DNA of 64,000 bases from Thuidium tamariscinum (taxonomy: Eukaryota; Streptophyta; Bryopsida; Hypnales; Thuidiaceae), in contig OX344751.2 of assembly GCA_947034885.2 (NCBI GenBank), positions 10,602,001-10,666,000 of the forward strand. Direction: 5' to 3'. This document shows, one piece after another, positions 1 through 64,000 of the stretch. The first letter of the stretch is position 1. Every line of letters begins with the position of its first letter. The translations under genes were made by a program, and so were the position numbers. The notes under the pieces are model-generated. The model did no database searches, was not told the DNA's origin, and was given only the letters and a program-made list of their open reading frames with translations.

Positions 1-927
1 TTTTAAAATTAATAATATGATCATTTATGGTATATAAATTTGTAGTCTATTTAACCATTACTCATAAAAGAACACCTAGGGCTTGAAATTAATTTGTTAA
101 CGTGAGCTATGTTTAGAAAGGAAATTTTTAAAGAAGAATATAAGTTCCTAAAAGTGAAATTCCAAATTTCTTTTAAACCTTATAAGAATGGAAGCTTAAC
201 TGCGGCTTTCCATTTTTTAGACATGCTATCTTATAATCTTTTTTATAATAAATTTGAGAGAAGCATATAACATATTACTCAGCTCTCTAGTACACTATTT
301 GTGCCAATTTTGACTAAGCAATTAAAGAGTTTTGAAGTGAAATGTGTTTTGGGTCTCAAGATGGGCAACTAGAAAATATTCTACTTTGATTATTATTATT
401 ATCATTAATATTAATTAAATTACAACATCATATAGCTAACTCATAGAAGTTATGTAAATTTTCAAATTGATATTGATAAACCTCATTGATTGTAGGATAC
501 TTGTTGTAAAAGTCTCAAAAAATATCTTTTAACATGACTTTGAATATGGTTGTATGTGTGGTTTATCTTTCAAATTCTTTTCAGCAAAATGAATGTGTCT
601 CAAAGCTTAAATAAGTTGATGACTTGCTTTGTTTTTAATTTAAAATCCATGAGAAAAATTCATTCCTAAAGAACTTAAATATATGAAGGGTTTTTTTCTT
701 GCTTAATTTGCATGATTGTGCTTAAATAAGAAAGAGAAAATTGGATATAACTTTGTAACCACTAATCCAAGATCTATGAAATTTGTCTTGCATTCACAAC
801 AAACCTTATGTGCATCCATATGCGGAAATTCAAGTGGAGGATTAACAAAATGGGATTGCAATTGCAATTGCCCATCCAAAATTGATTGAAGATCTCCAAA
901 GCACCTTCTAATTATCATAGGGGTTAA
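1..927. repeat. Decayed repeat DNA at the left edge
   Basis: No gene is visible. The stretch around 330-440 (antisense to 'ctagttgccc' and the ATT-rich run) reappears in opposite orientation at about 11,190-11,280, so it is part of an interspersed repeat. A 'aggggTTAA' end at 924-927 resembles the terminus of the TTAA-flanked elements found elsewhere in the window, but its other end lies outside the window or has decayed. Confidence 0.4.
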
Positions 928-1160
928 ACTAACAAACTTTAGTAATTCAGTTATTTAGATTTGAATATCTTCAAATTATCAATAATATGTAATGTTTTAA
1001 ATTTCTAATCTCTAAAGGGCAATTGTCCTCCAAATGGACAATTAGAAACTAAGGTAAGCTACTCTTGAAGTTCATTTTGAGTGAATGAAAGTGTAATTCT
1101 TATCAAAGATGCATATTTCTATAAGCTCCTCCAAAATATATTTTTTTTCTAATTAGGTAC

Positions 1161-2090
1161 TTAACCCCTAAAGGACTGAGGCATTTTCTGGTTGAAAACC
1201 ACTCAAAACTGCCATGTTTGCTACTTCCTCCCAAAAAACAAAAAAAAACAAATTTTTTAGAATCTAACCATAGGATCTTGTAAATTACTTGTTTGAAATA
1301 ATGCGGTAAAAATTTCATGAAGTTTGACCGTACGGATTGGAAGATATTAGCATTCAAAGTTGAAAAAAAAAGTTTTTTTGAACTCTGACTTGCAATTTCA
1401 GATGACTTTGACTGCCATTTGTTGAATTGTTTTGCACTATGGACCATGAAGTTAAAATTTTTTATGTTGAACATTTGAGTTAAGAATTAGGAGAAAAAAT
1501 TTCAAAAAATAACTACTTGATTTTCATTCATTAAAAAATTGTTAAGTAGAAGTAGGTCCAAGATTGAACAAAATACTAAGTTGTTAATAACTTTAAGATG
1601 TAATTGGAAAACCATGATCCCAACGGTGAGATTGTTTTTGCAAACATCCTAAACCCTATCAAAAAAGAAAATTTGAAAAATTTGAAAAATTGCATTCAAA
1701 AATGAATTCTATAAGTTATTTTTTGAAGAAGGTGCTTAGATTGCCCAAAATACAAGATTGTCCATAACTTTCTCATTATTTGTCCAAATAAAATGAACCA
1801 AAGCTTCAGATGTAGAACAAAACATAATCTTTGAGATAAAAAATAAAAAATAAAAAAATAATTTTTTTCGTGTTTTTTTTTTCCTGCCCGACGAACTGCT
1901 TTTGGGACTTAGAATGGCATAACTTTTGCTTCCAAGCACCAATTGAAATAAAAATTATATTTTTGGAAAGCTAATCTGATTTCCTATCTTCAAAAAAAGT
2001 TTCAAAAAATCAAAGCAAAAATTCAGGTCACACAAGCCTGCCCGAAATTCCAAGTGTCCCCCGAGGGGACTTCAGTCCTTTAGGGGTTAA
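1161..2090 (-). mobile_element. TTAA-flanked TIR element, copy 1 (930 bp)
   Basis: The ends are near-perfect inverted repeats: TTAACCCCTAAAGGACTGA on the left and the complement of TTAACCCCTAAAGGACTGAA on the right. The flanks differ outside the TTAA (gtac / gtca), so TTAA is probably the target duplication. The interior has no sustained reading frame, so the element is non-autonomous. Internal landmarks such as 'gatattagcattcaaa' are the reverse complement of landmarks in the copies at 38563 and 51362, so this copy is inverted relative to them. It is one of the best-preserved copies for its ends. Confidence 0.75.
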
Positions 2091-2434
2091 GTCAAATGTA
2101 ATAGAACTCAAAATTTACTAATAGGAACAACTTGGGAGCATAGAAATAGAAAAGGCAAGCATTTAGGCAAGTGGATTTTTGCAAGCTATGAATGTTTTTT
2201 TAAACAACTTTGAATGCTAATATCTTGCAATCTATAAAGCCTAATGGGCTAAAATTATTTCCACACTTTGATAATAGTATAGAAAAATAATGTATACTTG
2301 AAAATGAAAAAAATTATTTTCCAATTTTTACTCAATGCACCAAAAGTGGTGCCCTTTGAACAATTTTTGAACCATTAGCACAAATTCTAGTATGATCCAA
2401 GAGATTCAATTTTTTTTCATTTTTTTGTAGTTGA
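2091..2434 (+). repeat. Truncated TTAA-family fragment
   Basis: The motif 'tgctaatatcttgcaatct' near 2215-2235 is the same landmark found in the right third of the TTAA-flanked elements (for example near 35,645 and 39,305). No terminus is preserved, so this is a broken copy wedged between two better-defined elements. Confidence 0.45.
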
Positions 2435-3295
2435 TTAAACCATAACTACCTAATCAACTATACATGGCTAATCCAAAATTTTAGGCTCATTGTGGTGTAG
2501 ATAGTTAAAGTCCTTTAACTTCTAAAATAAAATTTACGGACAATTTTGAAGGTTATCTATTGAAATTTTTTATTTTTCCACTTAAATAAATAAATATTTG
2601 ATTTTTGAGAGGTTCTTAAAGGCATACATATACCATAAATGGAAGAATAAATCTTGAAAACTTTACTTGTTTTTTAGCTTTGAACAAAGCTTGCCAATTT
2701 CACTTGATTTGAAATCTAAGAAATTGTACCTATCCATTTGCTTTGAAAATGGTCCCAATGTAAGGAATACAATTTTGAATGATTTTTGCTTTTGAAAATT
2801 TAAACTTGCAAGAGTTGGTTTGAAATTACTTGTGATTTCTACTTATAAAAAATATTGTTTTTAACTATTGCAAGGTTGATTGTGTAATGAATTTGATAGC
2901 TCTTTATTATGACTCAAGTTCTTTGGAAGTGCATTGTAATGTACTATTGCAATTTCTAGTTGTTCATGTCACCTCCAATCTCCTAAAAGATGTATTTTGA
3001 AATTTCTCAAATTTTAAGGAGATGGGCACCATATTAAAAATAAAATAAAATCATTTTTCTTGTTACAATTTCTCAACTCATGCAATTTCACACTTAAAAT
3101 TTGTACACACTCTAATTTTTTTAAACGCTCTCTAAGCATCTATATAGTTAGCTCTTTTCTTTTATAGAAAAAACTCATTTGCAAGGCGTGGCACTTGAGG
3201 TTCAAAAGAAGAAAAGTTTGTGTAGAAATTCGGGATTCTTATTACATGTTTAATTATATTTCTAGACTCCAAAGCCATTTTGGCACTTAGAGATG
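2435..3295 (-). mobile_element. Diverged inverted copy of the 0.8-kb TTAA element type D
   Basis: This block is recognisable as the reverse complement of the elements at 27919 and 48799. Shared landmarks are 'caatttctagttgttcatgtcacctcc' near 2950-2978 (fragmentary match), 'acaatttctcaactcatgc' near 3065, and the terminal 'TTAAACCATAACTACC' at 2435. It is much more diverged than the other two copies are from each other. The right boundary is approximate, with the last recognisable similarity near 'ggcacttagag'. Confidence 0.5.
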
Positions 3296-3474
3296 GTGTT
3301 TGAGGTCATTTATTTTCACAGCAAAAGAATAACAAAGAGCATTTCTAAGAATAATTTTTTTAGCCTTGCACATTTATATGTGTGCTCAAACAATGCATTG
3401 AAAAGTAGATGTCATTCTTTTTCAATTAATTAATGCCCCCCTTCCTCCAAAGAAACACTAATTGTTGATTGATT

Positions 3475-3990
3475 CTAAAAATTAAAACAAATGCACCCTT
3501 CCCTGCCATTGATCTTGAAATATTGCGATATGAATACGAATATAGATACGGTCTTGAAATACAAGTATAAACATTGTGATATGCATATGGATATAGATAT
3601 GAGTACTACAATACGTATATAGATATGGATGCAATATTGTATATGGATACATATATAAGTATATATATAATATTTTAAACACATATACATATGGATATGC
3701 ATATGTGTACAAGATGAAAACTAATTGTTCCATATTGATTGCCAAAAAAATGGCTACTGGAAATTACAAGAAAGGAAGAGGGAGGGGAAGAGACCTTCAT
3801 TAAATTTAAAAATTTTGAAAATTACAAGAAAGAAGGGGAGTAGACTCTCCCCCTTGCCTATTGTAATTTTCAAAAAATAATTTTTTTTGGGTGCATTGGC
3901 AATTTGGCATTGTATATCAGTATATCACAATACACCCAAAAGTGGCTACAACAACCAACCCACTCAGTTTGGTATGCTTCTCTGTATTAG
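3475..3990. repeat. Cryptic ATAYGGATAC simple-repeat block with flanks, copy 1
   Basis: Positions 3520-3715 are a degenerate run of hexamer-like words (atatgg, atatag, gatatg, gtatac). It is followed by sequence ending in 'aaaagtggctacaaca'. The same order (degenerate GATATGG run, then a G-rich spacer, then 'aaagtggttgtaacagcc') occurs at 11,985-12,310, so the microsatellite is part of a dispersed repeat. Short open frames here are artefacts of the simple repeat. Confidence 0.55.
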
Positions 3991-5365
3991 TATAGGAATT
4001 ACATATTTAAAAAATATATATAATTGATTGATTGGATTCCTTTTAAGTTCATAAGTTGGAAACATTGTCCATTTAAAACTAATCTTTTTGTTGTCTTAAT
4101 TATAAACATTAAAATACATATTAGATTATTAATGTTTCAATAAAAATTGACCTTTTTTTCATATTACTTTGGGAGTAAAAAATATTTCAATTGGATTACA
4201 TATTGCTTTAATATATATTTTTAGTCTTTCATTATTATTTTTGACATGATTAAATTCGATCATTTAGGTCATATTCTTTGTCAAAATTGGTTAAATTGTA
4301 TTTCTATATATATTTTAAAAAATCTTATGTTTATGAATATAGATTCTAATTAATGTACCTAATCTAAATTGTCATAATTTAGAAGTATCATGTCTAAAGC
4401 ATCATTACTAAAGTGACCCCTATTTTGAATTCATTTTAGTCTATATTTCCATCTATTTTAGGTTCTTGATAAGTCATCAACACTACCATTAATCTACTAT
4501 AAGTTTTCAAGAATTTTAAAAGATGAAGAATTTTGTTAGGCACAAATTATTTATATACTCAATCCACCATAATGATTAATTTTTTATATGATTTTACAAG
4601 TAAATAATTTAATTATATATATAAATTGATAGATTTATTTATGAATATTAATCCCTAAATCTCTTTGACTATTTTTGACAAAAAATATCTAAGAGTGTTA
4701 TTTTCTAGTCCATTGAGAATGGATGAAATATCAAAACATTTTTTATATTTTCAACCATACAAATGTAAACTAAACTACTATAGAAATTTGTTTAAAAAAT
4801 TTAGACCATTTTGCTGCATAGATTGTAAGATTGTAATTTTGAAGTTAGAAGAAAAGAAATTTTGGGTCCTATCTAATACTACTAACTTCGTAGAGAAGGA
4901 AGCATCATACAACTTTGGAAACTCAAACCATTGAATAGGTAGTATATTAATTACTTTCACATTAATTAATGAAGGTAATGGAGCTCTCTAACTTACCCTA
5001 AAACATCTTTGATGTGAGAGAATGTCCCTTCTAAAGTTGAAAAGCAACTACATAGATAAGATTTCAATTTTTCCTCAAAAAACTCATCTTTTGGAAGAAT
5101 TAGGGGGAAAAGAAAAGAAAAACCATTTATAAATAACATACTCATTTTGAAGTACATGAATGAAAAATCCTACAACTCAAAATTCAAATCAATCAAAGTC
5201 ACTCAAATCCCTCAGATCACTGACATCCTTTCTTTCTTTCAAATATCGTACTTATAGTGAATTTTATAATCAATTATTTTGATCACTTATAGTGCAATTT
5301 GATGCAATGCCAAGTAATACAATTCATTTCATTTGAACAAAAGCTTATAGTTATCCAATGAAAAT
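3991..5365. other. AT-rich intergenic stretch
   Basis: I see no gene, no terminal repeats and no RNA gene here. The longest open frame (4665-4934, plus strand, 89 codons) has a low-complexity FKKFLYF composition typical of AT-rich noise. It overlaps an equally long frame on the other strand. Confidence 0.6.
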
Positions 5366-6010
5366 CCCTAAAATATATTTTTATAAGACAAGAGAATTTT
5401 AGAAGTCTAATTGTAGGATCTTCTACTAGACCAATATGAAGATGTTTAGAAGAAATTACAAGAAAATTTGACCATATTGATCATATGATATGAGCTTTTA
5501 AAGTAAAGAAAGAAAGTATTTTTTTTCTCTTAGCTTGACTAGATTTTTAATAAGACTAAAACTATGAGCAACTTTTTTTTCTAGAGAATTGTGAAAATTG
5601 AGTTCAAAAATGAATCTTGCAAATTATTTTATGGAATTGAAGATAATGCTTGATTGCCTTCAAAATAAGATAACTTTCTCATTCTCCATAACTTTTCATC
5701 ACTAGTCCAAATAGAATGAATCAAGGCCTTTCATGTAGACAAAAGTATTCTCTATGAGAATTTAATTTAATTTTTTTTTTAAACTTCAAATTTTGGTTGT
5801 GTCTTTGGTTGCCTGCATTTGCCTAATTTAAGCTTATAATACCACAAATTTTGCTCTAGAGTACCAATTGAAATAAAAACCATATTTTCAAAAATCAAAT
5901 CAATCTTCCTGCAATCTTGAAGAAAGTTTTAAAAAATATTTCTATAAATTGATATCATAGGTACCTCCCTAAACCTTCAAGGGTCTTTTTGAGGATACTT
6001 TTGGAACTCT
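5366..6010 (-). mobile_element. Decayed TTAA-family relic
   Basis: Landmarks in the same order as copy 1 are 'taggatcttctactag' near 5415, 'ataacttttcatcactagtccaaa' near 5690 (cf. 1765-1790), and 'taccaattgaaataaaa' near 5855 (cf. 1936-1955). The right end has decayed to 'accttcaagggtcttttt'. No intact termini remain, so this is an older copy of the element seen at 1161-2090. Confidence 0.55.
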
Positions 6011-7535
6011 AGGAATAAAATTGTTCAATGAATGCACAAAGATTTATGTTAAATAAAAAAAATGAACCTAATATTTGAATTTTTTTATGAACTTAAATTT
6101 TTTTTCTTTAAATTTAGTATGATAACATGACAAAGGTGCAAAGTCAATTTTGAAGGATTTTAATTGTCAAAATGAAATATTTGTTAGTATCTTGTGAAAT
6201 TATACTAGAGGTGTGTTTTACAACTTGTTTGAAGCTAAGAAAATTTCAAACCAACCCATTGATAGGAAATGGTTTAGGATATCAAAAAAATTGGTTTTGT
6301 ACTTTTCCAAGCTTCAATATGAATATAACACAAATTTCTATGAAGAATTGTATTGATGCACTTCCTTAGGACACTAGATTAACAACAAAGAGAGCACTAA
6401 AACACCCCAAAGCAACACACTATAAGCGTAGATCAGACATGAATGATTGGCCACTTCTTGGAAGAGTGATAACTTCTAGGAACCCCACTAGTCTACTTTG
6501 GAACTTATCTACTTTGGGTCTACTTGAACTTAAATTTAGGTCATTTTTAGGTGTCATTGAACAGTTGATGTCACTTTGGGGAGTATCTACCTTACAAGCA
6601 CATGATTTTTGAATTACAAGCCTTTAAAATTGGGCTTTGTAAGTGCTAAACATTACTCAAAGAAGTATGTATTTTGAATCAACTGCTGGTGGCTTCCATG
6701 GCCTACTAACTAAAGGGAAACTAACTTAACTTACCACTAACTAATGAGGGGTCCAGTGCAACATAAAGTCCCTTTTAAATACTTCCAGAGCTCCAGCTCA
6801 CCAATTGTGTCATAACTTAAAAGTTATACAGGATGTAGCTGAAGCTCTATGATTGAACTTTTTTTAGAATTAATACAGTTTATTAGGGATGCTTCAATGG
6901 AATTTGGACTTGAAGAGTTGAAGGGTGCCAGACCTTATCCTCATTGACATTTCCCTCCTTATTAACTTACGTAGATGCATGCCTAGAAGACTAGGCTTAA
7001 GATGTTTGGTGGTTTGCTCCAGTTTTAATTAAGAATTGTAAGCAGTTAAAGAAATCAAGGAATTTCTGAATGAAACAGTTTCAGTCAACTCACGTAAGTA
7101 GCCATTTAATGATTTGGATCCTTGCAAATTTTTTTTAAGGACTTTTCAGTTTTTGTACACGAACACCCAAAACCGTCCAAATAATGAATTCAGCATAGTT
7201 GGAGGCATTTTTTTCTAAAAATAGTATTTTTCTAGTATTAGCGAGTAAAAATCATGAATATTAAAAGAAATGATTTTTTGGATGTTGTATGTATTTTCTA
7301 TAATTTTCCTAAGTGTTGGCTCCTTAGACCACTAAAATTGTTCAGTGGATGCCTCCAAATTTGAACGTTGCTAAAATCAGCAATGAGCCAATTAGATTTT
7401 GGTATGTGTCCTTCATATGTGTCAGCAATTTAAAATCAAGCATTTGGCTAATACATTAATTGCACTCTAGGGATGGTTTTGGATGAGTCTAGGGTTCAAC
7501 GCAAGGTACATGTGTGGTATTGGGTGTTTCTCCAT
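6011..7535. other. Intergenic stretch, less AT-rich than average
   Basis: No gene or terminal repeats could be supported. The part from about 6,370 to 7,130 is noticeably less AT-rich than its surroundings, but all frames are broken by stops. Confidence 0.5.
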
Positions 7536-7537
7536 TA

Positions 7538-7659
7538 CTCCCTTTGTCTCAAAATAAGACTGGTGTTTCCTTTGTATTTTACAAAAGAAACATTCGTCTT
7601 ATTTTGAGATAGAATTTTACCAAAAAAAAAATACTAGTCTTATTTTGAGATGTAGGGAG
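7538..7659. mobile_element. Stowaway-like MITE (122 bp)
   Basis: The inverted termini are CTCCCTTTGTCTCAAAATAA on the left and the complement of CTCCCTACATCTCAAAATAA on the right, flanked by TA on both sides (7536-7537 and 7660-7661). CTCCCT ends with TA duplications are diagnostic of Stowaway MITEs, which are mobilised by Tc1/mariner transposases (known family). A third 'cgtcttattttgagat' unit near 7593 lies inside, so the element is internally repetitive. It has no coding capacity. Confidence 0.85.
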
Positions 7660-7661
7660 TA

Positions 7662-9841
7662 TTATTTTTATAGAAATATGGAAATACTAATAGGGAACTT
7701 ACTTTAAATTCCAATTGATTGTCATGTTCATATTCAAGGAAGAACACTCACTTGTTTTTGAATATTGGATGAAACAATTGAATGATATTTCCCCAAGATG
7801 AAAACATGACAGATTTTGTCACAAGAGTTGTAACGTTGTGTACTTTATTTATTTATATATATAATGTGAAAGTATGGAAGTTCATATATAGATTCCTATC
7901 TTTAAAAATGAAAGCAAATTTGATGATGTTACGGTATGTCAAGGTCAATAACCCATTGCCAGTAGAATGGATGCTTTGCTCTTATGGAATGGTTGAACAT
8001 AATTGAATTTTGTCCAACAATTACACAAATGTAAAAGAAGGCAAATGAAGATTTTATTTTTCCAATAAGGTACAAATTTGTAATGAGTTTTGAAGTACGT
8101 TCCCTTAATAGGACAAAGGAGCGGGCAAAGGAGTCACTGGACCCTTCCAATATCAATCAAAAGTGCATCCAATGTAGTTATGTTTTCCACCTAAATTGGA
8201 TGCAATGATTCCCTAAAACAATTGCTATTCATTGCATTAAATAGTCACTTTTCATAATAATTTTACATCCATGAGGTCAAAGTTCTTATAGCAATCACTA
8301 ACTCACTCAAATATCATCACTCAAAACTTTTATTATCACCACAATTCATTACATTGTAGCCCTATTCAATCATTTGAGAATGTCTACATTAAATTTGAAG
8401 ATACGATTATTTTAGACCCATATTTAACTAACTAAAATGGGCAAAGTGTTTGAAATTGGTTCATCTACCTTTATTCTCTAGAATCTTTTGGGTTGTGTTC
8501 CAAAATACGTTTTTATGAAACAATGTCATATTTTTTGTCTTTGGCAATCTCTCGGTTGATCCAATCCTCAAATCCCTTAGCTCACTTGTTGAATGTTGAA
8601 CTACAACTATAGGACTAGAGAAGGAGACACCAAATGAATTGAAAAATCAATGACATTTGAATTTAAGAAAATATAAAATTCAATCCATTCCTAAAGGTAG
8701 AATATCATCTTTCAAACTTTTGATTAAATTAATTGTACCTCATACAATTGTATAAAAAAATATCATATTGTAAAAATAAGTTGAAAAAATATGAATAAAA
8801 AGTTACAATAAATGCTTAATATTTTGATATTATTTAAATTTTTAGAAATTAGAAATTAGAAAATATTACGAATCAAAGAGAAATACAAGATTTTTGATAA
8901 TTGAAAATAATAATTGAATTTTCTTAATCCCAAACAATATATATCCCATGATTTTGTTTCTTTCATGAAATTATAAAAATTTGAGTTTTGAAATGAACTT
9001 CAAATATCAAAACTATAAAAGAATGTAATTGCCTACAAAATGAAACTTGTCTTTACTTTCATTTTGTAAATAAAACTAGAACAATTCAAAGTTTTCTATG
9101 TACATTTATACCTATATAACCAATATACTGTAATTTTTTTTTAAAAAGGACTCAAAAAAATAGATACCTATAATCCTATATTGCCCAATTTTGCTAAAAA
9201 ATGAAGTAAAAAACTTTATAAGTTTTGCAATAATTATTGGAATAGCAAGAAATAAACCTTAAGATGAAGAAAGTACAAAAAAAAATATTGAATCTTATGG
9301 TTTACAATAAATATTACAAAAATAAATAAAATTTGAAGTCACTATAGGTCTATAGCATGTTTAGAAATGCATTAATGCATTTGGATTCATAGAAGGTCTA
9401 AGAGACTAAATTTGATATTCATTCAATGGCACACTTCATAAATTGCAAGGCATACATTTAAAATGTCTATAGATTACTCAATGACTTCTTCATGTTGACT
9501 TCTATATGGATATTTGAAAGATAGTTTTATTGTTGAGTAAGACAATGTCAATCAATCATACATTAAAACCATTCTAATGACACAATGACAATAAAAGCAT
9601 ATCTACGATGTTTTTTTAAATTTTGGCTTGCAAATTTCATTGCAAATACACAATCCTAGCTAGGTTTCTAATTATCCAATTGGTAGAAATCAGTGGACAA
9701 ATGAATTTAGGAATTCAAAATTTAATAAAATAATAAAGTAATGAAAATTTTAAAATATTGAAAACCAAAGAACTAAATAACAAAAGTTTATAAATTTAAC
9801 CCGTAATTGATTGAGTATTTTTTTGGTGCTTCAATTGATTC
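7662..9841. other. AT-rich intergenic stretch
   Basis: I see no gene or defined element. Two small overlapping frames around 7,782-8,156 lie on opposite strands and have no recognisable motif. From about 8,730 to 9,340 the sequence is extremely A/T-rich with long A runs. Confidence 0.55.
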
Positions 9842-10760
9842 TTAACTCCTAAAAGACCAGTTGCTAAATTTAGCAACATAGCAATTTGAGGCAAATACAT
9901 GTGAGTGGAGATTTTCATATATTAGGTTGAAATTTTGATAGAATGTGGGGATTTTTTTTATGTGTACTAAAAATCAAGACATTTGGAAATATGAGTAAAA
10001 AGTAATGGCCTAATATGTTTATTTTTTTTTGTAAATGGGCAATTTGGGCAGATTGAAAAAAATCAATTTAAAAAAAGAAAATTTGAAATTGATTTTCTTC
10101 AGTTATGTATATGTGGAAAGCTTTAAATCATTTCATTTTGATCAATGAGTCAAAAGTTATGAAGAGTTTTTGTTTGTGAGCAATTTTGGGATTTCTACTC
10201 TATAATGAAGTTTGAAGTCTTTTATCTTATTCAATTTTAAATATTTAAAAAATAAATAAATCATATGATGTAAATTTTTTATTACAACATTGTAACCATT
10301 GGAATTGGCATCTTTCAATTCCTCTAAGAAATTCTTAACAATTTTGTATTTTGAATCATTTGCTACTTCTTTCTACTTATTATTTTTTTCCTATATGTTG
10401 TACAATTCCAAATTATTTAAAATATTTTAGGCAAGTACCCTACTTGGCCTCAACAATGAATCCAAACAAGCACAATTGTTTCAAACCATTTTTCATATGA
10501 TTTTTACCTACTGAAGAGCAGCTACATTGTTTTCTGTAAGGTGAAAAAATTTATTTTTGAGCATTCAAATGCTAATATCTTTCAATCTATGCAATAAAAA
10601 AATCTGGAATTTTTTCCACTTGTTATCAAACCAATTTACTTCAAGATTACATGGTTACAAACTTCAAAAAACGTTTTCTAAGAAAATTTGGTATTGGTAT
10701 TAGAAATGACAATTTTGACCATTTTTGGAGTAAATATAGTCAAGGAACTTTTGGGGTTAG
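9842..10760 (+). mobile_element. TTAA-flanked TIR element, copy 2 (919 bp)
   Basis: It starts TTAACTCCTAAAAGACC and ends 'acttttggggTTAG', a decayed TTAA end. The internal order is the family order: 'tagcaacatagcaattt', 'gaaagctttaaatcatttcattttgatcaatgagtcaaaagttatgaag' (read in pieces, 10,118-10,165), 'cattgtaaccattgg', 'tcctatatgttgtacaattccaaat', 'tgctaatatctttcaatct', and finally 'agaaatgacaatttt'. There is no coding capacity. Confidence 0.7.
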
Positions 10761-11415
10761 CAAACAATTGTAATTCCAATTTTTTGATATACTTGAATTT
10801 TTGCATATAGATGCACACAAGAATGTTGTAAATGCAAGACAATTTTCATAGAATTTGGATCAATGGATACAAAATTATATCTAATTTAGTCTTTTTTATG
10901 TAAATACAAGAAAATCAAGCAAGAAAAAATTTATATATTTGAATTTTATGTTGAATTTTTTCATGTATAGTCAATTAAATTTCAACTTATATAAGATATG
11001 AGACACATACATTCTTCTAAAAGAAAATTTGAAAGATAAACTATGAATACTACCATGTGCAAAGTCATGTACACAAAATCTTTTTTTTAGAGTTTCACAA
11101 CAAATATCTTACAATCTATGAGTTTTATCAATTTGAAATTTTAACACACCTTTTGTAAATTAGCTATATGATGTTGTAGTTGGATTAATAATAATGATTA
11201 AAGTAGAATATTTTCTAGTTGCCCATATTTGGACCAAAAACTCATTTCACCTTACAACTTTCCAGTTGTTTAGTCAAATAGGATACAAATTAGTATGCTA
11301 GAAAACTAGTATCATGACATATGGTTCTTTTAAATCAATTTTAAGAAAATGACTTCACAATGGCTTTTTCCAAAAATGCAAAGCTCCAATGGGCTTCAAT
11401 CCCTTTAGAAGTTAA
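10761..11415. repeat. Interspersed repeat ending in a TTAA-type terminus
   Basis: The right end reads 'atccctttagaagTTAA' (TTAA at 11412-11415), like the right end of the TTAA elements. Positions 11,190-11,280 match the window's first 450 bases in inverse orientation. The left end is not defined and abuts copy 2. Confidence 0.45.
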
Positions 11416-11446
11416 AAGAATTTGGAATTTCACCATAGAAACTTAT

Positions 11447-11692
11447 ATGGTCAATTTCGTTAAAATGGTGGTATTCCGAGTGCCATTTTGACATATTCTA
11501 TGTGCCACTTTGACAAATTTCAAGTGCCATTTTGGCATATTTTGTGTACCATTTTGACAAAGAGGCTTAGTGGTAGAAAAAAAATGTGCCATTTTAACGG
11601 AATGTTATGCCAATTTAAGAGAATGTCATGCCATTTTAATGAAATGTCATGCTATTTTATTGGGGTATCGCCATTTTAATGAAATTGACCAT
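11447..11692. mobile_element. Small TIR element with internal ~21-bp tandem repeats
   Basis: The left terminus ATGGTCAATTTCGTTAAAAT is mirrored by the right terminus ATTTTAATGAAATTGACCAT. TTAT flanks both sides (11443-11446 and 11693-11696), a possible 4-bp target duplication. The interior is a degenerate tandem array of a ~21-bp unit of the type TGCCATTTTAATGAAATGTC, with the first units (TGCCATTTTGACATATT type) more diverged. A decayed relative may be present at about 27,345-27,385. It is non-coding, and the apparent 60-70-codon frames are translations of the tandem repeat. Confidence 0.6.
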
Positions 11693-11979
11693 TTATATTC
11701 TTTTTTTCAATTCTCCCCCCTAAGTAGGGTTCAATTTAAGACAAACTCATCTCAAGCCCAAGGTGGTATTATACAAGTAATAGATATGTAGACTACAAAG
11801 AATGTCAAAGCCCAATTTTATTTTAAGTAATCATTTCAAAAGTACAAAATCAATACAAAATTCCAATTAACACAAAATCTATAGGTGATTTTTGCATTAA
11901 GATTATACTATATACCCTAAAGTGCTTGTCAATTCCTTGCCCCACTTACCCCTTGTAGAAAACTAGAAGCCATTTGATT

Positions 11980-12330
11980 CATTTCAAAAAAATTCCCACC
12001 CCCCTTTTAAGAAAAATCAACAATTGTCACATGTACATACGATATATGGATATGATATCAATATAGATATTAATAACGTACTATTATATACAAATATATG
12101 TATCTACATACTTGAGGATATGACATATGAACAACGATATACAAATATGGATACGACAGTATGGGATTATCCCATACTAATTGTTTGCAATTCCACCTTC
12201 CCAAAATTATAAGAAGAGGTGGGGGGATCTTAATTTTAATTTTAATTAAAAAAAATTGTAGTCATGGTGCATAGATACACCACAAAGTGGTTGTAACAGC
12301 CAGTATACTATTTGTCCTATTTGGTTTGAA
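11980..12330. repeat. Cryptic GATATGG simple-repeat block, copy 2
   Basis: Positions 12,038-12,165 consist of degenerate 'atatgga/tatgata' words. They are followed by 'gaagaggtggggggatc' and 'cacaaagtggttgtaacag', the same arrangement as 3475-3990. This is a dispersed repeat containing a microsatellite, with no coding signal. Confidence 0.5.
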
Positions 12331-12529
12331 AAGACATCAAATAAACATGCAAAAGTTCAAATTGCTAGTGTCCTACTACACAAATTCACAAAAGGAATCA
12401 AAGGACAAATTAAAGAAGAGACACTTTCAAATAATTCTTGACTACTATTGTCAGTGGCTTCAATATCATAGAGTTGATCACATGACTTTTAAAGAATATA
12501 GTACCCTTCGTGCCTTGAAGGGAATCCAC

Positions 12530-12662
12530 GTCTACTTGAGAATTGACAGATAAAGGATACATAGATGGAAATCTAATGAATAGAGAATTGAGAGATAGAA
12601 AATTGAAAAATAAAGGATTGACAAATAGACAATTGATAGATAGACAATTGACAGATAAACCT
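12530..12662. repeat. Degenerate minisatellite, ~15-bp unit
   Basis: About eight imperfect units of the type AATTGACAGATAGAC run head to tail (aattgacagataaag, aattgagagatagaa, gattgacaaatagac, aattgatagatagac, aattgacagataaac). The array ends abruptly at 'cttgtataca'. Confidence 0.7.
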
Positions 12663-13149
12663 TGTATACATCAAGGCCTAAACGAATTCCAATCTAGAGA
12701 TTCATTCTAGGATTTGCATGAAAATAGTTAGAAGTGAAATAAATATAAAGGGGTGGTGATTCCTTATATCTTAAATTTTTAAAAATAACTTAAAAAAGAT
12801 TTTGAAACAAATAAAATCTAACCATTGGCTCTTGGAAGACTACCATGGAGTCATAAATGGCTATTGTTTTTGTTGCTAAAACATCCAATTATACTGTAAA
12901 TTGGCCTTATGGATATTTGCTCTTGTCCAAAATATATAGAATTTAATACATCCAATGAAATAACACAACTCTTGGTCCTTCAATGATAGGCTCGATAAGT
13001 CTAATTGGTTCACTTTTAGTCTTCTAATAACAAACCATACTTAGTCAAACTCACTTCAAATTGAGTTGAAAAATCAACTCAATTGACAAATGGATGACAA
13101 TTACATTAACATTGCTATGTAGAATAAATAAACCAACATTGATTGAAGG

Positions 13150-15211
13150 TTTTAGTACACTAGGGTACATAAGGTATTTTTTGTCACTATTCTAAAATAT
13201 AGTGTTTAAGAATAACTTGAAAAATTTCAACAATTAATTCACATTGAACTTGAGATGGAGGCCAATTTTTCAAGGGAAAAAGCCACTTAGGCTACTTGAT
13301 TATCCACTTGAAGAAGAAATTTAAGAAGATCTTCAAGTGCTCAAAATCCAGAAATTTACACTAAACTATTGCTTTGTCATAGTGCATTATATATGCTAAA
13401 TTTAGATATTTCATTGAAAATTATTTTGACAATTTTTCATTTAAAAAAATATAATTTTATACAATCATAACAATAATTTTATTAAGTTCAAAGTATTATA
13501 GGATCTTATTTTTATTTTTTTTCAAATTTGGAGGTCAAAATTTTAGATTCAATTTTAAACATTCAATAGTATATTTTTAATTCATTATTTGTGGAAAAAA
13601 AGGGAAAAAAAGGGAAAAAAAGAAATAATATAATAGTTCAAATGTTAGTACAAATAGTGCAATTTTCATGCTAAACTAGTGCAAATTGAGCTTGCTAGGC
13701 CTCTATGTATTTGAATGGGATTTTCTATAGTGTAATGTATAATTATTGAAGAGCACATTCTTGACAATACAATAGATTTAGTATTATAAGCAATTTTTTC
13801 TAAGCAATATGTGATAAATTAAATTTAGCTTGGATATGTACAACATGATTAATATCTTATAATTTTAGATATATTCTACATAAAGATTGCAATAGAAAAA
13901 CAATATTTTTCTTGTGAATTTTTTTGCATAGAAATTATGAATAATTTTTATTGTCACTTAATACCTAAGCGGTCACTGTAACAAATTTAATAAGGTAAAA
14001 ATTAATTTATTATCTTTTAATAAATCATCTTTCTTTGATATAAAAACATATGGTTACCTTACCAAGGTTTTTATTTTGAGAAATCCTTCTCATGGATAGA
14101 CCACTCACAATCCCTAATTTAGGAAAAAATACTCTTTTAAAACCAAGAACTCTAAATAGTCCTTCTAATAGGAAGACCATTAGGAATTTCAAGGCATGTG
14201 AATATGGTACCATGATGGTGCATTGAAATGCAATTAAGTTAATTTGGTGTCAACCTCCATACTAACCTAATATAGATAAAATGATACTAAAATGACCTAT
14301 ATTATTAAGAATGTAGCTTTTGGTGTCAAAATGGCACCAAAACAATCTAGTCCAATTTTTTTGATGACTAGTTAGACCACTCATTCAATATAAAATGTAT
14401 GTGTTCATGTGTCAATGTGTCCATCTCCATGATGGTCCTTTAGTCAAGTATGTGATGAAGAAATGAAGATCATTGGCTTCAGAGTCTAGGAGCCTACCTT
14501 TTCATATACTATTAGTATGTCCTATGTTGTAGCCACAACCATTAATATGGCATTTGAATTTGCTACAAAGTGACACCTAACCTCACTTTAAATTTTCATA
14601 CCAATTTTTTAATCCCTTAGATATAGAAAATCATTTGCAGTACTAATATCAAACTTTAAAATTTATTGGCAACTACAAGTGGATTGATCTATTTTTAGAA
14701 TGACTACTTTGGACTTTAAAATGTGTAAAATAATTTGAACATGGGCTCATTCTAAAGAGAATAAAATTTGCTACAAAGTAATGTATTTAGATTGAGAAGA
14801 AGATTTAATATTAAAATTATAAAAAATTCTAGAGCGTGGATGGTCTAGGTAAAGAGACAAAGAGTCACTGGATAGGGAACTTTAGGTGAAGAGGTAGAGG
14901 CATGTGGTTTTTACCTCTTCTTAGTCTTTGTCTAGCAACAACCACTAGACTACTTGTCTTGTCCTTGGATTTGAGTTCTTTTTCTAATTTTTTTTCCAAT
15001 TGTATATCTTTTCTTCAGTTCATTTACTCTAGTATGTTCAATCAAGAATTTTGACTCTAAATTTGTGCCAAATCTTCCATTTATCTCATAATTTTGAAAT
15101 TTAACAATAAATCAATCACTATTGTAAGATTATTTTTTCACTAATTTTTGGTCCTAAAAATACATTAGAATAGTGACAAAAAATGCCTTATGTACCCTAG
15201 TGTGCTAAAAA
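13150..15211. mobile_element. ~2.06-kb element with ~50-bp terminal inverted repeats
   Basis: Positions 13150-13200 (containing ACACTAGGGTACATAAGG and 'ttttttgtcactattcta') recur inverted at 15163-15211 with only a few mismatches. The interior of about 2 kb has no reading frame of meaningful length, so this would be a non-autonomous or decayed DNA transposon. The termini contain CACTA. However, identity continues outside it (TTTTAGYA) and no 3-bp duplication is visible, so assignment to the CACTA superfamily is doubtful. Confidence 0.6.
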
Positions 15212-18179
15212 AAATGAACAAAAGATGCCAACTTTCTAAAATGTTATATTATTGTCCAGAGAGAATTTGCTTTGGATAAATGTTGGATTTTTGGCTGCAA
15301 TCTGATTCAACTAAGGATATGAAGAGATAAAATAATTTAAAAAGTAAGATGTACCACATCAACACAAAATAGATGCACCATTTGTTGCTTGAAAAGTCAC
15401 CTCATGCTCATAGGTATATGGTTTTAATCTCTATATATGAATGCTATGAATCAATATATGTATAATATACATAAGCTATATGTATCATACTTGGATAAAC
15501 CAAGTATAAATATCATATACAATATTATATAAATTGTATACAAAACCAAATAAAAACTATAAAATCTTTAGAAGTATAATTAAACTTTGAATAAGTGCCA
15601 TAGCCACTCCAAAATTGTAATTTAAGTATATCTTAACTTCATATATAGAAAGCTAATAATTTATTTTTCAATTTCTTTACATTTCAATGCAAAGAAGATA
15701 CTATTTGTAAATTATAGCCTATTGAAGTTGACACTTTTAATTTCAAAAGCAATTGTACATGACTTAAAAAATATAAATTACAAGTGAGATAGATTTTTGG
15801 CAAGTTATCAAAATAATAAATAATCCCTCCAAAATTTGGCTAAGGTATTATCTTTAAGTTATAGTTTGTTGAAATTAACACTCTTGATTTTAGAGGCAGC
15901 TTAACACTATTTCACTCCCAAACCTATAACTTCCTAACTCCAAACTAAGTAAGTAATGTTTCCATAGAAAACTAACAACACAATACATAAGCATATAAAA
16001 TTTCAAAGTTAAACACTCCTCCACCAAACACTTATAAGAGCCCAAATTTCTACCCTCAAGTTCTACAACAAACATTCTTCTCTCACTCCATCAAGCATAA
16101 TTTTCTCATACAAATTCCAAATCAAGCAAGACATGGATTTTTTCAATTACAAAGACAATAGAATATGTTCACAAAATTTCGTTTCAAAATTTATAGTATA
16201 CAATATACTATAGTTTTCTAAACATTCAACCCACACAAAATAACCATGAGAAGGGAAAAAAAATGACTCCCTTCCTTTTCTTCTACTTTATCTTCAACCT
16301 CCACCATACAAGGAGGTGAAATTTAGCCCATACCATAGCCACATGGCTCTTTGGTGATAATTGACAATTTTTCTTTTATCCTTTGTGGGAAATTCTAACT
16401 CCATCCTTGAGCTAGAACCTTTCACATGGGTTTTGATGGCAAATTTGAATGATATATGTTAGGGTGATCAAAATAAGTTCCTTCCAAGCAATGGACACTC
16501 AAATGATGTAATTTGTTCCTACAAAAGTTTAAAAGATAACTAAATATTATGAAAGTTAGTACGGTTTAAAGGTTATCAGTCAACTGATCAAATTTCAAAG
16601 GAATATGAATGTTAATCAAAGTTTTTTTTATCTAATCTCTAGATCTTTTATTTTATTTTTAAAATGGTACAATAAGTTGAATTTGGAATTTCCCTCAAAA
16701 GTTATGAAAGGATGAAAATTAACCCCTATTAAGCCTTTAAAATTTCATCTGCCATTTTAAAAATAGAAAATTAGTTCAATTTTGTCCCAAATTTTATCTT
16801 TGCCTTTCTAATGATTCTAGCTTTAATCTTAATTTTATTGGTTATTTTTGGTTATTTTTAGAAAAGTTCATCTAAATGGATTCCAAACTTTATCCACAAA
16901 TAATTCATTCAAAAATGAATAATTTTTAGAATGGAAAATGAATTTGGAATCCTATTTTGATTCTCTATAAGATTTCTAGATGGAAATTATTTTAGATAAT
17001 TTCCAAAAATTCTTAGTTAAAAGATTGTTTAATTTAATCTAATTATGGATATGAATCTAAACTATTGTTTTTAGGGTTTTAAAGGTTTTTAAGCAAAAAA
17101 TAAGAAGTTATATTTTTAACGTGGTAGAAGGTGAAAATTCTAACAAAAAAATTATTAATGGATGAAGTTTTGGTCAAAGTTTAGCAAAATAACTTTCATC
17201 CACAAATCTCATTGAGTGTTTTCAAATTTCTAATTAATCTAAAATTCTAATTCTTACTAAGATTTTAAGATTCCTTTATTTGATGCTTTTGGATGAATTT
17301 ATCAATTTCTCATCCAAAATTCAAATGAAGTTCATCTAACTTTAAAGGTTTAATTTTGATTGGGTTTCTGCATTGAAAGTTAATCTTTTGGTTTTCTTTA
17401 ATTCTAGGATTATTAGTTGGCGTTTTATTTTGTCTATTTGGCTTATTAGACCTAATAAAACAAAATCAACTAAAAGTCAAATACTAATTTCAAAAGAATA
17501 TTAAAAAATGATTAAATAATGTTTGATGGTAAAAATGATGGAATCAAATCACTTGCGGACACTTACCTTATTAAATGCAATTATTCTTCGGCCCAACCCA
17601 ATTTCCTTGTTCTACACTTTATTTGTAGGACTTGTTAGTTGGCTTTCAATTGAAAGCTTTATCTTTCATTTAGAAGGAAGATTGATGTGAAGCTAGCAAT
17701 TTAAGTCTTGGTATTTAATCTTTGTACTAGTTGTGAAATTATGAGAGAATAGAAGAGGATGAGTGTTCTTTATGACTTAGTCTTTGTACCACTTTTGTAT
17801 AAAACTTGAAAGAACAAAACATAAACAAATGTTTTGGAAATCTCACCTAAATTGTTTTGATTTGTTGATTTTGTCTTTGGTTTTGGCTCAATCTTTGGCT
17901 TTCAAATCAGTTCTCGTTCTCTCTTCTAGCCATTCGGCCCCCTTTCTCCCCATTCTATGACTACCATGTGTTGGCTAGCCATTGGGCCAACCTATGAGCC
18001 CTCAAGTTGGCACTTGGAACATTGGGTTTATTTTTCGTGAATGTTTTGCGAAATTTAGTTAAAATATACAAGAAAAATACATAAAAAGAATGTTAGGAGA
18101 GTTTTGGTAGCAGTCTCTACCAGAATGGTGAAGAAACATCTTAGAAGGTGGAAAATTCTTAATTCTAAGAATTTCCATC
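15212..18179. other. AT-rich intergenic stretch
   Basis: No supportable gene. At 17,440-17,470 the words 'cttattagacctaataaaac' appear, and a near inverse ('ttattaggcctaataagcc') recurs at 21,783-21,801 with similar flanks. Parts of this region therefore belong to the same repeat complex as the large inverted repeat that follows. From 17,560 the base composition becomes less AT-rich. Confidence 0.45.
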
Positions 18180-19108
18180 ATTCTAAGTCGTAGAAGTGAG
18201 TTCAAAGGAATATTTAGTAATTCTAAGAGATGTGAGAGTATGAGAGTTAGTCAGTCATAGTGTTTTTCTGTGCAAAATCAAACTTTTAGGAATGCACATG
18301 GCATACTGACTAAGCCAACAAAGTTTATTATAAGTTTAGAGAGTTTGCCAAAGTCTAAATCCAATTCTAGTATAAATTGGATTTGGAAGTAAAGCCTTTA
18401 CAACCAATTTTGAGAGTTGAAGTATCAAGACATTGAAGATGGTGGAATTGATAGTTGGAGACTACAAAGAAGTGTTGTAGGATAGGAGCAAACCAGGAGT
18501 GAACAAGAATCAAGCAATTGTCTAAGATTCTCGGGTATCGGGATTAAATTGTCCAATTGGACAAAGTAATTCTAAATTACTAAAAATAGACAAGTGCAAG
18601 GTAGTGTGTAACTTACACTTAGAATCTAGAAATGTCCTAGATGTTACCCAATTTATTTCGGATTTTTCCGGAATTCCATGTTGACTCCATGGGAAGTCAA
18701 CTACTGTACACATAAACATATTCGTAAATTCCTAGAAATGATGTATGTTGCGGTAAAACCTCACTAAAAATTAGGATAACTTTTTGTATGCTTAATAAGT
18801 TCTCAATCAAGTTTGAAGACATTCCGACATTCCCAACTACCAAAACCGGCACCGACATCGGATTTCAACAGAATTTACAAATTGGCGGTGGATTGACCGG
18901 CATACCAGGAGCGAATGATGTCCGATTGACGCAAATGGGGAGACGTTCCTTTCTCTCATAAACATTCCTAACAACCTTGGCTTGATAGATTCATCAAAAA
19001 GTGCAAATCCTAAAAGTTAGACTTTTAACTTTTAATTGGAGCTACCATAATTCCAATTTGGGTGCACAAACGGCCTAGGAGTGAGGGGTAAGGGGTCCTT
19101 TAGGCTAC

Positions 19109-19868
19109 GGGTGATTGCAAGAAACACTTGTCCTATTTTTTGTCCCCTTGACCTCCAACAGGTAGTTTTTTGCTCATAACTTTTGCATCGTTTGCCCTAT
19201 CAACTTGAAAGTTGGAATGAAGGTGCAAACAAAAGCTTTATATATTGTGTAATTTTTTCAGTTTTTTTAAAATTAGTTTACTATTTTTAAACTGACCCCG
19301 ATTGGCTGTCTACCTTGGCCATTTTGGGGGGTGGTTTAGTCCTATTTTTGACTCAAAAATCCGAATTTGAAGCCACAAATTGGACAAGTTGGAGTTCTAC
19401 TAACATTTCAAGGATTGACGGTGAGTTTTTGTAAAAATAATAAAATGTCTATTGTCCACATGGGGTCAAAGTGACCTTCCTTTGCACAAACTCTACGAAG
19501 CGGGACAAACCTTTTTAGAGGAATTTTTTCTTGCAATGTGTGTATAATTTTGTTTAGAAAAATGAATTTTCTTAAAGTAATTTTTTGATTTTTTTTTAAT
19601 TATTAAAAATAAAAAGGTCCACAAACCCTTTTTTCTGCTATTTTCTGCTCCTTGTGGCCTGTGAAGTACTTGTAGTAGTCCATAGTACTGCATAATACTG
19701 TATAGTGCTACACTGACGGCCCAAATTTGCAAGTGCCCAAAATCAACGGTTGAGATTTGCAGGCGCGCGTCAAACGCGCTGTACTGTGAGGATCGTGTAA
19801 TACTGCCAGTACTATGCCAAAAAACAGCATTTTGAGCCAAAAACGTGAAGTGTTTCTTGCAATCACCC
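19109..19868 (+). mobile_element. GGGTGATTGC TIR element, copy 1 (760 bp)
   Basis: The termini are a perfect inverted repeat GGGTGATTGCAAGAAACACT. CTAC flanks both sides (19105-19108 and 19869-19872). The related right arm of the big inverted repeat lacks the element. At the matching place (complement of 24,905-24,930) it reads directly from 'ttactag' into 'ttgaggtcttcta', which is a natural empty site and supports real insertion. The interior has no coding capacity. The superfamily is not recognised, since a 4-bp duplication with GGG ends is not a standard plant combination I can name. Confidence 0.75.
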
Positions 19869-20329
19869 CTACTTGAGGTCTTCTAAAGACAATGGCACAA
19901 ACGGATTTCTGTTTCGGGTTGTTCCCTAAAAGATAGAGAGGGTCAGCTCTTAGTTTGACTTTTTAATCATTAATTGTGGTTAATTAAAAGTGATTTTAGA
20001 AATATCTCTTGGAAATCAAAGATTGGATTTGGTCAAGATCTATTTCTTGTGTAAAAATTCATCTTTGGGCTAAAGAAAGACAATTTTCAAAATAACTTTT
20101 GGTTAATTTGCAAAATATCTAGGTAGATTAGGGATTTAGGATTAATTTCAAAATATCTTGGGTTAAGATTTTGGATTTGATTTGGCCAAGATTTTATTCG
20201 CTAAATGGGGGTGTTTTTAGAAATTTTACCATTAAATAAGTATTATTTTGAAATTACATTAAGGTTGTTTAGGGAAAAAATAACAAAGTGTTTTCATTGG
20301 CAACTTACTGGGGAGGGCCCGGCCACAGG

Positions 20330-20336
20330 TATATAG
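20330..20336 (+). promoter_or_regulatory. Possible TATA box in the LTR-like repeat
   Basis: TATATAG lies in a local GC-rich setting (20,310-20,350, 'gggcccggccacag' upstream). The inverted sister arm has TATAAAA at the corresponding place (complement of about 24,460). Conservation of a TATA-like word in both arms supports an LTR-type promoter, but the call rests on pattern alone. Confidence 0.35.
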
Positions 20337-20720
20337 GGGCCTCCCTTAAGGTTGCCAGTACCTTTTTCTTTCGTACACCGACACTTTATTCTTCTACTCT
20401 TATTTTGTGCTACCGACGTGGTCAGAGCGCCACTTGGACCAAAGATCTTGGCCAAGTATTGTTTTATGTTTTGTTATTGAACTTTGAAGGCTTAGGGCCC
20501 CTTCAATTGGTTCTTATTTTCTAATTTCGTGCTAAAGGCTAAGCCTCAATTTCTTGTTGGCTACTATTTGTGGAAATTCCAAGCATTGAACGCCAAAGTT
20601 TGGTTTAAACACTGTCATGTGTACCTCCTTTGGTGGCAAAATCTTGGAATACTAAGAAATTTTGAGGATTTAAAGTGAAAGTTTGGTTAAACACTATCAT
20701 GTGTACCTCCTTTTGCGATT

Positions 20721-23434
20721 AAAATTCTTAAAATATTATTGAAAATTCTAAACAGCAAAGCTTTGAACTCCAAATGCCAATTAAATTCAAAGCTATAAGG
20801 GAAAAATCTATTCAACCATCTTAGGCATTTCACGACTACCAAAACCTAGATGGTTAAAAGATTTTTTTGGATCAAAAGTCTTTGAACCCAACCACTACAA
20901 AACCATCTCCTTGTGTTGCTTAAGCATCTTGATATTTTTCATTCCATTTGTTTGTGCTCGTTAGATAGAAGTTAGCAACATATTTGAAAACCCAAAAACA
21001 TTAGAGTGATAGAACCTTTGATTAGAATTAGTTGTTAGTTATAGTAAAGCCAAGAAAACTAGAAATTAGAAGAATTGCAAGCAGCTAGCCACCATCGGAT
21101 TGAAGTAGCCAGCCAGCCAGCCAAAGGCAGTCAGGGCTCAAGCGAGAGGCAATCGGAGATCAATTGGAAGGCCAGGGGTCCGTTCGGGAAACCAGTTCGA
21201 GGAGCCAGTTGGGGTTTGTCCAGGCCATGAGGGTGGAAGTTGGAGTGCACAAAAAACTCACACTTTCTCATTTAAGTTCCAACATTCCAACTATCATTTA
21301 AGTGAGTTAATCATCACCTTACCAATTGATTTTTACAAATATTAGATTTTTGACCAAACCCAAAGAGTTGTAAAGAAAATTCACAACTCATAATTTCAAA
21401 TTTCCGTCAAGAATCTAACATTTGCAACATCTAATAGTCTTGATCAAATCTTTGCAAATCCAAACTCCATAGCCATTCTTTCTCTCCAAAACATTGCAAA
21501 CCATCTCGAAAGCAAGAATGAAGGGGGAATGAAGGGAATTAAGGGAATTAAGGTTGCGGAATCTTCACACGTGGAGAAACTTATATGAAAAAACTAATTT
21601 CCAAAGGAAGAACACTATAGAGTTTGGTTCTTTATTCTTGGGCTTTGACCTTTGAGAATAAAAAACTAATTTCTTTGGAATAACACTATTGAAATTGTTC
21701 TCGTTCTTTAGGAATGTTCTTTGTTCTTTGGTAGTTAGTTATTAATTAGATTCTTAGAAGGTTTGGATTTTTTTAATTTTGTTTTATTAGGCCTAATAAG
21801 CCAAAAAGGAAAAAACAAATTGACAACCAATTTTTTTAAGAATTAAAGAGAATTCAAAATTAATTAGATTTGAAAATATTTGATTATAATTTTTATTCAA
21901 ATTAATTAATTCCCTCTAATAAGCCAAAAGGAAAAGGACAAAATTGACAACCAATTTCTAGAAAAATTAAAAGAAATTTAAAAATTAATTAGATTCAAAA
22001 GGATTTAATTAGATTTTTTAGATTCTCTACTAATTAGTTTCCATTTGAGATTAGAAGAGAAGTTTACAAAGGAAAAAATAATAACAAACATTAAACAAAA
22101 TAACTAGAATTTTTAATTGATTTTCAAATTAGAATAAATTTACTTGTTAGGAATTTAGTTGTTTAAGTGGATTAAATTAATTTGTGTTATTTTCTAATTA
22201 CCAGGAAATTAGGAATTAAAAAGAAATATGCAATTAATTTAAGCTACATAACCATTAGTATTTTCTTTTCAACTAGGATAGATTTTTATTTCACCAACAA
22301 TAATTCTATTTTATCAACAACGTGAGAGAATATAATAGATTAGATGAAGAGCCACCATGATTTCAATGGCAAAAATGCAAGTGATTACATTCATATGATG
22401 ATGTTCGATGACGAGACGATGGAGATTTACGCCAAAGAGGTAAATTGTTTCCATTTAATTTTTATTTTCATTATATTGTTGCTAAGTTTCCTTTTACCAA
22501 ATGCTTGGAGGTAGGGTTAGTTAGAATTTCATACAATAGATCAGAATAGATAGAATAGAATAGTTAACATCTTAGATTAGAGTTAGATTAGAAAAGAAAG
22601 CTTTAACTATTAACTATTGAACCTTATTAGAGAAAATTAGCGACTAGAATACGTAATTGAAAGAGTTCATTGCTTGGAAGGCACTCTTGAAAACACCCAA
22701 TTAGAGAGAATATTTGATTAAACATAGAACTCGTGTGATAGATTTTAAGCTCAAGGGTGGAGTTAGAATCACTCACACAACCCCTCAATCATGTCCCTTT
22801 GTAGTCAACGGACAAATGTTAGAGTCCTACCTGTACCAGCCCTCCCCCTCTCAGGGCCACCTTTCATGTGAACTAGGCCGGTAGAGCTTAGAAGGGAGAA
22901 CTACATTGAGGAATCACTCACGACACTTCCGTATAGAGCTGATGGGTGGAAAAATATTGAGTAAGAGAAGCACACATAATGGTTCTCTTGAAGTTTGACC
23001 AATCTCCACCAATCCCCTTATCCACTGATATCGGTGAAACTTGAATTCTATCTTCTCCACTCACCAAAGCCAGCAAGATAATTGGTGGAAGCTTCATATC
23101 GTCTTATTGGTTTCCTACCAGCCTGGTTCACATGGAAGGTGGCCCTCATTCCCGATTGTTTTCGATAGTTTCCAATATTCTTGGCAATTGAATGAACACT
23201 CCAACTACTAGGCCTTCCTCAATGGAAAAAATCAAACCCCTGTAGTCCTCTCCCAATAGAAAAATTGGACAATTAGACTTGTAAACATTGACCTCTTATA
23301 CATTAGCTTATAGAAATTGAGCAAACTTTGAGAAACTATCCTAATAATCTAACAAAGAACTAACTTTATAAAAAAATTAGAAAATGAAAAAACAAACTAA
23401 GAGCATTAATTGTTATGGATTTTTGACATATAAA
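20721..23434. other. Spacer between the arms of the large inverted repeat
   Basis: There is no supportable gene. A GC-richer island at 21,090-21,240 begins with a fourfold AGCC run ('gtagccagccagccagcc'). Positions 22,320-22,440 hold a Kozak-like 'gccaccATG' followed by a frame that stops after 13 codons and an 'AAAGAGGTAAAT' donor-like word. This is suggestive but not enough to call a gene. Confidence 0.4.
22853..23146. repeat. Short inverted repeat, 31-bp arms
   Basis: AGGGCCACCTTTCATGTGAA... at 22853-22883 is mirrored at 23115-23146 with about four mismatches. The arms are about 230 bases apart. No flanking duplication is visible. It could be a decayed MITE or a recombination product of the surrounding repeat. 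Confidence 0.5.
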
Positions 23435-23437
23435 AAG

Positions 23438-23653
23438 CATTAGTAGAAACCCCCGTTTAATGTGACAAGGCCTAATTTTTCTTGACGGATTTTACTAGGT
23501 ATCAAAAGTAACAACCCAAATTTTTATGTCAACAAAAACGTTCAACACAACATCAATGTTGACATAAAAACACGGATTGTTACTTTTGATGCCTAGCAAA
23601 ATCCATCAAGAAAAATTAGGCCTTGTTACATTAAATGGGGGTTTCTACTAGTG
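23438..23653. mobile_element. CACTA-like foldback MITE (216 bp)
   Basis: The right end, read inward on the minus strand, is CACTAGTAGAAACCCCCATT; the left end is CATTAGTAGAAACCCCCGTT. The arms stay complementary for about 90 bases. AAG flanks both sides (23435-23437 and 23654-23656), the 3-bp duplication expected of CACTA (En/Spm) elements. It has no coding capacity and would depend on an autonomous CACTA transposase (inference). Confidence 0.8.
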
Positions 23654-23879
23654 AAGGCTAGCAAACTTTAAAGGAGATGAAGCAATGAGTGACAATTCTT
23701 AGAGCAAGCTTTTCTAATTCTTGCACACATGGAAAAGAGGGTAGGATTAATGAATTTTTGGCTTTAAATAAGCCACCAACAAGGATGGTTTTCACAATTT
23801 TAATTTTAGCAAAGTCAAAGCTTTGCCATGTGGAGGCAACCACATGTTAGCTTTGCTGTGCAAGGCCCCCCCAGGTGTC

Positions 23880-25810
23880 AATGGTACCAAAGGAGGTACA
23901 CATGACATTGTTTAAACCAAATTTCAACACAAAATTTTCAAAATTTCAAAGGAAGTACCCAATTAAATGCCAAAGGATGTACACATGACAATGTTTAATT
24001 GAACTTTAGTATTTTAAAATCAAATATCTGTTAAGTTATACAATGAATTTTGAGTTAGAGAATTAGTCTAAACACTTTTGGCAAAGTCAAGCCTTGCTGC
24101 CTTAAGTGTATTAGTAGAAAATGTTGTTACAAGTACCACGAGATGTTAGTTTGGAAATTCTCAATGCAAATTGAAATCTTGGAGGTCTATCTATTCTTTC
24201 TAAACTCTTTGAAAACACAAATTTTTGAGGATTAGCCTCTAATACTTAAACAAAATAAAATGAAAATGCCTTGAAGGAACCTTCCGCTCCTTCAAAGTGA
24301 AAAAATAGTAAAGAAATGGTATTTCAATTGAATGAATAACACAAAGTGAGAGAAATAATACTTCACTTCTGCTGGTAGCACAATACAAATGGAATGAGAG
24401 CAAAATATTGTTACATGAGAATGAGGGTATTAAGTATTGACAACCTTGAGGAAGGGTTTTTTATACTTACTCTAAGCCTCCCTTTGGTAAGTTGTTGGTG
24501 AATTATCTTTTACTTTCAATCTATAAATATATGCTAAACTACCCTAATGTAATTGCAAAATAATTTCTGTTTAATGAAAAAAAGCTCTAGAAGCCTCTCC
24601 ATTTAGCTATTTGATCTTAGCCAAATCAAATCCAAGATCTTTTTCCAAAGATCTTTTGAAATTAACCCTAATTAACTTAGATATTTAATACTTAACCCAA
24701 AGATATTTCTAAATTGATTTTTTTAAGTTCAAAATTGGCTTCTTACACAAGAAATAAGATCTTGACCAAATCAAATTTTTGATTTTCTAAAAGATATTTG
24801 TGTAAAATTAACTTTGAATTACCACTAATTACGATAAAAAAGACAAATTAAGAATTGATCCTCTCTATTTTTGGGGAATAACTTGAAATCAAAAATTGTC
24901 TACACCATTGCATTTAGAAGACCTCAACTAGTAAATGAGACCCTAGACACCTACTTTTAAGGCCGTTTGTGAGCATAAATCAACTCACGATAATTCCAAA
25001 GAAAAATCAAAACTTTAACTTTTGGAATTAGCACTTTAAAAATAATCTATGATGCTTGGGTTGTTATGAATGTTTGTAGGAGTAAGTAATATCCCCTTAT
25101 TTTCTTTGTTTGGACACCGTTAACTCTTAATACGCCGGTTAACCCGTTACCAATTTATAAATTCTCTTGGAAATTGATATTGGTGTTGATTTTGGTAGTT
25201 AGGAGTGTGAAAATGTCTTCAAATTTGACAAGGAGTTTTCTCAACATGCAAAATACTACCTTAATTTTTAGTGAGATTTTATCACAACATATGTAATTTC
25301 TAAGAATTTACAAGCTATTGCTAAGATGTTGACTTCCCATAGAGTCAATGTGGAATTGAGAAAAATCCAAAATCATTTGAGTAAATTCTAGGACATTTTT
25401 AGATTCTAAATGTAAGTCCATACTTACTTATATTTGTCTAATTTTAGTAATTTTGGAATATTGTTCGCCCAATGGACAAATTAATTCCCAATATTAGGGA
25501 ATCTTGGATAATTGATAATCATGTTGATCTTCTAGCATGCTTCTACCCTAAAAGCACCTCTTTGTTTATTCTTACACCTTTTCTTCCATCTCTATAATTA
25601 GATTTATACCTCAAATCTCAAGTTCCTACAATGTTTTTGATTAACAAATTCAAATCTTCTATGAATTGGATTTTGACATTATTGACTCTTTAAACTTAAA
25701 ATAAACTCAATTACTTAGCCAATTTATCAAATGCATTTCCATAGTCTAACTTTTGCATCAACATGACACTAAGAGTGGCTTACTCTCACATCCTCACTTC
25801 TCTTGAAATA
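23880..25810 (-). repeat. Right arm of the large inverted, LTR-like repeat pair
   Basis: Reverse-complement partner of 18,180-20,720. It lacks the 760-bp insertion and is clearly diverged, with many substitutions and small indels, so the duplication is old. The segment 23,885-24,000 contains two copies of 'aaaggaKgtacacatgaca', paralleling the tandem pair at 20,610-20,720 in the left arm. It carries no coding region. Confidence 0.55.
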
Positions 25811-27490
25811 ACTAACTAATCTTTGAGACTCACAATTAGACTCTAAAAAAATAAATATATGGTATTGTGTGCATTTCACAATCTTAGGGGTATTCCTCAC
25901 TACTTTGGTGGGGACTTCTATCAAAACTCTAAATTACACTCTTTTTATGTCTTTTTTGCATAAAATAAACCTAAAAACTATAAAAAAATTTGTAAAAAAT
26001 GTATTTAGAGTTCCAAGAGCCATCTTAAGGGCTCACATCTTCATCTATCCATCCATATCCTTTAGAAGATAAAATTAAATTCATTTTTCTCCCTTTTTAC
26101 TCCAAACATATAAAATATCAATATCACAAAGTTTAAATAATAACAATGCAACGCATGTTTATCAACAATAAATAGAATTTAAAAGGAGCACCACTCCATC
26201 AATGAGAGTTTGAGGATGCATCTAACAATAACAACAATATAATTAGCACAATTAGTTTTAACCAAAGGATTAATTAGAACCTCCAACCAATGTTGGTGGC
26301 TACAACTTTCTTTAATAGGCCTAACTATACAATAGTACTAATCAACATTTAGATCTCTAGAACATCCTTCAAAAATCATTTCTCAGTTGCCAAATTCAAA
26401 ACATTCAGTATTCCAATTTGCAACAAGATTACTAATGTTCATTGCTCAAGTGTTACACTCAAGGTTTCTCTGTCATCTTTATTCTATGAGAGGTTGTTTT
26501 AGTGAGCAGAAAGGTCCAACTTCATCTCATGGATGCTCTTATGGTGGTGCTAAGTTTAGCAACAAAATATGTTGATTTGGTAAATTACTTCTATGTTATG
26601 AAATTCTAACCTATAACTTGGATTGATACCAAACTTTGTAGAGATGACAACGACTTAGCTTTCCATAACATTCTATAGTTAATTTTGCCTAAAAATTATT
26701 CATCTTACTTTGAGCTTCAATTTTTTGTAACTTACAAAATCAATATTCAAAACTCTTTGAAAATGGCTAAAAATTTAAAGATCAATTATCAAGTGTTCTA
26801 TCAATTTTTGTAATTTATTTTTTCTTAAAATAAAACTTAGAAAAAAAAATAGAAAAAATACCAACAAACAAAATTTTAAATCAAATTTAAAAAAATTTAA
26901 AGTACATTTCTAATTTCAAGTATAAATCTAGTTTTGCACACATACTCCCTAACAAATTTTGGAAAGAATATTGCTCCAAAATTAGGGATTTTGAGTGGTG
27001 TTCCTAGTTTTGAATTGCTTAGATAAAAACCACCCAAAGTCCTCAATCCTATTTTTTTTAGTATACAAATTGGCAAATTTAATTGAAATGGCAAAATTTC
27101 ATTACTTTTGACACTTTTATAGTTTAGATTGTAGGAATTGAAATCTAAATTTGTCATAGGTTTTTTAAATCTATATGTAATGTAGATGTGTGAAATCTAT
27201 ATTTATCCAAGATATTTTAGACCACACATTTTGAAATCTAAATTTATCATAGATTTTTGAAATCTATATGTGCCCTAAATGTTTGAAAATCTATATCAAT
27301 CCTAAATGTCACTTTAGTTTAACCTATATAGTCTAAAAAATGGCACATGGAATACTGCCATTTTAATAAAATTTGCCATTAGTGTGCCCTATACCACTGC
27401 CACAACCAAAGTAATAATAAAAATAAAATTGCAGTTTTCTAAACTTCAAAAGTCAATAACTTTCACAGTGTAGGCCTACACACTATGAAA
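25811..27490. other. AT-rich intergenic stretch
   Basis: No gene supportable. Positions 27,130-27,300 contain four loose copies of 'gaaatctaWatttgtcatag / gtttgaaatctatatgt', a weak tandem repeat of about 55-60 bases. A degenerate relative of the 11447 element may lie at 27,345-27,385. Confidence 0.45.
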
Positions 27491-27498
27491 CAAAGCCC

Positions 27499-27783
27499 AT
27501 GTACAAGATCAGGAGAATGAATGAGAAGAGAATCACCAAATTGGGAAAAATTAAATGCCAATTCTCAGTAATGCAACCACATACTCCAAATCAGCTTACA
27601 AGTCTGTTGTTTTTGAGTTGTCTTGTTTTTTTCATGTCTGTCTGGTTGGTTCTCCTCATCACTGTCACCATGCTTATCTGCGTTGGCTCCAGTGATCTCA
27701 GAACAGATTCCAGGTTTTTAGCCAAATGTTCAATTTTGGAAGATTTTTTAAAACTATACAAAAGGCATGAAAAAATTAAGTAG
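27499..27783 (+). CDS. Possible small membrane-protein ORF or exon remnant (very uncertain)
   Basis: This open frame of 94 codons sits in a short island (27,470-27,730) less AT-rich than its surroundings. Residues about 36-62 form one strongly hydrophobic segment (LLFLSCLVFFMSVWLVLLIT...), preceded by a basic N-terminal third (KIRRMNEKRITKLGK). I recognise no family. Its 5' flank resembles non-coding sequence at 58,680-58,730 ('cataactttcacattgtagg'), which suggests the island may itself be repeat-derived. A chance frame is as likely as a gene. Confidence 0.15.
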   Translation: MYKIRRMNEKRITKLGKIKCQFSVMQPHTPNQLTSLLFLSCLVFFMSVWLVLLITVTMLICVGSSDLRTDSRFLAKCSILEDFLKLYKRHEKIK

Positions 27784-27918
27784 AAAATGAGTGAAATTTA
27801 GCTAGTTTTGGGATCACTGATTGGCTCATTTGCAATGAAATTCCGTTCCATTTGGTTTAAAGAAATATGCTTGAAAACAAGTAAAGTATGAGAAGTCAAT
27901 TTTCAAATTCATAACCCA

Positions 27919-28726
27919 TTAACCCCTAAATGCCCAAGCCTTTTCAAGTGTGTTTTGACTGAGGAAAAAGTGCATGGCTTTGTAGTCATCCCTAGTGAAG
28001 CAAATTAATTTTTTCCCAAAATCTAGCCACATGGATGTTTAAAGAACTTGTTTATTAATAAGTGCACAAATTTTGAGCACAAAATTGCATAGGAGTTGTG
28101 AGATTACAACAAGAGAAGAGTATGTTTTCTATATTTAGTATGCTGCCTTTTCCCACAATGTTTCTCAAATTTGCATTTAAATTTTTGGGGGGATTGGAGG
28201 TGACATGAACAACTACAAAGAGTATTAGCACACTAAAATGCACTTCTAAAAAACTTAATTTCACATGAAAAGCTATTAAATTCATTACACGATCCACCTT
28301 GCAATTGTTGAAATGCAATTATTTTTTATAAGTAGAAATTGCAAATAACACCAAATCAATAGTTGTACGTTTAAATTTTCAATGGTGAATATCATGAAAA
28401 CACTTTCCTCTTTCCATTGGAACCATTCTCAAAGCAAATGGATATGTACAATTTCTTAGATCTCAAATCAAGTGAAATTGCACAAAGCTAGGAAATGAAG
28501 TAAAATTGGCAAGCTTTACACTTCACTTGTGGTACATGTATGCCTTTGAAGACCTCTCAATAATCAAATATGTACTTTTTTCAGTGAAAAATGAAAGTTT
28601 TCAATAATTAACCTTTAAAACTGCCTGAATTTTTTTTAACAATCGAAGGAATTCAACTTCTCATTTAGAAATGAGCCTGGAATTTCATATCGACCATATA
28701 TAATTGATTGGGTTGTTAGGGGTTAA
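27919..28726 (+). mobile_element. TTAA-flanked element type D, copy 1 (808 bp)
   Basis: It begins TTAACCCCTAAATGCCC and ends 'gttaggggTTAA'. The same element is present at 48799-49605, and a diverged inverted copy lies at 2435-3295. Between the two close copies about 455 internal bases differ at only three positions, while the left 225 bases differ at about 18 and the last 105 bases are barely alignable. The 87-codon minus-strand frame inside (28055-28318) is not evidence of a gene, because nearly all differences between copies change the amino acid. Confidence 0.7.
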
Positions 28727-29294
28727 GGTAAGAGGCTTAGAAACTACTCATTTAAGGGTTGGTCTGCCTCTATCATGTATTTTTGTAGATAGTAATATTT
28801 TTCGCTCATTTTTTAATCAAAGAGAAGTAAATGAGGAATCTAAAATAAGTTGTTTCATAATTTTTGGAGCATTTATGAATTAATTATAAATTTTCAAACA
28901 AAATCTAGCATATATTCCTATTTGTGAATAATTCGTAGGCCTTGGAAACCCATACATACTTAGTTTTAAAAAAAAATGGTTTTGTTCAAAAACTAATATT
29001 GTAACATGTAAAAAGTAACAGAGATGGTTTCTAAATGCAACCATTTCTAAAACTAAATGAATGCTTGAATCAATCATTATTTCAGATTTTTTAACATTTG
29101 TAAGAAGGTAGTTGGACTACCAATTCTTATTTTGAATCAGATTAGTAGACACCTATTCACTTAGTTAGGAAAGAACCCATCATTGCGGCTCTTAAACCAT
29201 CTATTGAAGGAGTATAAACCAAATCTTATCATGTTGTGATGTAATCAAGAATCCATTTTTTTACAATCAAGTATCCATTTCAGAGCCTACTACT
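28727..29294. other. AT-rich intergenic stretch
   Basis: Nothing recognisable is seen. The flanking sequence is anchored by the type D element on the left and a GGGTGATTGC-family element on the right. Confidence 0.5.
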
Positions 29295-30022
29295 GGGTCG
29301 TTGCAAGAAACACTTACCGGTTTTGGCTCAAAATGGCTCAAAATCAATGAGTCCTGTGAGTCCTATGACCCTTTGAAATAAAAAAAATTTTAATTGAAAA
29401 AAATATGGATAATTTGGAGAGCAATGAGAATATTATATCTCTTGAAATTCAGACCTAAGAAATTTTTTCTCTAAATGTTATAGACAATGGAAAATACAAT
29501 GAAAATAGCTCTTTTTTCACTAATTTGTTAAAAATAGTAAAAAAATTCAAAAAATGAAAATGAAAAATCTTTTTTCTTTTCAAGTAAAGGTCTTTCTTTT
29601 CCAACAAATTTCATCTTTGGAAAAAATTAATTCTATTCTCCACACTTGCGCAAAGTCAGCCACTTTGACGACATGTGGAGGTTGAACAGTATAGTATTTT
29701 CAAAAATCTCTTTGTGGTCTTGTGTAACTTTAGGTGAGGTCCTTGCATGCCAATTTTCAGCTCAAAATTTGCATTTTTGGGTCAAAAATAGGACTAAAAG
29801 CCCCCAAAATGGCCAAGGTAGACATCCAATCGGGGGCATTTTAAAAATAGTAAACTAATTTTTTAAAAATTGAAAAAATTACGCAACATATAAAACTTTT
29901 GTGTGCACCTTCAATACAAATTTCAAGTTGATGGGGCAAACTATGCAAAAGTTATGAGCAAAAAACTACATGTTGGAGGTCAAGGGGACAAAAAATAGGA
30001 CAAATGTTTCTTGCAATCACCC
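29295..30022 (-). mobile_element. GGGTGATTGC TIR element, copy 2 (728 bp)
   Basis: The left end is GGGTCGTTGCAAGAAACACT; the right end is the complement of GGGTGATTGCAAGAAACA. TACT flanks both sides (29291-29294 and 30023-30026). It is inverted relative to the copy at 19109. Its right half ('gttatgagcaaaaaactaca', 'ggtcaaggggacaaaaaata') mirrors that copy's left half closely. The 70-codon plus-strand frame inside is incidental. Confidence 0.75.
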
Positions 30023-30026
30023 TACT

Positions 30027-32223
30027 AGACAGTTCTAAATGCCCGCACTATTTTTGAGCCCTCTCCTATATATGTCTAAGTTTAAAGAATTAATGTAAAC
30101 TATTTCATTATGAGTAAAATGGGACCAAACTCATTGTGGGCAAAATTATAATGATGGTGTACATTCAAATTCTAAAATGTACACCACCACTACAATTTTG
30201 TCTACAATAGGTTTGCTCATATTTTGTTTGTAATGGGGTAGTTTTCCTTAGTTCAACAAAAAAATGCAAAGAGAAAAGAAGGATTTAAGCTGGAAGAAAG
30301 AGTTGAGTAAGCTACTAAGAAGTTCAATAAAGAGCTAAAGCCTATTTAGCCAATCTTCTAATCCTTGTGGATATTATCTTCTTTAAGATGTTTTGAGAAT
30401 GGCATTCAAGAGCCATTCCAACATATTCTAAGAAACAATGTCCTACAATCACCATTTGGTAACTCTAGGACACATCTTTTTGAGTTGAAATTTTTACACA
30501 AGCACCTACAAATCTCCTTCACAATTCAATAATCAAAAGTGGATTCAAAGGATCTATGATCATGCAAGAAATTTGTGAGTGAAGATGGGTGATGGGCGGA
30601 TGGGCCTAAAATATATGAAGTTTGTACTATACCAATCTATAGAAGAAAGAAAAAACCCGTTGAAGACACACATTTGTACTAGTTTCTAGTCATGTATTGG
30701 TAAGAAACATCCTTGGTAGGGCTCATGAGTTTCTACATGATAACCACTACAACCGACTCTCTTGTGAGCTACTAAGCTTCTACACGACAACTATCACAAG
30801 TCATTTTCTTTAGGAAACCAACAAATTCAATCTTCCTTATAGGATTTGGTAATAGAATTAAAGGAGTTCATTGAGGTGAAGGTGACAATTGTTGGAATGG
30901 TGAACATCAATTGTGGTAGAGTATAGGATAATACTCAAGGAAGAGGGGATTGTGGGAAAAAAATGCGTTGATGAGGAAGGCAAAGCCCGACAAGGAGGCC
31001 TATTTTTTCTATAATCCCCAACAACAAGGGCATCACCTAATATAAACTACTACCACAAATTCAACAAAGCAAATGAATATATAAGAAGAAAGTTGGATGT
31101 TGGATGAAAAGGTCATAATGGTTGATTATGTGGGCAAGATGGCATAATCACGCATTACGACTTGATTGTGTTATAGAGCCTACTCCGAAATTCAACAAGA
31201 GATTGGTTTTTGGTACTCAAGAAGAAGGTGCCAGTGCAATTGAAGTTGTCAAAGCTGGACCTTCTATTGGAGACCAGAAAATATGTTAATGTGGTGATGA
31301 AGCTAGTGGAGATTGGAGAAGATGTAGTGGAGAGGGTTAATGTGATGCAAATTATAGAGTTAGTAAGGAAGATCTTAGATTTCATCACTAGAGTTTTTCA
31401 ACTGATCAATATCAATTCACATAAAGACTGTCAATCTCTCTAGTTCTTGAAGTGAAATTCCTGCATTGAGGGTTTAGTATTAGGAAAAATTTACTTGTGC
31501 CACTTATTTTTTTGTGATCAATTTTCTTCCTCAGTTAATAGTACAAGTTCTAATATTTTGACAAGGAGAATCGAGTTGTGATTACTTAATTTTGATTTTG
31601 GAGATGCTAGAGTTAGAACCTACAATGTACTTAGGTTTGTTTTTCATAGTCTCGTTTTATTTTGGATTTGAGCAAATAAGTATCGATAGAAGTTAGATTC
31701 TTGTGTTTGATTGATGGCATTGTATTGACCATGACAATACATATGTTTTCACAATGGATTTGAGAATAGATTTGAAAATACATAGGTTTGTTCTTTTTTG
31801 CCACTATTACCATCCTATAATTGGTCCATCTTGTGGTTATCAAACCAATTGGAGCATCTTCCTACAATCTTCTTGGTTTGAACCTACCACATGGATTTTC
31901 AAGGGGAGAGTAGAAAAGCCAAGGACCTAGTAGCAAGGTGGGGCTAGAAAATTTCTCGTGGTTTAGAAAAAGAGGGCTACAAAAGTATTTCTTTAGCAAT
32001 AGTTGGTAGGTGATTTCAAGGCACTATAGTAGGAGAAATTTGCCATAGAGAGCCACATCCTTAATAAGCTATTGTATCACAATCTCCTCCTAAGCCCTAA
32101 TTCTTTTTATCAAGATTTAAGAAAATTTAAGAATGCTCCATGATCACAAAAATTTGCATTCATATGCATTACATTGTAAAAAAATGTAAAAATTCTAAGA
32201 AAATTTCACCCCTCTACTAAAAA
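30027..32223. other. Intergenic stretch with possible decayed coding remnant
   Basis: Positions 30,080-30,240 contain an inverted pair ('aaactcattgtgggcaaaattata' / 'acaattttgtctacaataggttt', read in part), a small foldback. Positions 31,150-31,400 are less AT-rich. One frame reads VPVQLKLSKLDLLLETRK and continues with a leucine/valine-rich helix-like stretch to about 31,443, while another frame holds 'EEGASAIEVVKAGPSIGDQ'. I recognise no family. It may be a frameshifted retroelement or gene relic. Confidence 0.3.
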
Positions 32224-32315
32224 GTTGTAAGAGATTTTCTCAATTGTTGCTAATGTGACTAATGCCCAGAAGGGACATTAGTCACATTAATCACAACTGA
32301 GAAAATCTCCTACAC
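32224..32315. repeat. Near-perfect hairpin, ~43-bp arms
   Basis: Arm 32224-32267 (GTTGTAAGAGATTTTCTCAA... ending TGACTAATGCCC) pairs with 32273-32315 across a 5-base loop, with few mismatches. A degraded relative lies at about 32,615-32,690. The compact stem-loop could be a miniature foldback element or a small-RNA precursor. No TSD is obvious. Confidence 0.6.
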
Positions 32316-32378
32316 CTCTACTTCTTGGTTAAAAAAAATTGCCTAAAATATTTTGAGAAGTTGTCATAAATCCTAAAT

Positions 32379-32482
32379 GAGCATCATAAAATTGGACAAT
32401 TCAATGCTATTTCCTATCAATTTTTGGAAATGAGCATCATAAAATTGGACAATTCAATGCTATTTCCTATCAATTTTTGGAT
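32379..32482. repeat. Direct tandem duplication, 53-bp unit x2
   Basis: The unit starting GAGCATCATAAAATTGGACA is repeated head to tail at 32379 and 32432 with essentially no differences until the end of the second copy. It is therefore a recent local duplication in otherwise decayed DNA. Confidence 0.85.
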
Positions 32483-33494
32483 TGGGAGTTAAAACAATAA
32501 AACAATTGCAAGAAATTGTAAGTGTCTAATTGCTCTTGCAAATTTTCACCTAGATCTCTCATACTACATAGAAAATAAATTTAAATTCTAAGAAAATTTT
32601 AATCCCCCTTCACTCAAGAATTGTAGAGGATTTTGTATATTGTAACTAATATGACTAATGATTATGTAGGGAGTTAGTCACAATGTACTTAACCTTGTAC
32701 GTCATTTACCTCTTGATTCACAAAATAGTCTAACTTACAACACTTACATCTTCATTCATAAATGGGCTTGGATGAATTGACTTCTATACTTGTCTCAATT
32801 TTATCTCTAGAAAAATACAAGGGCTACTTATTTGCCAAGTACCATAAAATCTAAAATTTTTGAATTTATAGATGCAATTCGAGAGACTCCAAATTAGAGC
32901 AAAGTGTTGTAGAAAATAGATTAACTAAGCATCCGATCAAGCACAAAATAGAGGGGAAAAACATACACCCCTAGGAAAAACATAGGGAACTTCAAAGAAG
33001 ATAATCAAGGTGTTGATTCACACCAATCTACAAAATGTGACTACAATTTCCATGTTGGTGTTGTATTCACTACCTTGGCCTTTGACTAGTCAAACCACAA
33101 TATTTTACGACAATATCAAAAGGCCATGAAGGTCAAAAGTATAAATTGAAATTCTATTGGGGTTGAAGCTGAATCTACCCGTTTATACTTCTACATCTCC
33201 AAATACCATATTGTTGAGGATTGAATTTCACCCAATTGCTCTAACCATCTCCAAAATTTGTTGACCAACTTGTTTTGGTGATGTCTTGAAGATACTTGTA
33301 CACAAGAGCTTGTACATTTGAGTTGAAGAATCATGCAAGAGTGGTCAAATCATGCTTGAATCATATAAGATTGCTGTTATTTAGCTTCAATTGATCTTCA
33401 CCCCTCTCAACAAAGCATGCATCAAAAATTTCGCCACCCAAATAGAAGTAGAGTTGTAGAAAGAGCTCAACTATTAAAAATTACAAAACCACAT
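32483..33494. other. AT-rich intergenic stretch
   Basis: A weak copy of the hairpin at 32224 ('gaggattttgtatattgtaac') is near 32,627. Otherwise nothing recognisable is present. Confidence 0.45.
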
Positions 33495-34404
33495 TTTACC
33501 CCTAAAGGACCATTGTCCCTTCAAGGGACAAATGAGATTTTGGAGAGGTACCTTCAAGTTCAATTTTTGTCTTGATTTTTTGAAACTTTTTTTGAAGAAA
33601 TGAAAATTGATTAGCTTCATGGGAGTATAAATATTTTTTCAATTAGTGCCTAGGAATAAAACTTATGCCCAAATAAGCTCAAAAGAGGGGAAAAGGGGCA
33701 ACCCAATTTTATTTTAAGACTTGAGTTTTCAAAGAAAATAATTTCTCTCATATAGTATACTTTTGTCTACATGGAATTTTTGATTCAATTCATTTGGAAT
33801 TGTTGTGAGAAAAATGGACTATCATATTTTTCAGGCAATTTGATCATCTTTTTGAAAAAATCAATTATAAAGTTCATTTCTAAATGCAATTTTTACAATT
33901 TAAAAAAAAACTCCATGTGGTTGCAAGAACAACCTCACCATTGGAATTTGTTCATTTTAATTACATCTTAGAGATATTAATATTTAGATTTCCTTCTATC
34001 TTGTACCTACTTCTAGTTAACAATTTTTTAAGGAATTAAAAATTAAGTTTTTTGGTGTATTCTTTTCCTAGACTCTCAACTCAATCTTCTACCATAAATA
34101 TTTAAAGATCAAAACTTTGTAGCAAGAAAATTAAAGTTAAGAAGGTTCAAAGTCAAACAATCTAATCTTGCAAATTTGTATTATGTTGAAAAACTTGTTT
34201 TTTTCACTTTCAGAGCCAATATCTTGCAATCAGTGCAATCAAAATTTCTGAAATTTTTTCCACACATTTTATACTAGTTAGGTGTAAGATCCTATGGTTA
34301 GATGTGCCAAGAAAAAAAACTTGAAATTCTTTTACTCTTTGCTATAGAAATGGTTGTATAAAGTGTTTTTTTGCCAAATAAATGGCCTTGGTCCTTAGGG
34401 TCAA
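33495..34404 (+). mobile_element. TTAA-family element with decayed ends (910 bp)
   Basis: It starts TTTACCCCTAAAGGACCA and ends 'ttggtccttagggTCAA', so both TTAA ends carry one substitution. A short subterminal palindrome ('gtcccttcaagggac', 33,514-33,528) parallels the 'tcccccgagggga' palindrome of the element at 1161-2090, which suggests the same subfamily. The right third carries 'aatatcttgcaatca' and 'taagatcctatggttagatgtg'. Confidence 0.6.
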
Positions 34405-34883
34405 ACAAAACAATCGATCAATTCCACTGAATGAATTCCTTGACATGATGAATTCAATAATTCGGGGATCAAATTAACAAATTTGCTATCAGAAGAAGAC
34501 TATTAATTCTAAGATTCTGAAACCTAAAGTCTTGAGTACTACACTTTGATCTTTGCTACAATGCCAAACGCTAGTACACAACTCTACTCTAGAAGAACAA
34601 ACTTCAATGCAAAACAACCAAATTCCTCTATTCAAGAATAATTTTGTATTAGATATAGCGTACCTATACAAGATTTCTAGTTAACAACTACATATACCTT
34701 CAAGTATACCAAAATGACTATTTTGGTAAGTAGAAGATTTACGTACTTTTAAAATTTTATTTTCTTAAAAAATCTAAATTATATCCTCTATGACTCTATA
34801 TATTGGCCATTCTTATTTCTCTAAGTGCAAAGGAGTTAAGAGTGGAAGGTAGTCTATTAATTTGAATAGTCAGAAGGAATTTC

Positions 34884-35823
34884 TTAACCCCTAAAGCCCT
34901 AAATTGTATTTTTTGGCAACATAGCAATTTTGGACAACTCACTACGGATGGAGTTTTTATTTTTTTCTTCAAAATTTTCACACAACATGTGTCTGAGGAG
35001 TAGCTTCAAGACCAAACAATTTTCATAAATTTAGACCACATGGTTAAAAAGTTATGGCATGATATGTTGTTTTGTTTGAATTGCGAGTAGCCTGGGCACC
35101 AAAAAAAACTTCTTTAAATATTATTTTTTCTAAACATAAAAATTTGAATTTAGTTTATAAGATTTTTATCTATGTGGAAAGCTTTGATTCATTCCATTTT
35201 GATAAATGAGTCAAAAGTTATGAGGAAATTTAGTTTGTGGTAGTTTGTGGATACTTATAGAACCTTTACTCTACAAAAAAGTTTGAAATTCTGTATTTAA
35301 TTCTATTTTTAATATTTTTGAAGAAAAACTAAAAAATTGGATGAAGATTGTTTATTACAATATTTTAACCATTGGGATTGACATTTTTAATTTTTATAAA
35401 TAAATTGTTCAAAATTTAGTATTTTCAAGCATTTTCTAATTTTTTCTACTAACTATTTTTTTCCTATATATTATACAATTCCAAATGATTTGAAATTTTT
35501 TGGGCATATAGCCAATTTGAATTGTAAAATGAATTCAAAGAGTAACCATCATTTTGAGTATTTTTTCATACAAATGTGACCTTATGAAGAGCAGCTGCCC
35601 GGATTTTTGCAAGGTTAAGAAAAAAAAATTGCTAGTTCAAATGTTAATATCTTGCAATCTACACGGGGTGGAAATTTCTGAAAATTTTTCTACATCTATT
35701 CAAACCACCTAACTACAAGATCCTATGGTTAAATATGTCAAAAAATATTTTTTTAAAACAACAACACTTGTATTAGAAATCACAATTTTGGTAGAAACAT
35801 AGTCAAAAAACTTTAGAGGTTAA
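34884..35823 (+). mobile_element. TTAA-flanked TIR element, copy 3 (940 bp)
   Basis: The start is TTAACCCCTAAAGCCC; the end is 'ctttagaggTTAA'. Outside bases are unrelated (tttc / ctct). Internal family landmarks are 'ggcaacatagcaattttgga', 'ctcactacggatggag', 'cacacaacatgtgtctga', 'ccattttgataaatgagtc', 'gaagagcagctgcccgg' and 'aagatcctatggtta'. It has no coding capacity, and small frames in it are incidental. Confidence 0.8.
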
Positions 35824-36780
35824 CTCTTGTGGTGTGCTAATTGATAAGCATCTATTATTGATAACCTATTTGAAAATAATCTCCCTAGATTGAATTTTTT
35901 TAATCCAACTGAAGTGTTAGAGTCTAACTTAGACAATTATTAATTCTTGTTGTCTACATAGTATATATATAGTTTTCACACTAAATCAATGCTAAATTGA
36001 CCTCTAAAACACTAATTCACTTGAATAAATTTGAATAGATTCTTCCCAATATTAACAACTACCACTCTTTGTAGGATGGATTTCTTAAGTTGTTTAAGAA
36101 CTTAAAGTTGTAGTTTAGTTGCAATGTCAAAGTCAACAACTAGAGTGTTGATGTCAAATCACTCATATGCTATCTATTAATATTGCACATTGATTCAACT
36201 ATCTTGTGCATTGTTTTGATCTTGTTATAGACTCAAGTTAATGAAATCACTTCTTTAAGATCAACTGGTTGTTCATCCTTTACAAGAGAAATTCTACAAG
36301 CTAAATCCAAAGGTGTAAATCTACAAAAATAATTTGGAACAACTTAAATGATAGCTTTATAAGTAAAAGAAAGTAAGATCACAATCTCTATGTTTATTCT
36401 CCTAAGTTGAAGTCTTCTTGGTTCAATGTAAGATACTAGATATTACTACAATTACAAGACATATAACTTTAAAACCAAAAGATTTAGAGGTTAATAGCAA
36501 CCCACGTCCTAAGACTTTAGAACTTATTGGGATCCAAAGGGTAATTTGGGGCTCACATACTCCAAAGACTTTATAAGATGATTGCAAAAAATATATTCTT
36601 ATACTATTTTGTCTCATGTGGAATGGAAATTAGATGTAGTTATACAAATTTTGAATTTCTACTGGAATTGCTATATCAATAAATAATATAAAAGTGATTT
36701 AGCATTGACACTTAGATATAGAAAGTTCTAAAGTTCTAGGATATGCATGTGTTGTTATTTAGATAAGGTTGTATAGTGGA
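35824..36780. other. AT-rich intergenic stretch
   Basis: No gene or repeat structure is evident between the TTAA element and the foldback element. Confidence 0.5.
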
Positions 36781-38175
36781 GTACCAATCAAAATGGTGTT
36801 TTCAAATTCGTAGTAAAAGAAATTTCAGCATTACCAACTTTGACAGACTCCCAAGAGTTGAAAAATTGGTATTTTACCATGAATTTTTTTCTAATTCATC
36901 TATAAGTTAATAATACATGTGCCAAATTTCAAGGCCAAAATATTTACAAAAAAAAGATATACAAAATCTACCAATATGTATAATTATGAAAAAATTTCAC
37001 TATTTTCAACTTTGATACTTTCCCAAGAATTGATTTTTTTTTGCCACAAAATTTTTGGCATGAAATGACCTCTATGTTTGTAATGTCTGCAAGAAATTTT
37101 AAGGTCAAAAGATTAATACAAAAAACGATACTTGAAATCTACCAACATGTGTAGTTTTGAGAAATTTTTCATAATTGCCAATTGTAACACCCTCCCAAGG
37201 GCTGAAAAATTGGTTTCTTACCATGTATTTTTTTTGGTGAAATCATCTCTATGTTAATAATATGTCTTCCAAATTTCAAATTCAAAAGACTTACTCAAAA
37301 AAAGATACTAAAAATCTCCCAACATGTGTAGCAAAATGTACAGTTGTGAGGATGAGTTTTTGAGCCCTTGGTATAGTGTCATTTTGTAGGTCAAAATGTG
37401 ATACAAATGTAAAAAACCATCCTCACAACTACACATGTTCTAAGACAATTGAAATTCTTTTTTTGAGTAAGTCTTTTGAACTTTAAATTTAGCACACATA
37501 TTATCAATATAGAGATGATATCATGAGAAAATTTTCATGGTAAAGAGATAATTTTTTAGCCCTTCAAACTGTTTGGAGGGTGTCAAAGTTGGCACTAGTG
37601 AAAATTTCTTTATACTATACATATTGGGAGATTTTGAATATCTTTATTTCAGTAAGTCTTTTGAACTTAAAATTTAGAATACATCTTATCAATATAGAGA
37701 TGATTTCACTAAAAAAATTCTATGGTAAACAACCAATTTTTTAGCCCTTGGGAAGGTATCAAAGTTGGCAATTGTTAAAATTTTCTCAAAACTACAGATG
37801 TTAGTAGATTTCAAATATCTTTTTTTGTGTAAGTCTTTTGACCTTGAAATTTGGAACATATATTATCAACATAGAGATTATATTACATAAAAAATTTCAT
37901 GGAAAAAAGAATCAGATCTTGGGAGGGTATCAAAGTTGGTATTAGAGAAAATTTTCTCACAATTATACATGTTAGTAGATTTTTAGTATCTTTTTCTGAG
38001 TGAATTTTTTGGCCTTGAAATTTGGCAGAAATATAATTAACATAGAAATTATTTTGTGCCAAAATTTTCATGGTCAAAAATCAAATTTTTAGCTCTCGAG
38101 ACTCGAGAGGCTATCAAAGTTGGTAGCATTGATATTTATTTCACTACAAATTGAAAATGCCATTTTGATTGGTAC
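36781..38175. mobile_element. Foldback element with ~172-bp tandem repeats in both arms (1.4 kb)
   Basis: The outer termini are GTACCAATCAAAATGG at 36781 and its inverse CCATTTTGATTGGTAC ending at 38175. The left arm holds three head-to-tail copies of a 172-bp unit (the 'ccaactttgacag...cccaag' landmark at 36835, 37007 and 37179). The right arm holds four inverted copies with spacings of 176, 171 and 184 bp ('tcaaagttgg' at about 37584, 37760, 37931 and 38115). The centre (37,330-37,440) is a further stem: 'acagttgtgaggatg' pairs with 'catcctcacaactac'. The architecture matches FB/foldback-type elements. It has no coding capacity, and the autonomous partner is unknown. Confidence 0.8.
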
Positions 38176-38562
38176 CCAATTGTTCAAGGAGAATATAAAA
38201 TACAATTCCACTATTTTTTTTTGGTATTTTTCTTAAATAGAATGATTGTCATTTGTCAAATAGTATTCCCAAAGGTCTACTATACTTGACGTTTTAGGGA
38301 TTTTCAATATATTTGAGTAATTTTTTTTGAAATATAATAATTCTTTTTTAAGACTCATGTCATGATCCTCTTATCCATTCATGTGAAAGAATTTCAAAAA
38401 AATGTATTGCAATTGTTTTAATTCTTGCTTGAAGAAAACTCTACTCCAATGGCTAATTTATAGATGATTGCAAATTTGACTTTTATTTTTTCACATGACT
38501 TTTCAAGATGTTCACAACAACTGTGACAAAAAACACACATGAATAGTAGTTTTTTTGTTTGT

Positions 38563-39496
38563 TTAACCTCTAAAGGACCAAACTATGTTTTTTGGCAACA
38601 TAGTGATTTTGGGCAGTTCACTACGGGTGGAGTTTTGTTGTTGTTTTTCGTTGAAATTTTCACACAACATGTGTCCGAACATTATCTTGAAGGCCCAACA
38701 ATTTTCATAACTTTTGACTTCATGGTCAAAAAGTTATTGCATGATATGTAGTTTTCATTGGTCGGCGGGCAGCCCAAAAATTTCTTACAAAAACATTTTT
38801 TTTAAATTAATAATTTGAAATTGGTTTTCTAGATGTACAGATATGCAAAAAGCTTTGAATCATTCCATTTTGATTTATGAGATGAAAGTTATGAAGAGAT
38901 TTAGTTTGTGGGTAGTTATGGATTCTCTACTCTAAAATAAACTTTGGAAGCCTTTACTTTACTCAATTTTAAATATTTTTGAAAAAAAATTAAAATTTTG
39001 GATGCTGATTGTTTGTCACAACATTACAACCATTGGATTGGCCTTTTCTTGATTCTATAATAAAATTTTAACAATTTAGTACTTTATATCACTCTCTACT
39101 TCTTTCTCCTCATTAATTTTTTCCTATATGTTGTACAATTCCAAATGATGCAAATTTTCTTGAGCATGTAGCCAACTTGCCATGAAGAATGAATGCAAAG
39201 AAGCACCACCATTTGGGGCATTTTTTCATAGAAATGTGGCCTTGTGGAGTGCAGCTGCCCGATTTTTTGCAGGGACAAAAAAAAGGGGTTTTGTCAATTC
39301 AAATGCTAATATCTTGTGATCTACATGGTGGAAATTTCTGAAATTTTTTCCACATCTTTTGACACTAGTGTACTAGAAGATCCTATGGTTACATGTGTCA
39401 AAAAATGTTGTTTTAAAAAAATTTGGTGCTTGTAATAGAAATGGCAGTTTTAGTGTGTTTTTGGTGAAGACATAGTCTCTGACCTTTAGGGGTTAA
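38563..39496 (+). mobile_element. TTAA-flanked TIR element, copy 4 (934 bp)
   Basis: It starts TTAACCTCTAAAGGACCAAA and ends 'gacctttaggggTTAA'. The flanks are tttgt / ttttt. It has the complete set of family landmarks: 'caacatagtgattttgggc', 'tcactacgggtggag', 'acaacatgtgtccga', 'gcatgatatgt', 'gaatcattccattttga', 'tcctatatgttgtacaatt' and 'tgctaatatcttgtgatct'. It is one of the least decayed copies. It carries no protein-coding region. Confidence 0.85.
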
Positions 39497-41859
39497 TTTT
39501 TTAAATAGGCCCATATCACTTTTGTAGAAATTTGTTGAAATGGTTTCACATTGCACTTCTAAATATTGCATTGTATTCACTAGTAATTGCCAAATACATT
39601 GGAAAAAAAAGTTGAAAAATAAATTTTAATTCATTTGCATGGACAAATGAAAAAGATATACATACGTATGTGTATTGCAAAAAATCAAGGAAAAACAAGA
39701 AATCCAAATCAACAAACTGAATTAGAAATAGTAGTCAAAGATTGGTCTAATACTGGTAGTATCTTATTCCAAAAATTGAAAAACAAAAACAAATAGCACA
39801 AGTGTTACATTTCTTGCAATGATCCTCTAGTTGAAAGGAATGTAGTTGAGCTATGCATTCTTTCCTTTTATAGCTAGGTGGTAGATTACACTCACATCTT
39901 TTACGGGTTTTTTTTAAATTATTTAATAGGATATTAGAGAAAAATTATTGGGCTTCATAAAGATGTTATTGTGCTTCAGTAAAGTATATTTGACATCACA
40001 ATTCAAACCAATTAATTCTATCTCTAATTTGTTAGATTATATGTGAAATCCATTGTTTTATCTTTTTCTGATTGACTTTTATTTAGAAGACTTTCCAGCA
40101 AACATATTATTCACCTTTCATTTTCAAAATACAAGAATTTTAGTGGTGGATGAAAAAAATGATTATTCTTTACAAAGAAAAAAAATCAACACCTTGAATT
40201 TCTATAAAATAACTAGGTAAACATATTTCTATGAGATCCAAACAAATAAGTGTGTTGCATTTTACATGCTTTATTGATTAATGTACATTTCCAAATTAGG
40301 ATTATAGTTTCAATTGAAGTAGTTAATATTTTCTTACAACTTGAATGTAGATTGAAAAATTAAAGATGTAATATTGAATTTAATAATCTAAAACAATTTT
40401 ATTAATTAAAAGCCAATAATAATCAATTATTCATAATTTGCTTTATGAATGGTTTGTTATTACATAGGCAAAAAAAGATGGGATTGTTACACATTCAATA
40501 CATGACTTATGAGATGTACTACCTTGTAAGAACTCATTTTGTTATTAAAAATGACCACTACCATGCAAAGAAGAAGATGGGATTGTTACACGGATGGCCA
40601 ATTGATGGTTGTGATACAATTATTGTTTATTAAATGTAGTACCAAGTAAGAACTCTTGACATTATGAAAATTGACTACCATATTGACAATGTGATCTTCC
40701 CTATGACTATATGGTATTAGCCAAAATCACTATATAGCCAAAAAGAATATAGAACAACATAACAATTTGTATAGGCATAGGGCAACAAAATTTAGAAAAA
40801 ATTATTAGAAATTATTAATAATTGACTATAATTATATCGAAAAATAGAAAGAGAGCACAATCAATTGAATAAACTCATAGAGACATGAAATAACTCAAAA
40901 ATCAAAATTTAGAGATATTGGAAATTTTTTAACTATATAGGAAGGAAAAAAATGAAACGAATTCATACCTTTTATCCTATATATCTTGAATCTATAGATG
41001 AATACAACAAATCCTACTTTATAAATACTTATAGGTTTAAACAAACTTGACTAACTATGTACAACTATTTGAAAATATAAGAAGAATAAAAACTTTTGGC
41101 TTTGTAACTCTTAAAGAAATTGAAACTATTTGAAACTATTAAAAGCTTTGGAATCTTTCTTTAAATGTTTTCTTAAATGAAACATAAAGACAAAATTAGT
41201 GGATTTAAATTACAATCAAATAATTGAATTTAGTGGCATTTGCTTTAGTGTTACAAAGATAATTTTACAAATGACAATATTTATAAATATCTTCACAAAT
41301 GATGTCATCCAAATTTACTTTTATATATTAAATTATTTATATGTTCTTGATAATGTTTGAAGTAGTAGTAATAATATTAACTAAAAAAATTACAATATTT
41401 GACAAATGCATTGACATTTAAGATACTAGTGCCAACAATACTAATACAATTTTTTGTATAGTAATTTTATATTTGAATTTTGAAAAATACTAGCAACGTA
41501 AGTGGATTTGCAAGTGTGAAAGTATTGGTAGAAAATATCTTAGAATCATTCGAATCAAATATTTAATATATTTAAAATAATAAATTAGTCAAAAAAATTC
41601 AATAAATAAATATAATATTTTATTTTCTATTATTTTAGTATTATAAAATAGTAAATCAAACTTAATGTGTTTAACAAAAATTTATGTATTTTTAAAATAT
41701 CTAATATACTATGAGCACTTGATTTCCACCCTTAAAATCAAGCAAACACAATTGGGTTCTATGTTACATTTTAATCCTATGGGTGTCTATACATCTTCTA
41801 TTCTAACTCCAATTTCCTTAATTCCCTAAGCACTTCTATTTTTGCTATGATTTTGTAGT
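39497..41859. other. AT-rich intergenic stretch with minor repeats
   Basis: The words 'aagtgttacatttcttgcaatgatc' near 39,800-39,824 (approximate) look like the decayed right end of a GGGTGATTGC-family element with no recognisable left end. Positions 40,468-40,660 contain an imperfect duplication: 'gatgggattgttacac' occurs twice about 100 bases apart, and 'taagaactc' recurs downstream of each. Positions 41,300-41,720 are extremely A/T-rich. No gene. Confidence 0.45.
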
Positions 41860-42420
41860 CACTTTTCTATTCAAACTTAAATACTTTCCAATTCTAATGC
41901 TAATTTAATTCCCTAATTGTCTTGTTATTCTACTTCTAATTTAATCCCTTAACTAACTTTTCATTTTAATTCCTAATTGCTCTCCAATTTTCATTCTAAT
42001 TTAATTCCCTAATGGCTTTTCTACTCTAATTTTCTTATTCAATTTTGATTTTTCTTTAATTTTCTAATTGATTTTGTATTTTTATTAAGGGTCCCTTCAA
42101 GAGACCCAATAGCTTGCTTGAAGGGAATCCAATGAGTTTGCACGAAGGGGGAGCATTGGCATGAGAGGAACATGAGATTCTAGGGGGGTTTCAAGGTTTT
42201 TTTTTAGTCTTCTAAATTTCCAAGCTCTCTTCTAGTCTATTTTTCTAAACTTTCTTCTATTCTATTTTAATCTCCTAACTACTTTTCTAAGCTACTTTGA
42301 TTTTCTAATTACCTTCCTATTCTAATTCTACTTTAATTTCCTATCAGTTTATTCTAATTTTCTATTCTAATTTTAATTTAATTTTCTAATTACTCTTTGG
42401 CTCTAATTCCACCTTAACTT
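41860..42420. repeat. Pyrimidine-rich degenerate tandem repeat
   Basis: The plus strand is a long C/T-biased tract of irregular ~30-40-base units of the type 'ctaattTAATTCCCTAAttgcttttctattct', with many variants. It is interrupted by a purine-richer insert at 42,095-42,200. The strand asymmetry over ~500 bases is unusual for the window. No coding signal. Confidence 0.55.
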
Positions 42421-45400
42421 GTTCTAATCTAAGTTTCCATAGGTGTTAAGATTAGTGGATGAGGGAAAGACTACATGCATATGTACTACAAGAATAAGGG
42501 GTGAGATAGGAAAGGTATATACCTTCCCTATCTGAACATGGGGGGCTTCTACTTCTAATTCCTTGAATGCCATTATTGATAACTCTATAGTTTGAATGTC
42601 CCTTATGAGGGTGTCAAGGCTTTTTTCTTCACATACCATGCTTGCCTTGCTAATGAATTGGCTTGTAGTACAACTTGTTGCCCCTATCCCCCATTGGCTT
42701 CCATCTCTTGTCTTCCTTTTCCTTCTTTTTTTTCTTCAGTCAAGGGCAACTATCTTACATTGTCGTAAGAATTGTAGTCTATCTAGAAAAGTACAGGGCT
42801 TCTAGATGTAGTAGATGTCTATGAACAGTGTGAAGTGAAAAGAAGTGAAAAGAAACAAAAAGCTATAAAGCCAACAACTAAACCTATCAAATATCAAAAA
42901 GAATAAATTCTAATGAAAAGATCTCCAATTCCAATTCACAACCTCAAACCTCAACTTTCAATTGTCAAACCTAACAAAAATGGTAGCACTCGAAGCCACC
43001 TCAAGTTTGTCTACCATACTCTTAAGCTTGAAGAACACACACTCAGTATAAAATCAATATCAACGAAAAAACGAAAATACAATTTCAAACAAAAAGATGG
43101 CTCCAAACACAATTACTCAATCTCCCACTCTAAGTAATGGAAAGGTAATCAAATACACAAGAGAGCAACCAAGGGGAAAGCCACCCCTTTAAATACCCTC
43201 CCAAGACCTAACCTCCTTATAAGACTAGCTCCCCAAAAGACCTAACCCATCCAATACTTTGAAATTTCACTTGAATTTACTTAGATGCCTAAATTTACTT
43301 AATTGACAACCTCCATCATGACAACGTTTTTGACAGAAGTAGCTGGCCTTGTAAGTTTCTTACTACTCCAACCCCAAGATAAGAATCTAATGACATCCCC
43401 TTTGACCATGCAAGATTTAATGGCACAAATTTCTACTCATACGAGGATTTCTAGGCCTCCGGAAGACCGTTTTAGGGCCATTCCGTAAAATTGTTTCCAC
43501 TGTTGCAAACCAGCCTTTGTTGGTCTCAATTTTTGAATTTTGAAAAAACAAATTCCAAAAATTCCATGATATCTTAAAACATGAAAAAATGATTTAAAAA
43601 AATTCAAATTAAAAAAACATTTAATAATTATTTAATTAAATTAATATTATGTGACGTAGAAGTCACTCAACCACATCAACAATTCAACATGATGATGTGG
43701 CAACAGTCAGAGCATTTCCACAACGTTCCCAACATTTGGGAATTCACAATCTTCTAAAAATTCCATAAATCCTCTTTTGCTATAAGATCCTACATACTTC
43801 TACAACCAAGATTCAATGTCTTTTTTAATTTTTCGTTGAGCTACCTAAGTTGATTTACCCACTAATCTAATGATTAGGAATGGCCTTGGAAACTTTCCTT
43901 CTACTCTTTTTTGAGGCTAAATACCCTCAAAGTCTCCAATCTTCACTTCATTCCTCCTCAAGTTTTTAGGATGGTATTTGAGTGTCTCCTTCATGGATGT
44001 GAGATGGAGACTTGGAGAGATTTAAGGGCCTTGGTGTACTATGTGCTCTACTCCTATTTTCTTCTCCTTCCTATTTCTAACTCTACTTTTGATCATACTT
44101 CTAGCCCTATCTTTTTAGTCTAACTTCCCTTGGCAATTGGCAAAGATTTTTGTGAGCCTAATCTCCCACCCTCCTTTATTTATCCTAAATGAGGGTCATA
44201 GGGTGTTTTTTCTTCTTGATTTTTGGCCAAGGCCTTGGACCCTTTGGACTCCTAACCTTTGGAGCTCCCAACCCCTTTAGCTCCCTAATTCATTAGGCCC
44301 TATACATGGCTACTTTCAGTATCCAAGTGGGCTTCTGAAACTTGGCTTGACTTCGTAAGCAATTGGCTCCTAGTACATACTTGGACTTTAGTACCGGATT
44401 TGGTTTCCAATACTTAGCTAGGCTTTGTACTTGGCTAGGCTTCTACTCTTGAGGGATTTTCTTGCCTATTGGGGGGAGGTCCAACTTTCGTACTTCGTTA
44501 GGTTTCCATTCTCAAGGGGCTTTCTTGCCTATTGTGGAGGTAGAAAGTGACTCCAACTCCTAGGGGTCTTCTTGACCGCTCAATGTGTTCCAATTGTTGG
44601 GCTTTTTTGGGTTGTTTGGATCATAATATTTTAATTTTGACAAAAAGATGTTGATTCCCTTATTTTTGTCCAAGATGTTACTAGTATTCTAATTTATGGC
44701 CAAGGGCAAAACACTCCCCCACAACCTACTATTCCTAAACTAACCTCTACTATTGGTGTTCTAATTTTGGAGGCTAAACTTTGGATAGTTTTCAAGATGT
44801 TTTGGAAACTAAAAATGAATATCATAGGCAATCAAATCTTTGTTGTAGACTTTAGTTTTGACACATAACTAAGACTTTTTCATCCTTAGAGGGTCAAAGC
44901 TTTGTGATAGGCTCTAGTTTTGATACACAACTAAGATTTTTTCATCCTAAGGGAATTCAAAGCCTTATCATTGAGGTAGAATCCACCAAACCACATGCAC
45001 ATTTAGAAAAAGTTCGGTTGACACAACAAGCAAGAAACCCAAAGACATATACGTGGGACTCATTAGCAAAATACTTCAAGGTTTAAACTAGAGGCTATTC
45101 AAAGTAACATTTCTAAGACATTTTGGGAGTAGTTCTAGGATTAATATACAAAGTATAGACTTCAAGAGAACTTAGACTTAACAAGGTTAGTAAAGGTAAC
45201 AATAAAGTAGAAGACCCAGTAGAACTTTGACTCAAAGTAGCCCAACAATGTTAGTAAAAGCATCAAATAAGACTCTAAAACTTCTCTCAAAAGATTTGAA
45301 CCAATAATATAGATAGATACACATAAAGATGGCTCTCAAAACCTCCACAAATGTGAAAGAACCTCAACAAAAGGGCAACAAAGACCCAAAACATTGTTGA

Positions 45401-45638
45401 AGGTCTCTTAAATTAAAATGCCAAAAATTCTATTACTTAAATCCAATAGACCCACATACAAAAGTGGGAGTAAAAAAAGAGGGTTTGAGAGGACAAAAGG
45501 TGGTCTTTTACAATCCTCTAGGTTACTCTTAGTCTCTCACGCCTCCCTTTTTTAAAAAAATTCCTAAATTTTCACCTAAATCCTAACTATATACTCCTAT
45601 AATCATGTTTTCTATTCTCTATGCTAGATCTACATGGA
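42421..45638. other. Mixed-composition intergenic stretch with small duplications
   Basis: It is less AT-rich than the rest of the first 60 kb. A minus-strand frame at 42424-42639 (71 codons, 'SLDTLIRDIQTIELS...KELEVEAP') and a plus frame at 43303-43488 have more balanced composition than chance frames, but neither matches a family I know. They may be decayed retroelement pieces. Local duplications are present: 44,430-44,550 (two loose copies ending 'tttcttgcctattg') and 44,851-44,975 (62-base period, 'tagttttgaYacaYaactaag'). Confidence 0.35.
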
Positions 45639-46368
45639 GGGGCATTGCAAGAAACAGTGTCCATTTTTTGTAGTATTTTGGAATTGGACACTTTTTTCTT
45701 TGGGAGTACTATTTAATTAGAAAAATAATTTAAAAAAAATAAAAATATGTCTAATGTATAAACCTTAAAGAAGAAAGTACCCTATGAAGGAAAAACTTAG
45801 TAAAATTCTCTAAGTAGGAGAATTGGAAAAGTGCAAATCTCATGAAAATGGGCATATTTACATTTTAATTTGTAAAAAATAGGGAAAGTTATTTTTCTTA
45901 AATCTAAAAATTTTCCATTTGGGAAGAGTTGATGGTGATGATATTTCATCAAAAAAATAATCTTAGCACCATCATCAATGTTCAAAAATTGCGAGCAATA
46001 GGAGTGTTATTTGCATGCATGTGGAGGACATAAAACAATTTATTTTTAGATTTCCTTCGGTAGGAATATGATTTCCTAATTTGATAATGGACCATGAAAA
46101 TTTCAGCTTTGGATCATTAAATTTGGGGACTCTTAACATAGTAAAAAACCCTAAACCTCTAATTTGTGACAAATTACAAAAATAAAATTTAAATATAAAA
46201 TGATTTTTTTTAATTTATAAAAAATAATGGATGTTAAAACCACCAAGTTAGAAAGTTCCACTAATTATTTCATATTCTTAGATCTTTTAATTCAAAAGTT
46301 ATAGCAAAAAAGAACAAAGTCACTCCAATTGTGACAAAAAATAGGACCAGTGTTTCTTGCAATCACCC
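45639..46368. mobile_element. GGGTGATTGC-type TIR element, copy 3 (730 bp)
   Basis: The left end is GGGGCATTGCAAGAAACA; the right end is the complement of GGGTGATTGCAAGAAACACT, with 'aaaaaataggaccag' just inside it as in the copy at 29295. The target duplication is no longer perfect (left ATGG, right ATGC if shifted by one). The interior is mostly unlike the other two copies. Confidence 0.6.
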
Positions 46369-47963
46369 ATGCTAACTTTTGGAGATTAATTACAAATTAC
46401 AAATGTATTGTATTTTTGACTTCAAAAGGCCATTTTTATTCTACACGACCCCCTCCTCCCTTTTCCTGAGTCCAAAATCTCATTGAAACCTAACAAAAGT
46501 TTAAAAACCAAAATGGGTAAAATTCCAACTTTTGGAGTTTGACTTTTTGTAAAAAGTGACTTGCCTAGATTCTTTAGTGTATATGGAGGAGTAAAAAAAG
46601 ACCTATCATCAACCTCATTCTAATTTGGTATACTCCTTAGGCGTTGGTCAATCTCGCCTCAACCTTTAAATTTGTTTGTTATTGGAGAATCTCACCAGTT
46701 GAGGCACCTATGACTATTGGAATGTGTTGAAACTTGTTGATGAATCTTAATAATATGAAAGAAGCTAGTATAATTTTAGTGAAATTTTATTGCATCTTAT
46801 AGATTTTCTAGGAATTTTCTACAGAAGGTTTCAACAATTGACCATTTAGAGAGGCATCTTCTGACCATCAAAAAATTCTGAGATTTTTTAAGGAACTTTT
46901 CATAAAATATTCCAAAAAATGTAAAGGCTCAAATCATTGTCCTCTACATTCAAAGAATAAAGATAAAACCCTGATCTCCATGAATGACATAGATAATAGA
47001 AAATCTTATCTACCAAGGGAAATCTTGAAGAATCGACTTCCCTAATCAACTTCTAGCTTGACTTCAACCTCATATCACTATTCTTGGTCATTGGATTCTA
47101 TCCACTAGTTTGTCTTGCATTGGTAATTCATATATGCCAGGATTTGGAGTTTTATTATTTTGTCGATGTGATGAGGAAACTAAAATTTATCCTTGGAATC
47201 CTACCCAAGGATCTTTCTAAATCTATCAAGATCTCTTTAAGATCAATTTAGCCAAAATTAGTCGCATGCTAGATTGCTAGGTCAATCACTCAAATATACT
47301 AATTTTCCACTAATTCTTGATCTTTAACTTATTTTGGATTCATTCAATGTACAATACTCTATCTTAGACCAAATACTATATTGGCATGTAGTATGCCTAT
47401 TTTATTTCTATATTCTTTTGAGGGATTTTTATATGCTTTTCCCTCTTTAATTTTGCAAAAAACCCAAAAAACCCAATGAGTTCAAGATGACAAATTGAGG
47501 GCTCACAAATGATTTTGGTGGAATATTTAGTAAGATGTTGAATTAAAGTATGGCTACATCCATATGAACCTCCATCTACATATTTTCAAGATTTAAGTAC
47601 TTAAATCTTATGAAAAGTAAAAATAGTACAATTCATTGATTACACTTTAGGTAGAAATTGAAGTAGAAGAGTCATTTGAATTTTGATCATCTATTTCATG
47701 TAGAACTCTAAGTTTGACTTTATTTCATAAAAGGATGGTAAATTATATAGATTTGAATGGTCCAAATAATAGATGAGAGTTATGAGGATTTTTATTGTAC
47801 ATGCAATAAAGGTAAAATAAAATATAAATTTGTTTTTTTAACTAAATTGTAAAATTTTCCACATGAATACAAAAAATAGGATGCATATTGATCACTAGGT
47901 CATTTACCATTGGAATCAATAACTCTCAATATAGAAATTTAGTTTTTTCTTTCATTATATACC
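46369..47963. other. AT-rich intergenic stretch
   Basis: No gene or defined repeat is seen. From about 46,430 to 47,110 the sequence is slightly less AT-rich, but every frame is interrupted. Confidence 0.5.
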
Positions 47964-48798
47964 TTAACTACTAAAGAATCTGGACTGTGTTTTCTTTGAG
48001 AAAGCTCCAAAACTATCATTTCTAATATAAGTACTAAATTTTAGAAGAATTTTTTTTCGGTACATGTAATATAGGATCTTGTAGTTAGGTTATTTGAGAA
48101 GATGTAGAAATAATTTAAAAGAATTTCTACCGTGTCAATTGTAAGATAGTATCGTTGGAATTAGCAAGTATTATTTTCTTAACCTTGCAAAAAACTAGGC
48201 AAGTGCACTCTAGATAGTCACATTTGTACAAAAAAGAATTCCAAATGGTGATTATTCCTTAGATTTGTTCTTCAAAGCAAACTAGCTACATACTTGAACA
48301 TTTTCAAATCATTTGGAATTGTATAACACATAGAAAAAAATACTCTATAGTAAATAAAAAGAAGTAGAGAATGATTCAAAACACCAAACTACTAACAATT
48401 TATCTATGAAATTGGAAAATGCCAATCTCAATGGTTGTAACATTGCAATAAACAACCTACATCTAATGTTTTTATTTTTTCCAAGAAATACTAAAAATTG
48501 AATAAAATAAAAGACTTCAAAGTGTGTCTTAGAGTAGAGGTTCGACAGTTACTTGCAAACTACCCACAAACTAAAACCCTTCATAACTTTCATCTCATTC
48601 ATCAAAATGGAATGATCTAAATATTATCATGAATATATAAATTTATTAAATCAATTTCAAGTTTTGATTTCTTAAAAAAGTGATTTTTAAAGAAGTTTTT
48701 AATTTGCCCGGATTGCTTGCTAAGCAATAAAAAATACTTATCATACAATACAATCACTTCTTAACCATGAAATCAAAAGTTATGAAAATTCTTGGGCC
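47964..48798 (-). mobile_element. Truncated inverted TTAA-family element
   Basis: TTAACTACTAAAGAATCTGG at 47964 corresponds to the right end of the family read in reverse. The landmarks follow in reverse order: 'aggatcttgtagttagg', 'aaatggtgattattcc', 'caatggttgtaacattgca', 'cttcataactttcatctcattcatcaaaatgg' (in part) and 'tcaaaagttatgaaaattcttgggcc'. The last ~135 bases of the expected element are missing, cut exactly where the type D element begins. Confidence 0.65.
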
Positions 48799-49605
48799 TA
48801 AACCCCTATATGCCCAAGCCTTTTCAAGTGTGTTTTGACTAAGGAAAAAGTTGATGACTTTGTAGTCATTTTTAGTGAAGCAAGTTGATTTTTTTCCAAA
48901 ATCTAACTACATGGATGTTTAAAGAGCTTGTTTATTAATAAGTGCACAAATTTTGAGCACAAAATTGCATAGGAGTTGTGAGATTACAACAAGAGAAGAG
49001 TATGTTTTTTATATTTAGTATGTTGCTTTTTTCCACAATGTTTCTCAAATTTGCATTTAAATTTTTGGGGGGATTGGAGGTGACATGAACAACTACAAAG
49101 AGTATTAGCACACTAAAATGCACTTCTAAAAAACTTAATTTCACATGAAAAGCTATTAAATTCATTACACGATCCACCTTGCAATTGTTGAAATGCAATT
49201 ATTTTTTATAAGTAGAAATTGCAAATAACACCAAATCAATAGTTGTATGTTTAAATTTTCAATGGTGAATATCATGAAAACACTTTCCTCTTTCCATTGG
49301 AACCATTCTCAAAGCAAATGGATATGTACAATTTCTTAGATCTCAAATCAAGTGAAATTGCACAAAGCTAGGAAATGAAGTAAAATTGGCAAGCTTTACA
49401 CTTCACTTGTGGTACATGTATGCCTTTGTAGACCTCTCAATAATCAAATATGTGCTTTTTTCAGTGAAAAATGAAAGTTTTCAATAATTAACCTTTAAAA
49501 CTGTCGGATTTTTTTTAAATGGTCAAAGGATTTATTTGCTCGTTCAGAAATGGGCTTGAAATTTTAGCTCAACTATATATGGTCGACTAGGCAATTAGGT
49601 GTTAA
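48799..49605 (+). mobile_element. TTAA-flanked element type D, copy 2 (807 bp)
   Basis: It is the sister of 27919-28726. It starts TAAACCCCTATATGCCC (first TTAA now TAAA) and ends 'aattaggtgTTAA'. The final TTAA at 49602-49605 is simultaneously the first TTAA of the next element. The core (about 49,028-49,485) is almost identical to copy 1, whereas its last ~105 bases differ strongly. Confidence 0.7.
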
Positions 49606-50538
49606 CCCTTAAAGGACCAATGTGAAAAATTTGGCAACATAGCAATTTTTAGGCAGGTATGTGTAAGTGGAGATTTTCATATTTTGAACCAAAATTTTAA
49701 TAGAAGGAAGGGACGAGGATATCTTTAATATATACCAAAAATCAAGACATTTGGAAATATGAATAAAATGTTATGGCCTAATATGCTACTTTTATTTGTA
49801 ACTGGGCAATTTGGATAGATTGGAAAAAAAAAACTTTTTTTAAAATAGAAATTTGAAATTAGTTTTCTTCATTTACATATACATGGAAAGCTTTGAATAA
49901 TTTCATTTTGATCAATGAGTCAAAAGTTATGAGTTTTTTTTGTTTGTAGGCAACTGTAGATTCTCTACTCTAAAATAAACTTTGAAGTCCTTTATTTTAC
50001 TCAATTTTCAATATTTTTCAAAAAGAAGAAAATCATAGAATGTAGATTGTTTATTAAAACATTACAACCATTGGGATGGGAATTTTTCAATTTCATAAAT
50101 AAATTCTTAATAATTTTGTATTTTAAATCATTTGTTACTTCTTTTTACTAACTATTTTTTTCCTATATTTTGTACTATTTGAAACAATTTGAAATTTTTT
50201 AGGCAAGTACCCTGCTTGGCTTCAAGAATGAATCTAAAGAAGCACACACATTTCGGACTATTTTTCATATGAGTTTTTGCCTTCTAAAGTGCAACTGCCT
50301 TGTTTTCCATAGGGTGAAAAAAAAGGTTTTTGAGCATTCAAACACAAAATATCTTGCAATCTACTTGGTAAAAAACTCTATAAATTTTTTGTACATGTTT
50401 ACAAACCAATGTGCGACAAGGTCCTACAGTTACAAATTTCAAAAAATGTTCTTAAGAAAAAAATTGATATTGGTTCTAAAAATGGCAATTTTTCACCAAT
50501 TTTGGAGTAAACATAGTCCAAGGAACTATAGGGATTAA
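49602..50538 (+). mobile_element. TTAA-flanked TIR element, copy 5 (937 bp)
   Basis: It starts TTAACCCTTAAAGGACCAA and ends 'actatagggaTTAA'. It carries 'caacatagcaatttttagg', 'aatcaagacatttgg', 'ttcattttgatcaatgagtc', 'acaaggtcctacagttac' and 'ctaaaaatggcaatttt'. It is closest to the copy at 9842 (both have 'gtgagtggagattttcatat'-type text), suggesting a subfamily. Confidence 0.8.
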
Positions 50539-50550
50539 AGCTACTCCTTA

Positions 50551-50670
50551 GGCAGTTGGGCACAGTTGTGTAAAATTTTTTAAAAAAAGAAATAAAAAAT
50601 TTATTTATAATGAGCAGCCTAAAAATTGCTATGATGCCCAAAATATGTATTTTGGGGCTTTAGGGGTTAA
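50551..50670 (-). repeat. Terminal fragment of an inverted TTAA-family element
   Basis: Read on the minus strand it begins TTAACCCCTAAAGCCCCAAA and continues with the family's 'catcatagcaatttttagg' sequence. Only about 120 bases remain. Confidence 0.6.
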
Positions 50671-50689
50671 AAACTATTGATCTACATCT

Positions 50690-51117
50690 ACATTTAAAAA
50701 TTAAATCACTTCAAACACATTGCATGCAAAATGTCAATCAAAAGTTTTAGAAGTAAAAGATTCAAATTAAGACTCTTCATAACTTTCATTTTATTAATCA
50801 AAATGGAATGATTCAAAGCCTCCAACATACATTTACTTCTAGAGAATCAATTTCAAAATTTCAAAATTTCAAAAAATAAAATTTTTAAAGAAGTTTTATG
50901 AGCTATCCAAGTTGTCTACTAAGTGATGAAAATGCCTAATCATACAATTAATTTTTAACCATATAGTCAAAAATTATGAAAATTATTGAACCTTAAAGGT
51001 ACTCCTTGGGTACATGTTGTGTGAAAATTTCAAAGAAAAAATAAAAACTCCATCCGTAGTGAGTTGCCCAAAATCATTGTGTTGCCAAAAAATGGTATTT
51101 GGACCTTTCGGGATTAA
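50690..51117 (-). repeat. 5' half of an inverted TTAA-family element
   Basis: On the minus strand it starts TTAATCCCGAAAGGTCC at 51117 and continues through 'ggcaacacaatgattttggg', 'ctcactacggatggag' and 'acaacatgtacccaagg' to the 'ccattttgattaatg' landmark near 50,798-50,815. It breaks off near 50,690, so about half of the element is missing. Confidence 0.65.
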
Positions 51118-51361
51118 ACCTCTCATCTACAATAAGATACAAAACTAGCAAAAAAGCCTAATTTGACATGTATTTTGATCAATGACCACAAAATGACATA
51201 CAATAATATAAAAATATCATTGAAAAGCAAAGCACCGAAAATATGACATAATGGTATTACAATGTAATGAGAATTAAAATATTTTATTTCAGTAAATTTA
51301 ACATTAGTTGTTGGCTTTTATCAACAACCAATGTTGTTAATTTTATTGGTTTAGCTATGCC

Positions 51362-52296
51362 TTAACCCCTAAAGTACCAAAGTGCCTTTTTTGGCAACAT
51401 AGCGATTTTGGGCAAGTATGTGTGACTAGAGATTTTGATAATTTCGAACCAAACTTTAATAGAAGGTGTGGACAAGGAGTATCTTCAAAGCCCAATAATT
51501 TTTGTGACTTTTGACTGCATGGTTGAAAAGTTATCACATGATATGTTGATTGTTTCCTCAACTCAGGTAGTTTGTGGAGATCAGAAAAAAATCACTTTTT
51601 TTGGAAATAAAAATTTGAAATTTGTTTTATAGATTTATATATACATGGAAATATTTGAATTATTTCATTTGGATTAATGAGTCAAAAGTTATGAAGAATT
51701 TTAGTTTTCAGATAGTTATGGATTTTCTACTCTAAGAAAAACTTTGAAGTCCTTTATTTTACTCAATTTTCAACATTTTTGAAAAAAAATTAAAAAAATT
51801 GGTTGTAGATTGTTTATTACAACATTTGAACCATTGGGATTGGCATTTTTCAATTCAACAAATAAATTGTCAATGTTTTAGTATTTTGAATCATTCTCTA
51901 CTTCTTTCTATTTAATATTTTTTTTGTACTTGTTGTACAATTCCAAATGATTTGAAAATTTTCAAGCATGTATCTAACTTGAATTAAAGAATGAATCCAA
52001 AGAGTAACAACCATTTTGAAAAAAAATTCATACAAATGTGGCCTTCTGAATTGCAGCTGCCTAGATTTTCGCAATGGTAAAAAAAGGACTTTTGCAACTT
52101 CAAATATTAATATCTTGCAATCTACACGGTGAAACTTTCTGAAATTTTTTCTACATCTTGTCAAACTGGTGCAATAGAAGATAATATTGTTACATTATTC
52201 CAAAAATATTTTTTTCTAAAATTTGATAGTTGTCTTAGAAATGACAGTTTTGAAGTAATTTTGGTGAAATAATAGTCAAAAACCTTTAGGGGTTAA
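51362..52296 (+). mobile_element. TTAA-flanked TIR element, copy 6 (935 bp)
   Basis: It starts TTAACCCCTAAAGTACCAAA and ends 'aacctttaggggTTAA'. The flanks are tgcc / cgta. It has the full order of family landmarks, including 'gcaacatagcgattttgggc', 'cacatgatatgttgatt', 'acatttgaaccattggg', 'attgcagctgcc' and 'tattaatatcttgcaatct'. No coding capacity. Confidence 0.85.
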
Positions 52297-52630
52297 CGTA
52301 CCAAATCGCAATATGAAATTCCATAGGACATTCACTAGTGAAATCAAAGCTCTTGGAGATAAGACATGAGACCACTTTTCCATCCCTTATTTAATCAGCT
52401 AGCATCCTTTATAGAGTGTCATCATTGCTTCTATTTAGGAACTTTTTGGTGAACCCACAAAAATCTTTAGCTTCTATGCATTTTGCCAAACCTAACAAAA
52501 GATACTTAGAAGTTTTTATAATGAAGCTTTTGCTTTTTTACAATGATTTCAATATTGCTCTATTTGATGACAATTTAAATAAGTAGACACCTAGGCATGG
52601 TAGATACACTAGAAATTATAATGTTGTACC

Positions 52631-54088
52631 ACTAGGGTTACTATTTTGTGAGCCTGTGAGCGTGAGCTTGTGAGCTTGTGAGCCTACACAATTTTTTGAA
52701 GATTCCATCTAAAACTTTTAGCCAAATTTGATTAACTTTGGTAAATTTTAGTGCCTATTACCGTGGAACTATTATCGTGAACCTATTATCGTAGTCCCTT
52801 GAATAACTTTGTTTTACCATTTATTGTACTTTGCTAGATTTTATGAAGAAAAAAAATTAGTGACTAGTTATAATTTTTTTGAAATCAAATGAGGTTATTT
52901 CACAAATTTAGATTTTTGTGAACACTCTCCTTAGTCTTGCTTCTTAGTACCCTTTGGCACCGAGGGGAGTCCTATAGCTTTGATTAAAAAAAATTCTTTT
53001 TCCCCCCCGCAATTATGGGACTGCCCTTGGTGTCGAGGGGAGTCCCTCGGCACAACCAAAAAAAAAACTTTTTTTTTTTTGCAATAATAATTTTATCGGA
53101 GCCGTGGAACTCCTCTCGGCATCAAGGGGTACTAAGAAGCAAGACCAAGGAGAGTGTTCACAAAAATCTAGAAAAGCTTGACAAGTATTGTTTTAAGATG
53201 ATAAATAAACAACCATTGGATCAAGAAAGAAGAAATGAATCCCTTCATTGGATGAACAAGAGGATAATCAGTCAACTAATCAATAATCTTGTGTAACGAA
53301 GTTCATTCTTTACAGAAGTAATCCCTATCAATCACATTTTTTCTTAAAAATCTTAACAAGTTCCATTATTGACACAGTAAGACAAAACTGTAGGTGCCTA
53401 CATTGGTTTTTGAGAAGACCTACGCTACTATAAGATACTCATGAACAAAATGAAATTTGGTGCAACTAAGTTCTTTCCATATATAATGAAATCATACAAA
53501 CAAATTTTTTCTAAAATTTAAACAACTCCATTGAGTTAAAAATGAAGAGGGAATAATTGATGTCCTCCTATTGGCCTTGAGAAGACTTATAATACTACAA
53601 GACATGATCAACCAAAATAAAATTTAGTGTAGCAAAGATTTTTATCAACAAATTTTCTTTCTAAAATCTAAACAATTGTAATAATAATACATCAATAAAA
53701 ATCATTAGTACCTTTCCCTAGGCCTCAAAAAGATCTACATTACTATAGGATAATGATCAACCAATACTCTATATTAACTTAATTCATCTTTCATATCAAT
53801 TGAGTTCTTCATTTTTGTAATGTACACTTTCAAGTAAGATTGAAAATTAGAATCTTCATCAATTTCAACATAACCACCGTAATAGGTCCATGGTAATAGG
53901 TTTACAAAAATAGGTACTAAAATTTATTAGAAATAAAAAATTTTGATTCAAATTTTAAGATGGAATCAATTTTAATGAATTAAATTAAATTTTATAATGC
54001 TTCTTCAAATTTTTAAGCTCTGTGCTCATAGAATCCCTGCTTTACGCTCACAAGCTCATGCTCACAAGCTCACAGAATAGCACCACTG
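52631..54088. mobile_element. hAT-like non-autonomous element (~1.46 kb)
   Basis: The direct repeat GTTGTACC flanks both sides (52623-52630 and 54089-54096), and identity runs on to GTTGTACCACTA. The right terminus read inward is CAGTGGTGCTATTCTGTGAG; the left is TAGGGTTACTATTTTGTGAG. Subterminal GTGAGC motifs are repeated at both ends (52,650-52,683 and complement 54,043-54,072). An 8-bp duplication with CAG(T/G)G-like ends fits hAT (Ac-type) elements. The interior carries a nested foldback at 52911-53168 and no transposase. Confidence 0.7.
52911..53168. mobile_element. TA-flanked foldback MITE nested in the hAT-like element (258 bp)
   Basis: The ends GATTTTTGTGAACACTCTCC and its inverse GGAGAGTGTTCACAAAAATC are flanked by TA (52909-52910 and 53169-53170), as in Tc1/mariner-type MITEs. 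The arms extend about 75 bases (through 'cttgcttcttagtaccc'). The centre has poly-C/poly-A tracts and a second internal repeat 'gtYgaggggagtcc'. The 93-codon plus frame that starts inside it is incidental. Confidence 0.75.
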
Positions 54089-54454
54089 GTTGTACCACTA
54101 TGATCTTTCTTAATTTTGGAAAGCCAACAACCATAGAACTATCACTAAATCATGTGCCTTTTTCACTTAAATATTTTTATTTGGTAAGCTAAATTAGACC
54201 ATTTATCTTTCATAGATTTATATTGGTCATCCATTAATGTGTATTGTATATATTATATAATGAATGCATTGTATGGAGTACATTTTGTGCAAGAGCGAGT
54301 CCATCAAGGTGAGCTAATGGGCAAAAGGCACCCAACACAATGCATTTTCTAGTGTTAAGAGTAGTTCCCTTAAGTTCTCACTGTGTTCTTGTGGTAAAAT
54401 GCAGCCCCCTTCCATGATAGAACCTCAATGCTCATTTTGCTTTCTAATTTTTCC

Positions 54455-55499
54455 TTAACCCTTAAAAGATGGACCTAGAACCATTGATTTCAAGCTCATT
54501 GCACATTACTTAATTTGTTGCCAATTTTGAAATAGAGATGTATGAAAAAATTTGTATTTGATTTTCAAATATGAAATTGTGTATCTTCTATATTTCACAA
54601 CAAATTTAGATTTTCTTTCGTAGAAAATTGTATTTTTTGAGAATTTTTGAAGAAAAAGTGAAGAAAAATCACATGAAATGGAAAATCATTCAAGAAATCT
54701 AAAAATTTCATTAAAGTGGATACACCTAAAAGCGCCACTTTTTAGATCATGTGCCTAGTAACTATTACTGGTCTGATCAAATTTTTATAGTCTTCTTGGC
54801 AAGTGAAAGCTTGTTCCAATGCACCAAAAAACGCAGCATTTGGATACAATATGCAAAAGTTATTAAGATTCAAAGTCTATTTCTAAAAGCACTCCAGCCA
54901 AATAGGTACACAATGGAATTCAAAAATGTACAACAACTATAGATGGTACTTTTAGGTGAGGTGCAATTTTGGGTGTACCCACCTTATGCGTGTATATTAC
55001 ACTCACAAATATCATGGTGCAAACTTAATTTCCGTGTCATTCTATAATTAAAATACAATAGACATTGAAAATACATCCAAAGTTCAAAATGCAATAAAAT
55101 GCTCAATATTATAAATTTTCTCAAAATTCAAATTGGAGCAAAAACTAGAATAGATAACCTTCATTTTGTTAGTTGGAAAAAAATTCAAACAATGTCATTT
55201 TTGTAGAGAAATTTCAGATTTTGAGCAAGGAGCAATGACTTCCCTGAATACACTAATTGAAATAAAATAATTAGTTATTAACTTCTCATTCATATTTTGG
55301 AATCCATTTTTATTACTAACTTCTCATTTACATGAAGACAAACATTAGGAAGACTACAAGCTTAATTAGGTACTCTTTGTAATCCTCCATGAAAGGTCAA
55401 TAAGCAAAAAATGAAAAAAAATTGCTTGCAATCTCCCTTCCCATCACCACATTCTCATTCAAAAGCTATGAATTGGAGTTGCTGGCATTAAGGGGTTAA
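54455..55499. mobile_element. TTAA-flanked element type E (1045 bp)
   Basis: The left end is TTAACCCTTAAAAGATGGACC (first 20 matter); the right end is 'attaaggggTTAA'. The termini resemble those of the other TTAA elements, but the interior is different and includes a nested 271-bp TA-flanked element (54714-54984), which accounts for the extra length. Confidence 0.6.
54714..54984 (+). mobile_element. TA-flanked AGGTRGG-family MITE, copy 1 (271 bp)
   Basis: It starts AAGTGGATACACCTAAAAGC and ends 'ggtgtacccacct', flanked by TA (54712-54713 and 54985-54986). It matches 58105-58375 in reverse: 'cttggcaagtgaaagc' / 'gctttcacttgccaac', 'tttggatacaatatgcaaaag' / 'cttttgcatacggtatcc'. The 63-codon frame across it is not conserved as protein. 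Confidence 0.65.
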
Positions 55500-55656
55500 A
55501 ACACATGAATTGGTGGAGGGATTGCTCTTAATGCCTTAATGTAACTCTTATTATAAGCTTAAGGTAAGAGAATCCATTAATTTCAATCAACTCCTTTTTT
55601 AACACTAGAATTCTCTTAAGATTGTTTCCAAAAGTACCTTGAAACCATCTCAATGT

Positions 55657-56588
55657 TTAACCTCTAAAAAATCAAGGTGTGTTTCTTTGCAACATAGAAA
55701 TTTTGGGCTAGTATATGTGACTAAATATTTCCATATTTTGAGCCCAAACTTTAATAGAAGGTATATATAAGGAATATCTTAAAGGCCCAACAATTTTTGT
55801 AACTTTTGACTACATACTTAAAAAAATGATTGCATGATATATTGATTCTTTTTCAACTTGGGTAGTTTGGGCAAATCAATATTTTTAAATGATTTTTTTT
55901 AGAAAAAAATCTAAATTGGTTTTCTAGATGCATATGTATGTGAAAAGCTTTGAAACATTTCATTTTGATAAATGAGCCAAAAGTTATGAAGAATTCTAGT
56001 TTGTAGGTAGTTATGGATTTTCTACTCCCAAATAAACGTTGAAGTCCTTTATTTAATCCAATTTTTTATATTTTGAAAAATAAGAGTATTGGGTGTAGAT
56101 TGTTTATCACAACATTTTAACCACTAAAATTGAAAATTTTCAAGTTTACAACTAAATTCTTTAATAACTTAGTATTTTGAATTGTTCTCTACTTCTTTCT
56201 TCTTACTTCTTTTTTCCTATATGTTGTACAATTCCAAATCATCTAAAAGTTTTTGAGTATATAGCGGAATTCCCTTAAAGAATAAATCCAAAAAAGCACC
56301 ATCATTTTGGATAATTTTTATACAAATGTGAGCTTGTGTAGTGCAGTTGCTTGAATTTTTGTAGGGTCAAAAAAAGAATTTTGACAATTCAAACTTTAAT
56401 ATCTGGTATTCTACATGATAGAAAATTTTGAAATTTTTTCCCTATTGACTTTGACCAACATCCTACAAGATCCTATGGTTATATGTGTCTGAAAATAATT
56501 TTTTTTCAAAAATTTGGTACTTATGTTAGAAATGATAGTTTTAGTGCATTTTTTGGTGAAAATATAGTGAAGGAACTTTTGCGGTTAA
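55657..56588 (+). mobile_element. TTAA-flanked TIR element, copy 7 (932 bp)
   Basis: It starts TTAACCTCTAAAAAATCAAG and ends 'aacttttgcggTTAA'. The flanks are aatg / cttaa. Landmarks are 'gcaacatagaaattttggg', 'gcatgatatattgatt', 'catttcattttgataaatg', 'tcctatatgttgtacaatt', 'gtgcagttgc' and 'aagatcctatggttatatgtg'. It is moderately decayed. Confidence 0.8.
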
Positions 56589-56759
56589 CTTAATTGTGGT
56601 TGGTAGGCTCTGATTTGTTCAAATTTTTGGTGTGAGAATTAAGGTAGGTTTCCTAGTAATGCAAATTTAGGTGCGCTAGTGAATGCTACTTTGAAAATTC
56701 ATATAAATTAAATGCCCTATCTAGAAACTTTTTGGTGACTCCAAGTATGCTGAAATTGC

Positions 56760-57000
56760 TGAAATTGGCTGTTATGGGTGCTTCTACCTTGTATGCAAGG
56801 ATCTGGCGTGGAGCTCCACACCTGCGTAACTACACATGCATTTGATTGTCTCTCATCTCCTCAATTTGTGATATCCAGAATCCAATTCTGTGTCAGGGGC
56901 ATGGGGTCAGGGAAGTCCAGAATATATTGGAGTAACTTATACTCCAGCTCTTCCAGCATTTACTGATTCACAACCATGACTATTTCTCAGTTACTGTCTG
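56760..57000 (+). pseudogene. Exon-like island of unknown identity
   Basis: About 240 bases stand out from the AT-rich surroundings by balanced composition. After a pyrimidine-rich tract and CAG at about 56,879, one frame reads SNSVSGAWGQGSPEYIGVTY and then TPALPAFTDSQP before a TGA at about 56,980, a low-complexity but protein-like C-terminus. I do not recognise the family. It could be the last exon of a gene with a very long upstream intron, or a gene fragment captured by a repeat. Other frames in the island are also partly open, so the reading frame is uncertain. Confidence 0.25.
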
Positions 57001-57050
57001 CTTATAAATTACCTTTAGTTCCAAAACTGTAGCACTGCATATATTTACTA

Positions 57051-57429
57051 CACAAAATAGTGAAATTTGGTTGCGTGAATAATTAGGGTACCTGACATAA
57101 GAAAATAAGTTACTTTACAAGCCATTCAAGTCAACAAATAATCCTTAAAATATTTTCATTTGTGTAACATGGAGAGCCATGAGCCAGTCCCAACTACAAG
57201 AATACATAATTCGAAAGTAGTGCATTTCTGTACAATAATTGAAAAGAGTTATAAAAAGTCGAATGTCACATAACATTCAGTAGCATGACATGCCTCTACA
57301 GTGATGGTGTGGCATATTCCACTCTCAACCAATTCCACACCATCACTGTAGAGCCAAGGCAATGCCAGCCTTACTACTGAATGTTATGCAAAAAATTAGT
57401 GTGATGCAACCTAATTTCACTATTTTGTG
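57051..57429. mobile_element. TA-flanked foldback MITE (379 bp)
   Basis: The termini CACAAAATAGTGAAATTTGG and the inverse of CACAAAATAGTGAAATTAGG are flanked by TA (57049-57050 and 57430-57431). The arms match over about 30 bases. The interior holds a separate strong hairpin (57269-57388). No coding capacity. This is a Tc1/mariner-type MITE by its TA duplication (inference). Confidence 0.65.
57269..57388. ncRNA. miRNA-precursor-like hairpin inside a MITE
   Basis: Two stacked perfect arms: CATAACATTCAGTAG (57269-57283) pairs with 57374-57388, and GCTCTACAGTGATGGTGTGG-type sequence (CTCTACAGTGATGGTGTGG at 57294-57312) pairs without mismatch with 57335-57353. The loop is 22 bases. A 19-20-nt uninterrupted duplex near the loop of a ~120-nt stem is the geometry of plant small-RNA precursors. 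It may be just the centre of the MITE. I do not recognise the mature sequence. Confidence 0.35.
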
Positions 57430-57740
57430 TACAAACTCTCATAGTTTGTGAGAAATCTCCTCAATATAAATAGCCGTGCTGGAAAATCCTGAATTTGTAA
57501 CTGAAAGTTGCAATGTTCTGTGAAGAAAATGTAAGATGTGTTTCAACTAGGTAAGGAAGAAGGCTGAGTAATTGCCCATCTTAGGGCTGAAACAGAATTT
57601 TGGGGAGGTGAAACATCTTGAAATATTTTTCAGTATATTTTCCTTGAAAGACAATTGGAATTGACATCTAATCCAAGTTGTTTCATATTTTTTGGAACTT
57701 TGTAAAATTAGTTATCAAATTTCAAAGTTGAAAGGGCATA

Positions 57741-57856
57741 GGGCTCTAAAATGGTGCCCTAGCTAAAATGTACACTGCTCGTACACTACTGAAGGCTATG
57801 AAAAAGTAACATGTACAAATACTGTACATTTTAGGTAGGGCACCATTTTAGAACCC
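57741..57856. repeat. Hairpin element, ~36-bp arms (116 bp)
   Basis: GGGCTCTAAAATGGTGCCCT at 57741 pairs with its inverse ending 'gcaccattttagaaccc' at 57856. Complementarity continues inward through 'taaaatgtaca' / 'tgtacatttta'. The GGG...CCC termini and short size suggest a MITE, but no target duplication is clear. Confidence 0.6.
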
Positions 57857-58104
57857 GGTCCATTTAAGAGCCTTCAACCTTAGCAAGTGACCTCTTCAAC
57901 CTGGCAATGCACTGCGCCACAAAAGTTTAACAAATTCCATCAAAGTTCACACTTCACATGCACCTCCAACTTACACACATCGTTCTTTTATACTGAATAA
58001 CAACAACAGAAAAAGACGTCACATTAAAAAAAATCACAAGTTGCACTTATACAACAACTGAACTCAAAAAAAGGAACCATGATCTTCATGTAGAACCTCT
58101 ACTA

Positions 58105-58375
58105 AGGTAGGTACACTCAAAAGTGCCACGTTCCTAAAAGTGCCATCTACAATGCACATACATTTCCACAATTAGTCATGTACCCACAGTGTAGATGATG
58201 CTTTCAGAAATTGACTTTTGGCCGTTAATAGCTTTTGCATACGGTATCCAATCCAATGTTCTTTGGTGATGAAATATGCTTTCACTTGCCAACAAGATTG
58301 TATGAAAGTCTGAACAAGCGAATAACGGTAACTAGGCGCAGTATGAATAAGTGGCGCTTTTGGATGTATCCACCT
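58105..58375 (-). mobile_element. TA-flanked AGGTRGG-family MITE, copy 2 (271 bp)
   Basis: The ends AGGTAGGTACACTCAAAAGT and the inverse of AGGTGGATACATCCAAAAGC are flanked by TA (58103-58104 and 58376-58377). It is the same length as the copy at 54714 and in opposite orientation. The subterminal word 'aaagYgccac' is shared at all four ends. Minus-strand frames here are incidental. Confidence 0.7.
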
Positions 58376-58379
58376 TAGT

Positions 58380-60100
58380 GTGCCTTGTATCATTGCCACC
58401 AACGATGCTCGTGTGTAAGCATGTGAGCTTTGAGCATGTATATAAGTAGATATACAACAACCATTGATGATGATTATGACAAAAACACCTATAATTAAAA
58501 TATCTATAATATAGTTGTACTATAGTTAAAGAAAGCTTCCATACTATAGACACATATACTATAGGTATGTAGTCTTTTAGATTCATGATCTCACACTCTT
58601 AGGCTCACATAGTAGCAAGCCTCCCATTTCCATAGTTAAAATCAAAATAAAATAAATTTATAATTTATTTAAGTAACTCAAAAATCCATAACTTTCACAT
58701 TGTAGGTCCTAATACCACAAAACAAAGCATGTGCACCCCTCCTCACCAAGGACTTTCTAACTATACCAAGAATGTAACTGAAAGATACATGATACAAGAG
58801 ATCTCACTATAACAAATAATATAAAACAAACACACCAAACCAAAAATAGCCTATTTTAAGGAATGGTTACTAGGCACTCGGAAAGAACAATAGGTTTAAG
58901 GTATATCCTAATTGCCTCAAGGAGCCGTGTAATAAACTTATACTCAATGATTCTTAATATATTCTATATAGTGTCACATTGACAAGAGCTATAGGCCTAA
59001 GAACGCCCTAACTTGTCCCATAGGCATCAGAATTCCTAGCTCTCGTAAATTAAAGTTACTATTGTATGTTTGATTCTATTCATTTTTGAGTCATTCTTTA
59101 GGGGACATTAACAATTAAGAAAGCTTGTCCATTCTATGACTATAAGGTAGGCAAATCCAAGACCAACCATTGACCTTATATCACTCAAATGTAGGACCAA
59201 TATTGATTTGAGAATGACAAACTATGAAAGTAGTAGATGCCTTAACTTCATAGTAAGTGAAGTTAAGAGAGAGTAATCATTGATTCTAGAGTGACAATCT
59301 ACAACAATTGTATATGCCTTAACTTCCTACATTTGGGTGTTATTAGTCAATGATTGGTATTTGGTTTACCTACCTTATATATCCAAATTTGAATCAAACA
59401 AACTGTACTTTAATTTTGAAGCACTCCAACATACAATTTCTAAACAATGTATAGATTGAAAATCCCATTTCTTCTTCATTATAGCTTGGATGAAAGTTAT
59501 CCTAATTTTTAGAGATACTTCATGAAGTTGTCCTATCTAAGGGTTAAATTTGGTGTTACTAGAGTACATATTTTTCTAAAATTACAAATATGGAAGTTTG
59601 TCAAGTAGTTGACCAAGCCAAAATTGCATTGACTCTAGTTCAAACTTGGAATTGCAAAAATGAGGTCATAGAATCAAAGAACACCAAAATTCCTATGTTA
59701 AAAGAACCTCATTTCAAATCCATTCCAATAAAACGTAGTTAAAAAATGAAATATTTTGCTTGTAGTTGAATTTAAAAGGAATTTAGGATTTTCCCTTTCA
59801 AACTATATAGAAAAATATTGGTGATAGCATAGGTAAATCTAACCATATGGATAGAATCTTAACCTCAAACTCTACAACTTTTATGTAGAACTTTTATGTG
59901 CATCTCAAGTCCAAAATGTTCTTCCAAATAACTTATTACATCTTGATGATTTTTCTAAAAATCGCCAATTTTGGGGATGAGTCTGGATGCTTAGGGATTC
60001 GTGCTTGACCCACGTTCAAAAAAGATGCTCTCGTCCCTTCTAAATGCAAAATTCATTCTAAAATTTTTTTCATTAAAAAACACTTGCGCCTGAAAATTTT
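58380..60100. other. AT-rich intergenic stretch before the gene
   Basis: Apart from the small element at 59145-59375 nothing is recognisable. The last AT-rich repeat-like DNA fades out around 60,100, where the composition changes towards that of the kinase gene. Confidence 0.5.
59145..59375. mobile_element. TA-flanked AGGTAGG foldback MITE (231 bp)
   Basis: AGGTAGGCAAATCCAAGACC at the left is mirrored by 'ggtatttggtttacctacct' at the right, flanked by TA (59143-59144 and 59376-59377). The arms extend about 55 bases with mismatches. A second internal inverted pair ('gccttaacttcatag' / 'tagtaagtgaagttaag') lies in the middle. The terminal AGGTAGG is shared with the elements at 54714 and 58105; the interior is not. 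Confidence 0.6.
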
Positions 60101-61294
60101 GTCCCAAATACCATAATAAAATTTTATACACCCTCCTGTGGAGCAAAAACTTCTCATTCCATTTCATGGCTCAGAGTTGGAAGGATGAGCCCTGAACCTC
60201 AAATTGCATACAATCATGCACAACTAGTCATCCTTAAAAGACAATTAGATGAATAAGAATACAAACAAATTCAAACTCATCCTGCTATTAGAATATGAAC
60301 TGAAAGGTCGCACAAATGGAGGACGACATTTCATGACCTATGGATCACCTATACTAGACGATTTCACAAAATACAACCGGACATTCAGAGGATGAAACCC
60401 GGTGACCTTCGTGGGGAAACCTTGCTTCTCATGAGAAAGGAGGAAAATTTCCAGAGTAGCTTCAGAAACTGCACGAACGGAAAACCCGAGCAAACAACTG
60501 GCTCGACTTAAAATACACGAACGCAAATCGATGCACACTAATCAAGGCATCCTATCCTAAAAAGGGTAAGGACAGTTGGAAACCGTCGTCAAGAGAACAT
60601 ATATGTTAATCACTCCAATAAGAATCGTACTGTACATCAGACATATAGCCCACCAGACAAGAGGAAACAAACGGGACCGGCAGCACAAAAACATGCCATG
60701 CAAGCGGAACGAACGCAACAAAATCGTATTGTACATCAACGTCAACTGAACAAAAATAAATAGACTGCATCCAGCCTGGGAGAACATGGCAAGCCGGAAA
60801 GAAAAGGCAGAATATTTTGACAACAGATCCAGACCAAATGGTCTTCTGCAACAAAATGGTGCGAACACCCACCCAAGCACATTATCCGCTACTGAAGGGC
60901 CATGTAAGACCCCCTGCCAAGAGATCCACCAGGCTCCCCTCCGGCACACGCGAACAAGAGGATTTCCCAGTCCGACCCCAGAACCCACTTCCTCGTTAGA
61001 GTACTGCTGCTGCGGCAATGCAATGCCCTTCTTTTGCCAGAAACAAGCCCTGAGTATGACAAACGGCTGGCACAAATTTTTGTTTTCTGTAGCTGCAAAT
61101 CTTGGATGCCTTCTTCGCTGATACCAATAGTACGGAACCCCACCGAATCGACTCAGCCGATCCGACAGAGCCTTCAGATTTATGTACGGCAGCCCTCCAC
61201 CACCGGATCTCCACAGCTACGGAAGAACCGAAGCTGGTGCCCGCTTGGCCTCCTTTCGTTACCTCCTCTGCTAAAGGAACCCAAACCCCTTCCT
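60101..61294 (-). other. 3' flank and probable 3' untranslated region of the kinase gene
   Basis: Directly downstream of the kinase stop codon the sequence is of mixed composition, free of the repeats that fill the rest of the window, and lacks a conserved frame. Several long open frames on both strands (for example 60557-61075 minus) reflect the scarcity of stops in GC-rich DNA. They show no domain or composition typical of protein. No canonical AATAAA could be found on the minus strand, so the transcript end is undetermined. Confidence 0.4.
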
Positions 61295-63997
61295 CTAAAC
61301 AGCCCCCCGTTTCCTCTCCCGCCAGTTCTCGCCCCACACCCGGGCCTCCGCCACAGCGCGCTCGCGTTCCCGAGCGGGCGCCTGCGTCTTAAGCCCGTCC
61401 CTGCCCATCCTCCCTGCAAACCCGGGGCTCTCGCGCCCGCCGCCGTCGTACCGCTCCCAGTCCTCTGACTCCCGTCCTTTCCTACCCGACCCTGAATCCG
61501 ACCCGCGCGACTCCTCCAAAATCCCATTCGCCACCCGCGCCCGCGCCCCGCCGTCCTTCACGCGCAGGTCCGGCGACGCTGCCTGCGACCGCACCGACGG
61601 CGAACGCGGCCCTCCCGTTTTGCCAGCTCGCTGCTCCTTCATCATCCGCTCCTCCACAGCGTTGGGACCCGGCGGCATGCGCTTCTCCTTCTCCCGCTTG
61701 TCCCGAGAAGGCGTGGCTGCTGCAAAGCGACTGCTCCCCACAGGGTGCACGCCTGGGTCGTAGATCTGTGATGCCAGGTAGCTCAGCGCCGTCACCACAT
61801 CGCCAATCAGAGGCCGCGTCGCTGCTTGCTCCTGAAGGCACATGGCGGCCACGGCTAACGCCTGGTACAACCCACGCATCGGGTAGCGACCCTGAAGCAT
61901 CGGATCTGCCATCGACGGGAACTTCCGCCTGTCCTTGAACAGAGGCCGAGCCTGCACACACAATCCAAGGCGATGGAATACTTCTCGTCAGTCGTGAGAA
62001 CACTTCAGTCATGCTCCCACCACCTTGGCATACCATAACTCGCACAAAAACATCCCACGCAAATTAACATCATCCATGATCAATCATCTGGAGCAACATG
62101 AGCTCCGACCATCCATGCACACCCAACGTACCGCCATTCACTAACAAACAACGCTATTACAGTATCCCATAAAAAGACAAACTCCAACTCACTCAGTCGC
62201 TGACCCAACGCCATCACCCACGATTGTCCAACCATTGCGATACTGTCTCCAAAACAGGATACGTACGTTCGAACAGTTGCAAAACTTTAGTACACTCCGC
62301 ACATTCCCTAACAACTCCCTGCCTGCTCAGACCATTCCTGACCGAAATATACCGATCCATATCAGTAGCGACAGCACAACCAGCAGTAACCTGCGGGAGC
62401 TGCTGCCTCTCTCAGTGCACAGCAACCCCGCTTCCACCAGCCGCCTCACCCTTAAACCGTCCCTCCTCTTCCTCACAGGAATACGCCTTCCAAAGCCACA
62501 AATCATATCCGCCAGGACCCACCCTGATTCCAAGTTAACAAACCTTGACCGACTTCCGCAGCCAACTGCAAGGCACACACTGATACTTCTTTTCGTCCAC
62601 CAACACAAGGCGCTAAGATAACTCAACCAAATCGCGCACCAGCTTCAGAAACAAACGATCACAAGATGCACGAAACCCCTCCCCACTGAACTCCGCATGG
62701 AGTCCACCACCTACTGCAGTACACAACTGCATCCACATTCCTCACCAATCCATTCCACTCCACCCAACCCAAGACCAATGTAGAAAACGTGACTTACCCA
62801 TGCCACCAGGTTATGCTCCCCAGCAGCCCTCGAATTGTCGATGGCCTTCCGCCCCGTGATCAGCTCCAACAACACCACGCCGAAGCTGTAAACGTCAGAC
62901 TTCAGCGTTAACTGCCCTGTCATGGCGTACTCTGGAGCGCAGTAGCCGTACGTGCCCATCACCCGCGTCGACACGTGCGTCTTGTCCCCCACAGGACCCA
63001 GCTTCGCCAGCCCGAAGTCAGACAGCTTTGGATGGAACCCCTCGTCCAGCAGAATGTTCGACGACTTGAAATCCCGATAGATCACCGGCGGATTCGCCTT
63101 GTCGTGCAGGTACTCCAGACCCCGCGCGGCTCCTGCGGCGATCTTCATTCGCGTGTTCCAGTCCAGGCATTCCTTGTCCTGCGGCAAGTCTGCACGCAAA
63201 AACGCCCCATTCCAATATTCAGGTCTCATGAAATCACAGAATCACACTGCAACTCGATTCCACGTCAGGACCAGCACAACCCGCCTCTCTCACGATATAG
63301 GGACTACCGTCGTCCTCACATCATCCCCAAAGCAACTTCAAGCTGATCCGGTCCACCCTCGGAGTCTTACCATGAAGATGATCTTCCAAACACCCCAACG
63401 GCATGAACTCGTACACCAAAAGACGCTGATCGCCGTCCGCGCAATACCCGATTAGATTTACAAGATTCGGATGGTGCAGCAGACTCAACATCAACACTTC
63501 GACCAGAAACTCTCGGTTCCCTTGCAACCCGTTGCGATCCAGCTGTTTCACGGCCACGGCCTGCATCCTCCAAACCACAAAATCATCGACAATTGCAACC
63601 CCAGAACTCGTTTCAACTCCACACCATTCCATGCCATTCAATACCACACCAGGCAAGTCCACATATTTCACACAAGCAATCCCATCATACAACACACCAA
63701 CGGGAATCCCATTCCCCATTCTCGCTCCCACTGGTGGAGCGTCCTTTCACTTGCCTGCCCGGTGTTCTCCAGACGACCCTTGTACACTCGACCGAAGCCC
63801 CCCTCGCCCAGTAGGCACTCCGGTCTGAAGTTCTTCGTCGCCGCAGCCAGCTCCCGAAACGTAAACGTCTGAGCCGCGATGTGTCCAGTGCTCCCTTCGC
63901 GCTGATCGCGCGGGGGATCCTTCTTGTCAAAGGAGTTCTTGGACTTCAGCGACTTCTCTGCATTACCTGCTCGACACCAATACAGACTTCCCAGCAT
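61295..63997 (-). CDS. PBL27-like: Receptor-like cytoplasmic kinase, PBS1/PBL27 group (RLCK-VII), 5' end probably outside the window
   Basis: Serine/threonine kinase that, in its characterised relatives (Arabidopsis PBL27, rice RLCK185), sits at the plasma membrane and passes chitin-receptor signals to MAP-kinase cascades. Visible exons: 63997-63755, 63560-63371, 63189-62798 and 61951-61295 (TAG at 61297-61295). Joined, they give 493 codons. Order in the protein: variable N-terminus; [17 protein letters not shown] lead-in; glycine loop [11 protein letters not shown] (64-74); VAVK lysine 86; helix-C Glu102; YRDFKSSN with catalytic Asp184 and Asn189; DFG 202-204; GDKTHVSTR in the activation loop (212-220), the GDK that AvrPphB-type proteases recognise in PBS1; APE 229-231; Arg321; then a ~155-residue disordered Ser/Gly/Arg tail closing with [18 protein letters not shown]. 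The [10 protein letters not shown] segment and the tail favour PBL27 over PBS1. The ATG at 63997 gives M-L-G, not the M-G-C needed for myristoylation, so an upstream exon is likely. Odd: Cys138 in [11 protein letters not shown], where relatives have Ser. Confidence 0.93.
63561..63754 (-). other. Intron 1 of the visible part: GC-AG type
   Basis: On the minus strand the exon ends ...ACCGGGCAG and the intron begins GCAAGT, the classical sequence of the rare GC-AG introns. It ends GATGCAG before GCCGTGGCCGTG. Joining there gives TGQ-AVAVKQ, exactly the family sequence, in phase 0. The alternative GT four bases further in (GCAA|GTGAAAG) breaks the frame with every nearby AG acceptor I tried. The other two introns (63370-63190 and 62797-61952) are ordinary GT-AG. 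Confidence 0.75.
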
Positions 63998-64000
63998 TAG
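63967..64000 (-). other. Possible 3' end of an upstream intron
   Basis: Read on the minus strand the last 34 bases are a CTAAT branch-point-like word at 64000-63996, then TATTGGTGTCGAGCAG ending at 63967. If this AG is an acceptor, the exon starts at 63966 with TAATGCAGAG, or seven bases later at AGAAGTCG. The ATG at 63997 would then be intronic. This would explain why the N-terminal glycine/cysteine acylation motif universal in this kinase group is missing. Confidence 0.45.

What the first reader, a model, noticed from the sequence alone, without database searches (positions are those of the whole stretch)
1161..56588. A TTAA-specific family of ~0.93-kb inverted-repeat elements: candidate piggyBac-type MITEs in a plant
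At least eight near-complete copies (1161-2090, 9842-10760, 33495-34404, 34884-35823, 38563-39496, 49602-50538, 51362-52296, 55657-56588) plus related types D and E share ends TTAA-CCCCTAAAGGNCC / complement. Lengths cluster at 910-940 bp. The sequence outside TTAA differs at every copy and no longer duplication exists beyond it, so TTAA behaves as the target duplication. TTAA targets with CCC-starting TIRs are the signature of piggyBac transposases, which to my knowledge are rarely described in land plants. Seen: ends, lengths, flanks. Inferred: transposase type.
Basis: partly seen in the sequence, partly recalled or inferred. Interest (0 to 1): 0.85.

Follow-up and report, generated by a model that had tools for sequence, protein, structure and literature searches.

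The report
Moss piggyBac transposons and their miniatures
The repeated ~0.93-kb elements are shortened, gene-less offspring of piggyBac "jumping genes" that insert at TTAA, and the same plant genome (most likely a moss) still carries many piggyBac transposase genes, some copied very recently, which is unexpected in a land plant.

Summary
In detail: eight ~0.91-0.94-kb copies lie at the stated places, roughly 57-79% alike. Six have TTAA at both ends. A ninth copy (47964-50670, minus strand) was missed because a type-D element and copy 49602-50538 sit inside it. That nested insertion is a natural empty-site test and gives a TTAA duplication with nothing beyond it; one side now reads TAAA.

The window's own genome (363 Mb, 19 contigs) has at least 116 loci matching Pfam DDE_Tnp_1_7, the piggyBac transposase domain. 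One 5,143-bp transposase-encoding element (L062+L018+L063) has ends that align with both ends of copy 1161-2090: 65% over its left 520 bp, 72% over its right 207 bp. That copy is therefore an internal-deletion derivative of a piggyBac element. The larger subfamily A matches the same two ends more weakly. The four catalytic aspartates are kept in 30 of 30 domains read. Eleven copies of a 5.1-kb element are at least 99.9% identical where read, indicating recent movement.

A LEAFY gene with a moss-type residue (recalled criterion) points to a moss. New member of a known kind, in an unexpected host.

The parts
1161..2090 (-). Copy c1, subfamily B; internal-deletion derivative of a piggyBac element (strand given in transposase direction)
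   Evidence: TTAACCCCTAAAGG perfect at both ends; 1-520 and 724-930 align to the two ends of the transposase-encoding element in L062+L018+L063
33495..34404 (+). Copy c3, subfamily B
   Evidence: 66% to c1 over 948 columns; outer TTAA decayed; left end scores 56.5 against the element's left end, best of 300 shuffles 29.5
9842..10760 (+). Copy c2, subfamily A, inserted into another repeat that has an inverted paralogue without the element at 39-1056
34884..35823 (+). Copy c4, subfamily A
38563..39496 (+). Copy c5, subfamily A; right end matches piggyBac-element 3' ends
   Evidence: E 1.6e-6 to a profile of five such ends
49602..50538 (+). Copy c6, subfamily A, nested in the split copy 47964-50670
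51362..52296 (+). Copy c7, subfamily A
   Evidence: used as genome query
55657..56588 (+). Copy c8, subfamily A
47964..48802 (-). Ninth copy, subfamily A, part 1 (profile positions 124-932)
50535..50670 (-). Ninth copy, part 2 (profile positions 1 to about 133), beyond the nested D+c6 insertion
   Evidence: joined flanks match other copies across the junction
50763..51117 (-). Truncated copy (profile positions 2-345)
4649..4845 (-). Fragment
   Evidence: E 2e-6
5390..6019 (-). Fragments of a B-like copy
8931..9151 (-). Fragment
   Evidence: E 3e-9
27919..28726 (+). Type D element, 808 bp, TTAACCCCTAAATGCC... (strands of the D copies are relative to each other only)
   Evidence: 92.8% to 48799-49605
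48799..49605 (+). Type D element nested in the ninth copy; shares its right-hand TTAA with c6
2435..3182 (-). Third type D copy, 72-74% to the others
54455..55499 (-). Type E element, 1045 bp; terminal ~50 bp at 55499 match the 5' end of the recently copied piggyBac element L039 (strand from that match)
   Evidence: 76% over 50 bp, E 8.5e-5; best E for that end in five shuffled windows 0.021

Best explanation
The ~0.93-kb repeats are non-autonomous miniature elements (MITEs) of the piggyBac superfamily, in a plant that is most likely a moss. Full-length relatives of about 4.9-5.9 kb elsewhere in the same genome encode piggyBac (DDE_Tnp_1_7) transposases with the catalytic D-D-D plus fourth D. 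Proposed mechanism: the transposase binds the TTAA-CCCCTAAA termini and subterminal sequence, cuts the element out and inserts it at TTAA, giving TTAA on both sides. MITEs arose when the middle (coding) part of such elements was lost; they multiplied on transposase supplied in trans, then decayed. Shown: the repeats, the TTAA duplication at a nested site, homology of both ends with a transposase-encoding element, the catalytic residues, recent near-identical copies. Inferred: that these transposases moved these MITEs, and seamless excision.
For: TTAA duplication at the nested D+c6 insertion. Genome copies of subfamily A, L002-L008: TTAA at both outer ends in 7 of 7, with unlike 300-bp flanks apart from one 20-bp match. 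At least 116 DDE_Tnp_1_7 loci, on all ten large contigs; Pfam E 1e-78 to 1e-79 on reading frames from three loci; the two PDB matches at E 0.001 or better are piggyBat and piggyBac transposases. Four catalytic Asp columns D in 30 of 30 domains. A 5,143-bp element with PF13843 aligns to c1 at both ends, E 1e-49 and 1e-31, and to the A profile at both ends, E 5e-20 and 4e-5; shuffle controls. A profile of five 3' ends, each next to a transposase sequence, has c1's left end and c5's right end as its two best window hits. Eleven copies of one element at least 99.9% identical over ~4.0 kb, each starting at TTAA with different flanks.
Against: No transposase remnant was found in the window (tblastn with three transposases at E 1: none). 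No autonomous element with exact CCCCTAAAGG tips was found. Subfamily A's left end matches only weakly (E 4e-5; score 39 against a shuffle maximum of 29). In the key stretch another B-type end lies 2.4 kb outside the element and matches c1's right end better (76%), and a second TTAA lies 12 bp beyond the right end, so that boundary could shift by 12 bp. The link of type D to a transposase element is a 20-bp tip only. The left TTAA of the nested test reads TAAA, and the second empty site (c2) has small indels at the junction. Sequence alone cannot separate a TTAA duplication from a TA duplication inside a fixed TTAA; the transposase class decides that.
Confidence: 0.95

Rival explanations
1. 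The elements belong to another TTAA-targeting superfamily (Kolobok or Sola3) and only look like piggyBac.
For: Kolobok also makes TTAA duplications (PMC9587614 passages).
Against: Kolobok termini are 5'-RR...YY-3' (same passage); these are 5'-CC...GG-3'. An element with a piggyBac transposase carries homologous ends.
Confidence: 0.02
2. They are PIF/Harbinger (Tourist, TTA/TAA duplication) or Tc1/mariner (TA duplication) MITEs with a preference for TTAA sites.
For: These are the common plant MITEs (recalled; TSDs also in PMC10004981 passage); TTA or TA can formally be read out of TTAA.
Against: A 3-bp reading makes the inverted repeats asymmetric; the ends match a piggyBac element at both sides.
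Confidence: 0.02
3. Subfamily B derives from piggyBac, but subfamily A (most window copies) has a different history: its middle did not come from a piggyBac element and only its ends were captured, or its parent lineage is extinct.
For: In the transposase elements read, A matches only about the outer 180-230 bp; its left-end homology is weak.
Against: A and B align along much of their length at about 57-60%, so they share an ancestor, and B matches the piggyBac element over 520 bp at one end.
Confidence: 0.25

Closest known systems
piggyBac superfamily autonomous transposons (e.g. piggyBac of Trichoplusia ni, piggyBat of Myotis)
   Same: DDE_Tnp_1_7 transposase with D-D-D/D, TTAA target, CCC-starting inverted repeats
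   Different: Host is a land plant; elements are 4.9-5.9 kb with long open frames (up to 1,023 aa stop to stop in those read in full) around the domain; transposases only distantly similar to the solved ones (E 1e-27, 1e-22)
piggyBac-related MITEs of animals (mentioned in PMC10813416, passages; otherwise recalled)
   Same: Short, non-coding, TTAA duplication, ends of an autonomous piggyBac element
   Different: Plant genome, ~0.93 kb, order of 10^4 copies by rough extrapolation
Plant elements filed as PiggyBac in the literature
   Same: One review names PiggyBac among seven MITE superfamilies of angiosperms (PMC10004981, one passage); another lists it among plant class II superfamilies (PMC10794571, passages); a C-Fern repeat table lists 1,230 PiggyBac copies (PMC6890710, one passage)
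   Different: Those passages report no transposase-encoding partner; here one is found, and the host is probably a moss

Membership tests
piggyBac superfamily | Target duplication TTAA | tested here: met
   Nested insertion in the ninth copy, one side now TAAA; eleven recent element copies all start at TTAA, two read to both ends with TTAA on both sides
piggyBac superfamily | Inverted repeats starting CCC/CCY | tested here: met
   CCCCTAAAGG (MITEs), CCCCTAAACG, CCCTGAAACG, CCCCTAAGCG (transposase elements); CCC motif reported for animal piggyBacs in PMC10813416 passages
piggyBac superfamily | Related autonomous element encodes DDE_Tnp_1_7 transposase between the same ends | tested here: met
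   5,143-bp element, both ends homologous to c1; tips similar, not identical
piggyBac superfamily | Catalytic D268, D346, D447 and D450 equivalents (numbering recalled) | tested here: met
   D in 30 of 30 at each of four columns; alignment to 6x67 and 9c0f
piggyBac superfamily | Seamless excision restoring TTAA | not testable with these tools
   Needs alleles or an assay
MITE (internal-deletion derivative) | Short, no transposase gene, ends of an autonomous element, many copies | tested here: met
   No Pfam match below E 0.03 in the two element ORFs tested; c1 = 1-520 + 724-930 of element ends; family hits in 4 of 10 fixed 6-kb genome stretches
Kolobok | 5'-RR...YY-3' termini with TTAA duplication | tested here: not met
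   Termini are CC...GG; rule from PMC9587614
PIF/Harbinger (Tourist) | 3-bp TTA/TAA duplication with symmetric repeats | tested here: not met
   Symmetric repeats require a 4-bp (or 2-bp) reading
Sola3 | Sola3 transposase | not tested
   No profile searched

The most novel reading that the evidence does not exclude
A moss genome carries a diverse, recently and perhaps still active endogenous piggyBac system: several transposase lineages and, by extrapolation, thousands of dependent MITEs. It would be the first active piggyBac of a land plant that I know of, possibly acquired horizontally.
Probability: 0.5. Interest if true: 0.8.

Novelty: new member of a known kind. Interest (0 to 1): 0.62.

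Why it matters
piggyBac is a standard genome-engineering transposon, known (from memory) mainly from animals, fungi and protists. A land plant with many piggyBac transposase genes, near-identical recent copies and a large MITE population makes it testable whether piggyBac can be a major natural genome-shaping force in plants, how it got there, and whether a plant-native, seamless TTAA transposon tool can be had. A 2017 moss paper states that piggyBac had yet to be tested in Physcomitrella patens (PMC5505980, passages). In a moss that has its own piggyBac elements, cross-talk with introduced vectors would have to be considered.

Tried and rejected
Rfam scan of the window: no match at gathering score. 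ORFs as coding remnants: besides the kinase exons, the eight other ORFs sent to Pfam gave only sub-threshold matches at E 0.025-0.041 or none. Transposase remnant in the window by tblastn: none. A terminal-pair scan for more families gave known elements and cross-pairs. The repeat block 39-1056 / 9657-11799 was considered as a further TTAA family; only one clean end was seen, so it is not claimed. YABBY search to place the plant: 0 matches, but the tool warns that this does not show absence. The moss call rests on LEAFY 'KMRDYVHCYALHC' and my recollection that Asp at this position marks moss LEAFY; the passages I saw (PMC4701952, PMC4351887) did not state that residue. Literature: ten searches (listings capped at 8-25 rows). 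In the titles and abstract starts listed I saw no paper on endogenous piggyBac transposases in mosses; the library lacks most subscription papers. One apparent moss hit was the word 'piggybacking'. PMC8204020 (passages) concerned an oomycete. Structure prediction and fold search were not used.
Full report
What is in the window. TTAACCCCTAAAGG appears with 0, 1, 2 or 3 mismatches 4, 7, 6 and 16 times on the two strands; ten Markov shuffles of the window average 0, 0, 1.3 and 7.7. Long alignments between copies run at about 57-79% identity. Six copies (9842, 34884, 38563, 49602, 51362, 55657) align end to end and form subfamily A. Copies 1161-2090 (c1) and 33495-34404 (c3) form subfamily B, 66% alike and about 57-60% to A in the longer alignments. 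Six of the eight have TTAA at both ends; c2 has TTAA/TTAG and c3 has decayed at both ends.

A profile of the six A copies adds a ninth near-complete copy on the minus strand whose two parts, 47965-48802 and 50529-50670, are separated by a type-D element (48799-49605) and copy 49602-50538 standing side by side. It also adds fragments at 50763-51116, 4649-4845, within 5390-6019 (one search gives the outer limit) and 8931-9151, and two weaker ones. Type D has three copies (27919-28726 and 48799-49605 at 92.8%, a third at about 2435-3182 at 72-74%), and type E is at 54455-55499 with a fragment at 58074-58389. Profiles of A, B, D and E together cover 21.6% of the window.

Target duplication. The nested insertion is a natural experiment. 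Taking out D+c6 and keeping TTAA once gives a sequence that aligns gaplessly at the insertion point to c4, c5, c7 and c8. In a search of the window 7 places span the junction: c2, c4, c5, c7, c8, the fragment 50763-51117, and c6 itself. Nothing beyond TTAA is duplicated. Two qualifications: the left TTAA now reads TAAA; and sequence alone cannot tell a TTAA duplication from a TA duplication within a fixed TTAA. A second, poorer empty site exists for c2: its flanks match an inverted paralogue within 39-1056 that lacks the element, with small indels at the junction and no TTAA there. Of the 13 joins tried, only D2+c6 and c2 gave such a match to another place. Seven other A copies fetched from the genome (L002-L008) have TTAA at both outer ends and unlike flanks, apart from one 20-bp match.

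The genome. The window is G000:C3:10602001-10666000 of a 363.2-Mb, 19-contig assembly. A search with c7 gave 8,341 first-look candidates. The 40 that were scored match at 86-100%, 38 of them over the full 935 bp. Ten 6-kb stretches at round coordinates fixed beforehand (60 kb) contain family sequence in 4 of 10 (L051, L052, L054, L059), 5.4% of bases. The window is therefore denser than this sample, and a total in the order of ten thousand A/B copies is only a rough extrapolation from three stretches.

The transposase. A search for Pfam PF13843 (DDE_Tnp_1_7, the piggyBac transposase domain) returned 116 scored matches out of 659 candidates, E 5.7e-80 to 1.4e-70, on all ten large contigs; none of 14 control genomes rang, so that search has no positive control among them. 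By my hand count of that table 74 of 116 have no stop inside the matched domain. Reading frames from three loci give PF13843 at E 1e-78 to 1e-79. Against the PDB the two matches to the L039 protein are piggyBat (9c0f, E 1e-27) and piggyBac (6x67, E 1e-22), with the catalytic aspartates aligned. In the 30 domains fetched, the four catalytic columns are D in 30 of 30. The 30 fall into 4 groups at 50% identity, the lowest pair being 37%.

Ends of transposase-encoding elements. Loci L039 and L040, on different contigs, hold a 5,096-bp element, 99.96% identical, with identity stopping exactly at TTAACCCTGAAACGCC...GGCGTTTAGGGGTTAA. Of this group eleven loci were fetched (L020-L030; L020 and L021 are the same places as L039 and L040). 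The ten others differ from L020 by 1-3 mismatches over about 3,984 bp, two of them also by one gap. All eleven start at TTAA with different outer sequence; the far end was read only in L039 and L040. L022 sits in the TTAA at the end of an A-type MITE. L041 holds a 4,896-bp element and L042+L049 a 5,946-bp one, both with TTAACCCCT ends.

The link to the MITEs. In the 9,161-bp stretch L062+L018+L063, PF13843 lies at 5001-6149 in a 774-aa open frame, between TTAACCCCTAAATGCCC at 2588 and its counterpart TTAACCCCTAAGTTCCC at 7730. Copy c1 aligns 1-520 to the right end (65%, E 1e-49) and 724-930 to the left end (72%, E 1e-31). The left-end match includes the hairpin GTCCCCTCGGGGGAC. So c1 is what remains of such an element after loss of its middle. 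In the same stretch another B-type end lies at 1-196, outside the element, and matches c1's right end better (76%); no inner end was found that would make the two element ends into separate MITEs, and the homology to c1 stops after 207 and 520 bp. A second TTAA lies 12 bp beyond the right end. The A profile matches the same two ends, right E 5e-20 and left E 4e-5. Shuffle controls (300 each) give observed/maximum scores of 132/42 and 92/34 for c1, 66.5/32 and 39/29 for c5, 56.5/29.5 for c3.

Independently, a profile of the 3' ends at five loci (L042, L044, L045, L046, L048), each next to a transposase sequence, finds c1's left end (E 4.5e-10) and c5's right end (E 1.6e-6) as its two best hits in the window. 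The next three are other family copies (E 0.003-0.11), followed by a mix of family ends and unrelated places (first unrelated: 12783, E 0.32); the best of five shuffled windows is E 4.5. Type E ends like L039's 5' end (50 bp, 76%, E 8.5e-5; shuffle best for that end 0.021). Type D shares only a 20-bp tip (E 0.032), which is no better than shuffles.

Host. A receptor-like cytoplasmic kinase gene on the minus strand at about 61.3-63.7 kb (best-matching solved structures are plant PBL/RIPK-type kinases) shows a plant. The one LEAFY gene found, on C4, reads KMRDYVHCYALHC; Asp there is, from memory, the moss type. YABBY gave no match, which is consistent with a non-seed plant but not proof. I take 'moss' as likely, not proven.

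Mechanism and placement. The best reading is piggyBac MITEs. Termini and TTAA are recognised by a piggyBac transposase made by longer relatives, excision and reinsertion are at TTAA, and internal deletion creates non-coding passengers that spread and then decay. The CpG observed/expected ratio is 0.24 over 1-60000 against 0.97 in the kinase region, as expected for methylated, ageing repeats (inference). Kolobok, which shares TTAA, is set aside by its RR...YY termini (PMC9587614 passages). What stays open: subfamily A's direct parent, D's parent, actual mobility, and how the system entered the plant. The family is known; the host and the scale are what is unexpected. Reviews already name PiggyBac among plant superfamilies (PMC10004981; PMC10794571), and an animal survey's abstract says the superfamily was isolated also from plants (PMC10813416), so 'never in plants' would be too strong. 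In ten searches of an open-access library I saw no listed report of transposase-encoding piggyBacs in mosses.

Noticed in passing
39-1056 and 9657-11799: Inverted paralogous repeat blocks; the second holds MITE c2. One end reads TTAACCCCTATGATAATTAG, so they may be another TTAA family, but a matching second end was not found.
   Followed up: partly
1005-1156 and 2193-2373: B-type fragments on both sides of c1, as if c1 sits near or inside an older B copy.
   Followed up: partly
36817-38144: Tandem array with ~171-bp period plus long inverted repeats (36.9-38.1 kb).
   Followed up: no
17995-19645 / 24939-26035 / 29490-30022 / 45721-46817: Another dispersed repeat, 58-79% alike in both orientations; its type was not examined.
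   Followed up: no
61295-63746: Receptor-like cytoplasmic kinase gene (PBL-like) in several exons on the minus strand; 55% GC over 60500-64000 against ~30% in the rest.
   Followed up: partly
L062+L018+L063 stretch 2588-2640; window right end of 1161-2090; 33495-33550: Short subterminal hairpins (e.g. GTCCCCTCGGGGGAC) just inside the inverted repeats of both the transposase element and the MITEs; possible transposase-binding feature.
   Followed up: no
L014 and L015 (C8:23.93-23.94 Mb): Two piggyBac transposase loci with equal scores about 7 kb apart in opposite orientation.
   Followed up: no
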